A stretch of 64,000 bases of DNA from Haliclystus octoradiatus (lineage: Eukaryota > Cnidaria > Staurozoa > Stauromedusae > Haliclystidae): NCBI GenBank assembly GCA_916610825.1, contig OU744453.1, forward strand, positions 9,275,845-9,339,844, in the 5' to 3' direction. The notes below the pieces were generated by a model, which was not told the origin of the DNA, searched no databases, and worked only from the letters and a program-made list of their open reading frames with translations. Below, one piece after another: positions 1 through 64,000 of this stretch. Positions within the stretch are counted from its first letter, which is position 1. The number at the start of each line of letters is the position of its first letter. The translations under genes were made by a program, and so were the position numbers.

Positions 1-1848
1 ATTTGATATATGCTTTTCCAGAAAAACAGAGTCAAACCCTTTTGCAAAGAAAACATATATACAATCAATCCGAATTTCTTGTTAACAGAAGCGACAAAAT
101 CGTTAAGACACGTTCTTTAGATATAGTTAAGATTATAAGATATAAGAGAATTCATCATTTCTTTGTTGATAATTGACTCAATGACTTCGCAGCATATTCA
201 TGTAAGAAATATACGTCTCTAATTGCTGATTAATGATGCCACTCCCTTCTTTAAACAGGTGGGACAAGGGCTTGCTTTCATATAAATGGAGGCTGACCAG
301 ACTGTAAGGACATCTTAAGAGTAAGAGTCATAGCTAATGCACGGTGCACTAATAATAGTAATATTGTAGTAATACTTTCAGCAACTAATTTCAGGAAAAA
401 AGCTGTAAATCCATCAAGGGATCTAGATGTTTTTATAGGAAGTTCAAGAAGTAGTCTCAGTACATCGTCTTCAGAAAAAGCAACTGTACATAATTCTACA
501 TCATTGTCCACAAGCAATTCTAAAGTAGGTGTCAGTCTGTCATCATTATGATGAAAAATATTCATTAAACATTGATGATTTTTGAAAATTTTCAGTTACA
601 ATACTGCCGTTAATATCTTTGATTGGTGGTATTGCAAAGGATGACATTGAAAGTTTTGTTGACATAAGAATAGAATTGTCTCACGTTAGATGATTTGCAT
701 AATCCTTTTTCTTTTTTATGGAAGTAGGTCTTGACTACTGCATCATAAGAGTTGCAGGATGTTTGTATTTGTTTTAACTGTTTCTGAAACACTGCACTTT
801 TGCTGGATACTCTTTTCTTACTGGATACAAATTTTCTGATTTCTTTAGTCATAGGATATATTCTTGTAGGGATAAACATGGGAACAAAAATATCTACACA
901 ATATTTGGATATACAATCTATCTCTGACCAGTAATCCTCTACAGAACTGGACGACGATCTCAATTGAATCCACTTAAGTGAAGAAAGATATGAAGAGATA
1001 CATAATCTGCCTTTTTAAAATGATGAATTGAAGTCTCTGAATGGTTCGACCTTTTGGCAATCGTGTAAATATCAAATGATAACGAGGAATGATCATAAGT
1101 GGTTATATAGTCTCAGGGTTGCTGGTTAAGATTAAGACCAGAATATTTTCATTCTGAGTTGGAATTTCTATAATTTGACATAAATTATTGCTTTTGCAAG
1201 CATTGAGGAATAGATCTGGGATATGAGAAGCATTAGAGGCTTGCACAGTCTAGTCAATGGAAGGAAAGTTCAAATCTCCAAGAATATAAGAAGGGTATAA
1301 TAATCTGCAACAGTGTTAAATATACGAATTTATTAAAATGATCATAGTTAAGTCGCTTGATGATGGATTGTAAATACAATCGAATTGGCTGTATATAGGT
1401 CAATACATACAGCTTCAAATCCAATTGATGAAAACTGTATTTTATTTGAATTTACAAAGTTTTTAGATTGTCTTTAACAAAAATTACAACTCTTCCTCCT
1501 AGCTGCTCTCTCTCGCATCGGAGAATGGTATAGTTATATTATGCTAAGAATAGACTGTCCGAAATTGTAGGAGATTGCCAGGTTTAGTTAAAAATATAAT
1601 GTCATAAAAGTTTGATTGCAATAATGACCATAGAGCAGGTAATTTTTTATTTTATGATCAAGCGTACATGTGTGCGTACATTTACAGCATAAAGGTTTCA
1701 TTGATTTGTTAAGTTGAGGATCGACATCCAGTACATGTTGTGATGCCTGTCTTATTGGCAGCACATCATAAGGTGTGGTACCATCGGGAACCATCTTGAA
1801 AAGTTGAGGATTGATCAGATGTGCAGGCACTTGCATTTGTTTCACCAT
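1..1848 (-). mobile_element. Non-LTR retrotransposon (CR1/Jockey-type LINE) ORF2 remnant, off left edge
   Basis: Read on the minus strand from high to low coordinates, this stretch follows the order of a LINE ORF2. At about 1590-1850 there is an endonuclease-start-like peptide (CNQTFMTLYF). Around 1480-1510 lies a GGRVVIFVKDN-like endonuclease segment. At 610-963 is the linker before RT (TKEIRKFV ... FYSYVNKT). At 278-565 is the start of the RT domain (DDVLRLLLELPIKTSRSLDG), and near 1-60 the RT motif resembling YxDFAKAFDSV (here FAKGFDSVF). Frames change several times and stops interrupt the RT part, so it is a dead copy. The remainder of RT would lie left of the window. Assignment to the CR1/Jockey group is from remembered family patterns. 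Confidence 0.75.
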
Positions 1849-2331
1849 TTGGATTAATTGTGGTAATGCACATGATAACTAATGAGCGATATTAGGAAAC
1901 AATAACAATACAATTTATTTCTTGTATCAATAGTCTTTGTTCTTTCAAACAATATCTGAAAATCTGCAAATTGATATAGGCGGAACTGGATGTTTCTAAT
2001 TATTTTAGTATATTTGTCTGATGATTGCGTAAGCATAAGACTATTAAGGCTCGGGGCCACCTGCAGCCTTTTTCATCCAAAGGCAGCGATAGAGTACTGC
2101 AAAATTCTTGCAGCAAATTTTATATATGGCACCACCATCCAAAAATTCTTCGATGCTGTGTCATCATTAGTCATGAGAATAAAGAAACAACAAGCTCTAA
2201 TATGTGTTGCTCTGCTTCTTGCTGATGAAGAGGAAGAAGAAAACGCCAATATAAGTAAAAGATTTAAGAAATAATTGATATCAAAATATTTTAATAAAAT
2301 TTTAATAAAAAAGTGAAAGATTTCTAGTTAC
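1849..2331. other. Unassigned low-similarity stretch between LINE and Crypton
   Basis: There are open frames on both strands here but no recognised domain. The plus-strand frame ending at 2274 finishes in a run of acidic residues followed by basic ones (LLADEEEEEN ... KRFKK), which faintly recalls Harbinger transposase N-termini. That is too weak to call. Probably older transposon sequence. Confidence 0.3.
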
Positions 2332-2430
2332 CCATTGATTGGTAACCCATAATTCTTCATTGTCCTTGCAAAAATCAAACTGAAACTTATCATCATCACT
2401 CAAATTAACGTTTTCCCCTTCAGACGCCAT
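2332..2430 (-). other. Possible 33-codon first exon of unknown gene or transposon ORF
   Basis: On the minus strand an ATG at 2430 in good context (AACATGG) opens a 33-codon acidic frame (MASEGENVNLSDDD ...) that ends at an acceptable donor (CAATGG then gtaact) in phase 0. No convincing downstream exon was found toward lower coordinates, where a LINE lies. It sits just upstream of, and divergent to, the Crypton remnant, so it may be a second ORF of that element or chance. Confidence 0.25.
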
Positions 2431-2700
2431 GTTTTTTCGAATAAAACATCAACGAATCCACGTTCAGCAATTTCATCCTCTCGCAACTCGTGTAGCCTTT
2501 GACTCCTTTTATTATATTTAGCTATGTCGAATGACATCGAGCACTATTTTTACTATATCTATTAGAACAGAACAATTGTGATCCTTGCAATTTGATTGGC
2601 TAAGAGCAATGACGCCAAATCACCATAACAATTATGCGGTGGGAAAAAACACAGTCTTCAAAATTTTCCAAAATGGCCAATCAACAAGCATTTGAGTCTG

Positions 2701-3934
2701 AATAAACGATTTTCTGAGACAACAGATGAAGATATTGATGAATTATTAAAATCTGTTGAGGCTAAAAGTACGAAGAGAGCAACCGAATATTCAATGAAAA
2801 TATACCAAGGTAAACTACATTTCCATATAATATTATTTCAATTGATCAATAAATTTAAATAAAATTCATCAAAACATCACATGAATTGGTGATAATCATT
2901 ACTTATTTATTTTATTCATATTTCTATTTCACAGATTGAGCATCTGTAAGAAATGTGGTGACTCCATTGGACGACATGTCTATAGAAGTTATGGATAAAA
3001 CCCTTGCCGTATTTTATGCGCAGGCAAATAATAAAAACGGAGAAGAGTACAGTAGATCGACAATAATGGGTGTACGATATGGGATTGGACGATACTTGAA
3101 TAATCCACCCATAAATAGATTTTTAAAACTCACCAGCGATCCAAAATTTGCCAACTGTAATAAAGTTTTGCAGGCTAAATTAAAGTCTTTGAAATTACAA
3201 GGGAAGGAAAATGTGAAATACAAGAAACCAATCCAAGCAGCCGATCTTACAAAACTACGAATGTCTGGTGCATTATCCTTGCACAATCCAGTGTCTCTGC
3301 AGAGAAATGTGTGGTTCGATTCGTTACTCTTTTGGTGTCGCAGAGGTCGAGAAGGACAAATTAAATTTACCAAAAACAGTTTTGTTTTTGCTGTTGACGA
3401 AGACGGACGTATGTCACCATGTCTCACGCAGAAATCACGAAAAATCACCAAGGAGGCATCAACGATATTGAATCATTTGAGAAACTAGGCAAGATGTACA
3501 AAGGGAGCAGTGACTATGATGGGTACACTGCATTGCAACTTTATTTAACAAAATTGAATCCACAATGTGATAGACTTCTTCAGTACCCAAAACGTGGATG
3601 GATCACAGAGAGTCCAATCTGGTACGAAAGTAGGCCAGTTGGAGTCCACAAATTAGCAGAGATGATGAAGGAGCTTAGTAAAGAAGCATGCTTGTCTAGG
3701 GTGTACACTAATCATTGCGTGAGAGCAACAACGATAACATTGTGGTCTGATGCTGGCTTTAGCAATCGCCATATTATGGCAATATCAGGCCACAGGAGCG
3801 AACAATCCATCGCAAACTATAACAACAGACCGTCTTCCGCTCAATTGAAATCTTGTAGCGATGTACTGCATAATGCCTCACATGAAATTGAAATACCATC
3901 AAATAACACGCCTGCTGTTTCTTTTGTTGATTGA
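2701..3934 (+). pseudogene. Crypton tyrosine recombinase (DUF3504-like), broken
   Basis: The first coding block (2704-2811) encodes a Crypton-type N-terminus (ELLKSVEAKSTKRAT ...) and ends at a donor CAAG/gtaaac. An acceptor at 2934 (ttcacag) resumes the frame, but the second codon after the junction is TGA where the family usually has Trp. The catalytic part continues to 3934. A one-base loss near 3408, within GACGGACGTATG, shifts the frame, so the N-terminal half (2955-3488) and C-terminal half (from about 3409) lie in different frames. The C-terminal half keeps the recombinase signature: Arg in NHCVRAT, His-Arg in ISGHRSEQ and the nucleophile-position Tyr in SIANYN. Such enzymes cut and rejoin DNA through a tyrosine intermediate. 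The nonsense codon and frameshift make this copy inactive as it stands. Confidence 0.8.
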
Positions 3935-4460
3935 GTGGTGCTGATTTAAATAGAGCCAATTCTGTTACTATCTCGAAGAGCTCATCGTCTACCACTCCAG
4001 CCATGGTTTCTAATTGCTCAATTGCAAACATCAATTTTCACATGACACATGTAAATAAAATTGTCTCATTCCCAGTTATATATTGTTTATTAAATGTTCA
4101 GATCATTTTAACCCATAACTTTATAAAATTATGTTATATTAAATCAATTTGTTGTTCTGAATGCATGCTTGATCATTTCTTTTTCGCCGCTCGCTTCTTT
4201 CAAAATATCTACACTTTCAAAACGGCCAAGGCTGCTATCACTTTATTTCATTTCCGGTGACGTCACGAAATAAGGAAAATTTAGGGTTTGATCGGTAATA
4301 GTCATTCATAGTAAAGGTTAACCAATCTGTGCTAAACAGCCCCAAAAATGACTAGTTCTGTTCTAAATCAATTAGTAAAGACTTTCCGTGGACTATGCTC
4401 TCATAGCACCACTTGAGTCACTCCAGAAGAATACTCGAAAGGCGAAAATGATCTCAAGAA
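3935..4460 (+). mobile_element. Crypton C-terminal tail and truncated 3' end module
   Basis: After a stop, another frame carries the usual Crypton tail (PAMVSNCSIANIN, 4000-4040), so a further small disruption separates it from the main ORF. Downstream is a TGACGTCA palindrome (4258-4265) and then about 100 bp (4359-4460) matching the left arm of the hairpins at 5467 and 23616. The right arm is missing. Confidence 0.65.
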
Positions 4461-5329
4461 ATTTATGAAAATACTATAACTAAACAACTGATAATTATTT
4501 AAATATGGCATCATAAACTAGCAAGTAATAAAAAGTAAAAAGCAAATACAGTGAATATGTGTAGAGTCATATACAATTTCATCTAGTTACTGTTTCATGA
4601 TGTTTCCCAGTTGTTCAAAATAAATCAAAGGGCTTGCAGGAGAAATATCTGCGCCAGTATAAACAAATATGTTTAAAGTGTATCGAAATATTTTGCACAA
4701 ATTAACAATTCAAAAATAATTTGCCTAACTTTTACTGTATTAATAATTGTGAAAACATAACATCATGAACATAACTTCATTTCATTAATACATCCCCTCA
4801 TCCTTTTATGGCCAATTTTTGCAAGTTCCTAGATAAAAGTATAAAAGTAAATTTCTGGCATAGAAATGAAAGCTTTCGATAAACTACCAAAACCAAAACA
4901 GAGGTAAACCAGCAAAACCAAAACATAGGCTGAACCAAATCAACCGCTAAAATTTCAAATAATTAAACCATTTCTCCAAATGAAAATTAGCAATATTCTA
5001 AAAAGTTATCATAAATTCAAAAATCTTTTAAATAGGCAATTAGCAAACATTTAGTCAATAAATCTTTCTTTGTTTCATTTCCTTCTTCGCGTTCATGGCT
5101 TTTACGAAATTCTTCAAATTATAGGTAAGAAACATTTTCTTTCCTTTTCAAGTTTTCCCAGTCAATTTTCCATAATGAATAACACGCATAAGAAAAGAAT
5201 GAGAAAAGAAACCATGACTATGTAAGAAAACAATGTTAAGCATCTTTTCTTTTAATTTCAAGAAGAGATAAATTTTTCGATATCAATTTTTTCTCGCAGC
5301 TTTTAGTTGATTTAAAAATGGCAAGTGTA
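4461..5329. other. Gene-free stretch
   Basis: AT-rich sequence with stops in all frames and no terminal repeats, RNA motifs or recognisable coding similarity that I can see. Confidence 0.5.
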
Positions 5330-5655
5330 CAGCTCTCGACTCAGCTTTCTTCCTATGACGTCACGAAAATAGGAGAATTACATGCTTGATCATAGATTGT
5401 AAGATCAGAAAATGCTCTGAAAAACGTACCCAACAATCACATATCGGAGCTGGCAATGTTCTAAACCAAATAGTTCATATTTCCAGTGAACTATGCTCTG
5501 ATAGCACCACGAGAGGCACGCAAGAAGAAAACTCGAAGGCGAAATTACTCCCCGAGGCGGCTCGAAATTGTCTGATGCCTTCTCGTTTTCTCCTTACGTG
5601 CCTCTCGTGGTGCTATCAGAGCATAGTTCGCGGAAAGTATGAACTATTTGTTTAA
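5330..5655 (+). mobile_element. Second copy of Crypton 3' module with complete hairpin
   Basis: The copy starts with a TGACGTCA palindrome (5356-5363). It ends in a long imperfect inverted repeat (5467-5650) whose arms read CAAATAGTTCATA ... GTGAACTATGCTCTGATAGC and the reverse complement. It matches 23493-23800 nearly base for base. The open frame spanning it is a by-product of the hairpin rather than a gene. Confidence 0.7.
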
Positions 5656-7391
5656 TATCACTAATCCCAATTTTCTGGACGCATAACCTGACTCTCAACC
5701 TTTACAAATACATTAATACAGCATCAGGGTATATTCCATCTGGGACATTGAGAGTTAAAATGCAGTACTACTGGTTGTAGAACGAACATTCCAAAAATAG
5801 TTACTACTGTATTAAGGAAAAACGAATGAAATTATAAATTAAGGTAATGCTATCAACAATTTGATACTCACTCAGATCTTCATATATATTGATAACACTG
5901 AAGAGAACCCCAGCAAAAAGTTACCATCGTTCATATAAAATACATAACAATAAAATGAAAGTATAATTAGGATATTTAAGCTTTGGTTTCAGAAGAGTGT
6001 TCATTGATATCTGCACTGTTATTAAAATCATAATTGACCTTGTAAATTTATCAATAGAGGATTTAAATTTTGAATGTGATACTATAATAAGTATTCAATG
6101 CGTGGAGATACTTTTAAACTTGTTGTTCCAAAAATACCACGGTACAATCCGGCATGCATCAATTTTGCAGCCTTATAACACCCTGGTTGAACAATCTGAC
6201 AGATGACATTGTTAAATCAACAACTATTGTGCAATTCAAAGAGAGACCACCGCCATTTGATTTGACTTCATTCTGTTAAGTATTTATGTAGAAAAAAGTA
6301 ATCAGTCATTAAAGTTTTATAATCATAGTATCATCATGTCCTAATTAGTAACCTTTTGAATTACGTCTTAATATTAAGGCTGTATAATGTAAGTGACACT
6401 ATATACAGTGTAGAGTGTCCTTTATTTGCAAGGCAAAATGGCGAAATAAAAAATTATGACATCATAAGTTTCAGTGATTTAGCAGTCGTATACTGATAGC
6501 TTATGTTTTTAACAATGAAATAATAATTCAATGTCCTTATCATTATTTATTAAAATAAGTTTATTTTCGAATGTAATGAGACGATTGGCTACATTTGCAT
6601 TTTGCATTGTACTGGATTCATATGACGCATTGACGTATTTCATTAGATTTTACATGTCGTAAATGTGCAGCTTGTAAACCTTATCTTATTTCAATTTCTA
6701 AATTTAAACTCTTCCACATGACATATTCATCATTTATTTAACGATGAATGTAAGGTTATAGTTTTTCACATGGCCGATTTGGTCTAGAATACTACATTCA
6801 CTGAGTAAAGGGCTTTTACAATTCGTTTTCAACAGCTTGAATACAAGGCTCTAAGGCCATTAATACGATACCGGTATTTATTATATAACCATCAGTGTTT
6901 TATTGGGTTTTCCGCCACTCATAAAGCTGATATTCAATATAGTTGATTTTTCACACATAAAAACACTTGTCAACCAATCTCAGAGCATCTTGCATTTGCG
7001 TTACCAAGGAAACTACTGCTTTAGGTATAATTATCCTGATGATTAGTCATCTAGGATTTTGATAAAAAATTGACAATTCAGATGATGATGACCTTTGCAG
7101 TGACCCTATTGTCTTGAGATTAGATATCAAGGTTGTGTTATAAATTATATCTAAATTATATCTATAACGTAATTAATTTAAATCAAATCTGATATGCCGT
7201 TGTCCTCTTTCAAATGTGATAGAAATCCTCTTTATTGTGTTTTGAATTCTTAATAAAGTTGTTTGTGGCGTTCTACAAGCTCTTAACTTAATTGTTTATA
7301 TAATAAGCAGAGCCTCGCTCGTGAGATAGAGATTTGGAAACTTGAAAAACATTGATAGATGTTATCTAATAGTAAAGTAATAATATTTATA
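5656..7391. other. Intergenic, no feature recognised
   Basis: AT-rich DNA. No ORF here resembles a known family, and no splice-consistent exon or terminal repeat stands out. Confidence 0.5.
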
Positions 7392-7572
7392 CAGTAAAAT
7401 CCGGCAATAGCGATTCCGACTTTAACGGTATTCTGTCAATAACGCTAAGCCAAAAACATCCCATACCGAGTAATAATTTACGGTCAAAAGTATTTACCTC
7501 TAACAAAGGATACTGCCAAAATCGGTAAAATAGTTTGTCTCCCTAGCATACCGTTATTGCCGGATTCAACTG
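7392..7572. mobile_element. TA-flanked MITE, pogo/Tigger-like (181 bp)
   Basis: The ends are CAGTAAAATCCGGCAATAGC and its near reverse complement (ATTGCCGGATTCAACTG), flanked by TA on both sides (7390-7391 and 7573-7574). The CAGTnnAA terminus and TA duplication fit the pogo/Tigger branch of Tc1-mariner. There is no coding capacity. Confidence 0.7.
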
Positions 7573-8932
7573 TATAGTTATAAAAAAGGAGGATACCCAT
7601 CAGGCGATCGCGATGTTTTTAAATGGTAAATTTTGAAAAATGTATAACTCCTGTAACATTAGTAACATAGAATAATTTACAAAGCTCAATGTTTTTCATC
7701 TTCTACTAACGCGATGGAAAGAATAACTTCTTAACGTCATCTTTTTGAAAACAGTTGTGAAAAATAATTGTTCAATAAGGTTGCCTTTGATCTTTTATCA
7801 GTGATAAATGTGCATCATCGGCTAATAAAGAACTTAAATAAGTAGTAGAATTTAATTTTTTATTTACAAATGAATATAATTTTTTGAGAGATAGATCTTC
7901 AAGTAAATCTCTTTCGTTCTCAGACAAGAAAGTTTTCACAGCATTTTTATACTAGCTGTAGAATATCGCTTAGAACTTCTCGTAAAATTCGTGTACGCAA
8001 TCATCAAGGATATACAAATTTCTGTCCAGCACAATTCAATGTCATCCTTGCATATTTATTCAAGACAACCAATCGATAGATGAGAGATAAGTAATTTTAG
8101 ATTGGTAATCAGTTCTCCTAAAAGGTATATTTGAATTTTCCATGGATGCATCACTAAAATTTCGCATATGCAAATTCGAAGTTTGTTTGATAAAAACAGC
8201 ATCACAACCTCCCTTTATCGGTCTATTTCTGTCACAGCGAACAACTTTATAATCTGATAATGACTGAAGTAAGGAGTCAGGAATATCTTAATTTAGCCAA
8301 GTTCATAAATAGCAATCATATCGTATTCCAAAGTGTCTATCAGGTGCTGAAGGCTTTAGAATTGTAATAATAATAGAATAATAATAATTTAGAATAATAA
8401 TAATAAAAATATATTTTTATAGCGCCATTTCTTAGTACTGTATAATCCAATGGCGCTTAGTAAGCTGAATTGATTTAGTACATATCTTGAATTAAAGTAG
8501 ACACAATGTATATATTGTACATTAAAACAGTATATCATAATTATTAGTAATTATTTGAAATTTAATATTGATACCAATAAAAATATAAAATCAGGATAAA
8601 AAGGTCTTTGAAATGTGATCATTGTCCCGATAGTCACATATGAGGAGGCATGAATGGGGCAATTGTCACAGGTTGCTAATGTTTTCCTGCTGCATTCTGA
8701 TGGTGCATTCGACGCTGATTGCGGATATAATTGTAGAAAGATTTGGAAGAGAGAAAACAAAAATTTTTCTGGCCATATTTGAATGGACACGCGGGGGAGG
8801 GGTGTGCCATTTTCAATAATAGAAGAAACCCGTAAAATTTTATAGCAAATGAGAATAAAGACCTTAAAATTTCATGTTTTTACGAGCAAAACAAATAAAA
8901 GTTTTAATAATTTTGAAAATTTCTAAATCGAC
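7573..8932. other. Intergenic with AAT microsatellite
   Basis: Contains an impure (AAT)n run at about 8365-8409. The minus-strand frame at 8551-8790 has no family resemblance and is regarded as chance. Confidence 0.45.
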
Positions 8933-9430
8933 ATGGTAAAACTTCACAAGAATCTAAAAGGCAACTCCTTAAAAATAGCACGCCCCCGTGTAGCCGATGT
9001 ATGGAAGTCCCCCCCGGATGGACGAGAGTCCAAATTTGCCCATGGCCCGAAATTTCTCTCCTCCACCATGCTTGACAGCATGTTAAAAGAATCTTTATGT
9101 CACAACTATACTATATACAAGGAACAGCTGAATTCAACAAAATCAAGATATGTCACTCGAAGTGCTAGTACTTATGCCGTGTAGTTTAGTCAACAGAGAT
9201 ACACGTTTATGGAATTCTCTGTATGACCGATGTTGTAATATAAGTGCCAAATATCTATAGATTTTTTATTAAGTATAATATCAATTAAGTTAATTTCATT
9301 CTGTAAGGATGATTCTAGACTCAATGTTAGTATATTTTACCCTAACGTGTAATTACCTGTTATAAAATAGCTAATACTAGCTTTCTTAACTACTTTACTG
9401 GACAAAAATAAATAAAATGAGATAAAATAA
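8933..9430 (+). mobile_element. Probable 3' end of a LINE
   Basis: The frame 8933-9184 ends in a peptide (STKSRYVTRSASTYAV) resembling the TRSA-type C-terminal tail of non-LTR RT ORFs. After a disruption a RLWNSL-like string follows. The unit then closes with an AT-rich tail (AAATAAATAAAATGAGATAA) at about 9400-9430. The 5' part is absent, as in truncated insertions. Confidence 0.4.
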
Positions 9431-12400
9431 ATACAGCTCCAATCTTTCAATTTTTATTCTACTTTTCAAGTACTTTATTTTTTCTACTTATATTTTTAAT
9501 ATTTTTTCTCGTGTATGTTATATCTATGATGTGATGCAATATAGAGCCATTCCTTTGAAAACAAGTTATATGCAAATAGTTTAATTAAAGATTCTTTAAT
9601 TATGTTTTCATAGATTTGATATGGCCTATTTCATCATTTTTTACATTGTAAAGAAAATTTGTATTTCTTCTTTTATTAAAATAAGGGGTTCATTTAAATT
9701 ACAATCTCCTTTTTTAAAATTCAAGAGAAACAGACAAGTACGGATGATTGTAGCCTCTTTTTTAATTAAATGGTATAGATATGTATGTATTACAATCGTC
9801 ACCAGTCTTTTCTAATATTCAGGTTGCCAACGCAATACTGAGCTCTATTGAAATTAGACATTTCTGTTTATATTTGGTCTTAAATGTTGTTGTTGCTGTG
9901 GTGTTGGTGGTTTTAAACGTTTTTATAGTAGTCGTGAGAATTCATCGCATCAGTGTAATGCTGTTTTCTTAACAAATAGTTAATTATCATTATTCTGTTG
10001 AAACTTGAGACTTATGATGGACTTAAACGTATGCTGTCCGCTTAAATGACAGACTAAAATCCTTCGTTTTCAATGTCTGAAACTTTCATCACGTGCGCTT
10101 AGCTTGCTCACACAATAGTCTCGTTAATATTACATCTCAAGTGAAATAGTAAAGCCGTTGTCGCGCCACTATTTTGCGAGTCGCTTTCCGAAAGCGTCTG
10201 CTGCAGCTGCTACTATGCTTCGCATAGATGGGAGATCTGGTACCTAGCCACCTGGCAAATCCATCGGCCTGAAGAGCGACTCTCTATATTATCGTCGTAC
10301 TTTAAATTCAGTAAAGTGTTTGGAAAACTAATAAAATTATGGAAATATACATGTTATGAAAGGAATGGTGTACTTATTATTACTGAATTTGAAAAAGGAG
10401 CTCTATTATGGTATGCAAATGTTAAATAAATCAAAGTTTCAACGCATTTCATCATGTGTTGTTTAAAAGCCCACTCATGTAATTTGTGCGGGTGGGAAGG
10501 TTCTCAGTTTTAGTGATATCGCCATAAGTTGCATATAATAGACGCTAGAATGCTATATCTTTCATTTTTATCATAATATGTATTCATTTGCTTACAAGCA
10601 AAAAAATCATCGTCAAGGCCTGTACAACAAAAAAATCAACGTTTAAACCATGCAAATATATCGCTTTACAAATATTCAGTGTACTTGATGTTAGACTTGA
10701 AATGATGACTTAATGTTAAAATTGATCGAATTTATTTGTTTTGTACCTTCTGTACAATGGTTTTTTTTGATTGCGTGCTTTCAGTGTAGTTTAACTATCA
10801 TCAAACTTTTTGTTGTTTTTCTGTAAGTTTTCTTATGGTCGTACGCGAACATCTTGTTGATAACAACATGCTGATGAGCATTACAATCAACGTGCATGGA
10901 TTTTTATTTTGCCGGCCAAAAAAACTGTTGTAACGCACACTATGCTGACCACAATATATCGCATATTGCTTGAATCAATCTTCTGTTTTTACTGTGGCTA
11001 GATCTATCTGTGTTAACTTTAGAATAACAATGGAATCAAATGTAAACTCTAGCGGAATTTTTTTTTAACTTCGGGATTGATTTGTGAAATTTTTAAATAT
11101 ATTTTTTTTACTTGTGAAAATCAGTTTTCAGCTGGTGATATTTATGTGCAGATTTTCTTGCATAATCCTTTAATTCAAATCTTGCCCAGTTTTTATATAC
11201 ATATATTCATTTTATTATAGTCTAGGGTTTGTAGTGTATATTTTATCTCCTAATGTTGCTATTATCCGTTTTCGTCATTTAACAAAAATCGAATAAACAA
11301 AAGGCATATGCTTATTGTGAATTTGCATGAAATAAGACGAATTTTAATCTTATTTTATTTCATTATCTCACGAAGGACAGCTTCATTCGTTGACTAATCA
11401 ATTAAGGGATTGCATATCATAATTCAAACTGTACAAATTGTTTATTAGAAGTTTTTGATTCACTTACTTATTATGTCAACTTTAATATCTTGCTAACATG
11501 TTATTTTAAACTTAGATAAATAGATTCCTCATAATTATAGCTTTCAATCTTTGGAGTTAATTTTGTGAAACATAACCTGCATAGTATCAAAGGTTTGTTG
11601 TTGTCCCATTCCTTTTACACTTTCTTTTTCTATAATAATTAAAAAATAAATTGTGAGAACTCGTACACTCCCCGCAATGTTTTTTTTCATTTTGGAAATT
11701 GTACATTGTTTCTATTGTCTTGTATTGTTAGTGAGACCTTCTACGAGTTCATATTCAAAACATTTACTTTTGATTTTTATCATTACAAAATAATTTACCT
11801 ATGCCATGTTTAAATTCGACCGTAATTCAATGCAAATAGAATTGCGATGTAGATATTGATCACATGAAAATGATGTTTATACATTCGGTATACCATTAAT
11901 TAATCAAAAATAATCATTACAATTAAGCATTGATAGAATTTACTATTCTCTCTTAAAAGGAGTACATTGGATCCTTTTAGATGAGTCTTTCACTACTCAA
12001 TAGACGAAATGATGTGAGCTAGAGTCAAATTAAGAGGTCGATGCAGAGGGTATCTATGAATAATTATCACGTATCGCTAGAGTGACTAACTATTAATTGA
12101 TGATAGAATTTGTTCAATTGAGAGACACTGTGATGGAAATTTACCGTCGTAGATTTCGACCCTATTAATATATTAGCTCTATATAATAACATATCTAATT
12201 ATGCATTATCGTATACATATAAATGCAAGTCTGCACGTGTGTCCAGTTTTTCCACAGTTTTCTCAGTAACTTTTGAAAAAAATCTATTCAAGTTATATAT
12301 GTCATTATTAGATTTGTTGTTTTTCAGTTGTGTTTTGTGCAGGCTTTGATTTTTAAAATTTGCATTATGTTCTGCGTAATGAAAGAAAATATACTGTTTT

Positions 12401-12598
12401 CAACTGTTTTAATTTTATGGTTTTCATATTCGATATCAAAATTTCATTGGGTGTCGGATCTCAAGAACAGAGCAACATGATTGATTCATTTATTAATATT
12501 TGCCTAATTATTATTCTTCTTATTTATATGTATTGCTATTGCATGCCTATGAATGTGAAGGCAAATCTACAATCTGATTAGTTGTCATTAGCCCCACA
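9431..12598. other. Intergenic; GC-richer island at 10.13-10.28 kb
   Basis: Mostly AT-rich with no credible ORF. A short GC-richer patch at about 10130-10280 (GTTGTCGCGCCACTATTTTG ... GCTGCAGCTGC) differs from its surroundings. It could be a promoter or noncoding first exon of the receptor gene downstream, or another repeat; nothing here decides between them. Confidence 0.35.
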
Positions 12599-12910
12599 GA
12601 AAAAATCAAACAAAATTATACGGACACGTTTACTATCAGATAATTACTGGAAATTGTCTAGAATTATTCACCATGGTATTCTGAACTAATTATAGAGTAA
12701 AAACATATCATCAAATGTGCACCGGAACTAGTTCCAGGCCCTTTTAATTTATATCTGAGTTTTAACGATAAGAGCCTGGAACTAGTTTCTGTGCCCAATT
12801 TAAAATATTTATGACCCTAGTTAGTTCAGAATATCATGGCGGATAATTATAGATTATTTCAAATAATTATCTGATAGTCAAAGTGTCCATATGATTGTTT
12901 GATTTTTTCA
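12599..12910. mobile_element. Foldback element, ~310 bp
   Basis: The two halves are inverted copies. AAAAAATCAAACAA at the left pairs with TTGTTTGATTTTTT at the right. Inner matches include the CTATCAGATAATTA blocks, the GGTATTCTGAACTAA/TTAGTTCAGAATATC blocks and the GAACTAGTTCCAGGC/GCCTGGAACTAGTT blocks near the centre (about 12726-12790). It has no ORF and fits a non-autonomous palindromic transposon. I could not define a clean target duplication. Confidence 0.65.
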
Positions 12911-15067
12911 ATTGGACTATCCTACTACAGAGATTTTAGATTTGCGAATGTGAACGATTCGAATGACGTATTGCCTGAGGTGCTGTCCAGTTTTCGGCAT
13001 AAATCGTTGTCACTTTTAATGCAAGATATTACAGTTACAAAGGTATTACCTGGTGTGGTTTGATATTTCTATTCATCTCTTCGTGTTGTACCGAGGCACT
13101 GAAATCACATACTTTCTTAATTGTATATTTTGAAGCTTCTCGCTTTAACCGACATATTTCACGGTGTTCCTGAATCTTGCGCATGCTCTAAACTATAAAC
13201 AGTCGGTGTTTCTTTTCTTTTTACTACATTTGAATTTTGTAAATTGCAATAGTCTAATCAAACTGACCAACATGAATTCAGAGTCATTATTGTGCATCAC
13301 TTCCAATAAATGTAACAAATGAAAGTCATTATTGTGCAACTATTCTGACAAAGTTTTATTTCTCTCTTTAGACGAATTTGCGGTTAAGAATACACATGTT
13401 TATATTTCAAAATATGTGGTGAAAATTCAACATTGACTCCTGATAATATAAATTAATGTAAAGTCATGTATGTAAACCATTATGTTTGTTAGTGGTCAAT
13501 TCCAGATAAGTGGCATCTATTCTGAATATCATCAGTTTTATTACAATGGTTCTATTATCTAATTGTTGGGTTATTGTTATTACAATTGTTACTATAATAT
13601 AATATACTTTCTTTAAACAGATGGTTGTCTTTCGGGTGCAGTTTTATAACATTTAGATGATTATGTTTCCAAATTTTTATAAAATTTGTTGCAGGATAGA
13701 ATTCCAGAGAAATACGATTACTATACGACGAGTGAATTTTGTAGTTTTATTTATTATTTATTATTATCTCATTGTCTCGTTTGACTTCCGCTAGAATCAA
13801 TTCAAACAGCACTTGTGCAACTAAATTTTGCTCTTTCCTCATCCGATTTCATGAATTACCTGATATATATATTTCATGCTATGTATGCTAAACTATGATT
13901 TGGTTTTATTTACAGACATCATATCACATTTCTACGGTATGCCTTCATTAATCATCTGTTCTGTATCATCACGTGACTTCGAAATGAATCCAATCATTCA
14001 TTTCTAGCTATGCTAATGCTATGTTACTAGTAGTAATGGGCTTCGACTTCAGGAGCCGTTGGATTGTGTAAGTGCAATGATCAAGCATACACTTCATCAT
14101 CATAATCATCATCATCATCATCATCATCATCATTTACTCAGAAACCTTTAACTTATACGTTTTTTCAAAGGACTGATACATGTTGCATACATAGCTAAGT
14201 TAACAGGATAACAGACATAACAGACATTAAGTAATAAAGAAGGGGTCAATGATTGGTAGGCATAAAGTATCTTAAGAACGTAAGTGCTTCTCAAGGAGAC
14301 ATTTTCGAAAGTAGGTCTGAATAAGTAACTTTAAAAATAAAGAAAATTGTAACTTTCGAATAGTTCGTCTAATTGCTCTTCATAGTCACTTTCAATGTAT
14401 ACAGAAATGTTTTCCAAGTCAACAAAAGAAATTTATACTCATTCAAGAACATTTCCAATGAAACAATGAGTTTTAGCAAAACATTATGCATAAAATGAGA
14501 CAATCGATCAATTGAAATGATATGATAAGCAGATCACCTTGCATTGCTAAATCGACAAGTTCTTATTCTTGTTATAGGTGAAATTTGATTCATCTCAAGA
14601 AAACATATATAGTTTTAAGCACAACTATTTCATTCATGTCACGTGATATGGTATTCATAAATATCGTTGGTTCTACAATCAACTATTTTATAGACGTTGA
14701 AAGTTATGTATTACTATTTGGACCATTGGTAACATTTCTGAAACAAATTGAACGAAAATCTGAATTGATAAGCAGCATTATCAATTATAGAGTATAGAGA
14801 TTTGTGATAATGTGATTGATAACACATCATGTACTCAATTATGAAATCAATCCGAAAATCCTTTCCACCTAATGTGGTATTTCAAATATGTTTTTGCTTT
14901 GTACTATCGATATATAGTTATTATTAGAATGTTATTAAAAATTTTATTTCGTTTCCTTCGTTCTGTGTTTTCGTAATATTATTTATGGATCTAATTATGC
15001 CCACTCAATATCCAATCCCATCGTAATAACAAAAATAGTGATGTTGTTTTTCGTGTTGACATTTCAG
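12911..15067. other. Intergenic / 5' flank of receptor gene, CAT microsatellite
   Basis: Contains a (CAT)n repeat at 14093-14135. No other gene recognised. Any noncoding first exon of the receptor gene should lie here or further upstream, because the coding first exon is preceded by a splice acceptor (tttcag at 15062-15067). Confidence 0.45.
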
Positions 15068-15072
15068 ATAAC

Positions 15073-15558
15073 ATGATCTGTGCTTCTTTGCCGTATTTGC
15101 CATTATCCCTATTGTTGTTATTGGTTATTAAATGCAAAACTGAACAAACGAACCCATGTCCAGAATTATGTCAATGTATATCAATGTCACAGATCATTTG
15201 TCGATTGGAAAAGTTTAAAGAAATACAATCATTAATAGCTATCAATGTCACAGAAATGTAAGATTGCGAAGTGTGGCTAATTGTTGTTGTTGCTGTTGTT
15301 ATTGTTATTGTTGTTAATGTTGTTGTTGTTATTGTTGTTGTTGTTTTATTTTTCGAACACTCCTAATTACAGGATGTATTCTAGCATCATAATACGGTAA
15401 TTATAGAGAATCAGTTGTCGATTCAAAGAAGTTCATAGAATCTCGTATATCAACGGTTTCTTAAAAATTTACACACTATTTGAAAAAGGACTTATCTAAT
15501 GACTTGATCTCTATTTCATTATTTATGTTAATACTGTTGTTGTTATCGTTGTTGTTGT

Positions 15559-15640
<82 letters not shown>

Positions 15641-18600
15641 ATTGTTGTTATTGTCGTTGTTGTAGGGGTATCACTTGCGTATCTTTTGTCTCCGATTTTC
15701 TAGTAGGTTATTTGTTGTTACAAAGCAAAATAAATTATAATAACTGCTATTATCCATCATGCTCAATAAGAAATTAATTTTATTAATAATATCTGCTATG
15801 CGAATACTCTGTAACAGTGCTTCTTCCTAAATTTGATTACCATGGACTGGCTAATCACGTACTTGTTTTACGTTGCAGATTGATTGATGCCTGGCCTCCT
15901 GACACCTACATTCCAGACAGTGACGGTCTTATCCACTCGTTGCAACGTTTGTAAGTTATTCCGTCTCACGTTCTGCATGAAAACCCTTTTAAGAGCTTTA
16001 TATTCGGGTTATACGCCGAACTTTACATGACTGTACTTTGTTTTTATTGGCTTCGAATGTATGCAAATGAGGAACGTGCGTTTGCGGGTTTTGTAGAAGA
16101 GGTGTTATATCCGTTTCGAATCATAGACATTTAAATTTGATATTTATTCTCTTTTGTCTCTTCGTCTTATCGTGTACGGTCGTGTCTGCTGTAGAAAGAG
16201 ATTTGGCTAACGACCATAGTAGCAGCTAGCATCTTTCCATATTGCATCAATTGCGGCACCTCATTCCATTATTATTATAGTAAAGGGTTGAGTCAAACAT
16301 TTCTATCTATTCTGCAATTATACTCCTGGTGCACATTTCCAAGGCCGCATGGATGAATATACTGTAGAAGATTAACTGTGCTTCTTTGAAAATCAATGAC
16401 ATGATGTTTGGACAATCCATGGATAACCTTCAACTGTTAGAATAGGATTGCGTTTAACCATAAACTATTATACCTATCACAGTGAAGCCTGTATATAACG
16501 GCCAGCTATGAGAGGTAGATAAATTGACCATTATAGACAGGTGGCCTTTATATACAGGTTTGATTCAATAGAAAATATTATTTTAGATATTGCAAGAGTG
16601 ACCACTATAGACAGGTGGCCGCTTTATAGAGGTGACCGTTATAACAGGTTTGACTGTACTAAGACTCATGTTTATTTTTATTATTTATTTCACAGGTCGT
16701 TGCCATCTACTTACGATTCCGCAGCTCTCGAATCTCTTTTTCGGAATGCTCCTAATTTGTCGATGGTACGGTGGAAATCAGAGCAAGCCGGTCAAACGCA
16801 GCTGCCTAAGGAATTCTTATTATCAGAATCAATACGTCATATGATCATTGAAAGTCAAAAGGGATTATGTAACTATGGTATTACAAGGCATAATATCGCC
16901 ACTGCAAATACATGCAAACGAACGTGTACTACAAAAACCATACAGAAGTTATTTTACTGTGTCTGTGAAGATTGCTCAACAATAAATAGTGCATCTATCG
17001 CTTCAATCCGATTACGATCTACAAATGGATCGGATAATAATACAGCATTATATAATGAAAAATACCCTAATAGTCTACTTCATGCCATGGTTATTGGTAC
17101 ATTGGGTGTAGTTACGTTATTGGTAAATTTTATATTTGTTGCGCATGCGTGTGTATCACGACCTATGACACCTTTACGTGTGTTTTCATTGGGTCTATTT
17201 CTCTTTGATTGCTGTATTGCGGAATATGGTATTGCTGTGGCAGCGTATTTAACACAGGAAGATGAAGACTGGGGAAATAAATTTTGTTCAGCAGTCGTTT
17301 CAGTTAAGATATTTGGTATATCAGCAGCGGTATTTGCTTTATTTTTAATGACATATCAGAAAGTGATTACTAGTGATACAAGTATTACAAGACAAGATCT
17401 TATATTTAAATCAATAGTCTATGTTCTGGAAGGAATGGTGATTGGTGGGATGTTAGGTATTATCGCATGGACAAAATTAGATAAATGGGACTACTTATGT
17501 GAAATCGTTTATCCCCATTCTGCATTGGATAAAATATTGATTAGTATTGAAGCTACATGTTATATTTGCATTACAATATTATTAATACGCTATCCTTATC
17601 ATAAATTTAAACATTGCCGTGATACAAAAAAAGAAGTTGTCAAGACAACCGTACCTGCTAATACGGCAGAAACAAGTCAGCAAAGTGCAATTCAAGCTAA
17701 TGTGCTAGCTACACCATTACCTAGCGATAAAGACTTTCCAATATTTGTTATTGTATTTATAACAACTGGAGCATGGTGTCTTACATATTTAGTAACTATC
17801 CCAGCTATTGTGCTCACAAACTCAAGACAGATTGCTTTCATCAGAGCATGCGCATTACTAATAGGTGCCATGCTACATCCGTTATTATTTACTATTCGTC
17901 AATATATAAGGTGTGACTGTTTTAAGTTTAATTGTCGCCGTGTGCAAAATCAAGGACGGATATCAAGTCAATCATCTTTTTATCAAGACCATAACATATA
18001 TAAACGAGGCCATAGACGTCGGTCGCTATCATTAGATGATCTTAAATTACCTAAAACGCCAACGTTATCTCTAGATATATTTAGACATAGAAAAATTACG
18101 GCTACTTCAAAGAGTTATCCGTTGTTAAGTTCACCTATTGATGAAGAAGAGACAGATGGAGGAACAATTATGGATGACCAGACGAAAAAGTCAGTGACAC
18201 CAGCTAGTCCATCTATGCCTGAATTTTTAACAACTTTTTTACATGGTAATTTATCGTCAAATGGAGGCTCACCTGAAATTATGTATTCGAATGAGAGAGG
18301 TTGTGGTAGTCTGCCTCTGATAAATAATAACGAACTCGATAAAGAAGTTGGAAAACATGTGGATTCCAAGCCTAATAAAGATAGAAAAATAAGTCTACCA
18401 TTGAAAATTGTAGTTATAGATACTGCACAACTCGATAAAAGGAAATCTTTAACAGAAAGTGACAATTCAATTTTATCATCTGTTATATGTAATGATCACG
18501 ATCGTAATCGGATATCTAGAGTACCTACCTTCATTCCATTCGATGAACCTGGACCTAGTGGTGTTCCTAAGCAACCTGATAATCTCAATAAATCACAGAA

Positions 18601-19258
18601 GGAAGATAAGCGTGCTCCTTTGGCTAAATTCAGCTATAGTACTGAGCTTGATAAAGAAGGTGATAATGAAGATGATTTAGATATTAAAATAGCAGAAAAA
18701 AGACCGCTGTGCTGCTCACCAATCGCAAATAAGAAAATTGATAAAACACCATCTAAGGAGAGCAAACAGAACAATGATATAAAGAAAAAACACAGAAAAG
18801 GGAATTCTAGTCGGGGTAAAGGAAAAAGATCACAGCCATTAGACAAAGAACAACGTGCAAAATTACTAACTAATAACCAAGCCTCTATTTCACTTGATAG
18901 CCTCGAATGGGATCCAGTGTTATCTAGTTCCAATGCCTCATCTCCCACACCAGAAGATGAAGATACTATTGCTTCCCCTATTCCATCGAAATGCCCATCA
19001 AAGTTTGCCACTGATGTCTTACAACAACAATCGAGAAATTCAGGGGCATCCATTGGCTCTGGTGCAGCTAGGAACTCTAGTTATAGCATGGACTGGGACC
19101 CAACCAGTGTGCAGAAAGTGAGAGACAGCATCTCGTTACCATGTGAATGGGAACCTTATTCTGTAGATGAACCTTCCTCGAATGGTGAAACATCAACTGA
19201 TCAAAATAGCCCTCCTAAGAAAACTAAAAATGATGTGGTCACAACAGAAAATCTATGA
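15073..19258 (+). CDS. LGR-like 7TM receptor with short LRR ectodomain (939 aa, 3 coding exons)
   Basis: Coding exons are 15073-15257, 15879-15950 (72 nt, typical of an LRR exon) and 16696-19258; all junctions are GT-AG and phases agree. Residues 1-21 are a signal peptide, followed by an LRRNT-like cysteine motif (NPCPELCQC ... ICR), about two degenerate LRRs and a cysteine cluster at about 144-179. Seven membrane segments lie at about 213-236, 247-270, 283-307, 324-344, 364-384, 433-457 and 464-486. Cys283 (start of TM3) and Cys354 (second extracellular loop) are placed for the class A disulfide. The DRY/ERW position reads YQK (306-308) and NPxxY reads HPLLF (480-484), so the G-protein motifs are atypical. 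The ~450-residue tail is Ser-, Pro- and acid-rich with three W-D/E-P motifs (Trp 824, 886, 904). The fold is clear from sequence; LGR kinship is inferred and the ligand is unknown. An upstream noncoding exon is likely. Confidence 0.82.
15281..15663 (+). repeat. GTT microsatellites in intron 1 of the receptor gene
   Basis: Two impure (GTT)n tracts, 15281-15345 and 15535-15663, lie in the first coding intron, 24 and 278 bases after the donor. The second yields a poly-leucine open frame that is only the translation of the repeat. Confidence 0.9.
16171..16240. repeat. Half copy of small foldback repeat (family of 53141-53224)
   Basis: CGTGTCTGCTGTAGAAAGAG followed by GGCTAACGACCATAG ... TAGCATCTTTCC matches the reverse complement of 53141-53224. 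Only one arm is present. It lies in intron 2 of the receptor gene. Confidence 0.55.
16490..16656. mobile_element. TA-type MITE (167 bp) next to receptor exon 3
   Basis: Starts CAGTGAAGCCTGTATATAAC and ends GTTATAACAGGTTTGACTG, followed by TA. Internally it has repeated GACCACTATAGACAGGTGGCC blocks in inverted arrangement. It belongs to the same family as 29614-29785, 48509, 61235 and 62083-62149. Its right end is only 39 bp before the exon 3 start, so it spans the likely branch-point region. It also lengthens the exon's open frame upstream in a way that is not coding. Confidence 0.75.
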
Positions 19259-19360
19259 CCTTATGTCGTGATGGCGAACTATACTATGATGACGTCATCA
19301 TTTGAATGACATCTCACACCAATAGTAATGAATTTGAAGCTGAGTTTCTGTATAGAAAGG

Positions 19361-19366
19361 AATAAA
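19361..19366 (+). promoter_or_regulatory. Poly(A) signal of receptor gene
   Basis: AATAAA 103 bases after the stop codon. A second AATAAA at 19642-19647 is a possible distal signal. Confidence 0.5.
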
Positions 19367-19837
19367 TCGATACATCATATCCATAGAGGCGAGATCATTT
19401 AGTAGCTGATATTTTACAAAATGTTTCAAATCAGAACTCATGTAACTGTTGGAGAAAATTGATACGAGTGGCTTGGAGAAGTTGTATGTTGTGCAATTTT
19501 TATTCAAATTGTCAGACTTTTTATTGTATTCAATAAGTTACTTTAATAATTTTTATTGAAGTAAAAATGTTAGAAAATTAAGATTGATAAGTCAATCAAT
19601 GAATCATCTAACTAAGTTTAACCCTTATACGGTATATACGAAATAAAAAATTTCAAGCCTTGTAATAATTGAATAAGTTAATTTATTAATAAAATTAAAA
19701 ATTGTACAGGTATCCTGATAGATTTAGGATAATGAAGAAAGCACAAGAACGATTATGCTAATGATTCTAATTTTGGTTTTCATAAAAAAATAAGTTATTT
19801 CTTTGATATCCTGGGCTACATAAGCGTGTGGCGTGTC

Positions 19838-20367
19838 TTAGGGAGGGGGTGTGTTTATATGGGGTGGACCAGCCTAGCAAAGTGAGGCAACACCTTCAAG
19901 TGAGATCAACATACACTATTGTTGCCTATTGTTGTCTATCGTTCTACAGTCGTGCGTTTACATGGTTACCTAGCCTGCGTCACAGATTAAAACATTTTGA
20001 TGATGTTAGGTCGTCGAAATGTTTGGTCTGTGACGCAGGCTAATGGTTACCGGGCTAACCCACCCAGGTAGGATCTCATCTGATGAGCAGTGGGATCCAT
20101 GGATCCCACCTGGCACAAGAAAATTTGCAATAAATCTAACATTTTAGATAAAAACATCAAGATTAATTAAGATTTAATTTATTATTTGTTATTTTCGTTG
20201 GAAAACTTGAAAAAATAAAAATGAAATTGATAAGAGGCTTGGAAATCGAGGTCAGCCCGGTGACTTATGCTGGACTGAAAGAGGGATGAAACTGCCTTAT
20301 AAATAGCCCGTCTCACCGTCAACCGGGCTAGCCCGACTCATATAAACACCCCCTTAGCCTCTTAGGA
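19838..20367. mobile_element. Probable foldback element with GGGGGTGT ends
   Basis: The left end (TTAGGGAGGGGGTGTGTTTATATG) resembles the reverse complement of the right end (CATATAAACACCCCCTTAGCC). Inside, GGCTAACCCAC and CCGGGCTAGCCCG motifs recur. The pairing is imperfect and the borders are approximate. It hosts the nested 72-bp insertion at 19971-20042. Confidence 0.4.
19971..20042. mobile_element. 72-bp mini-foldback with perfect 9-bp target duplication
   Basis: TAGCCTGCGTCACAGA at the left is the exact reverse complement of TCTGTGACGCAGGCTA at the right, and the inner AAAACATTT/AATGTTT pair also matches. The direct repeat ATGGTTACC flanks both sides exactly (19962-19970 and 20043-20051). 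Nine-base duplications are typical of Mutator-like transposition. Confidence 0.85.
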
Positions 20368-21462
20368 GAGGAATCCGAACTCAGAATCGAGCTAGTAGGC
20401 TCACATACTCCCCTTCGAATGACAATGCCATTCCTGAAGATATACATTGCGTGAATGTGAATTTTACTAAAGATGTGAATTAATCAGCGACTTCCCGTGT
20501 ATATAATCCTCGTGTGTCATTTTTATTTGCAATGAGTTGAAATCGAAAGAGAATGATATTGCGTTAATTCTATATACAATTTTTCATCTACTCTAAAAAT
20601 TTCAGTGAAATCTATTGGAAAATCACGTTGGAAAATAAATGATTAAATATCAAATGAGATCCATCTTGTTGCGGATAACTTGAATATATGATAGTGTAGA
20701 GGAAGCTGCAGCTCCAAATTATTTATTGAGACAAACCCTTGTAAAAATGAAAATAATTAATATAATATCAATTAACCCAGGATCCAGCGAACTCTGAAAA
20801 TGTTACAAGTCAACAAATAAAATGGTAAAATAATGAAAGGATGACTCATGAAATTACACATTGAATTAGATGCAATTTATATTGTCAACTAAGAATAGTA
20901 TATATAAATAATAGGAAAGAATATATGTGGTGTGATGATCGTGCCCCCAGGGGAGGGACAACTCGTGGGAACACAAGACATTTTGAGATTGTGCCATTTT
21001 ATCCATTTGAGAAAAGGGCTCAACATTTTTAGACATCTTGAAAATGATACCAAAAAAGGAAAAAAAACACTTTAAATTTCAAAACTATACCCATTCCAAG
21101 TGTCCCGCACGTATCTGGCAACTATATTGGAGATACCCTCGGGTTATGTAATTACGAACATTACTCCTGATCGAGATTCCAATATCGATTCATGTTTCAT
21201 TCTGGTAATTAAAGTCATTCATTCCAATCTGGCTCCTGATCAAGTAAAATATGCCATGTTGCTATAGGAATAAAATATTGACGCCCGCCTCATGTAAACA
21301 TTGGTGCTGCTTTGTGTAAACTACTGGACAAGCATGAAAAATGATTGACTGTCACAAAGCCTCCATTCACCAATTTCCATCTCTCTGCTTCATATCAACC
21401 TAGATTGGCATCTAGAATTATTTCGCAGAGATCATCAATCGATATTAATTCATTATAGGTAG
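20368..21462. other. Gene-free stretch upstream of PEX14
   Basis: AT-rich, no open frame of note, no clear terminal repeats. Confidence 0.45.
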
Positions 21463-21652
21463 CTACACTAAATATTTTGATAAATTAACTTTGTTAAGTT
21501 TTGTTTCGAATATTTCCAAAGATTTGGAAGAAATCACATCTTCAGAAAGGCTATTCCATGGACTGATGACTCTGTTGTCGAAGGCATATTTGCGACAATC
21601 ATACAGCGTATTTGCAGTTCATTTTTGAACGAATTCTCAAAGAGTGCCCACG
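21463..21652 (-). mobile_element. 5'-truncated LINE, ORF2 C-terminus
   Basis: Minus strand translation gives the standard non-LTR tail: RGHSLRI, then after a one-base frame change YDCRKYAFDNRVISPWNSLS and SLEIFETKLNKVNLSKY with a stop at 21463. The PWNSL string and the F-xx-KL-xK ending are hallmarks of CR1/Jockey C-termini. Nothing upstream on that strand encodes RT, so the copy is truncated. Confidence 0.75.
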
Positions 21653-21927
21653 AATGAGGGGACTCAGTACTCACTCACCGATTTCCATCATGCCCTGATA
21701 ATTATTGTATATTTTCTTAAAATATTTGATAAAATTTACCGTCATGCGGTTGCATTTCAGTGGAAAAAGGTGACTCTTGTGTGTTTCTATAGTCTGCGTC
21801 ATTTGATTACCATAGATAAAAGTTGAAAAATAAATGATCCATTTATATTGAAAAGTTGCTCAATCCGATATCTTAAATGTGAGAGAGTTTGCATAGCCTC
21901 ATTCTAATTATAATCTTACCAGTAAAC

Positions 21928-24900
21928 ATGGCGGGGAATGAAGAAGCTGATGTGAGTATTGCGTGAGCTGCTGTGAGCAGTTCTTCAAGTTTGTTGATTA
22001 TATTTTTCTCAAGATCTGGCATAGATAACCCTATTCATTACCTTAATTACGCAATCTAAAGATACACACGTACTAGTCTAAGCCAAGGTTATTCCAGCCT
22101 AGTTTGAATGAACAGTGAGGATGAAGCAGAAGGTGCAATGCTAAGAAGGCTTGTGGCGGCTGGCCGGCTGTTGTGTTCGTGTTGTAACCTATGTTGATAA
22201 TGTTAAACTTGCCAAGACCACATTTTTCTCATCACACACATTTTATACTATTTGTATAAGGCATTCCTTGAAGCATAATATCATTCAAACGCCTAACTAG
22301 CAAAGTAGCATTATTATTACGAAGTGGATAATGTTCCGGCAGCCGGAATCCTGAGTGCTAGAGATAATGTTCCGTGCGTCTTCTGCGCATGCTTAATGTG
22401 CTGTTTGCGTTTCTCTCACATTCATTCAAGATGCAATGGCGATGGACGGTCCTGTTTCTCGACCACGTTAATAACAATTCTGTTCATCAGTTTTATGATA
22501 GAATATAAAATAATTTAATTTAAAGTGCTAGAGGTTGAAAACACTTTATATGAGGGATTCACGACGCTGGATGCCACCGTTCTTCCAAACTTATAGAAAA
22601 AGCGAACGAACACGGCTTTGGTTTTGAGTTTCGAGGTTTTGACTTTTGGTATATGACAAAATCAGAATTGTTAGACAGCATATAGCATCAGTTACAGGAA
22701 AAGGAAATGACTAATAAGTAATTATCCCATATTATTACAAATTACCATAGTAAAAATGTTTTGAAATATTGTTAGGCAGCATAATATTCGCTAAAACCTT
22801 ATAAGCGCGCCAAATAAATGTCACGACACTCAAACATTAAAAACGCTGCGCTGGGTTGCATCGCTGAAAAGCTTCGATAAATCAAACACAGAATAAAATG
22901 ATTAATGCATAGATATGCTGAATATCGTTTTTCTTAATATTTATTTCAAACAGTCGATCCAATTTACGGTGTGGGTGAATTTTTTTACAAACTTTTTACG
23001 ATATAATTTTGGATCGATCGACACAGCCATGTTTACTATCTACATACGCATGCGCAAAGGACGCACGGAACATTATCTTTTGAAGACAGCTTTCCGGCAG
23101 CCGGAACAATATCCACCGCGTTATTATTAAGAACAATCTTCGGAATTGAAGAAAAATATTGCTGATTCAACAAGAGCTACATGTGTTTCCGTATCAAATA
23201 ATTTAGCACCAGCCATCGGAGTTTCACCAGCCATGTTTCATAATTGCTCAATCGCAAATATCAATGTAAACATTTATAAATAAACTAAAAAATTATTACT
23301 ATGTTACTTGTTCTTATTAATCACTTTGTTACATTGTTTATAATATACCATATCATCAGTAATAGAAAGTTGAAACTGTAAAGTGTATTGTGTTCTGATC
23401 ATTTTTCAAACTTCAAAATGCAAACCACAACTCGTGCAAAATGCAAAAGAGAAAAAGCTCTCCACCATTATCTCGCTCCAGCTCACTTCCTGTGACGTCG
23501 CTGTAATAGGAGAATATTTAATTTGATCACGTTAACAATAGCGATACGCTAACGATGAATACATTCAATACTATAGCAACAAAAACATCAAATAAATGTC
23601 AGTAATGTTTTAAACCAAATAGTTCATACTTTCCGTGAACTATGCTCTGATAGCACCACTCGAATCACTTCAGGGGAAAACTCGAAGGCGAAAATTACTC
23701 GCCGAGGCGGCTCGTAATTTTCTGATGCCTTCTCGTTTTCTCCTTACGTGCCTCTCGTGGTGCTATCAGAGCATAGTTCACGGAATGTATGAACTATTTG
23801 TTTAATATACATTGCTCGACATTCTGTAAAACATGCCTTTGGCAATTTTACAATTTGTTTTTCTTTTTCGGAATTTTTTTTGTGAATGTAGTTTGAGGTA
23901 AAATAAATAAATTGATGATTGATGATGATGATGAATACGGTGCAAATTCCGCACCTATTGTTTAGCTTATCAGAGCGAATATGATCTCCATATCGATAAA
24001 AATGAATCTTTTATAATAAATTATTTCGTAAAGTAGGCCTAATCGGGATGCAACATCAATTACTTTATTGCTGCAAATACTCGCTTCTTGAAAAAGTAAT
24101 TAATTACTTTCGTATTACTTTTCTCAGAAAAGTTATTAATTAGCCCTACCCATAAAATTACTTCCAAGGTAAAGATTTCCAATAACACATTACTTTTGTA
24201 ACGAATACTCACAACACTGAATGTAACTTGATATTTGCAAAATCCTGGAATGGGAAATCCATAATAGGCTATAATTGGGTTATTGAAAGTCCAAATTAAT
24301 AATTTCACTATTCTATCTCATTTAATATCAGCTACCCGGATTTTCTTGGTGTCATGTTCATGTTAAGTAGGGTAACTTATGTAGATAGTTAAATGAATCA
24401 CAAAATCTGTCAGCAAATTTTCATTTCATAGAGCCTATTTTTAATGTAACTAAAAAATCACACACTTGTATGTCTGTCACAATCGGTAATGTTTGTCACA
24501 TTGTGTATAGATCTTGATAATGCGACAGCACCTAGTGAATTGATATTGGGGGCCATACTCTTTGCTTTGAGCTTGAAAGTACAATTTTTTTATTTATTTT
24601 GTTAACTGTCTTTTTTTCATCGATAGAATGGCTCAGACGCACTTACGGAAACAATCGATGAAAGAAAGGTGGGTAGTTTGCCATTAAAGGAACTTGCAAT
24701 TTCTTGTTGTTGATCTTTTTCTTACAAAATTATGCAACCTTCGTTGTCATCTGTCTGACTGCGATTAGTGACTCTATTGCACATTTGTTAGTATACTATC
24801 GATTACATCACCAACATATAGGCTAATTAATTCTTTGTATAGTCCGTCTATTATAGCCAGGAGAATCAAGTAGCCTAATAATTGATTTTTTAATAAAAGA

Positions 24901-27900
24901 GTATTTCAAATATTGAAACACAATGCAAAACTACGTTTTGTTGATATGTATTCAATATGAAGTCAATGATATAAACACTTGATACATTACGGTATTCTCC
25001 TGGCTATTTCCAAGGGACTTAAAAATAAGCTAGATGAAACACAGACTAATAGCGACAGAATAGTCCTATATATTGTTTGCAGTCTATACTAGGCCTACTG
25101 CTATTATAACATGGGTCTGACAAGGTTCAGCTTTCTGTGGGATCCTAGAGGCATTTCAACATTTTCTTCTGAATATTGTTGTCGACGTTTAACCAATAAA
25201 TCATAAAAATATTAATTTTCTTCTGAATTTGCTCTGACCTTTATTGCAGGATTTCTGCTTTTGTCGTACCCTGATACTAATGATAAATATTACGCCAAAA
25301 TCAAATATTCATATATGATATTTGTTACTATTAGTTTCTTGCCTTTGGCGATCATCAGGCAAATTGATGTAATAACACTTTCTTATTTTTAGCATTAAGT
25401 ACTATTACAGAACAAAGACAAAATAAGTAGAACTTAATTTTATATTTAATATTACTGCGATTATATGTATTACTTGCTAGCTAGGGTATACATCTGACAA
25501 GAAGTAATTAAACAGTTAGTCTCCCCTCTTAATCTAATAATTGGCTTCTCAATTGATAGATTGAAACTGCTATAAAGTTTTTACAAAATGTCAAAGTTAA
25601 ATCAACTCCAATGGCAAGGAGAATATCCTTCTTGCAACAGAAAGGACTCAACAAAGCTGAGATAAACGCAGCTATTGGAAGATCAGGAAGTGTTGAGTAT
25701 GAGGTAATTAGTCACTTTTTATTGTTTATCACTTATGGATACATGTGTTGTATATGTTTGTATGTATATACCACAACCATACAACCATTTGACGACCATA
25801 ATGTTTTGTATTGTGAATTGTCCTATTTACGAGTTTCATTGTCAGCTATGTTTGACCGTGATTTCTTGCGTTCTTTGTGTAGCAAATATGTTAGGTGTAA
25901 GAGGGACAGCACATTCCTATAATGTGACTGTCTATACTACTACTACTACTACTACTATTACTACTACTACTACCTTACTACTACTACTACTACTATATAT
26001 GGCTGTATATGAAAGGTGATTAAAATTCACAATGTCTGCAATTATAATAGATACATCTTAACATTAGGGCGTCACAACGAGTCCCGAGAATTGGGGATTC
26101 AAAGGAAAAGTCGAGGACAGGCATCGCATTTCTGGAAACATTTCCTGAAACTTTACTTAAAAAATTATAACTTTTTCTGTTTATGAAGTTTACTATATTC
26201 CCTTCCATTCATATTTCATTTCCGTTGAAAGTTTTTTATTAAAGGGCTAGAAGGCTAGAGCAAATTCAGAAGAAACTGTTGAAATGTCTCCAGGATTCCA
26301 GAAGGATGAAGCCTTTGTTGGACCCACACACCCGAGTGCTTCATCATTGAGAAATACAAAAGCTGCTGATCATTTTATCCCTTTAAGGTTGAACTGTTCC
26401 ACAATTAAATTACACAATTACATTGTATATTTCAATTGGATTTGGAAGTCTTCCGATGTGCTCTCATTTTTGTTTATTGCATGATTGATACCGACAATCT
26501 GATTGGCTGACATCTAATCAAAATTATGAGAGCAAGCTAACCAATATGATTGAGTCACTGCTCTTGCACGTCAAATGCAGAGTCAGCAAAACAGCTTTGT
26601 CGGGAGTGATATTTAGACTTTACATTTTTCTCAAGAATTGTTTTAGTCTGCATACAGGCTACCTTTAGGGGTTTAATCAAGCATCTGTTAACTGCACCAT
26701 AAATGTTTTTATTTTGTTATGTAGCCATCAAAAGTGGAACATAATAACACCGGGTGAGTAGGTTTACTTGCTTTTTATCTCAACTAAATCAACTTTCCCA
26801 ATCAAGTGACTGGTTTTGTTGTTGTCATCATACATTTTATTTCACTGCCCTTTTATTAAATAGGAGACTCATAGGGGGGAGGTGCCATTCTTGCATTTTC
26901 AAAATTTTTGTTTCAATGCATTCAAAACTGTTTTTGTTGATTTCTGTATTCTGCTACTGGCTAAATAAAGTCTATTCTCATATTCATATTTCGTAGGATC
27001 CATTAAAATTGTCATGGTATTGCAGATGTTTTCCTAAATGCTGTGTAAATAATGAACATTCATACCTCCAATCTTGCTGTTATATGCATTAAAGCATTAA
27101 TACACTATTTTACAGACCTATTAATAATGCCTAACTCTAGCTCTTGCATTCGAAAAGCTATAACTCATCCATCAACGGTCCACCGCGTTTCACAACTTTT
27201 CATTGCTTAGGTCAATGGAAAACTTCACAGGCCTCTTACCCATTGTATAATGCATAAATGCCAAGTAAAGAAAGTTAATATGGTGTGGCTTTATCATCAC
27301 TGTTATATTTCAAATGCTGGATTTCCCCATAGAAAGAAAGTGCATGGGTTCAATAACATGTAATTACCCAATTTTTACATTTGTGAACTGTTTCTGATTC
27401 ATTTGTAAAAAATTTGTATGCAGTGTTTAAGGATTATGAACTTTTCCTAGGGCTTAGATAATTATGTGATCTGCTGTCAGTTTGGATATTATATGATGTG
27501 TTTAATTTTTTGTTAATTAAGATTCAATCCCCAACAACAGTTCAACCATCCACAAGGTAAACACTGTTATTTTAAAAGTTGATTGCTCCTAATTCAATAT
27601 AGTCTATTTTGATTGAACACTGAACAACACTCCTACTAATTATATCAGTAAAGCAATATTTTCAATACTTCTCCGAACTCAGAACTATTTGTCTATCAAT
27701 GTTATATTTCCCAAACAGGATTGTTTCAATTCATCCTATTTCTTAAACTAAAGAAACATCTGCGCTAAACAGATCCCAATTACCAACAAGAGACAGTTAA
27801 TTACTCAGAATCCAGATTTCGTACCTATTCCCCTGTAAAAAACTTTTCAGGAATTCATGAACACTCACAGACAGTTCATGAATAGTTCATGAACTGAATA

Positions 27901-30900
27901 GTTCATGAATAGTTCATGAACTGAATAGTTCATGAACAGTTCATGAACATTTGTGGCCATTTACTTCCAAAGAAATATGTTAACATCCTTCATGATACCA
28001 CTGAAGCTATTGCAGCATCTGAATTGGAATAATGTACCAATTTGTGGTTACATTGTCTATAAAAATTATACTGTAAGAAGTTAAAGGGACTATGCGGACC
28101 GGCGGTCTTCTTTATTTAAAAATGAGTTCACTTTTCAATACTGGTTTTCATGTTTGCTGTCTCCTTCTGTCTGGTGTTGAATGTTTATGAAAAGCTGAAT
28201 GACCCCATCTTGCCTCGTGTATTTTTCCACGGCGCTGACTAGTTTTCTTGAATTAATATAGTTGCGATCAAATTTTAATATTTCATGATATGTCCACATA
28301 TTGTAAACATTATTTATCGACGCAATCAAAGGGAAAGACAGGAGAAAAGTGATAGGAAGTAAAGATCAGAAATACCTGAAGCGGAAACAGGACCTCAGCT
28401 CAAAGCTACAGCTACGGTAACGGAAATCTGTCCGTGAAAATGCAATGACAGTATGCGTGTGTTTTTAAAATTTTACAAAAGGAAACATCAAATTTCTGCA
28501 AGTCTTTCAGACTCTCTATTTGCTCTGGTCTTTTAAAAAATATATATTATCTGGATAATGTAATCAAGCTAGTTTTGTGTTGTGATGTTGCTATCCATGC
28601 TTTGTAGATTAATCAACCATTCTAATTTGAATTGTAATCATATTTCCAAAAGATGTTGACTACATAACGGATATATTTATATTGGTCAATATTTGTGAAT
28701 TTTGTCAAGTTGTCAATTGTTAGCATACAGTACAATTTACTGGACTTGTTCAACTTGCTGTTGACTTGGTCTTTTTTTCAAATTGTTGAATAATAAAAAC
28801 GTGTTTACGTTTTTGTGCTGATTCGTTTTATTCTCGTATTTTTTTTCTGACGTAAAAGCTATATGATAGCCTGCACAACCATAAAATGCGGTATGCCCTT
28901 ATTTAACTGCAATTTTTGTATTATTACTGATTCCTGTCTATAAGAGTTTTCTTGCAAAATCAAAATTAATTATGAAATAGAAATAAATGTTTAGGCCATT
29001 TCTGTTTGTTTTGCTATCCTCACAGCTTTCAATGCATCCAACCAAAATGCGGAGGCGATGTAGTGATGTACAATAAAATCTGCTCCCAAAAAGAATCCAT
29101 AAGGGCTGCCTGTCCACATAGGAATAGTCTAAAAGCAATAACTCTAAGGTCAGCCTCTCTCGAACCAACTCACTAAACGAGGCTTGACACTAGATCAAGG
29201 AGGATCGCAATTTGATCACGTGTTTCACTCGATCACGTGGTTAGTGTTAGTGATTGGGGTTAGGGTTGGTCTCGTGGTAACAACCCGGTCGAGTTTAAAT
29301 TCGTTTCCGTACCCAATCCCTTGTCGGCATGACACAGTGGGAGTGCATCCGACTAGTATGCGCATCATATTAGTTCGATGACAGGTCGCTTCAAATTTTA
29401 CATTTATTTTCATTATTATGTTTCAAACTGTTGGTTAAGTTGCTATTCGTTTATAATACGCATGCGTTGCTACTCGAAAGCAGCGAAGCAAACAAGTACC
29501 ACAGTCGCCCTTAGAGTTATGGCAAATAGACTCTTCTGTCCACATAATCCCTTTAAAACAAACTATACATTGGAATAGTTGCTGATATTTTATGGATCCC
29601 AAACCAGTGAATACAGTGAAACCTGCATATAACAGACAGCTACTAGAGGCAGTTAAAGTGACCGTGCATGTGGCCTTTATATGCACGGTTTCTGCAATAG
29701 AAAATGTTTGTTTAGACATTGCTAGAGTGACCATAATAGGCAAGTGGCTGCTGTATAGAGGTGACCGGTATAGCATGTTTCACTGTACTTGAAATTTATA
29801 CTGTAGTCAGTGTCCGACAAAAGGTTTAGCCTTCCGGAATCTTTAGAGATTGGCAGCTTTTTCTTCGAATTTTTTGTTCAGGTTTGACTAATGAAATCAA
29901 AAATTATAAAATTTTCTTCTGAATTTGCGCTAGCCTTCCGGGGTCTAGGATCCCAGGATCCCAACTTTTGTCTGACCCTGATTGTAGTCTCCTCAAACAT
30001 AATTACTTTGTAACTGATAATAATATTTAAATGTAGCCCATTTATTTTGTGTACTTTTAAACATTTTGTAATACTGTGTATGCTTTTTAACTCTATTTTT
30101 GCAGTTTCTCATATCAACAATAGACCTGGATGGTCAAGTATTGTATTAACAGCTATCCTCGGAGGTGGCGTTGCTTATGTAATGAATCGTATTGTCAAGG
30201 TAATCATAATTAATAATTTTGAATTAAACCTTGGATAAAACTGTTATTATTATCACAAACTTAGCATTGAACTCTGAATTTAGAAGCATGCTCTGTCAGA
30301 TGTTCCGACGTCAATAGCTCTGCTTGTTTACAGTATAATTCATACAATCTTACATTTTAAACAGCTTTTGAAATAGGATTTATTTAAATTTTTATAGTTT
30401 GATTATTTTTAGCCTGTGTGCAGACAGGAGTTTTCTTGGTGTAGCACGTTATCTCCAAGTTTAGCGTACTGAATGTTTTTTCCACTAACAAGTTTTGGTA
30501 GTATGTTGTGATTGGCTAATAAAATATGTGAATAATTGCCAAATATTTCAAAATAATGAAAAAATTCAATAAAGAAAAGTCTGTCCACATGCATGCCAGA
30601 TTATGTCAGGATGTGATACAAAATTATTCTCAAATGTGTTCTGATGAGAAAATCAATTCTCAGGCTGAGAATTTATACCATATTTCTGTTCTCGCGAGAG
30701 TTTATTACCCCTGTGAAAAAGTTCATGGTGTCATGAACGTGAAATTGCTCTAATGTTCATGAAATGTTCATAAAAACATGTGCAATTTCACATTCATGTA
30801 CATGTTCATGAACTGTTCATAAACTATTCATTAACCATTCATTAACCAAAAGGAAATGTCCATGGACTGTTCATGAAGTTTGTGAATTATTGATAAACTG

Positions 30901-33900
30901 TGCATGAACTGTTCATGATTCCATGGGTTTATTCACAGGAGAATATGTTTAGAGTTTTGAAAGAAACCTAGAGAGCCTATGGGTCACTCCAGGACAACTC
31001 TCAACAAACCCTCACCCTCTCAGAATTTAATACAACGTATTTTGCTAAGGCAATGTCACACTTGTTGGTAAAGCAGTTTTCACAGCGGAAGCCACACTTT
31101 TAAATGCGTCATTTTAAATTTGTTCTTTTTGTTGCAATTAATAAGATTTAAAACATTTCTAAAATTAATCAATTGAAATTAATCAGATCAGCAACTTTAT
31201 AGCCCTCTATTCAAATTTGTAAAATGAATATTGCAAAGTTAACGCATTCCTGCTAGAAAAATGTTAGCTTTTTCCCCATTAACTTTACGTATTAGTTTAG
31301 TGGGGCCTTAGGAGACCATTTCCTGATGTCGGACAACCTTCAAATTTTGTTTAACTTGTTTTTAGACCCAGTCAAGTAATAAAATGAGAAATCACTTAAC
31401 ATTTTCAGCACAAGTCCTTTTTGGACCAGTCCATTGTATGTGTACAATTATGTGTTATTGCTATAATTACTATAGGTGTATGTGGCACCATTGTTTTTGG
31501 GTAAAGACAAAAAAGACCACTTTATGGAGCGTATAATCAAGAGTATGAAATCATTTGAAGAAAAGCATATTGAAATGGGTATGAAAATTATGACAAACAT
31601 AATAGATCAAATGTTGAGAGTCAAAACAGTATTCAATAATGTGATTGTTAACAGTTGTTTGCATAATAAATTACTTTATTGCTCTCTCTGCATTTGTAAT
31701 TGTTAAATAGGGTACAACCAGTCTAATCACTAGCAGTTGTTGACTTAATGCTGTACAAATCAACAATGTTTTGCTGATGTAGGCCTACAACATTTTATTC
31801 CTATCATTTAGGCTGGAATTCCATTTTACTGGATATTCATCTGAGCAAAATGATTTCCGTACCAGCTAGGCATTTAAGTTACACTAGACCATAGTAGTGC
31901 GGTATGCGAGAGTTTCTTTTATCGAGTAAAATCTGCTCTGCTACGAACAATGGTTAACATTTATCTGGTAGATCATTGCTGCCAAGCGTGGAATGTAACT
32001 GATAGAATCCTGTGCTGATGCCATCACATTGTCATACACAAATTGTCTTGCTACGAGGAAGCCAATCAGCAATTAGCGAATTATTGAACGCGAGTTGACT
32101 CGCTTATATGTGTATGTGTATATACTGTATATGTGTCAGAGGGGTGCTAATGTATTCCAACAATCAATCCAGTATAATTTTCAGTCTGATGGCGCAATAC
32201 ATATCCAGTATGATAACTAACCGGTATAGTGCAATTCCCACCTTCTTGTATTTTTTTTTGGAAGCGTCCCATTATTCTCATGGTTAACCTGTTTTCCTCA
32301 TTATCAAGAAATTATAAAATCTGATATTTTACAGAGTAGCAACCCTCATGGATGCACACCAAAGAGGGGCCTCAGTAATCAGTATCAGTTACATTTTTAC
32401 CTGCAAATGCCATCTATCCATGGTTAGCAATCCTGGCGTATTCATTTCCGTATCTACCAAGCCTCTCCATTACATGACGGTACTGGCTTAGCAACTCTCA
32501 CTCTTTGCTGGCTTTTATGCAGCTATTTTAACTCCACCTAAAGCGCAGGCCTACTTTGATAGTACATATAGAATTTACTTCAGTGCCCTGTGATGGCTCA
32601 TTGGATACCCTGCTTATTATACTGCATTTAAGAATGCCAAGATGATATCATTCCTCTCAAACTTGTTTCTCACCACATAGTGTATCACATATTGGTGTTA
32701 CGGTTTTCATTTTCAACTGGCCTACTCCCAGTACAAAGGAAGCAATCCATTCATGAATCTACTGATAGAATTTCTAAATTTCTCTCATATTTCTTCTAGC
32801 ATCTGGTTTGAAGACAAGCTTTGATAACATTGAGGTGAGAGATCACTTTTGCTATTAAGCATGATTGTTACATGTCATGCATTTCAATCTCTCTCGTCTT
32901 GTTTGTAAACTACAGTCACATTATCATCTCTCACTGTTGAAAAAAAAGTCACTTACCGGAACAAGCACCAAATACTCTCCACTGCCGCACATTTGGTAAT
33001 TTCTGGACTTTTGCTTTATAGAACAGAGAAATGAATGTTATAGCATTCTTTTTACTGGAGGTCTACTTTATGAACAAAAGAAAAGCATACAATCTATCAT
33101 TGCGAGTGATTTTGATATTAAATCACTCAATGGCATGTTAACAGGCTAATAGCTAATAATTGTGCCGCTAATCCCCATATTCCTTTTAAAAAGTATTCAA
33201 TTATATTTTCTTCGAAACGTACCAGTCTTGTTATCAAAACACGACTTCTCAAAACACTTAAAAAAGCGTTTTCAATAAAAGAGATTCAAAATGACTTTAA
33301 AACTGCTTCAAATGTAGCCCAGAATATTGAAAATGATTTCAAATACATTCATTTTAATGTTGCATTAAAAATTAATCTGTTTAGCCCAATATTTGTACGG
33401 ATGTCACAAATTTAACCTGTGAGGTTTTTTCAAAATAATTTCTGCACTATTAATTCTTTCAGTCGATATCCATCATAATCAATAATTTATTCGAGAAAAC
33501 AGCACTGTTCTCAAAAAATCATCACCAAAAAAGTTGGATGCAATGTTATTTGATTTTTAATATATAATAGGTCTACAGCTTGACAAAAACAGAGAATTTC
33601 ATAAAAATGTTGGTAACTTCATGTATTACCGACAGGGGCCGATAAAATATTTTTCCATCAGGGATTACAATTTTTGTTTCCAAATTGTTTTGCTTTAAAC
33701 GCAGTTTACAGCCTTTTTAGGAGGTATTGTCATATAGATATGACAAAAACTGTACGTTTCTACGCATCTTCCAATTAAAAGAAAGTAAACGATTTTTCTT
33801 TGTATTATAACAACTTCAATACAACTACTTTCTTCACTCCCTTCTGAATTTATGCTATCCTTCTGGGACTCTCATTCCCGGAATCCTCCATTTTATCGAA

Positions 33901-36900
33901 CCCTACTTACTGGTTATTTCAAGTAAAGCATATACAATACAAGTTTAAACATTTAAGTTTGACGGTAGTCCATTAGATGCTATAAAATTCTTATTGCTTT
34001 TTTATATCCCATGTAGCCCAGATTATATATAATTTAATATTTTTAAATTTGTGTTTTATTTACCTGAATATTTCCTTAGGACATGCCAATCCTCTCAATT
34101 TTATGACATTATTTATAATTAATTTAAATGGAAAAGGCTCTTTGATTCAACTCTATAACCAATTTTGAACAATTCTAACAACTGTAACCTTCCATTTAAC
34201 ATTCCTCCAAGTTAATTTAATGTTCAAGTTTTCTTACAAGGTCAGTAGATTCTTTGTAACCGCTGTTGCTAATGAGTTAACATTCTTAATTTCATAGAAT
34301 CTCCTTGAGAAACAACAACTGTCATTGAACACTTTGAAGTCTGCACAATCTGTAAGTCAAATTGATTTCCACTATAGCTTACTCTGTAATAGCTTGTAAA
34401 TGTATTATCTGAAAATCTAACGCCTTGCCAGTACTATTTCTTTTGATAACACCTTTAAATTGACTACATAAATAAGTTTGTTTCAGACGTCATTCAAAGG
34501 ATTTAATATATGAATTCACACATGCTTGATGAAGGCATTCGCAACATTAGAAGGCGTTTGTAGTAACGCCTGAAAATGATCCAATTATTGAAACGTTCTT
34601 GCCCATCCCAATGCCGTTCTGAAATTGATATTTAGTACTTAAATCATTAGTACTGGCAAATGTGCAGATCGTGACATGACCTGTATAGACGGCACATTCC
34701 TATAATGTGACTGTCTAGTAACTACTATGTACTGCCTTTGCAGAGCATCATATAAACCAGGCCTGAGAGTGCGTGAAATGTAACTACAAGACTTTATTCA
34801 AATTCTATTATATCAATACTGTAGCTACTTTGAATTCATCGTTTTGGTATATCGTTTACATCTTTATATCTCCACAAAGCCGTCATATGACAACATAAGT
34901 TGTGAACAGCTTTATCTGGAGAAGATGTACAGCCAATACATCACTCATCCAACTCCTCATTTAATAATTTTTGTAATTATTACAACAGGATAATATAATT
35001 AGATTTAAGATAATACATCTCAAATGTGCATTTTCAAGAGTTTTAAAAAGCTAATAATATTATCTTATCTTTGCGTAAATACTCCAACAACACTGTAATT
35101 AACATCTTCAAAACATTGAATATTTCAAATCTAAAACAGCTTCTTCTGCCGATATCAATACCATCCTCAAAACTCTTTGTTTCTGTCTAATTTACAACAT
35201 TTTGCCGAAAACGTATCACTATTTTTCGAACAGAATTATTGAAAATGAGGGATTTTCGTTAATGCGGAAGACATGCGCACAAATATTTTTCTTTTGTTCA
35301 ACAATTTTTGTAACTTCCAAGACATCCTGATAAAATAATTCAAACAAACTGCAATTTGCATGTTTTAGTTAACCCAATTCTGATATGTTTTGACCAGCAC
35401 AAAATTTCAAATTAGATCATTCACTTGAGACTCACTGTCAAAACGTAAACTTGGTAGACAGTAGAGTCTGCTAACTCAAAGACAAAAGCTTGCTTTTGCT
35501 GATTCAGCATGGGTCGTGGAATTGGCTGCCTCTCTTTCGCAGAGAATGCTCGGCCATGAAAGTTAAGGCCAGAACAAGACCAACGATGCGCTACATGAAT
35601 ATTTTACTTGAAACTCATTTACTTCACAGCAAGTATTTCACAATTAACTTTAACAAAGATATCTAGTTTTTCAATAAATCTGAAATTAGACTTTAACCTC
35701 AGTAATTATCAAATGGTCTACTCCATTAATTCATGCTGCACAGGAATTAAACTCGAAGCGCTACGAATTTTATAATAAGGCGCGTGATAAATTTATTTGT
35801 CGAACGAATGAAGAAATGAAAATAAGATGACGACCAAACAGTAGCTCAACCAATAGCTGGGTTTCTATATCCATTAAATACTTCAGCTGAATTACAGTGT
35901 TTGTTGTTTGTTGAATTAATTTTCCTTGCCATGTTGTTTTTGTGTCGCGTCTCTCCGCTTGTAATAGCTTTTGAATAAAAACGCTGTCCAATCACGATCG
36001 AAAACTTTTCATACATTTATGAGACTTATCAGAGACTTGAGCAAACATAATTGATGCAATTACGACAGTTAATGGTTCCAATACGTCTTGGAAATGATAA
36101 TAATTCTCAACTCTTGGCATTGAAATTTATTGCAAATGTTCAACACGATTTCGAAAGGCATGAAGTTTGCTGGAAAATAACAAGTAGTGGGAGTTATTAC
36201 AGTTCAAGTCCATCAAGCCTCTCTTTAAAATACTCTTCGCTGATTCGTCGCCGGAAAATCTTGGCGTCGAATCACAGCCCTTGTAAGACAATAGTTTTTT
36301 ACACCTTTCCAAGCAAGCTTTTGTCTTCGAGTTAGCAGACTCTACTGTTTAGCAAGTTTACATTTTGACAGTGAGTCTGCGAGCAGGCTATCATTCACTT
36401 AAATCATTACCATTGAATAATATTGAAAATTAAAATTTGTCTCCCTTATGTTTTTGCATCCTAACAAGGAAATCTAGAAATACCGAAAACGTTCATTTTC
36501 AATATTTCTGCAAAAAAAAGATATTAGTTTAAAGTAAAAAAGAAGCTAGTGATACGTTTTCGTGAAACTATCGTAAAAAATAAAAAAGATCAACGAAGAC
36601 AGAATTTTGAGGATTATATTAAAATCGGTCGAAGAACCTGTTTTAGATTTGAAATATTCAGTGATCGAAGATGTTTGGCCTCTTTTTATTTTCAACGAGA
36701 ATTTAACAAAAACTTTACTTTGATTACAATAATTCACCACCAAAATTTTATATCGAAATAAATTCAGGCCACTTCTATTTCATTCATTCTATATCAAATT
36801 TTGTATTGTTTCTGAAATCAAATCTACCCTTTTAACCAATCAGATTGCAATACAACTTTTAACAGCCTTCTATACAATTTCACATTGTTTTTACAGGTAA

Positions 36901-39900
36901 GGTTTGTATTTTCAGTAAAATTAAGAAAGACGGTAATTTCAATAAAAGTTGTGTGAAAAATGTATAAACACAGATATCAATGTATGGTTAATTGTTTCTA
37001 CATATCTATTTATTAGTTGCAGCATTAGAAGGTACTTTGTTGTAATGGAAACGCGTCTAATCTTTGTTTGACTTCTTGCTTTATTTACTTTAGACTCAAA
37101 CTCCCATGACTGATGTTATTGCATATTCTGAAATCAAATCTGAGTTGACATCAATGAAAAGTCTTCTTCTTGCACGGTATGTGTTTTGATACATATTTGC
37201 ATTCCCAATAAAATCATTGTAATATCCAAGAAGATGGAAATAATCAAATAAAGAACTAAATAAAATTCAGAGCTACATTTTATTAAGTCTATCAAATGTT
37301 TGAATTGACCCCTGCAGAGACCTTTTCATGGAATTCGAATCCTTGGCATTTTTCAGAACTATTGTTCTCGAGGGGAAAACAACATTTATTTTACTTGAAA
37401 GACAATACTGCAGAAAAAATTCAATTTTTAATAGCTCAATAATTCATGCAAACTTATGCAATTCTATTTCTGTGAGTTTTTTTCACTAACTTTCCTCTAA
37501 CTTTGAAGAGAGAGCAAAAACCAAGATTATTTAGTGTGTTTCTATTCTATGTTCCATGCCTTGACAAATTAGGCATTGCTGATTTCATGTGCCATAATAT
37601 CAGACTCAATCATATGTCAATCAACAAGGCAAGCATTTCTTGCAAAACTTCATGAACAGTTGATAAACTTCACAGCATCCGATACAGAACCAAGTTTAAT
37701 TGTAAGTAGAATAAGGAAATAATCTAAGCCTTCAAAATAGGAATTTTGTATATTTAACTAAATGATTTAACAATAAGATCATGGATGATTGGATGTTTGA
37801 TATTTGCTTTTTAAAACTTTTAAAAGCTTTTTTTCGAGATAAGTAAAAGATAAATCAAAGCGTTTAAAAACGAAACATACTTTTTTTGGAGAGGTATTGC
37901 AGCTTTAGGCCTCAAGATATAGTTCAGGCTTTGATCCCATGCATATTTCATTAACATTTCATCTGTGTTATAAATAGTTCATGAATATCAAATCAGTAGT
38001 TTGCAAAATCTTTCAAAAAATTTCCAAATATGACCTGTTCATCGACAATATCAATAAAGGTGTCCCATATCACATGCATAAACTTATTAAAGAGGTTTCA
38101 AATTTTGACTGATCCAAAAGTTTCCAGAAATGTATTATTAACAAATCTCACATGACTTTAATAACATTACGAACAATGTTAATTTGTTGAATCTCATTGG
38201 TTGATTTTTAGCTAACCAATGTCATGGTATCGCACCCATTGAACATTAGATACAAGATTTCTGACATTTATGACTGTCAAAATTCTTGCTATTCCTGTGA
38301 AAAAATTCACAAGCAGTTTATGAACCGGTCCATGAACGTGAAATTTCCTAAATTTTCACGAACACTTCATGAACCAGTCATGAAGTGTTTCCTAAGAGTT
38401 GTGAAAGATTGAGCAATTTCACAGTCATGTTTTCAACGAAGTTGTCCCAGAAGTTTTGATTTTTTATAATGCTCCTCATCCTCCTTCATAGTTTGAACGA
38501 GAGCGTACCTGACAGTGCCCGACAGAAGGCCCATGGCCAAATTACTTTTTATTTCGCCAACATTCATAGGAGGTTGTTATATGTTTGTTATTTGTTGAAT
38601 CATGAATGTTGATGAAATAAAAAGTAATTTGGCCACACTCACACTATTGGCTGTTGTTAGCTGAAGTTGATTTCACTTTACGGATTTTGAAATCATTTGG
38701 TCTGGGTTTAGTCTTTCGAAGTCTCATGACATATATTCAAAATTTTGTTCTGAAGTTTTTGTTTTTCAATAAATCTGAAATTAGACTTTAACCTCAGTAA
38801 TTATCAAATGGTCTACTCCATTAATTCATGTTGCATCGGAATTAAACTCGAACCGCTACGAATTTTGTAATTAGGCGCATGATAAATTTATTTGTCGAAC
38901 GGACGCCTTCAAATCAGAAAATTATCTGCTTTCTTCTGAATTTCCTCTAGCTTTCTGGGATCTAGGACCCCAGGATAGCATCCTGTGTAACAGTAGCCAA
39001 TAGTTTCCCTTGTATGTTTCACAATCACTCTGTCAATGACATATGTATATCTTTGTATATCTGTATTCATTTCAATACATGAACACCTATGCTTTTCAGA
39101 AATCAATTCCCACCAACACCATTCTCTCCAAGCTCTTCTGGAGCTACTATTCCAGCATGGCAAAAAGCTGCAGCGTTAAAGAAACAAATCACGTCAGAAA
39201 GAAAATCAGCTTCTGATTCAGGTAGCATATTCAAATTACAACATCATTGACAGGGCCTTGCCTCTCAATAATAATATTTATATATTACGTATATATAATC
39301 CTGTTTGGTGGTGAGAGTATCCCATTTATACATTGATTTGTCTTCTATGGGATTCTTGAAGCAAAATATGTATATTGTGGCAGATTCCTTTTTAAGCACA
39401 AACTGAGGATCATCTCCACAATTCTACAACTAGATTGTAACAATACATCACCATTGCAATAATACATACAATAGATAGCAAGATGTTGTAATTGATCAGC
39501 TAGTCGGAAATCAAACAATGTACTTGGTCTAGCAATGGTCATATAAATATGAATCTTTGATATCCAAATCTAATGGCGCTAGTAAGGCGTATTTCTCTCA
39601 GTTAATTATCTTTTCCTTCAAGGAAACACCTTTTTCTAAGAAGTGTGAACACACATGGATAAAATTACAGATCAAGCTTTATCTGTGACATTCAAATACT
39701 AGCAAACTGACCAACTTGAAAATTATTCAACGGCGTTGATATTTTCCTTTGATTGCTGCAGGTATATCACGAGAATCATTAAACCTTTCTGCACTGATGC
39801 GTTTAACAGTAGACCCATGCCTAATCATTTTGATGCAGATATAAAATATCTTGTCTAAAAAATTTATTTATTAAAGTTCTTGTTCATATTTTTACCCTTA

Positions 39901-41599
39901 ATTTTTTTGCCTTTTCCCCCATTAGCATCATTCCATAACGGCCCTCAACTCCACGCAGACGCTCCGGTGAGGGCCTAATTTATTAGGGCCAAAGGTTTCA
40001 AAATTTATGTTTTGCAAATAAACAACAAACTTCGATACGGAAAATGTATTAATTTAATCTAACTTCAGTCTTCAAGCATGAACGAAGGAAAAGTAGAAGA
40101 ATATTTTTGATTGAATTCCACACACAGAGTATTGAGCAACATTTACGTGGAATTTCTAACTTAATATGGCAAATCGTGGGGTATTCTTAACTGTTCAACA
40201 AGGCGAGATGTGAGGAAGTCCTCGATAGTAACCTTTTGTGGCTGCCGCGGAATCAAACAACGCCATGTGTATGCTTTACTTTATTCCAAAATAAAATCAA
40301 TATCAAAACTCCACAATATTAACCACGAATGCACCAATAAAGAATATCTAATTTACGGACTTTACGGGCTGATGGATTATAAATAAACTTTGATACTTGT
40401 GGCTGTCGCGACCAAAATCGCACAGCGTTTGTACATTTTCAAATAGATATCGAAAATCCACAATATTAAGCACGAATGCACCAATAAAGAATATCTAATT
40501 TACGGACTTTACGGGCTGATGGATTATATATAAACTTTGATACTTGTGGCTGTCGCGACCAAAATCGCACAGCGTTTGTACATTTTCAAATAGATATCGA
40601 AAATCCACAATAGTTACGCATAAGCAGCACCAATAAAAATATCTGATTAATGGGATCGTAAATATAAACTACGGTAATTAGATAATATACTTGTGGAGGT
40701 TGTAGCCAAATTTTCTCAACGTTTGTATCTTTTTACTCAAAAGATAAAATCATACGATCGAATCCCACATGATAAAATACAGCTTTGTGATTGGCCAGAA
40801 CGATTTTTCCTGCTTGGCAGCCATTATGAACGCATCTGAACGCATCAGTTTGCTAGCTGAATTTTATTAGGCCCTCACCAGAGCGTCTCCGTGGAGTTGA
40901 GGGCCGTTATGGAATGAAGCTATTTCCCCATCGGAATCCATTATGATTATTGAGATTTCCTAGATTTTGGAACTATTTTCAGACATTTCAGACATAAAAT
41001 GTTTTAGTTTTGGCGGATTTCAGTCTTTTTGTACCACTAAAATTTAATGACTAGTATCTGCTATTTTAAATAGTTTATATAATAATTATGATATCTGTAT
41101 GATGTAATGTGTTGTTATCTAATGAAACAATGCAATTTTTAATTGATCATAATGTCTTGTTGTTGCTTACATAAGCTCAAGATGACAGAATTGACAGGCC
41201 ACAGGCGAAAGTTCACGAGTTCATGACACTAACATGTTTTTTTTCTTATAAAGTTTCAGTCTATTTTCTGTCAATCTTCAACATTTGTACTTTCATATGT
41301 GATTCTTGTCTCTGTCGTTTACAATTTGCTCATCGTAGTATTCTGTCTGTGTGAATATTAGTCAACGCATTAATATTTGTTTCACTGTATCACTCCGTAT
41401 TCCTTTTTTAGAACTACCCAATGGAGATCACCAGCCTATTGCTAGAAGAGAATCACCCACAACAGAACAGTCAGCCGCTAGTCCAATTCATGGAACTGTC
41501 AAAAATGGAATAAGTTCTGCTGATGCTAGTTCAGATGAAGAGCCTACATCCTTACCGAACCCAACAATATCATCAACGTTTGTAAAAGTAGGAAGCTAA
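21928..41599 (+). CDS. PEX14: Peroxisomal membrane protein PEX14 (12 coding exons, 317 aa)
   Basis: PEX14 is the peroxisomal membrane docking factor for the PTS1 receptor PEX5 (with PEX13). Exons: 21928-21951, 24627-24668, 25560-25703, 26725-26753, 27522-27556, 30105-30199, 31476-31578, 32800-32834, 34298-34351, 37094-37176, 39100-39221, 41412-41599. Every junction is GT-AG and the phases close over 954 nt. Residues 23-57 form the PEX5-binding domain: IETAIKFLQN ... ARRISFLQQKGL, with Phe29 and Phe46 17 apart and Lys50 as in the vertebrate binding pocket. A hydrophobic, glycine-rich membrane segment lies at about 101-122, followed by VAPLFLG and a coiled coil from about 130 to 215 (ending SEIKSELTSMKSLLLAR). 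Then come a proline-rich stretch (NQFPPTPFSPSS) with the conserved IPAWQ and a Ser/acid tail. The start ATG (AAACATGG) gives a shorter N-terminus than in mammals; the usual length is about 370. Introns hold many transposons. Confidence 0.95.
22255..23300 (+). mobile_element. Crypton fragment split by a nested insertion (PEX14 intron 1)
   Basis: 23131-23280 encodes the Crypton tail (AIGVSPAMFHNCSIANINVN), like the one at 4000-4040. Left of the nested element, 22255-22310 reads RHSLKHNIIQTPN in one frame, reminiscent of the recombinase GHRSEQSIANYN region. So one Crypton copy appears interrupted by the 22320-23120 insertion. The left half is a weak match. Confidence 0.5.
22320..23120. mobile_element. 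801-bp TIR element with 9-bp target duplication (MULE-like)
   Basis: The left end GTGGATAATGTTCCGGCAGC and right end GCCGGAACAATATCCAC are inverted copies, with further matching inner blocks (GATAATGTTCCGTGCGTC versus its complement at about 23060). Both sides are flanked by TTATTATTA (22311-22319 and 23121-23129). TTCCGGCAGCCGGAA near each tip is nearly palindromic. No transposase ORF is present, so it is non-autonomous. Nine-base duplications fit Mutator-like elements, but TTATTATTA is low complexity. Confidence 0.75.
23300..23810 (+). mobile_element. Third copy of Crypton 3' module with full hairpin
   Basis: TGACGTCG at 23493-23500 occupies the place of the TGACGTCA of the other copies. 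The inverted repeat 23616-23800 pairs AAATAGTTCATACTTTCCGT and GAACTATGCTCTGATAGCACC with their complements. It continues directly from the Crypton tail at 23131-23280, linking the hairpin to the recombinase element. Confidence 0.7.
23831..23940 (+). mobile_element. LINE 3' tail
   Basis: ATTCTGTAAAACATGCC ... AATAAATAAATTGATGATTGATGATGATG resembles a non-LTR 3' UTR ending in short tandem repeats. A related end lies at 49076-49172. Confidence 0.4.
23941..26724. other. PEX14 introns 1-3, remaining sequence
   Basis: Apart from exons 2 and 3 and the LINE tail at 25795-25996, I see degraded repeat pieces. One is a TTCTTCTGAATTTGCTCTGACC string near 25225 shared with 29925, 33840 and 38935. The minus frame 24060-24308 shows no family resemblance. 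Confidence 0.4.
25795..25996 (+). mobile_element. LINE 3' UTR with (CTA)n tail, copy 1
   Basis: CATAATGTTTTGTATTGTGA ... GGGACAGCACATTCCTATAA then TGTGACTGTCTATA and (CTA)n (25934-25996). It matches 43336-43500 along its whole length and the last 40 bases match 34688-34730. An AT-rich 3' UTR closing in a microsatellite is usual for CR1/L2-type LINEs. Confidence 0.6.
27830..27966. mobile_element. GTTCATGAAC foldback element (PEX14 intron 5)
   Basis: Left end CCCCTGTAAAAAACTTTTCAGG, then eight or so AGTTCATGAA units with one or two mismatches, ending GAACATTTGTGGCCATTTAC. The right CAGGGG terminus is missing. Confidence 0.7.
28000..29210. other. PEX14 intron 5, no feature recognised
   Basis: AT-rich intronic DNA. 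Short open frames here (28135-28329 and 28938-29168, minus) show no family resemblance or splice logic. Confidence 0.4.
29213..29475 (+). mobile_element. Diverged copy of tRNA-like/CACGTG element (PEX14 intron 5)
   Basis: Shares with 54835-55130 the series GATCACGTGTTTCACTCG, GGGTTAGGGTT, GGTCGAGTTTAAATTCGTTTC, a tRNA-like middle (TTAGTTCGATGACAGG in the B-box place), TTTTCATTATT, and TAATACGCATGCGTT. The 29-bp terminal repeats of the other copy are not present, so the core is mobile or conserved on its own. Confidence 0.6.
29614..29785. mobile_element. TA-type MITE (172 bp, PEX14 intron 5)
   Basis: CAGTGAAACCTGCATATAAC at the left, GGTATAGCATGTTTCACTG at the right, TA on each side (29612-29613, 29786-29787). 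About 75% similar to 16490-16656 by eye. Confidence 0.75.
29808..29980. mobile_element. Small TIR element, CAGTGTCCGACAAAAGG ends
   Basis: CAGTGTCCGACAAAAGG at the left mirrors CTTTTGTCTGACCCTG at the right. The interior carries TTCTTCTGAATTTGCGCTAG and GGGTCTAGGATCCCAGG, also found in pieces at 25145-25260, 33840-33905 and 38905-39000. Confidence 0.55.
30708..30940. mobile_element. GTTCATGAAC foldback element (PEX14 intron 6)
   Basis: CCCCTGTGAAAAAGTTCATG at the left and CCATGGGTTTATTCACAGG at the right, with ACATGTTCATGAACTGTTCA-type units and a GTGAAATTGCTCTAATGTTC/TGTGCAATTTCACATTC pair inside. Diverged. Confidence 0.6.
31579..32799. other. PEX14 intron 7, no feature recognised
   Basis: The open frame of exon 7 runs on past the donor at 31578 (ATGG/gtatga) to a stop at 31706, but the splice to exon 8 restores the conserved reading. 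The rest of the intron shows no repeat ends I can define. Confidence 0.4.
32835..34297. other. PEX14 intron 8
   Basis: Holds a diverged fragment of the TTCTGAATTT...CCGGAATCC repeat at 33840-33905. Otherwise nothing recognised. Confidence 0.35.
34688..34730 (+). repeat. Fragment of LINE 3' tail (family of 25795 and 43336)
   Basis: GACGGCACATTCCTATAATG TGACTGTCTA is shared almost exactly with 43450-43480 and 25905-25935. It lies in PEX14 intron 9. Confidence 0.6.
35428..36378. mobile_element. 951-bp element with 68-bp terminal inverted repeats (PEX14 intron 9)
   Basis: The left repeat 35428-35495 (AGACTCACTGTCAAAACGTA ... AAAAGCTTGCTT) is matched by the complement of 36311-36378 with about six differences. 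Inside, 35666-35806 recurs as a solo piece at 38765-38902. No transposase frame is recognisable, so it is non-autonomous. Confidence 0.75.
36379..37093. other. End of PEX14 intron 9
   Basis: The overlapping frames on both strands at 36546-36761 mirror each other and have no family resemblance. Nothing else recognised. Confidence 0.35.
38293..38423. mobile_element. GTTCATGAAC foldback element, diverged (PEX14 intron 10)
   Basis: CCTGTGAAAAAATTCACAAG then units such as CATGAACGTGAAATTTCC and CACTTCATGAACCAGTCATG, closing near GAGCAATTTCACAG. Confidence 0.5.
38534..38635. repeat. 102-bp inverted repeat (PEX14 intron 10)
   Basis: TGGCCAAATTACTTTTTATT TCGCCAACATTCAT is mirrored by ATGAATGTTGATGAAATAAA AAGTAATTTGGCCA, with about 34-bp arms, two mismatches and a loop of about 34 bases. 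A CAGTGCCCGACAGAAGG end like that of 29808 lies just upstream (38515), so it may be part of that family. Confidence 0.7.
38765..38902. repeat. Solo internal fragment of the 35428-36378 element
   Basis: About 93% identical by eye to 35666-35806 (TTTTTCAATAAATCTGAAAT ... TTTATTTGTCGAACG), without either terminal repeat. Confidence 0.75.
39928..40917. mobile_element. 990-bp TIR element with 147-bp tandem repeats (PEX14 last intron)
   Basis: Left TCATTCCATAACGGCCCTCA ACTCCACG ... GGTGAGGGCCTAAT pairs with the complement at 40868-40917, giving about 52-bp ends with three or so mismatches. Inside, a 147-bp unit (CACCAATAAAGAATATCTAA ... GTACATTTTCAAATAGATAT) occurs twice almost identically, with a third diverged and a partial copy. 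No ORF. Flanks suggest a short duplication (AGC) but I cannot confirm it. Confidence 0.75.
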
Positions 41600-42026
41600 A
41601 AGAAGTATTTCAGTTATCCTCTGGTCTTAATACTGGAACATCATGCATATTTACACTGAATCAAATTTGGCAAACCGTATGTACATAAATATTTGATTGA
41701 TTAATCCCCTTATAGATAGTAATACTTTCATTTATCTGTACGTAAGACTGTCACAAGTAATACTGTCATAAGTCTAGACTACAATTTATTATGTTAGTGT
41801 GTGTAAATTACAGAATATTTGAAAATCATAGTAGGACAGAATGAAGAGCAAATAATGACTTCTCTATATAAAATGACTAGGATATGCTATTGCTATTTGA
41901 AATTGTTTATATAATAATTACGATGTCATATGATATACTGTCTTGTTTTTTAATGAAACAACATCATTTTTAAATTGATCATGTTTTGTTGTTGCTGATA
42001 TAAACTGAAAATGACAAAATTGACAG
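41600..42026. other. PEX14 3' UTR and start of convergent intergenic region
   Basis: No canonical AATAAA was found in the first few hundred bases after the stop; CATAAA (about 41684) and TATAAA (about 41867) are possible variants. Segment 41884-42040 resembles 41050-41215 in the last intron, an old duplication or shared repeat. Confidence 0.4.
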
Positions 42027-42185
42027 ACTACCGGCAAAAGTTAATGAGTTCATGAATGTGAAATTGCTAAAATGTTCATGAACTGTTTATGGGGTGTTCA
42101 TGAAGTGTTCATGGAGCTTTAGAGCAATTTCACATTAATAAACCTACAGAAACATGTTCATGACCCGTCCATCATTTCACAGGGG
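42027..42185. mobile_element. GTTCATGAAC foldback element between PEX14 and LRRC34-like gene
   Basis: GTGAAATTGCTAAAATGTTC on the left pairs with GAGCAATTTCACATT on the right around CATGAACTG units; the right tip is CATTTCACAGGGGG. Similar in layout to the copy at 30708-30940. Confidence 0.6.
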
Positions 42186-43335
42186 GAAGCGAGTATCAAA
42201 ATATCAGCTTCACGTTCCAATCTACGGGCACCGAAATAGCCCATACAACAGCGGCAACATCAACACGCACAGAATGTAAACGTGTAGCGCCCATCGTTCA
42301 TTTCATCGGTGTAGAGAGCGTTTATTGTCACAATCAAGCTTGATAACACCAATCCAATCAACTAGTTTCTGTTTTGATATAGCAAACATTATTCAAAACA
42401 TAACATCTGTAATTTTTATTCCATTACATTTTTTTCCTTTGAGTTTTTTTTATTTATACAAAATATTTAAATAGGATATACAAACTTCAGCAAAATGCTG
42501 TTAGTTATGCTTGCCTTGTTTCCACATCAAGTAAGCAACATTCTAAAATATCACAAAGGTTTTTCTGCAATCTGATTGGTCGAAAGATTGCATGAAATCC
42601 TAGGGTAAAACATTGGTCCGAAAACCGTGAAAAGCTGCTAGATTCAATAAGTTCGGTCGGTGATAAAATACAGAAATTATAACGTTCCAATTATAATCCA
42701 ATCAATATCTCAATTATGACAATGATTTACAATACGATATTTAGCTGAAGATGTTTATATTTATTGAAAAGTGTGTTAAGTGAGTTATTCAACAATATCT
42801 ATCTTGTTATGGAATTTCCTTTGCTTGGTTTATCAATTGAAATTGCATTTTAAATTGTGAATTTGTGAATCGAAAATTCCCCGTAGAGTGAGATTGCAAC
42901 ATTTGTTTTATTTTAGAAATGAGTTGCTACATGCTTGCAAATGTTTGCATTCATATTTACTAAACTCAAAAAAGTTGGTAGACACTCGGGAAGCTAAAAA
43001 TCACTTGCTCGTGAAATTTGAACACTTCAGTTGTGTCTCATCAACTTTCTTTTGTTTAGTTGATATGAATACATGCATGGCAAGTGTGTGGTAACCCTTT
43101 AGTAACAAAACACACACACCCCCGCACACACTCATGTGCATGACTGAAGATTAAGAACATACTTCAAAAAAATGTATTATACTAACAAGAACACCAGAAC
43201 AAAATGTTAAATCCCTTGTGTATGAGTTTTGCTCGCAGTACTGTACGTTTGACAGTGAAATCTCTACTTAACAGCCGGCTATTAGATACAACCGAAGGAG
43301 ATGCTTCGACTGGGCTATAGGAGAGTAGTATCTTT
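42186..43335. other. Convergent intergenic spacer, no feature recognised
   Basis: Open frames here (42505-42690 minus, 42888-43094 plus) lack any family resemblance. A short CA-rich run (43110-43135) is present. Confidence 0.4.
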
Positions 43336-43500
43336 TCATAATGTTTTGTATCGTGAATTGTGTTATTTACAAGTTTCTTTGTCAGCTATGTCTGACCGTG
43401 TTTTTGGCGTTCTTTGTGTAGCAAATATGTAAGGCGTAAGAGGGACGGCACATTCCTATAATGTGACTGTCTATACAACTACTATTACTACTATTAGATA
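43336..43500 (+). mobile_element. LINE 3' UTR with (CTA)n-like tail, copy 2
   Basis: Full-length match to 25795-25940, including TGTGTAGCAAATATG and GACGGCACATTCCTATAATG, ending in an impure CTA repeat. Confidence 0.6.
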
Positions 43501-43646
43501 CGGTATTTAGAAATTGACCAGGATTGAGCACTGAACCCAGGCTGCCATGGCATGTGGGTAACTATTGTAACAGTATTGACTGAATAAGATGATTGAATAC
43601 AACTGATAAATACATTGTTTGTTAAAATATTCTCATCAATTATTGT

Positions 43647-43652
43647 TTTATT
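43647..43652 (-). promoter_or_regulatory. Poly(A) signal of LRRC34-like gene
   Basis: AATAAA on the minus strand, 27 bases after the stop codon at 43679. This implies a very short 3' UTR. Confidence 0.6.
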
Positions 43653-43678
43653 TTCTTTCAATATTATTTGTTAACTAG

Positions 43679-46600
43679 TTATAATTTATATTTACATTGC
43701 ACATAAGCTAGGTTTGCATTTCCATCAACTGTGTAGACTTGTACATCAATGTCACCTTCATTAAATCTCGGAGTAGGTTCTTCTTGTAGAAACTTGAATG
43801 CCTGTAAAAACATACATTCAGCTGATCAAACAACAAACCTATGTACTGTAATATGACCCTATTACATCTATAGAAAAAAGGGCTTGTAAGCTAGTGGGAG
43901 ATGTATTGGTAGGCAATATCTGTGATGCATTTGTGGACCATTTTATCCCTGTTCTACACAACATAAACACTCATAATAATGGCTACAGTGTTGTTTTACC
44001 TAAAATAAAAACTGAGTTTGGAAGAAATGGATTCTATTATTCAGGAGCCAAACTTTTTAATTCTTAACAAATAGATACCCGAAAATTAGGTCTTACATCA
44101 CTTTATAACAATTAGAATCATTTTTAAAAATATTAATCAATCACAGGTATAAAAATAAAAATTACACCATTACATACTCTTAATTTTTACATATTATATA
44201 TATTTGATTTTAATTTTGTAAACAGGACAAACGTTGATAACAGCAATTTGCTGAAGTTTTTATCCTGTATAAATATTCGGTATAAATATATAAATAAATA
44301 AAATATATACTTAATGGACAAGACACAAGACAATTGAACAAAGTTTCAATAAAAATTATTAAGATTAATCCAAAGTGTCAATATGTTTTTCCATAGAAGT
44401 TTGAAACAAAGGGTAATTAAAAAAGATATACTCTGATGGTTGTTATATCAGTAAGATTGTTTTTTATACTACATCACTCGTATAAACTTTTATTTTTTCT
44501 GTTTCATTTGAAAATGACTTACATTATATTGACACATTACAGTTCTCAGAGTATTTCATTGTCGCCTTAAATTTGAGTTTAATACAATGATAATATTAAC
44601 TACATCAAATGTACGATACTGTATATATATCTGGAAAAGTAATTCATCATTTACCTTACCGATAAAGGCATTGTCTGATATGGAAACTGTGTTGTAAATG
44701 TGGTGGACATTTGTTGGACAAGTCACACGTAAATATCCGTCCGACGTAAATTTCTTTCTTTGCATCCAGTAGCAAAAAAGCGTTAATTGTTACTGCACAA
44801 TGCATTATACTCTTAGACAATCATAATTTTTTTAGTTATTGACAGTACGTGGTCCAGTCATATCATTACCTCACAAACTGTATGCGTGAACTGATTTCCC
44901 CATACAAAGATTCTCCTCAGTGTAGCGTTGACATGCATTGAGTCTATGATTGCTTTCAAGCCATTTCCACCAATACTGTTGCTGCATAGGACAAGTCTGC
45001 AAGTTAACAGAATAGAATAGAACTAAAATAAATAGACAATAAAACAGAATTGTTAACATTGCATGCCCGTCATAAGCCATCCCCACCTATAAATACTATC
45101 AATCTAAGGCAAAACATTATCTGGGCTACATCTTCAGCAAAAAACATTGGAATGTGGTTTGATGATGTTTTGTCAATGGAGAAGCAAGTCAGAGGCATCT
45201 GTAAATCGTCGTTTTACCATCTACAAAACATTGCCAGAATCAGGAAATATGTTTTCTTTGAACAAAGTGAGGTTTTGATACATGCCTTTATAACTTCAAG
45301 AATAGATAATTGCAATACTCTACTATCAGGCATAATGCCAAAAAAACTTGGTAGAATTCAGTATATTTAAAATTCGGCTGCGTGTCTTCTCACAACAACT
45401 AGAAAATATGACCACATAATGCATATTTTTATTGATCTACACTGGCTCACTATAGTTCAACAAATTAAATTTAAAATATTAGTCATCACATATAATTCAT
45501 TGAATGGCATTGCACAGATATATCTCAAAGAACTTCTGCATCCATACACACCTACTGCATTACGACCATCGGACAAAAACTTCTTGTGCAGCCTAACTTT
45601 AACTTGAAGACCTGTGGAAATCGAGCATGAAAATTTGGGCCATTTAGCCTTCATAAACTGTTCATGAACTGTTAGAACTCCTGAACTGTTTTCGCGGGGG
45701 TAATTTTATCGGTTCCAGTTCCTCACTTTATGCCTAATTTGATTTTGGAAATGAGATATTGGGTCTCCACGATTGCAACTATCTCTACGTGTACTGCATT
45801 ACTTGTAACTTCCACATCTTGAACCGCTCTTTTACGTGAATTTGTATTCAATGTTCAGAACAGCAGGGTTGAATATGATCGTAGTTATTTATTCAAAATC
45901 TCCTTTTCAAGATACCAATTAAAAAGAAATTTTAGCACAAAGTATTTTTAGACTGCGAGTCAATTTTCCTGAATCAGCGAGTTATGTACTTAACTGTCTT
46001 AACGCACTTTATATACAGTACTGAATAAGAGCTCCTCAATGCCAGCTAAAACATATCATTTATGCTTCTTCTTTAAAACTCTTTGTATCAAATTATACTC
46101 ACGTCTGTAAATTTGTATTTAATCTTGCAATAGCTTTACTGAGTGAGATTGCCCCATCATCTTCAATTCTGTTGGCTGATAAATTCAAATACTCCAGTGG
46201 TGTGTTTTCAGTTAGTAATTTTGCAATAACTGCTGCTCCATCCCTTGATATCTTGTTACTTGAAGAAACAAAACCAAAGCTTAAATGTAATTATGCAAAC
46301 TCTTGACATGAATAATTGGATATGGAAAGATTGCCCAGACTTCGAATAATCAATTTGGCGAACATGTCAATAGTAGTAGTAAGTAGTAATTGAAACGGTT
46401 ACCGCTCGTCTATTCTCAGAAGAATGGCTCTTTTCGCTCAGAGCAATGATGTTATATGCTCTTTATTTATCTCAGTCACGACACTGCAGATCAATTTCAA
46501 CAGATCTCATGGCAAATAGGTCTTGATTGTCAATGCGCAAGGATGCGCCACAGCTACTCACAATATAATTCCCTCTACACCACTCCATCCGCTATCCTTT

Positions 46601-49600
46601 GATGGTACGCATTTGATGTTTAGATAAAGTCAAAGCCGAACTGACCTAAGTGGAATTTAAACCACAGTCGATCTGATATGATAAGGTTTTGAGTTTGGTT
46701 GCTCTGACATATGAGCTCCTCCTTCCTAACATTTCAATACCAATTGGATAAACACCAATCTGAGTAGACTGTTCATATACTTAAGTGTTGATCAGTACTG
46801 TGATAAATGCCTGACAACCATGATTATACTGATTACTCATTACAGCATTTTGAATATCAGTATGTTTTCAACTACAATATGGTACAGTGTAACCTGCTTA
46901 TGTGCAATTCGGATAAGTGAATTTCCCGCTTATCTGCAACCTGGCTTGGAAACCCGTTAAACAATTTTCTGGTCAAGTTATTGTTAAACAATTTCGGATA
47001 ACTGCAAATTCAGGTAAATGCAATGAAAACCGATCGCAATTTTGACTTGCTCTTAAGCGGGTTACACTGTAATACCCGTTGCTGATGTGTACGTTAGCAT
47101 TCAAATTATGACTCCTGCACGAGAACCAGAATCTAAAATACAATCCTTGTAAGTTTCTAATTGGGTTAAATTGGATGTGTATTTCAAATTATGTTCATCT
47201 TTCAATAGTTTATTATAATAATTTATTTTTGCTGAGTTTTTATGTTGGTAAACAAGATTCAACTTTATAATTTTTTTTATTAAAGTTTTTTTTTTAAATG
47301 TTAAGGAGTCGCAGTCTAGTGTTCTTACATTGTCAAAGCCAGACTCCAAGTCAAGCAGCTCAATCAGGACTTTTCTAGATTCTGGATCTGGACTTCTGAA
47401 TTGTGGCTGTTTGCTTCATTATTTGAATTTCGGCAGCAGGTTAAAAACCGATTAAGACATTGCCAATTGAATGATTATAAAAATGATATATCCAATTGAA
47501 TGATAAAAAAATGATTATAAAAATAAAATGATATAATGATATATAATTTAATCAAATAATCATAATCATGATAAAGTGTTTAGTTGCCAGCTTGGTTTCA
47601 TTGAATTGTGATATCTCATTGCTGTTTAAGACCAGACCATAGTTATAGTTATCCTTTATATTTACAACCACATTGATAACCATAACCAAACATAACACAA
47701 AAATTCACCTACAATATTTCAGGGTCAATCAGATGCCCAGTCCTACCATGTTAAATCCAAATGCGTCAATGCAACATTGTTCATCAGACTAATAGCGATG
47801 CGATCAATGCCATCATTACCAATGCCATGGTTACCAAGTTGAATTCTTTCAAGCGTTGAATTTCTCTAAAAAGGAAGGATATATTTTAATTTTCATTGTT
47901 ACGCGTAATCATGACTATCTTTTTTCATGTTATTCCGACATCAGGATTTTTAATTTCAGTACATTCCAACTATCTTTGAACTGAAATGATTCTAGTAATT
48001 TGTCTTTGTTTGCCAACAACTATGGATTCACATGTTGTTGTTGATTTTAAAATAATGTCTGCATGTATGCGCGGAAAAACATACAAATAAGATCTTTCGC
48101 AAGTTTTCTTTCTTCTTTTTACTGGACTTACGATCACCAGGCCTGACAACTACTGTGACACATATTTCATGTGTCCATCTGGTATAGATGAACAGTCTAT
48201 GAAGTATTCAATACATTTTTGCCAGAATTAAACAATTATTGTCAAACAGTTCATGAACTGGTCTAGGATGAAATATTTACCTTCTAAGGTTTACATAAAT
48301 CACGTCAAAAAATCATAAAATGGTTGCCATATAACATGCATGGACTTTTTCTGAAGTGTTTCTATAAGGTTGTGCGAGTTTCATTGGTAAACGAAAGTCA
48401 GTGAGTGTGTATTATTTTGAGATTTCATGCTCATATAAGCTTTGTCGTAGATGTTATCATACAGTCATACGTGGAAACTCTATTGCATGTTCTCTTACAT
48501 ACAAGTTACAGTCAAACCTGTTATAACGGTCACCTATATGGAGGGACCACTTGTCCATGGTGGTCGCTCTATCAATTTTTTCAATGCAATCAGTTATTGG
48601 AATGAAAATAACATCCCAGTTTTTACATTCATCTGTTTTAATTTTACACTATTTAATGCCAATTTGTATTTCCGATATTATTTGCATCACTACGAGGAAA
48701 CGTTTTATACGCAAACGATACAATCTTAATTCAATAGACTCAGTAATCCCCTGTGAAAACAGTTCAGGAGTTCACGAACAGTTCATGAATGTTAAATGGC
48801 ACCAGATTTTCATGAACTGTAGGTGAGAGTTCATTAACTGTTCATGAACAGTTCATGAATAGTTCATGAACAGTTCATGAATAGTTCATGAACAGTTCAT
48901 GAAAATTGGGGCCATTTAATATTCATGAACTGTTCATGAACTCCTGAACATTTTTCACAGGGGATTGCATAGATAGCTAGTAAGTGGATTCTATTAAAGT
49001 TAAATTTCAATTATTTATATTTTAGGAACTTTTGATTCATATCTTTATTCAATTTTAAATTTATTTTAATGTTCGTCATTCTGCAAAACATGCCAATTAC
49101 TGGCAGCTAGTTGTAATTTATTCTAAATTCCTGTAATAGAATATGAGTTTCAATAAATTGATTCATTCATCTCTAAAAGAGTATTTTCTTTTGAATCAAC
49201 CATGTATATAAAGATCATCTTCATTTAATGTTCAATTTATATACCTCTTATAGGTGGCTACTATCTGCGAGTTTTGCTGTATCGTAATGATTGTGTTAGG
49301 CCAAATATGCGATAAGTTGCAGACAGGGTATAATTTACATATATGACAAATATGTGCACTGAATATTTCATTATAATTTTATCATTGGATTACCTTACAC
49401 ATGTTTGCAATGTGAGTAGTTGTTTCTTCCTATAAAATGACAGGAACGTGATATCATTTATAATGTTGTGAATGAGATATTTACCATTGATAAATACTGG
49501 TACTTTACTGTTATTTTTTTATGGTATATACATGAGACTATCTCATGGATGAGCTGGTTCCTTCTATCTGTCTTTTCTGTGAAACAAAATTAAGATTCAC

Positions 49601-52600
49601 TTGTTTTTCTGGCATACTGTTACTTTATTGTTTAGTTCAAAGGATTGTTTTCTTTTTTCACTGAGCCTAGTTCACTTCTATAATCTGTCAAAATCACAGT
49701 GCAAACCATACATTAAAATGCATCACTTTGAAACACAAATTTACAGTATAGGTTCTCATCCAATAGACTTTCAAATGTCACAGTAATATTTCTGAGATTG
49801 TTACCTTCATAGACATAAAAAATTATGCAATAATATCTTACCGATATTTAAATATATTTTTTGAAATTTTTGAGCGTTTTCCCGTTGACTTTGTGTAATT
49901 TAGAGGGGCGTTAAGCGCCCATTTCCCAATATTTTTTGAACACAAATTTTGAACGTATGGTTTTCTCACCCAATAGAACAATAAAATGGAGAATGCAATT
50001 CAACTTTAAAACTTTCTGAGCGGTTCATGAAGTTCAGTCCAGGAACCCTTAAGTAGTGGAAGATAAATTACCAGTTTTTTCATGAACTCTACATGAACTA
50101 TAATTCATGAACCGGATATCAATAAACTACTACTGTCCATATATCTAGAAAATACTTAAGTCCTTAAACTAACTCAGTAAATAAATCAATATATGTATAA
50201 TAAAGAAAAAGTTTATTTATATATGTATATGAACGGTATTGTTATTAGTTACAAATTTTATATATAATGTATGCATGCCTAGGTTTGCCTTTCTCTTTCA
50301 AGTTGATATGGACATAGGTATTACCTGCACACTGAATAGTAATGGGCGATTGATGTTGACCGTTTGAAGTGTCTTGTTATAATTCAAAACCGTACAGAAG
50401 GCGATTACAGTTTCTGCTGTCTAAATTGTAAGAAGCAATCAAAATGAAATGTTTGTAATTTAAGTCAACACCAGGCAGTCTCTGATTCAGTAGTGGACAT
50501 AATTTTGTGTACACAAAGGAATTACTGTCAACCAAAGAAAAGCATCAAAAAATAAGTCTGTATCTTTACTTTAATACAACACAGACGTAGTATTTGGTTT
50601 AAAAAATTATCGCCTGCTCGATATCTAAGATCATTTACAAATTGGGTCCATCCTACAACTTTCTAGTGTACAGGCTCTACAGTAAGAACTACCAGTGATA
50701 GACCACCCAGCAATAGTAAATAGTAGTTTGAAATGGTCTTGAATTTTTTAAATGATTCAAACTGTAAGTGGGGTATTTGGGGCTAGCACATATACCTATA
50801 AATTGTACCACGCATGTATGTGTGCCATTTGTACGGTGTAATCCATTGAAATTACATTGTTGAATATCTCATAGACCTCATTTGTAGATATTCTTTGTAT
50901 ACGGACTCAATGTTGGAGTTAACTTTAGATTGCCTATGTTTTGCTATTTAATACAATCCTACAATTGTGTTCCCTTGAGACCCACTTTTACACGTTTTTG
51001 TAACATATTCTCTGGATATATTGAAAATAAACATTGCACACCAATCAGGATACAATTGGGACAAAAATATTGTATCCAGCGTATAGATAGAAGGACAATG
51101 ATCAACTAATGCTTTGAAAATATTTTAGTTACATGTTGATGTAATCATATTCTAGAGAAGTCATCTGTCAGTTATCTTCAAAGAAAGCTAAATAGATGAT
51201 AGCATTTTAGCTTTTTACATTTCTTTAAAAGTATCTAAATTGAATTGTGTTACTTATCTGTGGCTTCATTCACTGAACAAAGACAATAAAGCCCAATTCG
51301 CTATAAACATGTTAATTGTGATCTTCATTGTAGAGCGGGAGAACAATAACTAGAATATCCCCAGCAAAAACATTTCAGGAGTTCATGTACGGCTCACGAA
51401 CAGTTCATGAATAGTTCATGAACAGATAATGAGCATTTAGGGCCATTTAACGTTCATGAATTGTTCATAAACTGCTCATGAATTCCTAAACTGTTCATAA
51501 ACTGTTCATGAACTCCTGAACTTTTTTTTTTGCAGGGGATAACGTCATTTTAGTGACTTTCTAGATTTTTTTTCTAGAAATAAACCAGCACTCCTTGGTA
51601 ACGATATTCCTTGGTGTATTCAATAGCGTGGCAGTCAGCTAGCATGCAGCATTCTTACTATTAGAATTACAACCAAAGGTTGAGTCACTAATTAGGATTA
51701 TAACTATGCAATTCCTGAACTATGGGCATAGAAATACAATCCATACAGTCCGCAATTCACTAACCAAATCGCATGAATTGAGGCCTATAGTAGATAATGT
51801 TTCATTGACTTGCAAGACATTAGCTAATGCCAATCCTCCTTTATTGCCAATCTTGTTGCCATCAAAGCTAAAAATTTTCAAAGTTTCATTCATCTAATAA
51901 GGAAACAAAGTATACAATTATGTATGAAATGGACATCACTTAATATCCCCCATGTGGTATGAAGTGATGTGGGGTAATTTGAGGGAGTGAAAATACTTGA
52001 ATTGTATGTGGAATCCCCTGCAAAAACAGTTCAGGAGTTCATGAACAGTTCATGAACATTAAATTGCCCAAACTTTTCATAAACTGTTCATGAACTGTTC
52101 ATGAACTGCCTGTGGGGTTCATGAAATTTGGAGTCATTTAACGTTCATGAACTGTTTATGCACTGTTCATGAAGTCCTTCACTGTTTTCGCAGGGGATGG
52201 AATATTGCTACATTGATATATTGATTAATTAATCGAGAAGTAAACTGGGATGAAAAAGAGCAAATCTGTAAGTGATATTGACTGTATAAAATAAAGTACG
52301 AACGATTTCATTGTGGAACGATCTTCCTAATAATGTAGTGATTTGTGGAAATATCACAAATTTTAAATCAGAACTGAATAAATTTGACCTAAGTCAATAC
52401 TGTAGATTTTACTAACATTCCTTCTTTAATTTAATTTAATTTATTTTATCAATTTAGCAAACTTCTTAAAAATTCATAAAAATACATATTTATACAAATG
52501 ATTACAAATAGATTAAACTACCTGTATTTACTATTTAGCTATTAAATTTTTCAAATTATTCAGCGGCACACATAAGTGGATGTACATCCTTGTGTGCTTG

Positions 52601-55600
52601 TGTCATATTTGACAAAAAATACATACATATATACTTAACTAATAATGAAGAAGGAGGTATGAATTACAGCCTGATAATTGCACGATCTCGGCATGAATAA
52701 AATGAAAAATCAAGTCGAGTTGCCTCTTCAAGTGATTTTCGCCTTTTCAGTGTTCTGACAGCCACGCAAGTGCAATTATTAAGCTGTAATACATAGCTCC
52801 CTGTTTATTATTTCTTTTATGACATGATAGTTAACAATATTAGTATTTTTTGATATATTTTTCTTCATAAATGTGCTGCTTGATTCTTCTAAGCTTCGTT
52901 CGAATCGATAATTCATAGACAAAGATTTAAATCGATAATTTATAGCTTTGTTTGAAATGATAATTCATAGGTATTTTTATGAATCGAATCGAATATTGTT
53001 TGATTTTATCACTCCGTTGCTTTGCTATTGATTATTTCTATTGTTTTTTCAAGCCATGTAATTATAGCTTGAGATATGTAGGAGATTAAATAACGACACA
53101 ATCCATATAATTTTGATACTCTTTATTTTGATAATGGCAGGCCGTGTCTGCTGACATTACAGGGAGAGATGCTAAGGGCTGCTATGGCCGTTAGTCAGAG
53201 ATCTTTGATACAGCAGACACGACAGTAAGATAGTAAGAGGCAAAAGAGAGCGTTTACGTGGTACAGTTTACACACATATAGATTTACCAGAAATGATTAA
53301 CAATAGACAAATATACGATGACGTGAATACAATATAAAACCACTACAGATTTCAATTATAGTTGAGCAGTCATAGCTGAGAGCACATTAGAACTACAACT
53401 CATGATGACCCAATAGAAACAGGTTTTACCCTCAATGGTTGCCTTGTCGATCCAAGTGATATAACCCTATTCAAAAGATGGATCAGTGATGACTCAGTTA
53501 ACTGAAAGTTTGTTAACATTTCAGTATTTCATTAAAAATTTTAAAAGTTTTTCATTAACCTTTTTGATGAACATTTTAAAGACAGTTCATCATCACTTTA
53601 TGCAAATTTCATGAACATTTCATTAGCAATTAATTGAAAATCAATGGACTTGAATGAAATGTTTTCATGAACTTTCCGTCAACAGCTCATAAATTATTCA
53701 TGGACTTGGAATTAAAAATTTCATAAAAGTTGTCATTTCCCATCCACAAGTTAATTTCTTGTAGGAAATCATACCTGTATCCCTTTCGAAATTTCCATTC
53801 CCCCTTGTGGTCCAATTTCATTGTAGCTGATATCAAGTGTATTCAAAACAAGAGTATCCTGAAAAAAAAGTTATCTGTTGAAATATGGTGTTTGTGTGCA
53901 TGACTATTTCACTGATAGCAAATCTAAGATAAATTATAGTCCAAAAAAAGTCCAGGAGTCCATGAACAATTCATTAACATTAAATGGTCTCAATTTTTAT
54001 GAACAGTTCATGAACGTTAAATCATCCCAATTTTCATGAACTGTTCATGAACATTAAATCGTCCCAATTTTCATGAACTGTTCATGAACCCTCACAGACA
54101 GTTTATAAACAGTTCATGAAAATTTTGGGCCTTTTAACGACTCCCGAACTGTTTTTTGCATGGGTTCTGGTTGGTTAAGGGGTTTGCAAGTTTGAGGAAA
54201 TCGGTGCTAAAGGTAAAAACTTTTGTGAAATTGCACTGCAGTGCAAATTGTAAAATCGTAAAACACAACAGAAAACAGAGTTTGAAAAAGACCCATGCGA
54301 AAACAGTTTAGGAGTTCATGAAAAAGTTGAATGGCCCCAAATTTTCATAAACTGTTCATGAACTGCCTGTGAGGGAAGTTCAGGAAAATTGGAGCCGTGT
54401 AACGTTCATGAACTGTTATTGAACTGTTTGTGAACTGTTTTCTGCAAGAGGTGTTCTACACATCCCACTGTCACCCCTGCGAAAACAGTTCAGGAGTTCA
54501 TGAACAGTTCATGAACAGTTCATGAACGTTAAATGGCCCCAAATTTTTATGAACTGTTCATGAACTGTTCATGAACAGTTCATGAACAGTTCATGAACAG
54601 TTCAGGAAAATTGGAGCCATTTAACTTTCATGAACTGTTCATGAACTGTTCATAAACTCCTGAACTGTTTTTCACAGGGGCATGTTCTATGCTGAAATAA
54701 TTTGATTTAAGATTTCAGTAATCAACTGGGTGGATAAAGGAACACAGAATTGAATAAACGAAGTGTCTATTTGACCGGCAGTCGCAGCCATTATGGATTC
54801 AACTGCGCGTGCGCCGACAGTCAATGACGTCATTCATTCGATCACGTGTTTCACTCGTCCCAGTATTAGGGTTAGGTTTAGGGTCCGATCACGTGATCCA
54901 CCCGTTTAGGGTTAGGGTCAAGTCACGTGATAACCACTTGTTCGAGTATAACTTCATTTCTGTTTCATAAGCTCCCGTCGGTTGGCTTAGCTCATTCGGA
55001 TTGAGTCTGGCTAGAGTGCAGGGTATGCTGGTTCGAGTCCTGGTCGAGACGAATTTTTAAACTATTTTCATTATTTATATCCCGAAATGTTTATAAGTTA
55101 CTGCTCGTAAATTATACGCATGCGTTCGTATCCATAATGGCTGCGACTGCCGGTCAAATTAGAAATAGTCACAGCGAATATCGAACATAGATAGTGTGAC
55201 GTATATATCTTTGCGCATGCGCTGATGACTGCCGGTCAAATAGCCTTGGCGCTAAATGACCGGCTGCCGGTCAAATAGTCACAGCATTGAATAAATTATG
55301 TACATTTTGTATTTTTTTCACCCAGAATTGATTGAATTTCTATGAGTTAATGAACTTTTTTTATGTCAATTCATTAACTACTGTATTCCTGAAAAGTTCA
55401 TAAAAAATTCATCAAAATTGGGCTATTTAACGTTAACAAGCAGTTCATGAACCATTCATTAACTTATGAATCATCTTTCATACGGGAATGGTTTGAATTT
55501 ATTTTTTTAATCAATCTGATATACAGTTTATTTGATATATTGTTCTATATTTCTATTGTTCTTATTCATCGACCACTCCTTGATAGTGACCATAATCAGA

Positions 55601-58532
55601 GGGTCCCTTGAGTGGCCGTCTACGAGGAGTTTTACATTATAAATTTTGTGTTTCCCAAAACTCTTTCTCTGTTTTTTAAATTGTCAGCTCACCACTAGTA
55701 AGTCTTTCAAATGACCAGCACCTTCATCACCAATGCAATTATAACTCAAGTCCAATCCAACAATGAATGTGTTTTCCCGTAGTGTTTTATATAATATAAA
55801 CATATCCTGGGAAGGGAAAAGAAGTAACACTGTAAAATTGAGATTTGAAGAGTTCACTCAGGCAAAAATCAGTGGACTCATATTGTAGAAGTCAATTTTA
55901 CCTTATGTCGGTCACGCTTGTGCGCACGCGCCGAACAAGGTTGACATCTGATAATCTATTACATAGCACGTGTAAACTAGTTGTAGAGAGGAGGTTGATT
56001 TGACCAGCAGCTATCAGCATGGTATGTAAATATATAAATAAATTGTTTGTCATTATCATTTATCATTATCTTTATCATTATCATCCGTTGTTACTAACTT
56101 ACTTAGTTTAAATATTAATTAATCCATTTATCATTCTATTACCTTTTAGTTTTAAACGCCATTACCATTATCATTGAAACATTGAAAATCATTAACTACT
56201 TAATGAAACAAAAAAGGAGAAATTGGTGTAGCAAATTGTGTCAAATATCTGTCTCCCATCATCTATCTTATCCTGTTTAGTCCTGTCTCTTGTATCTGTC
56301 AGATAAAGTCTACAACTCCCTGTGTAAATTTTAAATCAAATATTTTGGCGGGTACCCATATTGATAATTAACTAAATGTAGAGAAAGGAACCAAAATATG
56401 GATGTAATCACATCTCTATCAATTCGAGCAATGCAATAATTTAAAAACAATATATTCATTCCAAGATATTCATTGAACATAGTCTATGTCTGCATGAAAA
56501 TGATTCCCTGGGAGGATGTCATCCAAGGGAAAAATGTGTATAGTTCTATGCAATCTTTATCCCAAGTGCATCAATCCTTCACCAGTAGCCCTTTTAATAT
56601 CAGTGCAGATGTTCATGAACGTTAACTGGCCTTAAATGTTCATGAACTGTTCATAAACTGACCTTGAAGGTTCATAAAAATTGGGGCAATTTAATGTTCA
56701 TGAACTGTTTATTGACTGTTCATGAACTCATGAACTGTTTTTCGCAGGCGTACCTGCACAAGTATGTGCTCAGTTCATATAAAGTCTTTGTGAATCTTCA
56801 AGATGGTCAGTGAGTTTTTGAGTCAGTGAGTCAGGTGGAAAATCAGTGAGTTTTTTTTCAGGGGTTTCAAAACTTACTATACTAAGATAATAAGATACTA
56901 GCTTACAATGAAAAGAGACTTACTTGATCCTGCAACCTTTGTCTGTACATGTCGTTGCTATCATTGCGTTTGTTACCATTTAAGGAAAGACAGCATTCAA
57001 TTTTTGGATCACTTTGAATGAAAAAGGAAGAATAAGGTTATTATTCTTTTGAATAATAGATACATACTACATTCCTGTGATGGACAATAACAATATCAGA
57101 TTGTTAACAAAAAATGAACTTTAACGAAGTTCAGCTTCGGTCAACCTCCTCTACAGTTGACTTACCAAATGTCGCGAAGACTTCGCCAATATACTCAGTC
57201 ACTGATTCTATTTAAATTTGAACTCTTTTAATCCGATAGCTATAGAATATTAATGAATATTGAAAAAATATTTTTCAAAGCAGTTATTGATTCTGAGAAA
57301 ATTATATTGAATATTGAAAAGTTTGAGTATTTATGTCATAATAATAAAGATTATAGATGCTTTAAATCATCAATATCTATGTCATTTCTTATTGGACCAA
57401 CTGCAAACTTTTACCAATCAATCTTTTCAGTTGATATACGTCAAAATCAACAATAATTTATTTAAAATTTTTATTTCACTACAAACCCCTATTAAAATCA
57501 AACTAAAAAAGCAAGAAAAAGCCTAAATTTCATCTGAAATACTTGCTGTCATCTATTTACATATGTGATTCTAAACTCAAATCATCCAAAAGTACCACAA
57601 TTATTTTCCCTATAAAAATCACTTGCAGTATTGGAGTTTGAACAAAATACATTAAGTAATAGAGGTTGTTTCATTTTGTAAATATCTGATTCATTCAAAT
57701 TGTGGAAATTGCTATACAGCAGTACTACTATACTAGTACCTATAATAACTTCTATAAGCACAATAGATATTCTTTAAATTGACAATACACTGCAAGAAAA
57801 CAGTTTTTTTACAGAGGGATGTTGACTAGGAAGTCCTACAAGTGATAAGGTGCTCAAATGTTCAAAAGTTTCCAACAAACTGTAGTGATTTATCAAAAAG
57901 CTACTACACAATCCTGGAATAAAGCAGAATTATAGCGCATCTTAGGCTACCATTCAGTAGCGTCTGCTTGCAACATTATTACAATTTGTAACTCCTAGTT
58001 TTATATTATTCGAGGAACCTCCTGAAAATTATCAATGATGAATGAGGCGTGCTCATTAAATATTAAATTAATAATACACCAAAATAAAATAAATACCACT
58101 TCACTTATCAGACCAGTGTATTAATGTGATCGTAACACCGTGGGCCATTAGAATTACTGTGTCCGTCTAGAAGCATTCTAGAAGCAATTTGACATTTTAC
58201 TGGATGTCACACAGTTACAAGATCATACGGTGCTAATACTAATCGGTTTTACATTCCTTCGAAATGTTGCTGCCTTCGGGTAGAACATACCACTACTCCT
58301 ATAGAAGCCACAGACTGCATAATTTGTAGGTTGTGTGATTAAGTTATCTTTCAAATCTATGATAAGTCCGGCTGCCAGCATGAAGTACATATTTAAAAGT
58401 AGTTTTCTTAACTCACAAGCAGTTTTCTTCATGTAATTGCTCAAGCAGATAAATAATTTCCAGGTTAGTTGGGAGCTTTTCTGACTTGCAAATGCTCACA
58501 TAACACTCCTGTGTTGTTTTTGCATCAGACAT
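43679..58532 (-). CDS. LRRC34: LRRC34-like leucine-rich repeat protein (11 coding exons, 395 aa)
   Basis: Exons in transcript order: 58532-58417, 57011-56924, 55806-55693, 53858-53775, 51893-51765, 50420-50325, 49429-49394 (36 nt), 47865-47747, 46258-46103, 44996-44870, 43801-43679. All are GT-AG and phases close over 1188 nt. The protein is a string of ribonuclease-inhibitor-type LRRs of about 28 residues, e.g. LDLSYNCIGDEGA (86-98), LDISYNEIGPQGG (114-126), LDLTCNKISRDGA, LNLSANRIEDDGA and LVLCSNSIGGNGL. LRRC34 identity rests on the motif ININRP (here VNINRPLLFSVQEE), the IFVWGNQF block and the closing DVQVYTVDGNANLAYV, which I recall from vertebrate LRRC34. There is no signal peptide or TM segment, so it is probably intracellular; the vertebrate protein is linked to germ and stem cells. 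The C-terminus stops soon after the YTVDG block and lacks the vertebrate HYYW tail. Convergent with PEX14. Confidence 0.92.
43950..44067 (+). mobile_element. LINE C-terminal fragment (LRRC34-like last intron)
   Basis: A plus frame reads HNINTHNNGYSVVLPKIKTE then FGRNGFYYSGAKLFNS and a stop. This is the usual C-terminal block of non-LTR RT ORFs, lying antisense to the host gene. Confidence 0.75.
44653..44760 (-). other. Possible alternative exon, uncertain
   Basis: An open minus-strand segment with an AG before it and a GTAAGG donor (44653) lies in the last intron of the LRRC34-like gene. Direct joining of the exons ending at 44870 and starting at 43801 already gives the family sequence (VCE/AFKFLQ), so this would only be an alternative exon. 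Confidence 0.2.
45083..45603 (+). mobile_element. LINE RT C-terminal remnant (LRRC34-like intron 9)
   Basis: Reads NIGMWFDDVLSMEKQVRGIC then HAFITSRIDNCNTLLSG, a stop, and (frame kept) RKYDHIMHIFIDLHWLTI ... FKILVITYNSLNGIAQIYL. This is the standard post-RT region of CR1/Rex-type LINEs. One in-frame stop at about 45368 and the lack of upstream RT make it inactive. It is antisense to the host gene and abuts a half foldback at 45625. Confidence 0.85.
45625..45700. mobile_element. Half GTTCATGAAC foldback element
   Basis: CATGAAAATTTGGGCCATTT ... AACTGTTCATGAACTG ... CTCCTGAACTGTTTTCGCGG GGG is one arm of the family. Confidence 0.7.
46259..46884. other. LRRC34-like intron 8, first part
   Basis: No repeat ends or coding similarity recognised. 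Confidence 0.35.
46885..47069. mobile_element. TA-type MITE (185 bp)
   Basis: CAGTGTAACCTGCTTATGTGC ends mirrored by CTCTTAAGCGGGTTACACTG, TA on both sides (46883-46884, 47070-47071). The ends share CAGTnnAACC with the other MITEs, but the interior is different, so it is a separate subfamily. Confidence 0.75.
47072..47746. other. LRRC34-like intron 8, second part
   Basis: The minus frame 47101-47349 (lysine- and leucine-rich, 82 codons) has the texture of a LINE linker region but no diagnostic motif; left unassigned. Confidence 0.35.
48509..48580. mobile_element. Truncated TA-type MITE end
   Basis: TA then CAGTCAAACCTGTTATAACGGTCACC and GACCACTTGTCCATGGTGGTC, the left end of the 16490/61235 family; no right end found. 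Confidence 0.6.
48748..48963. mobile_element. GTTCATGAAC foldback element, complete (216 bp)
   Basis: CCCCTGTGAAAACAGTTCAGG at the left and TCCTGAACATTTTTCACAGGGG at the right. Inner pair GTTAAATGGCACCAGATTTTC / AAAATTGGGGCCATTTAA. The centre is six consecutive CAGTTCATGAA(C/T) units in tandem, the longest run in the window. Confidence 0.85.
49076..49172 (+). mobile_element. LINE 3' tail fragment
   Basis: ATTCTGCAAAACATGCCAAT ... CAATAAATTGATTCATTCAT resembles 23831-23940. Confidence 0.35.
49430..50324. other. LRRC34-like intron 6 with a diverged foldback (50017-50112)
   Basis: The diverged piece has GGTTCATGAAGTTCAGTCC ... TTTTTTCATGAACTCTACAT GAACT. The remainder shows nothing recognisable. 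Confidence 0.4.
50421..51358. other. LRRC34-like intron 5, first part
   Basis: AT-rich sequence, no feature recognised. Confidence 0.35.
51359..51538. mobile_element. GTTCATGAAC foldback element, complete (180 bp)
   Basis: CCCCAGCAAAAACATTTCAGG at the left, CCTGAACTTTTTTTTTTGCAG GGG at the right, with a single GGGCCATTTAACGTTCATG inner arm and several imperfect palindromes. Confidence 0.8.
52015..52196. mobile_element. GTTCATGAAC foldback element, complete (182 bp)
   Basis: CCCCTGCAAAAACAGTTCAGG and CCTTCACTGTTTTCGCAGGGG termini, inner ACATTAAATTGCCCAAAC / TTTGGAGTCATTTAACG pair, perfect GTTCATGAAC units on both arms. Confidence 0.85.
52296..52450 (+). mobile_element. LINE C-terminus and 3' tail
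   Basis: The frame from 52296 reads VRTISLWNDLPNNVVICGNI then FKSELNKFDL and a stop at 52413-52415; a (ATTTA)n-like tail follows. Same family texture as 21463-21652 but opposite orientation and antisense to the host gene. Confidence 0.75.
52654..52800. repeat. ~147-bp foldback
   Basis: GGTATGAATTACAGCCTGAT AATTGCAC at the left mirrors GTGCAATTATTAAGCTGTAA TACATAGCTCC at the right. Confidence 0.55.
52801..53140. other. LRRC34-like intron 4 portion
   Basis: Degenerate GATTCATAG... repeats of TCGAATCGATAATTCATAG (about 52893-52990, roughly three units); otherwise nothing. Confidence 0.4.
53141..53224. mobile_element. ~84-bp foldback, CGTGTCTGCTG ends
   Basis: GGCCGTGTCTGCTG at the left, CAGCAGACACGAC at the right. 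The interior TAAGGGCTGCTATGGCCGTTAG is shared with 16200-16235. Confidence 0.6.
53509..53745. mobile_element. Very diverged GTTCATGAAC foldback
   Basis: Repeated TTCATTAA/TTCATGAA words (e.g. GTTTTCATGAACTTTCCGTC) in the layout of the family, with no recognisable termini. Confidence 0.35.
53941..54164. mobile_element. GTTCATGAAC foldback element
   Basis: Left tip decayed (AAAAAAAGTCCAGGAGTCCATG), two tandem GTTCATGAACRTTAAATCRTC blocks, right tip CTCCCGAACTGTTTTTTGCATGGG. Confidence 0.7.
54291..54449. mobile_element. GTTCATGAAC foldback element
   Basis: ACCCATGCGAAAACAGTTTAGG at the left, TTTGTGAACTGTTTTCTGCA at the right, inner TGGCCCCAAATTTTC / AAAATTGGAGCCGTG pair. Confidence 0.75.
54474..54680. 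mobile_element. GTTCATGAAC foldback element, best-preserved copy (207 bp)
   Basis: CCCCTGCGAAAACAGTTCAG at the left and CTGAACTGTTTTTCACAGGG G at the right. Inner arms are GTTAAATGGCCCCAAATTTT and AAATTGGAGCCATTTAAC. Between and outside them lie about eight perfect GTTCATGAAC palindromes, mostly spaced by two bases. It has no coding potential. Confidence 0.9.
54769..55159. mobile_element. 391-bp TIR element with internal tRNA-like promoter
   Basis: Perfect 29-bp terminal inverted repeats, beginning ATTTGACCGGCAGTCGCAGC, close the element. Inside are CACGTG E-boxes, GGGTTAGGGT telomere-like words (about 54865-54920) and a tRNA-like block. That block has an A-box match TGGCTTAGCTCATTCGG (54983-54999) and a perfect B-box GGTTCGAGTCC (55030-55040). 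The core also occurs at 29213-29475 without the terminal repeats. More CCGGTCAAATAG words follow at 55230 and 55266. Confidence 0.75.
54972..55053 (+). ncRNA. tRNA-like sequence (SINE-type pol III promoter), not a functional tRNA
   Basis: A and B boxes are present with a 30-base gap, but the T-stem does not pair (GCTGG opposite CCTGG) and the acceptor arms match poorly. It looks like the head of a SINE derived from a tRNA rather than a tRNA gene. Confidence 0.5.
55345..55490. mobile_element. Diverged GTTCATGAAC foldback
   Basis: GTTCATAAAAAATTCATC, AAAATTGGGCTATTTAACGTT and GCAGTTCATGAACC remain, but the tips are gone. Confidence 0.5.
55807..56605. other. LRRC34-like intron 2, first part
   Basis: ATTATCATT-rich low complexity at about 56050-56190; no gene or repeat ends recognised. 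Confidence 0.4.
56606..56750. mobile_element. GTTCATGAAC foldback element (LRRC34-like intron 2)
   Basis: GATGTTCATGAACGTTAACTGGCC on one side, TTGGGGCAATTTAATGTTCA TGAAC and AACTGTTTTTCGCAGG on the other; left tip lost. Confidence 0.7.
57012..58416. other. LRRC34-like intron 1
   Basis: The plus frames 57253-57526 and minus frame 58223-58444 extend the host exon or are chance. No repeat ends recognised. Confidence 0.4.
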
Positions 58533-59387
58533 GTTGAGTTAACTTTGCATTTCGATAGATTAAGGATGTGTTTTTAAATCTGCAGATGTGCAGGATGGAT
58601 ATTGGATCATGGAATATCATAAAATTTTCATGGAATCAGCAGCCATTTTGATCAAAGCGTCCTGTGTTTCTATGGGAACAGGCAATATCCATTCGTTGAT
58701 TGCTGGCTGTCAAAATTTTTGGAGGGAAATTCCACATTTTAACTTTTCAGGGGGTAAATGTTCTGCCATTATCATTTTTCGATTATTTTTTAAGTGCCAA
58801 TAAATTTCATTTGTCCCACGAGTGTCGTGTGTCACAGACAATATTCTTGAACAAAACGATGTGTTACTGGTTTCGTTGGAGGAATTGTTGCGAAATAGAA
58901 TAAGTATAGCTTCTCTAGAATTTGAAATCTCTGGAATTGGAGTTCTGCAGCACATTCAACAATATACAAATACTTCAGTATAAGTTTTCTATACACTGCT
59001 TGCTTTCCATCGCAATTTGCATGTCTGTGTGTCAGAAGTCTAGCTGAAACATCGCCTTCATTTTCGCTTTGCTTTGGATTCTGGCAGTTACAAACATGGA
59101 GCTACTGACGAACAATTGTTTACTGATAATAAAATGTGGTAAAGTCGGTAAAATGATTTTCAACAAAGATTTGAGAAAATTACCACAGCACAAGAGCAAT
59201 ATGAAAAGCCGGATGTCCTGTAGTTTGTCAACATGTTCAATTTTATTTGATATGTTGGCAAACAGTGGCGATTTTGAAACGGTCCGAACGGAGAAATTGT
59301 TATTTGCCCGTTCTGTGGTTGTCTAAGTACAAAGCAAGCAACTATGTGTTAGCAAAACAATTATTATCAATCTTTATTCTGATTCAT
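58533..59387. other. 5' flank of LRRC34-like gene
   Basis: Plus-strand frames at 58588-58803 and 59069-59326 are longer than average for this window but show no domain. They may belong to the transposase remnant just downstream. Confidence 0.35.
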
Positions 59388-59582
59388 TACATCGAGGTCA
59401 AGTGCAATTTGTCAAAAGACCCGGCAGATTTATTTTTTGGTCATCTTCGCTGGCTGTGTGTGGGTCATCTACAGAACAGTTGGAATAACATTCTTAAATT
59501 TGATAAAATGGAAAGGCTACTTTTGCCTCAGTGGTTGACTTCGTTATTATTGATGATATGGATACTGGCGATGACAAGGTGA
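59388..59582 (+). pseudogene. P-element/THAP9-like transposase C-terminal remnant (tentative)
   Basis: A short frame contains LSKDPADLFFGHLRWLCV, resembling the LNQDPLExFFGxIRxRCG signature of P-element and THAP9-type transposases. The surrounding frame is not conserved in my memory of the family and the upstream catalytic part is not recognisable. Call is tentative. Confidence 0.4.
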
Positions 59583-61234
59583 AACATTAGACTAACCGTT
59601 ATTTTATTGTCTTATTCATCAGTCTTGAATAACATCATTTTATTTCCCTTCAAGGCCCTCTTTTCTTCTCAATTAAATAATTGCCTACTTTGTGTCACAT
59701 AACAATTCAAAACTGGGCCTCTATTCTTCTACTACAGATAATTATATTGAACGTTTTCCCGTATTTTAACTTTGAATTTTGATTGCCCCGGATTTAGAAC
59801 AAAGATTAAAAATGTAGCTCATAGATTTATTCAATTAAGATCGCTTAATTTGAAATTATTAATTGTTTCAAATTAAGACCTTGTCAGAAATGAGTCATTC
59901 AGTTATGCAAATGATTGACGTCATAACACATCTGACACATTTCATCTAATTACAAAAAGGAAGTCTGATTAGGCCTAGCCTGACAATGATAGAATATTTC
60001 TTTTTAATTTTCCTCTAGGTCAGATACATTTCCTTTCCAATATTTCTAAATGTTGATATTGCGTAGCCTACTGGTATTTTTGTTTTTCTCATGATAATAT
60101 CTTGTTCCTAAAAGTTAGCAATCTCTGAACTTTTGTCATCAATCGACCTGGAAAGACGCCTACTCTACTGTATCTTTTGAGTGAAATGAATTAATATGAA
60201 GCTGAAATTCAAAACATTTGAAAAGCTCCTTCAGTTTTTCAGATTTTCTGCTAGCTCTCCCCATTGGACAGCCTAAATGCCCCCTCGGAAATTCTCATTT
60301 TATGAAGTTTTACTGAAGTTCCTTGCTGCAGAAAACGTTCTTGGGTAGAACGCCAAATATCTAAAACGGCATGTATCTAAAACGGCAAGTTCCTTCTATG
60401 AAAGTGTTCAGCAAAACATAGCCTAACTATTCAATACTTGTTTTTGGTCAGATTTCATTGTTTTTGTAAAGGAATAGTTCCAACTTTGAAGATAAATAGC
60501 GTTTTTGGAATTCAGTTTAAAGAATGAGAAAATGAGCTAGCAGGATCCAAATGAACAGTTAAATATGTAATGAAACAAAGTTAAACGACCATGCCTTTCG
60601 TTTTGTGTGTAGAAATGTAAATGTCCGCCAAACATCGCATTATTTTGTGATAAATAATATTGTTCGTTTTTTGGATTCAAAAAATGGGACATGAGAATCT
60701 CCAAAATACCATAATCAAGACTTATTTTGACGTAGAAAGAGTTGTTCTGTGCAAAAACGCGACAATAATATGAATAATTGGGAATTTTTCACCGTTCATG
60801 AATTCGGAATTCTAAGATAAACATTTTTGAAAACTCCATTCGAAATTTGACGATAAATATTTTGTCAGAGGCTGAAACCTGAAGAAGATTTGGAAACCAC
60901 AATGTATTGCTGAAGAAGTAATATCAACAAAATCTATTTCTATTCAAAAAAGAGTGTCCTAAAATGATCATAATCAAATGATTCCTATCAATTTGATTGG
61001 TTGTTCAGCTCATTACAAATTGATTTGGATTCGTATTCTATCGGATCGGATCTTATTCTCACTGAAGAATATGAACATTGTGGTATTTCTCTGGAATAAA
61101 AATGTTTTGATTGGAATCAAATTCATATTAAAATCATTCTTTGAAAAATCAAATTACTAATGATATGTATAACTATTGAAGATGTCAAGTGGCATGATGA
61201 ATTATTTGAATGTTTTGAATTACAAAACCATGTA
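59583..61234. other. Intergenic, no feature recognised
   Basis: AT-rich. A small tandem (ATCTAAAACGGCA twice, about 60358-60392) is the only structure seen. Confidence 0.4.
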
Positions 61235-61312
61235 CAATCAAACCTGTTATAACGTATAACGGCCACCTCTAGACAGCGACCACCTGTCTATAGTGGTCAC
61301 CCTTGCAATGGC
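61235..61312. mobile_element. Left part of TA-type MITE
   Basis: TA then CAATCAAACCTGTTATAACG, GGCCACCTCTAGACAGCGACC and CTATAGTGGTCACCCTTGCAATG. It corresponds to the reverse complement of the right half of 16490-16656. Its other half is probably 62083-62149. Confidence 0.6.
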
Positions 61313-61320
61313 TGAAATAG

Positions 61321-62370
61321 CGATGAGACAATTGTTCTGAAAATAATCAATTTTGCCGATCATCGGTGCTATTTTTAGTAATCGAAAAATAATTGGCATC
61401 AACAAATAAATTAATTTTTAATCGTTGAACCGATTATTATTTGACAATGAAATTTGAAATGAAAGTTCCAAAATAGTCCCTTCGTTTTGTTTTCATCGTT
61501 TTGTAATTCAAAACATTTGAATAATTCCTCATACCATTTGACACCTTCTATTGTTATAGCATGAAAAAGGTCAACACATTAGCGTCGATGAATAAAACAC
61601 ATGAGCATGGTCGAATGAATAATTTGATTTACATCGAGGCAAAAATCGTTAAAATTTTGAGAAAATGGTTTTCACATAAAATAAATTTAATTGTTTCGTA
61701 TTTTAGCAAACGTTTTTGTGGGGATTATATCATGATTGTTTTGATTGGATTACTCATCAGACCTGGAAGGATTACCAATCAGTAATGGGAAGGAAGCCTC
61801 TCCGCTGTGTTTATCAGCAACCTTTTCATTTTGTTGAAAACTTACGCTTACTGATTTACTAATTCAGTACTAATTTCCATTTAAATTCTCAGTCAAAACA
61901 AATCATTTACGACGTCAGCGTAACACATTTAATATTTTATATCACCTTTGAATTGTGTGATGTAAATATCTACGTTCCGAGTGTTGTCAGACGGCCAATA
62001 TTTTGTAATGGTTTGCTTGAGTGAGAAATAATTTAAACATTCGATTAATCAGCCGCTTACTATGACTGATCTGGTATTTAAAGGCCACCTGTCTATAGTG
62101 GTCAATTTATGTACCTCTAGTAGCTGGCTGTTATATACAGGTTTCACTGTAAACAAAACAAAGCGACTGTGCAGAGCGGTATCAACTTGTGAATTACATT
62201 TCAAAACATTTTATTAATGAGTATTCGAATAAATAAATTTTGTGTTTAATTTCTTTGTCTAAAATAATCAGTTCAAAGATTGACAAATTGGTTGAATTTT
62301 CCGATTAGTAAAATTTGGCACCGATGGTCAGAAGAACCAATTAATTTCAAAACAATCGTCTCACCCCTAG
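61321..62370. mobile_element. hAT-like element ends enclosing a MITE half
   Basis: CGATGAGACAATTGTTCTGA ... GCCGATCATCGGTGC at the left is matched by the reverse complement at 62280-62370, which ends in TCGTCTCACCCCTAG. A third end of the same family is at 62539. TAGGGGTGAGAC-type tips recall hAT. No transposase recognised. Confidence 0.55.
62083..62149. mobile_element. Right part of TA-type MITE
   Basis: GGCCACCTGTCTATAGTGGTCAA ... GCTGGCTGTTATATACAGGTTTCACTG, followed by TA (62150-62151). It matches the start of 16490-16656 in reverse. Confidence 0.7.
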
Positions 62371-62538
62371 CTTCAAGGACGAAAATCCAGAATTTAAGGT
62401 TCAATAAAGTCAAATATCTTATTAGGATTCCGCTGAATGAAAAATCACATTGTTTTTCATCAATTCTAATATTTCTATTTTTGTAACATTTTGATCTTAA
62501 TTAAGCATAATTCATGGGTTAGTCTTTCACATTCTTTA

Positions 62539-62890
62539 CTAGGGGTGAGACGATTGTTCTGAAAGCAATTGGTTTTGCCGATCATCGGTGCCAATTTTTA
62601 CTACGGTAATTGGAAAATAATCGTCATCGACAAACCATTTATTTAATCGGTTACCCAATTGTTTCCAGACAATGGAATTCAAAATAATTGTTTTATTCGA
62701 AAATTCATTAATTTAATGTTTTAATATCTTAATTAAATAGTTGATATCGCCAAGTGCAGTCGCTCTGTTTTGTTTACATCGTTTTGTAATTCAAAACCTA
62801 TCCAAAACGTAATGATTCGTTATGCCACTTGACACCTTCTATTGTCATAGAGTAAAAAGACCAGCATGGTTGAATGAATAATTTTATTGA
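62539..62890. mobile_element. hAT-like element, left end copy
   Basis: CTAGGGGTGAGACGATTGTTC, GCCGATCATCGGTGCCAATTT, TTTGTAATTCAAAACC and TTGACACCTTCTATTGTCATAG follow the same order as 61321-61620 in direct orientation. The right end is not defined. Confidence 0.6.
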
Positions 62891-63607
62891 GAAAGAAAAA
62901 ATGGCCTGTCGGATTTTAATTTGTATGAAACAGTTTTGAAAAGAGTTAAAGTAGTCTGATGTTTAAAAAATGTTTGTGCACGTTTATATTTTTATAATTT
63001 TGGATGAAGCATTCTTAAAGCTTGGAAGATATACAAAATATTTACTAGAAAAAGTCGCTTCGTTGCCTGCTTCGTTGTGTGGCTCCTTATATTTGAGCGC
63101 CCTAAGTCCCCTAGAAATTCAATCCGGCACTACATTCTCGTTCCGCACTTGTAGTTACAATTTGCAACCTTATTGAAACCAACCAATTGAAACCTTATGC
63201 TACAGAAACTTCATTAATTTTCAACAGAAATATGAAACAAAATAGGCTTAATTATGTTAATCTATATTGCTAAGCATTATTATGTGACTGGTTTCACCAG
63301 AATACCTCGGAATTATAAGTTATAAGTTATACGATGATTACTGCAAATCGTCACGGTGCCCACTTTTTCAGCAGGCCGGGACTACGTCGAGAGATGGTCT
63401 CGGCCTGCTCAAAATTATAGGCAAGGTTCCGCATTTCAACATCTGAAAAAGCCGTTTAAACAGTGCATTTGCTTGGGCTATGCTCAAAAACGCTTGACAC
63501 CTTCACATTTTTGATGTGTTCATTGACAAGTACCGTGCCTGTTTTACTGCAGTGTAAATGGTCCTACATTTGGTCTGTTTTTTAAAATTTCTTATTTTCT
63601 ATTTTAG
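62891..63607. other. Intergenic, no feature recognised
   Basis: A short inverted GCAGGCCGGGACTACGTCGA/GAGATGGTCTCGGCCTGC pair (63372-63409) forms a stem-loop. The plus frame 62970-63176 has no family resemblance. Confidence 0.35.
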
Positions 63608-63880
63608 CATTGACGGACGTCAAAGATCTATCAGTAAGTGTATGCGTTATTTCCGTCAAAGGAACAAAAGCTTTTCTGAAGTTTCTAAATAAACTCTAGA
63701 CGGACCTGGGGATTTTGTGTTGATGATTTGTAGCAAGTATGTGGTTGTTCTTCACTTTTTTGCAGCAAAATAAGAAACATATTTGATAATCTTTATTTAT
63801 AGTGCATTGGGCCATTCTCCGTGGCACAAGCAGCCAAAAATCCTCCATCTGTTTTGTTAGACATAATGCTAAACCTTTAG
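63608..63880 (+). other. Two possible terminal exons of an unknown gene
   Basis: 63608-63633 is bounded by tattttag and gtaagt, and 63803-63880 by ttatttatag and an in-frame TAG. Joined in phase they give ALTDVKDLS plus CIGPFSVAQAAKNPPSVLLD and a stop. No family recognised and no upstream exon found. The opposite strand also has a short ATG frame here (63869 downward), so the strand is unsure. Confidence 0.2.
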
Positions 63881-64000
63881 TCGGACCCTGTCCAATGCTA
63901 GCAATATCAACATAGCAACCTGTTTGTTGTGATGAAGAAATCTAACAAAATCATTAGGGCTGGGATAGAATCACTTATAATTGTAAATACAATTATATTC

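Follow-up and report, generated by a model that had tools for sequence, protein, structure and literature searches.

Animal CACTA-related elements known as TRC are described as having tips that begin with CCC and as generating 2-bp target site duplications; the available text of PMC1636069 gives the 2-bp duplication for seven of 14 copies of SmTRC1 and for single elements of Tribolium and Aedes, and that of PMC4298943 reports the same combination of CCC-starting tips and a 2-bp duplication for Spongebob_HMa. A soybean CACTA element has CACTA tips and a 3-bp duplication, and in Spm subterminal repeats are recognised by TnpA (both from the accessible text of PMC2613891). Foldback terminal inverted repeats (TIRs) have been assigned mostly to Mutator (PMC4079207, available text), with exceptions that include Galileo of the P superfamily, whose TIR tandem repeats bind the THAP domain of the transposase, the authors proposing that multiple sites give specificity (PMC3688188, available text). 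Here we describe a family in which foldback architecture is found on TRC-like ends, with CCC termini and 2-bp duplications, a combination that appears to be new; searches of the literature text that was accessible, for both the repeat unit GTTCATGAAC and the layout, returned no report of it. In our view the copies probably form a large family of miniature cut-and-paste transposons, non-autonomous and of foldback layout, that are moved by a CACTA-related (TRC/EnSpm) transposase.

The window, that is, the whole 64-kb stretch of DNA analysed (C10:9275845-9339844), belongs to a genome of 262 Mb in 33 contigs. It contains 37 exact matches to the 10-bp palindrome GTTCATGAAC, compared with 0.11 expected. 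When near-matches are included, the units form about 15 clusters spanning positions 27830-56750; 13 clusters carry at least two marks of the family and one of them comprises three copies, giving a total of 15 copies in the window, while the clusters at 50023 and 53607 are too degenerate for certainty (Table 1). The inner arms of subfamily A occur 12 times in the window and not once in any of 20 plain base shuffles. These counts bear out the first-pass annotation, which had reported about fifteen palindromic foldback copies in 29 kb and none in the first 27 kb, and its coordinates, tips and inner arms for the four best copies (listed as full copies in Table 1) all agree with ours. Its two-base spacing of the units, by contrast, has to be corrected: tandem units lie one base apart, with a period of 11, and a two-base spacing is found in a minority of tandem pairs (293 of 7,368 genome-wide).

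Table 1. Copies and candidate copies of the foldback family, in window coordinates
Feature	Position	Strand	Details
Subfamily A copy	27830..27968	+	left tip CCCCTGTAAAAAAC, no right tip; 27-bp higher-order repeat within the unit array
Subfamily B copy	30708..30941	.	inner arm GTGAAATTGCTCTAAT, tips CCCCTGTGAAAA / TTCACAGGAG
Subfamily B copy, degenerate	38294..38426	.	
Subfamily B copy	42034..42185	.	right tip ATTTCACAGGGG
Subfamily A copy, right half, tip present	45623..45700	.	
Full copy, 216 bp	48748..48963	+	AT/AT flanks; at 48840-48893 exact units every 22 bp, one-mismatch units between
Uncertain candidate, very degenerate	50023..50112	.	three 1-mismatch units
Full copy, 180 bp	51359..51538	+	AT/AT flanks
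Full copy, 182 bp	52015..52196	+	AT/AT flanks
Uncertain candidate, very degenerate	53607..53672	.	two 1-mismatch units
Copy	53950..54164	.	37-bp block (inner arm + units) x3.5
Subfamily A copy	54292..54451	+	tip CCCATGCGAAAACAG
Full copy, well preserved, 207 bp	54474..54680	+	8 exact units; CA/CA flanks
Subfamily A copy, degenerate	55346..55472	.	
Copy	56611..56750	.	right tip TTTTTCGCAGGCG; left tip unrecognised

Anatomy was derived from 61 tip-to-tip pairs drawn from the genome and the window: the first 30 matches to one tip pattern, 14 matches to the second, four further places, the DDE loci L059 and L061 and the window itself, the other loci of L035-L064 being left out. A full copy runs from a tip through an array of (unit + A)n, the inner arm GTTAAATGGCCCCAAATTTT and an array of (unit + T)n to a loop of 11 nt, beyond which these parts recur in mirror image; some of the 61 pairs, which are old or mispaired, do not follow this plan. 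The tip is 22-23 bp long, CCCCTGYGAAAA(A)CAGTTCAGGA, and is followed by the units at their 11-bp period; element ends read CCCCTG...CAGGGG. Copies combine terminal inverted repeats built of a variable number of short tandem repeats with short length, absence of coding capacity and high copy number. They range from 65 to 502 bp, the smallest being L065 (66 bp) and a second minimal copy with CA/CA flanks (65 bp, L087:33-97) and the largest L021. In the short copies one or both inner arms are missing and the junctions fall at units; many of these copies look like deletions between units.

Although nearly symmetric, the copies are not identical at their two ends. The spacer from the C-run to AGTTCAGG could be measured at both ends in 45 of the 61 copies (16 were left out), and 31 of these combine a 9-nt spacer with a 10-nt one, four have equal spacers and 10 have other combinations. 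Loci had mostly been picked by the short tip, and the informative part of this count is that the partner tip is rarely short. In addition, of 41 oriented copies, 15 carry an intact left-type inner arm next to the short tip and three carry it next to the long tip. The unequal tips and the biased inner arm argue that the copies have a direction and descend from a master ancestor that was asymmetric.

Interiors differ among copies. In the window, three copies or more (those at 30708, 38294 and 42034) carry another inner arm, approximately GTGAAATTGCTCTAAA, and make up subfamily B; the hairpins L001, L002 and one end of L003 have still other interiors, yet they retain CCCCTGYGAAA-like tips and GTTCATGAAC units. 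Tips and units that stay constant amid changing interiors are presumably what a transposase would read. The long interiors L001:903-1286 and L073:117-616 contain no coding remnants recognisable by eye. A larger, unit-rich hairpin whose right end is CACAGGGG (L003:1378-2117) adjoins a BED-finger hAT-like gene (L003:1-891); a search for its left end did not find one. This gene, lying by a unit array (L003/L079), was considered as a partner and rejected: the array belongs to the separate hairpin, and the gene seemingly has its own end, TAGTGATGAGCC, at about position 4060 of L079, which we take to resemble a hAT end.

Insertion of the family duplicates 2 bp of A/T-rich target. Identical 2-bp flanks are found in 33 of 52 CCC...GGG pairs, compared with an expectation of 6.8 from matching the flank of one copy with that of another, and in these 52 pairs there is no excess of matches at 1 bp or at 3-8 bp (observed/expected 16/19.1 at 1 bp, 2/1.65 at 3 bp and 1/0.39 at 4 bp; no matches at 5-8 bp). 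The base next outward agrees in only five of the 33 copies with matched flanks. Over all 61 pairs, 38 have matched 2-bp flanks, namely TA (10), AT (9), AA (8), TT (4), CA (3), TG (2) and AG (2); stricter tip patterns, which miss tips with indels, had given 2/7 and 20/31 and are superseded by these counts. Target duplications, a point raised by the first-pass annotation, are thus present genome-wide as well as around its four best copies, with AT/AT three times and CA/CA once. An empty site was also identified. The 66-bp copy L065 is nested within another copy, between GGGACAT and TTAACG, and uninterrupted copies (L024, L073 and the window) have a single AT at the insertion point, in an alignment that reaches only about 20 bp beyond the junction. 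Four other candidate empty sites (L008, L010, L028 and L075) are too divergent to count, and of 280 junction-spanning rows most trace back to flanking units and do not represent empty sites.

Far outside the window, the 262-Mb genome contains 7,368 tandem unit pairs, and two tip patterns of 32-33 bases match at 611 and 712 places, 1,323 in all, while the reversed patterns match nowhere in either case; copies are therefore present elsewhere in the genome, and the lack of further copies that would have refuted the first-pass annotation is not seen. Among the matches listed, they lie on at least nine contigs (C1, C2, C4-C8, C10 and C11). On C1, a contig of 40 Mb, 51 of 93 places among the matches listed are located past the 30-Mb mark, which suggests uneven insertion or survival.

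The number of units changes in whole steps. In the outer array beside the inner arm, one, two, three and four exact units were counted at 112, 297, 167 and 16 ends, respectively; longer exact strings match less readily, so the real distribution is shifted somewhat towards longer arrays. Local duplication is evident in some window arrays, as repeats of 27, 30 and 37 bp, and at 48840-48893 GAAC and GAAT forms of the unit alternate. Slippage or unequal exchange, proposed earlier as the source of the differences in unit number, agrees with the whole-unit steps (1-4) and with the local duplication in some arrays. Expansion after insertion does not hold as a general rule: private variants are common to adjacent units in two of 83 pairs (41 oriented copies), as against 2.2% between copies, i.e. 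adjacent units are no more alike than units of different copies. Since so few adjacent pairs have private variants in common, the step changes mostly involve identical units.

Both marks of TRC elements, the CCC tip start and the 2-bp target duplication, are found in the family, as in SmTRC1 and Spongebob/EnSpm-4N1_HM, whereas the tips, CCCCTG, are not the CACTA/CACTG of CACTA elements sensu stricto. The TIR of SmTRC1 also has an internal repeat, a likeness to the array-bearing ends described here. In contrast to TRC elements, the copies here are gene-less and 65-502 bp long, their tips agree little beyond CCC, and palindromic arrays go unmentioned in the available text of PMC1636069 and PMC4298943. 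Plant CACTA elements, En/Spm included, resemble the family in their subterminal repeats and differ in their ends (in soybean, CACTA tips and 3 bp instead of CCCCTG and 2 bp), as far as the accessible part of PMC2613891 describes them. A profile search of the genome with Transposase_21 gave 36 matches, 35 of them above the cut-off; there were none in 14 control genomes, a weak control in that one control genome known by name is a bacterium. Because CCC termini and 2-bp duplications are the published marks of TRC and Transposase_21 is encoded in the genome, we infer that the partner acting in trans is a CACTA-related (TRC/EnSpm) element.

Six of the 36 Transposase_21 loci (L080-L084 and L088) were inspected for CCCCTGYGAAAA-type tips and none were seen, the ends of the element being visible for L082 only. 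L081-L083 represent one family among these six loci; L082 ends in CACTATG, and at L080:562 there is a single 8-base look-alike of the family tip. Nor were family tips seen in the Transposase_21 flanks L085 and L086. An exact tip at C1:16407012, 5.4 kb upstream of a Transposase_21 exon, turned out to belong to a 65-bp miniature copy. The genome does harbour a resident CACTA element with Transposase_21 (L085, L082 and L086), 7,316 bp long (C1:12759825-12767140), with tips CACTATGAATAAAA; three copies are about 99% alike over 3.4 kb, and the one copy with ends seen is flanked by ATTT/ATTT. It resembles the family in residing in the same genome and in having, at each end, a distance of 11 bp between its two outermost subterminal repeats. 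These repeats, TTGTGAA, lie at offsets 17, 28, 112, 134, 149 and 160 on the left and 18, 29, 70, 110 and 171 on the right; further inwards, the steps of 22 and 11 keep the 11-bp phase, whereas those of 84, 15, 41, 40 and 61 do not. With a different unit and with tips CACTATGAATAAAA that differ from those of the family, this element was rejected as the partner.

A CACTA-related (TRC/EnSpm) element supplying transposase in trans would account for the layout as follows. The 10-bp palindrome may be a symmetric site that a DNA-binding protein occupies as a dimer, either the transposase or a TnpA-like partner; the units are probably landing sites for the moving enzyme, by analogy with described elements. 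Spaced about one helical turn apart, they would place the dimers along a single face of the helix, and the aligned dimers could help to bring the two element ends together. Whole-unit gains and losses would then arise by recombination or slippage between identical units, as would short deletion derivatives of as little as 65-66 bp, and the strong hairpin may add silencing or instability. Galileo likewise has foldback-like TIRs, and their tandem repeats contain binding sites for its transposase; it is of another class, however, and a perfect 10-bp palindrome is unmentioned for it in the accessible text of PMC3688188. A more specific reading, which we put forward tentatively, is that in this CACTA/TRC-type foldback one palindrome per helical turn might form a dimer platform of variable length, with ends graded in whole steps. 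If so, units could pair and recombine in either direction, the family would generate its own unit-number variants, and hundreds of natural ends in one genome would amount to a dose-response series of unit count versus transposition; provided that the binding role is right, ends with one, two, three and four units could reveal how many sites are needed per end. Otherwise, this is an ordinary abundant MITE family, to be masked when annotating the genome.

Alternatively, in the same transposon the units may, instead of binding the transposase, serve structure or silencing, as hairpin DNA or double-stranded RNA, or bind a host factor. Two window copies do fold extremely well, with z about -23 (one modelled as DNA, the other as RNA); the strand 54474-54680 folded as DNA reaches -98.3 kcal/mol, compared with -22.4 for shuffles (z = -23). 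A host dimer, too, could bind palindromic units, and the units might be retained for the fold itself or persist by descent alone. For a hairpin, however, complementary arms are enough and no palindromic unit with a constant 11-bp period is required, and hairpins with other interiors (L001, L002 and subfamily B) keep CCCCTGYGAAAA-like tips together with the units. On balance, we consider this role of the units unlikely.

The same miniature transposons could also owe their mobility to an element of the PHIS type, such as ISL2EU or one of its relatives. Transposases of the DDE_Tnp_4 type are numerous in the genome (150 scored matches), and PHIS relatives overall are described as having 0- to 4-bp duplications (PMC10045372, available text). 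In a young THAP+HTH+DDE_Tnp_4 family, the unit occurs in a homologous hairpin between the transposase and a convergent gene in 11 of the 12 copies that have a frame of 525 aa, as well as in L048; all 12 copies are preceded by AT, as judged by left ends alone, and at L059 and L061 a family copy lies downstream of the transposase as well. These hairpins may nevertheless be passengers: L036 and L064 are without them, although in both similarity ends before that place. Moreover, the resident THAP+HTH+DDE_Tnp_4 family starts with AGAGCGTTTTCCCC, unlike CCCCTGYGAAAA, and ISL2EU duplications are published as AT (PMC4482050, accessible text), whereas AT makes up only nine of the 38 matched duplications here. 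PHIS-type mobilisation thus appears rather improbable to us. The resident ISL2EU-like family (L036-L047) is itself very young, its 12 copies with the 525-aa frame being about 99.9% identical. In L037 (C6:18198369) a convergent Ulp1-type (Peptidase_C48) ORF occupies the position of the YqaJ gene reported for ISL2EU (PMC4482050, accessible text), and the GTTCATGAAC hairpin lies between the transposase and this ORF.

Membership among Mutator- or P-type foldback elements such as Tetris, Muta1, Galileo or Drosophila FB is very improbable. The layout is similar, with long TIRs, a variable number of tandem repeats, as in Muta1 (Aedes) and Tetris (D. virilis), and many non-autonomous copies, but the available texts of PMC5225508 and PMC4079207 give Muta1 and Tetris duplications of 8-10 bp and units of 12 bp and about 220 bp, whereas none of the 52 pairs here match over 5, 6, 7 or 8 bp, including the lengths of 7 and 8 bp that fall within the 7-10 bp of Mutator/P-type duplications. 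Finally, an immobile satellite-like or gene-linked hairpin spread by duplication, to which the clustering within 29 kb and the local higher-order repeats might point, is hardly credible given the presence on at least nine contigs, the 2-bp duplications and the empty site.

The remaining features of the window are of several kinds. A Pfam scan of seven distinct ORF stretches at 27-57 kb (out of 78 ORFs from 26 kb on) gave one hit, a leucine-rich repeat in an exon-like ORF on the minus strand (46102-46290). At 2940-3934 there are two overlapping frames, the second of which weakly matches phage integrase and DUF3504, below the cut-offs, and may be tyrosine recombinase-like, perhaps of the Crypton type. 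A repeat with GDRYN/GDRYS in its translation is found at three places, about 16600, 29700 and 48560, and one of its occurrences is in frame with the start of a 911-aa ORF (16523-19258). A 147-bp tandem repeat occupies 40300-40648, with 2.4 copies and 93% matches.
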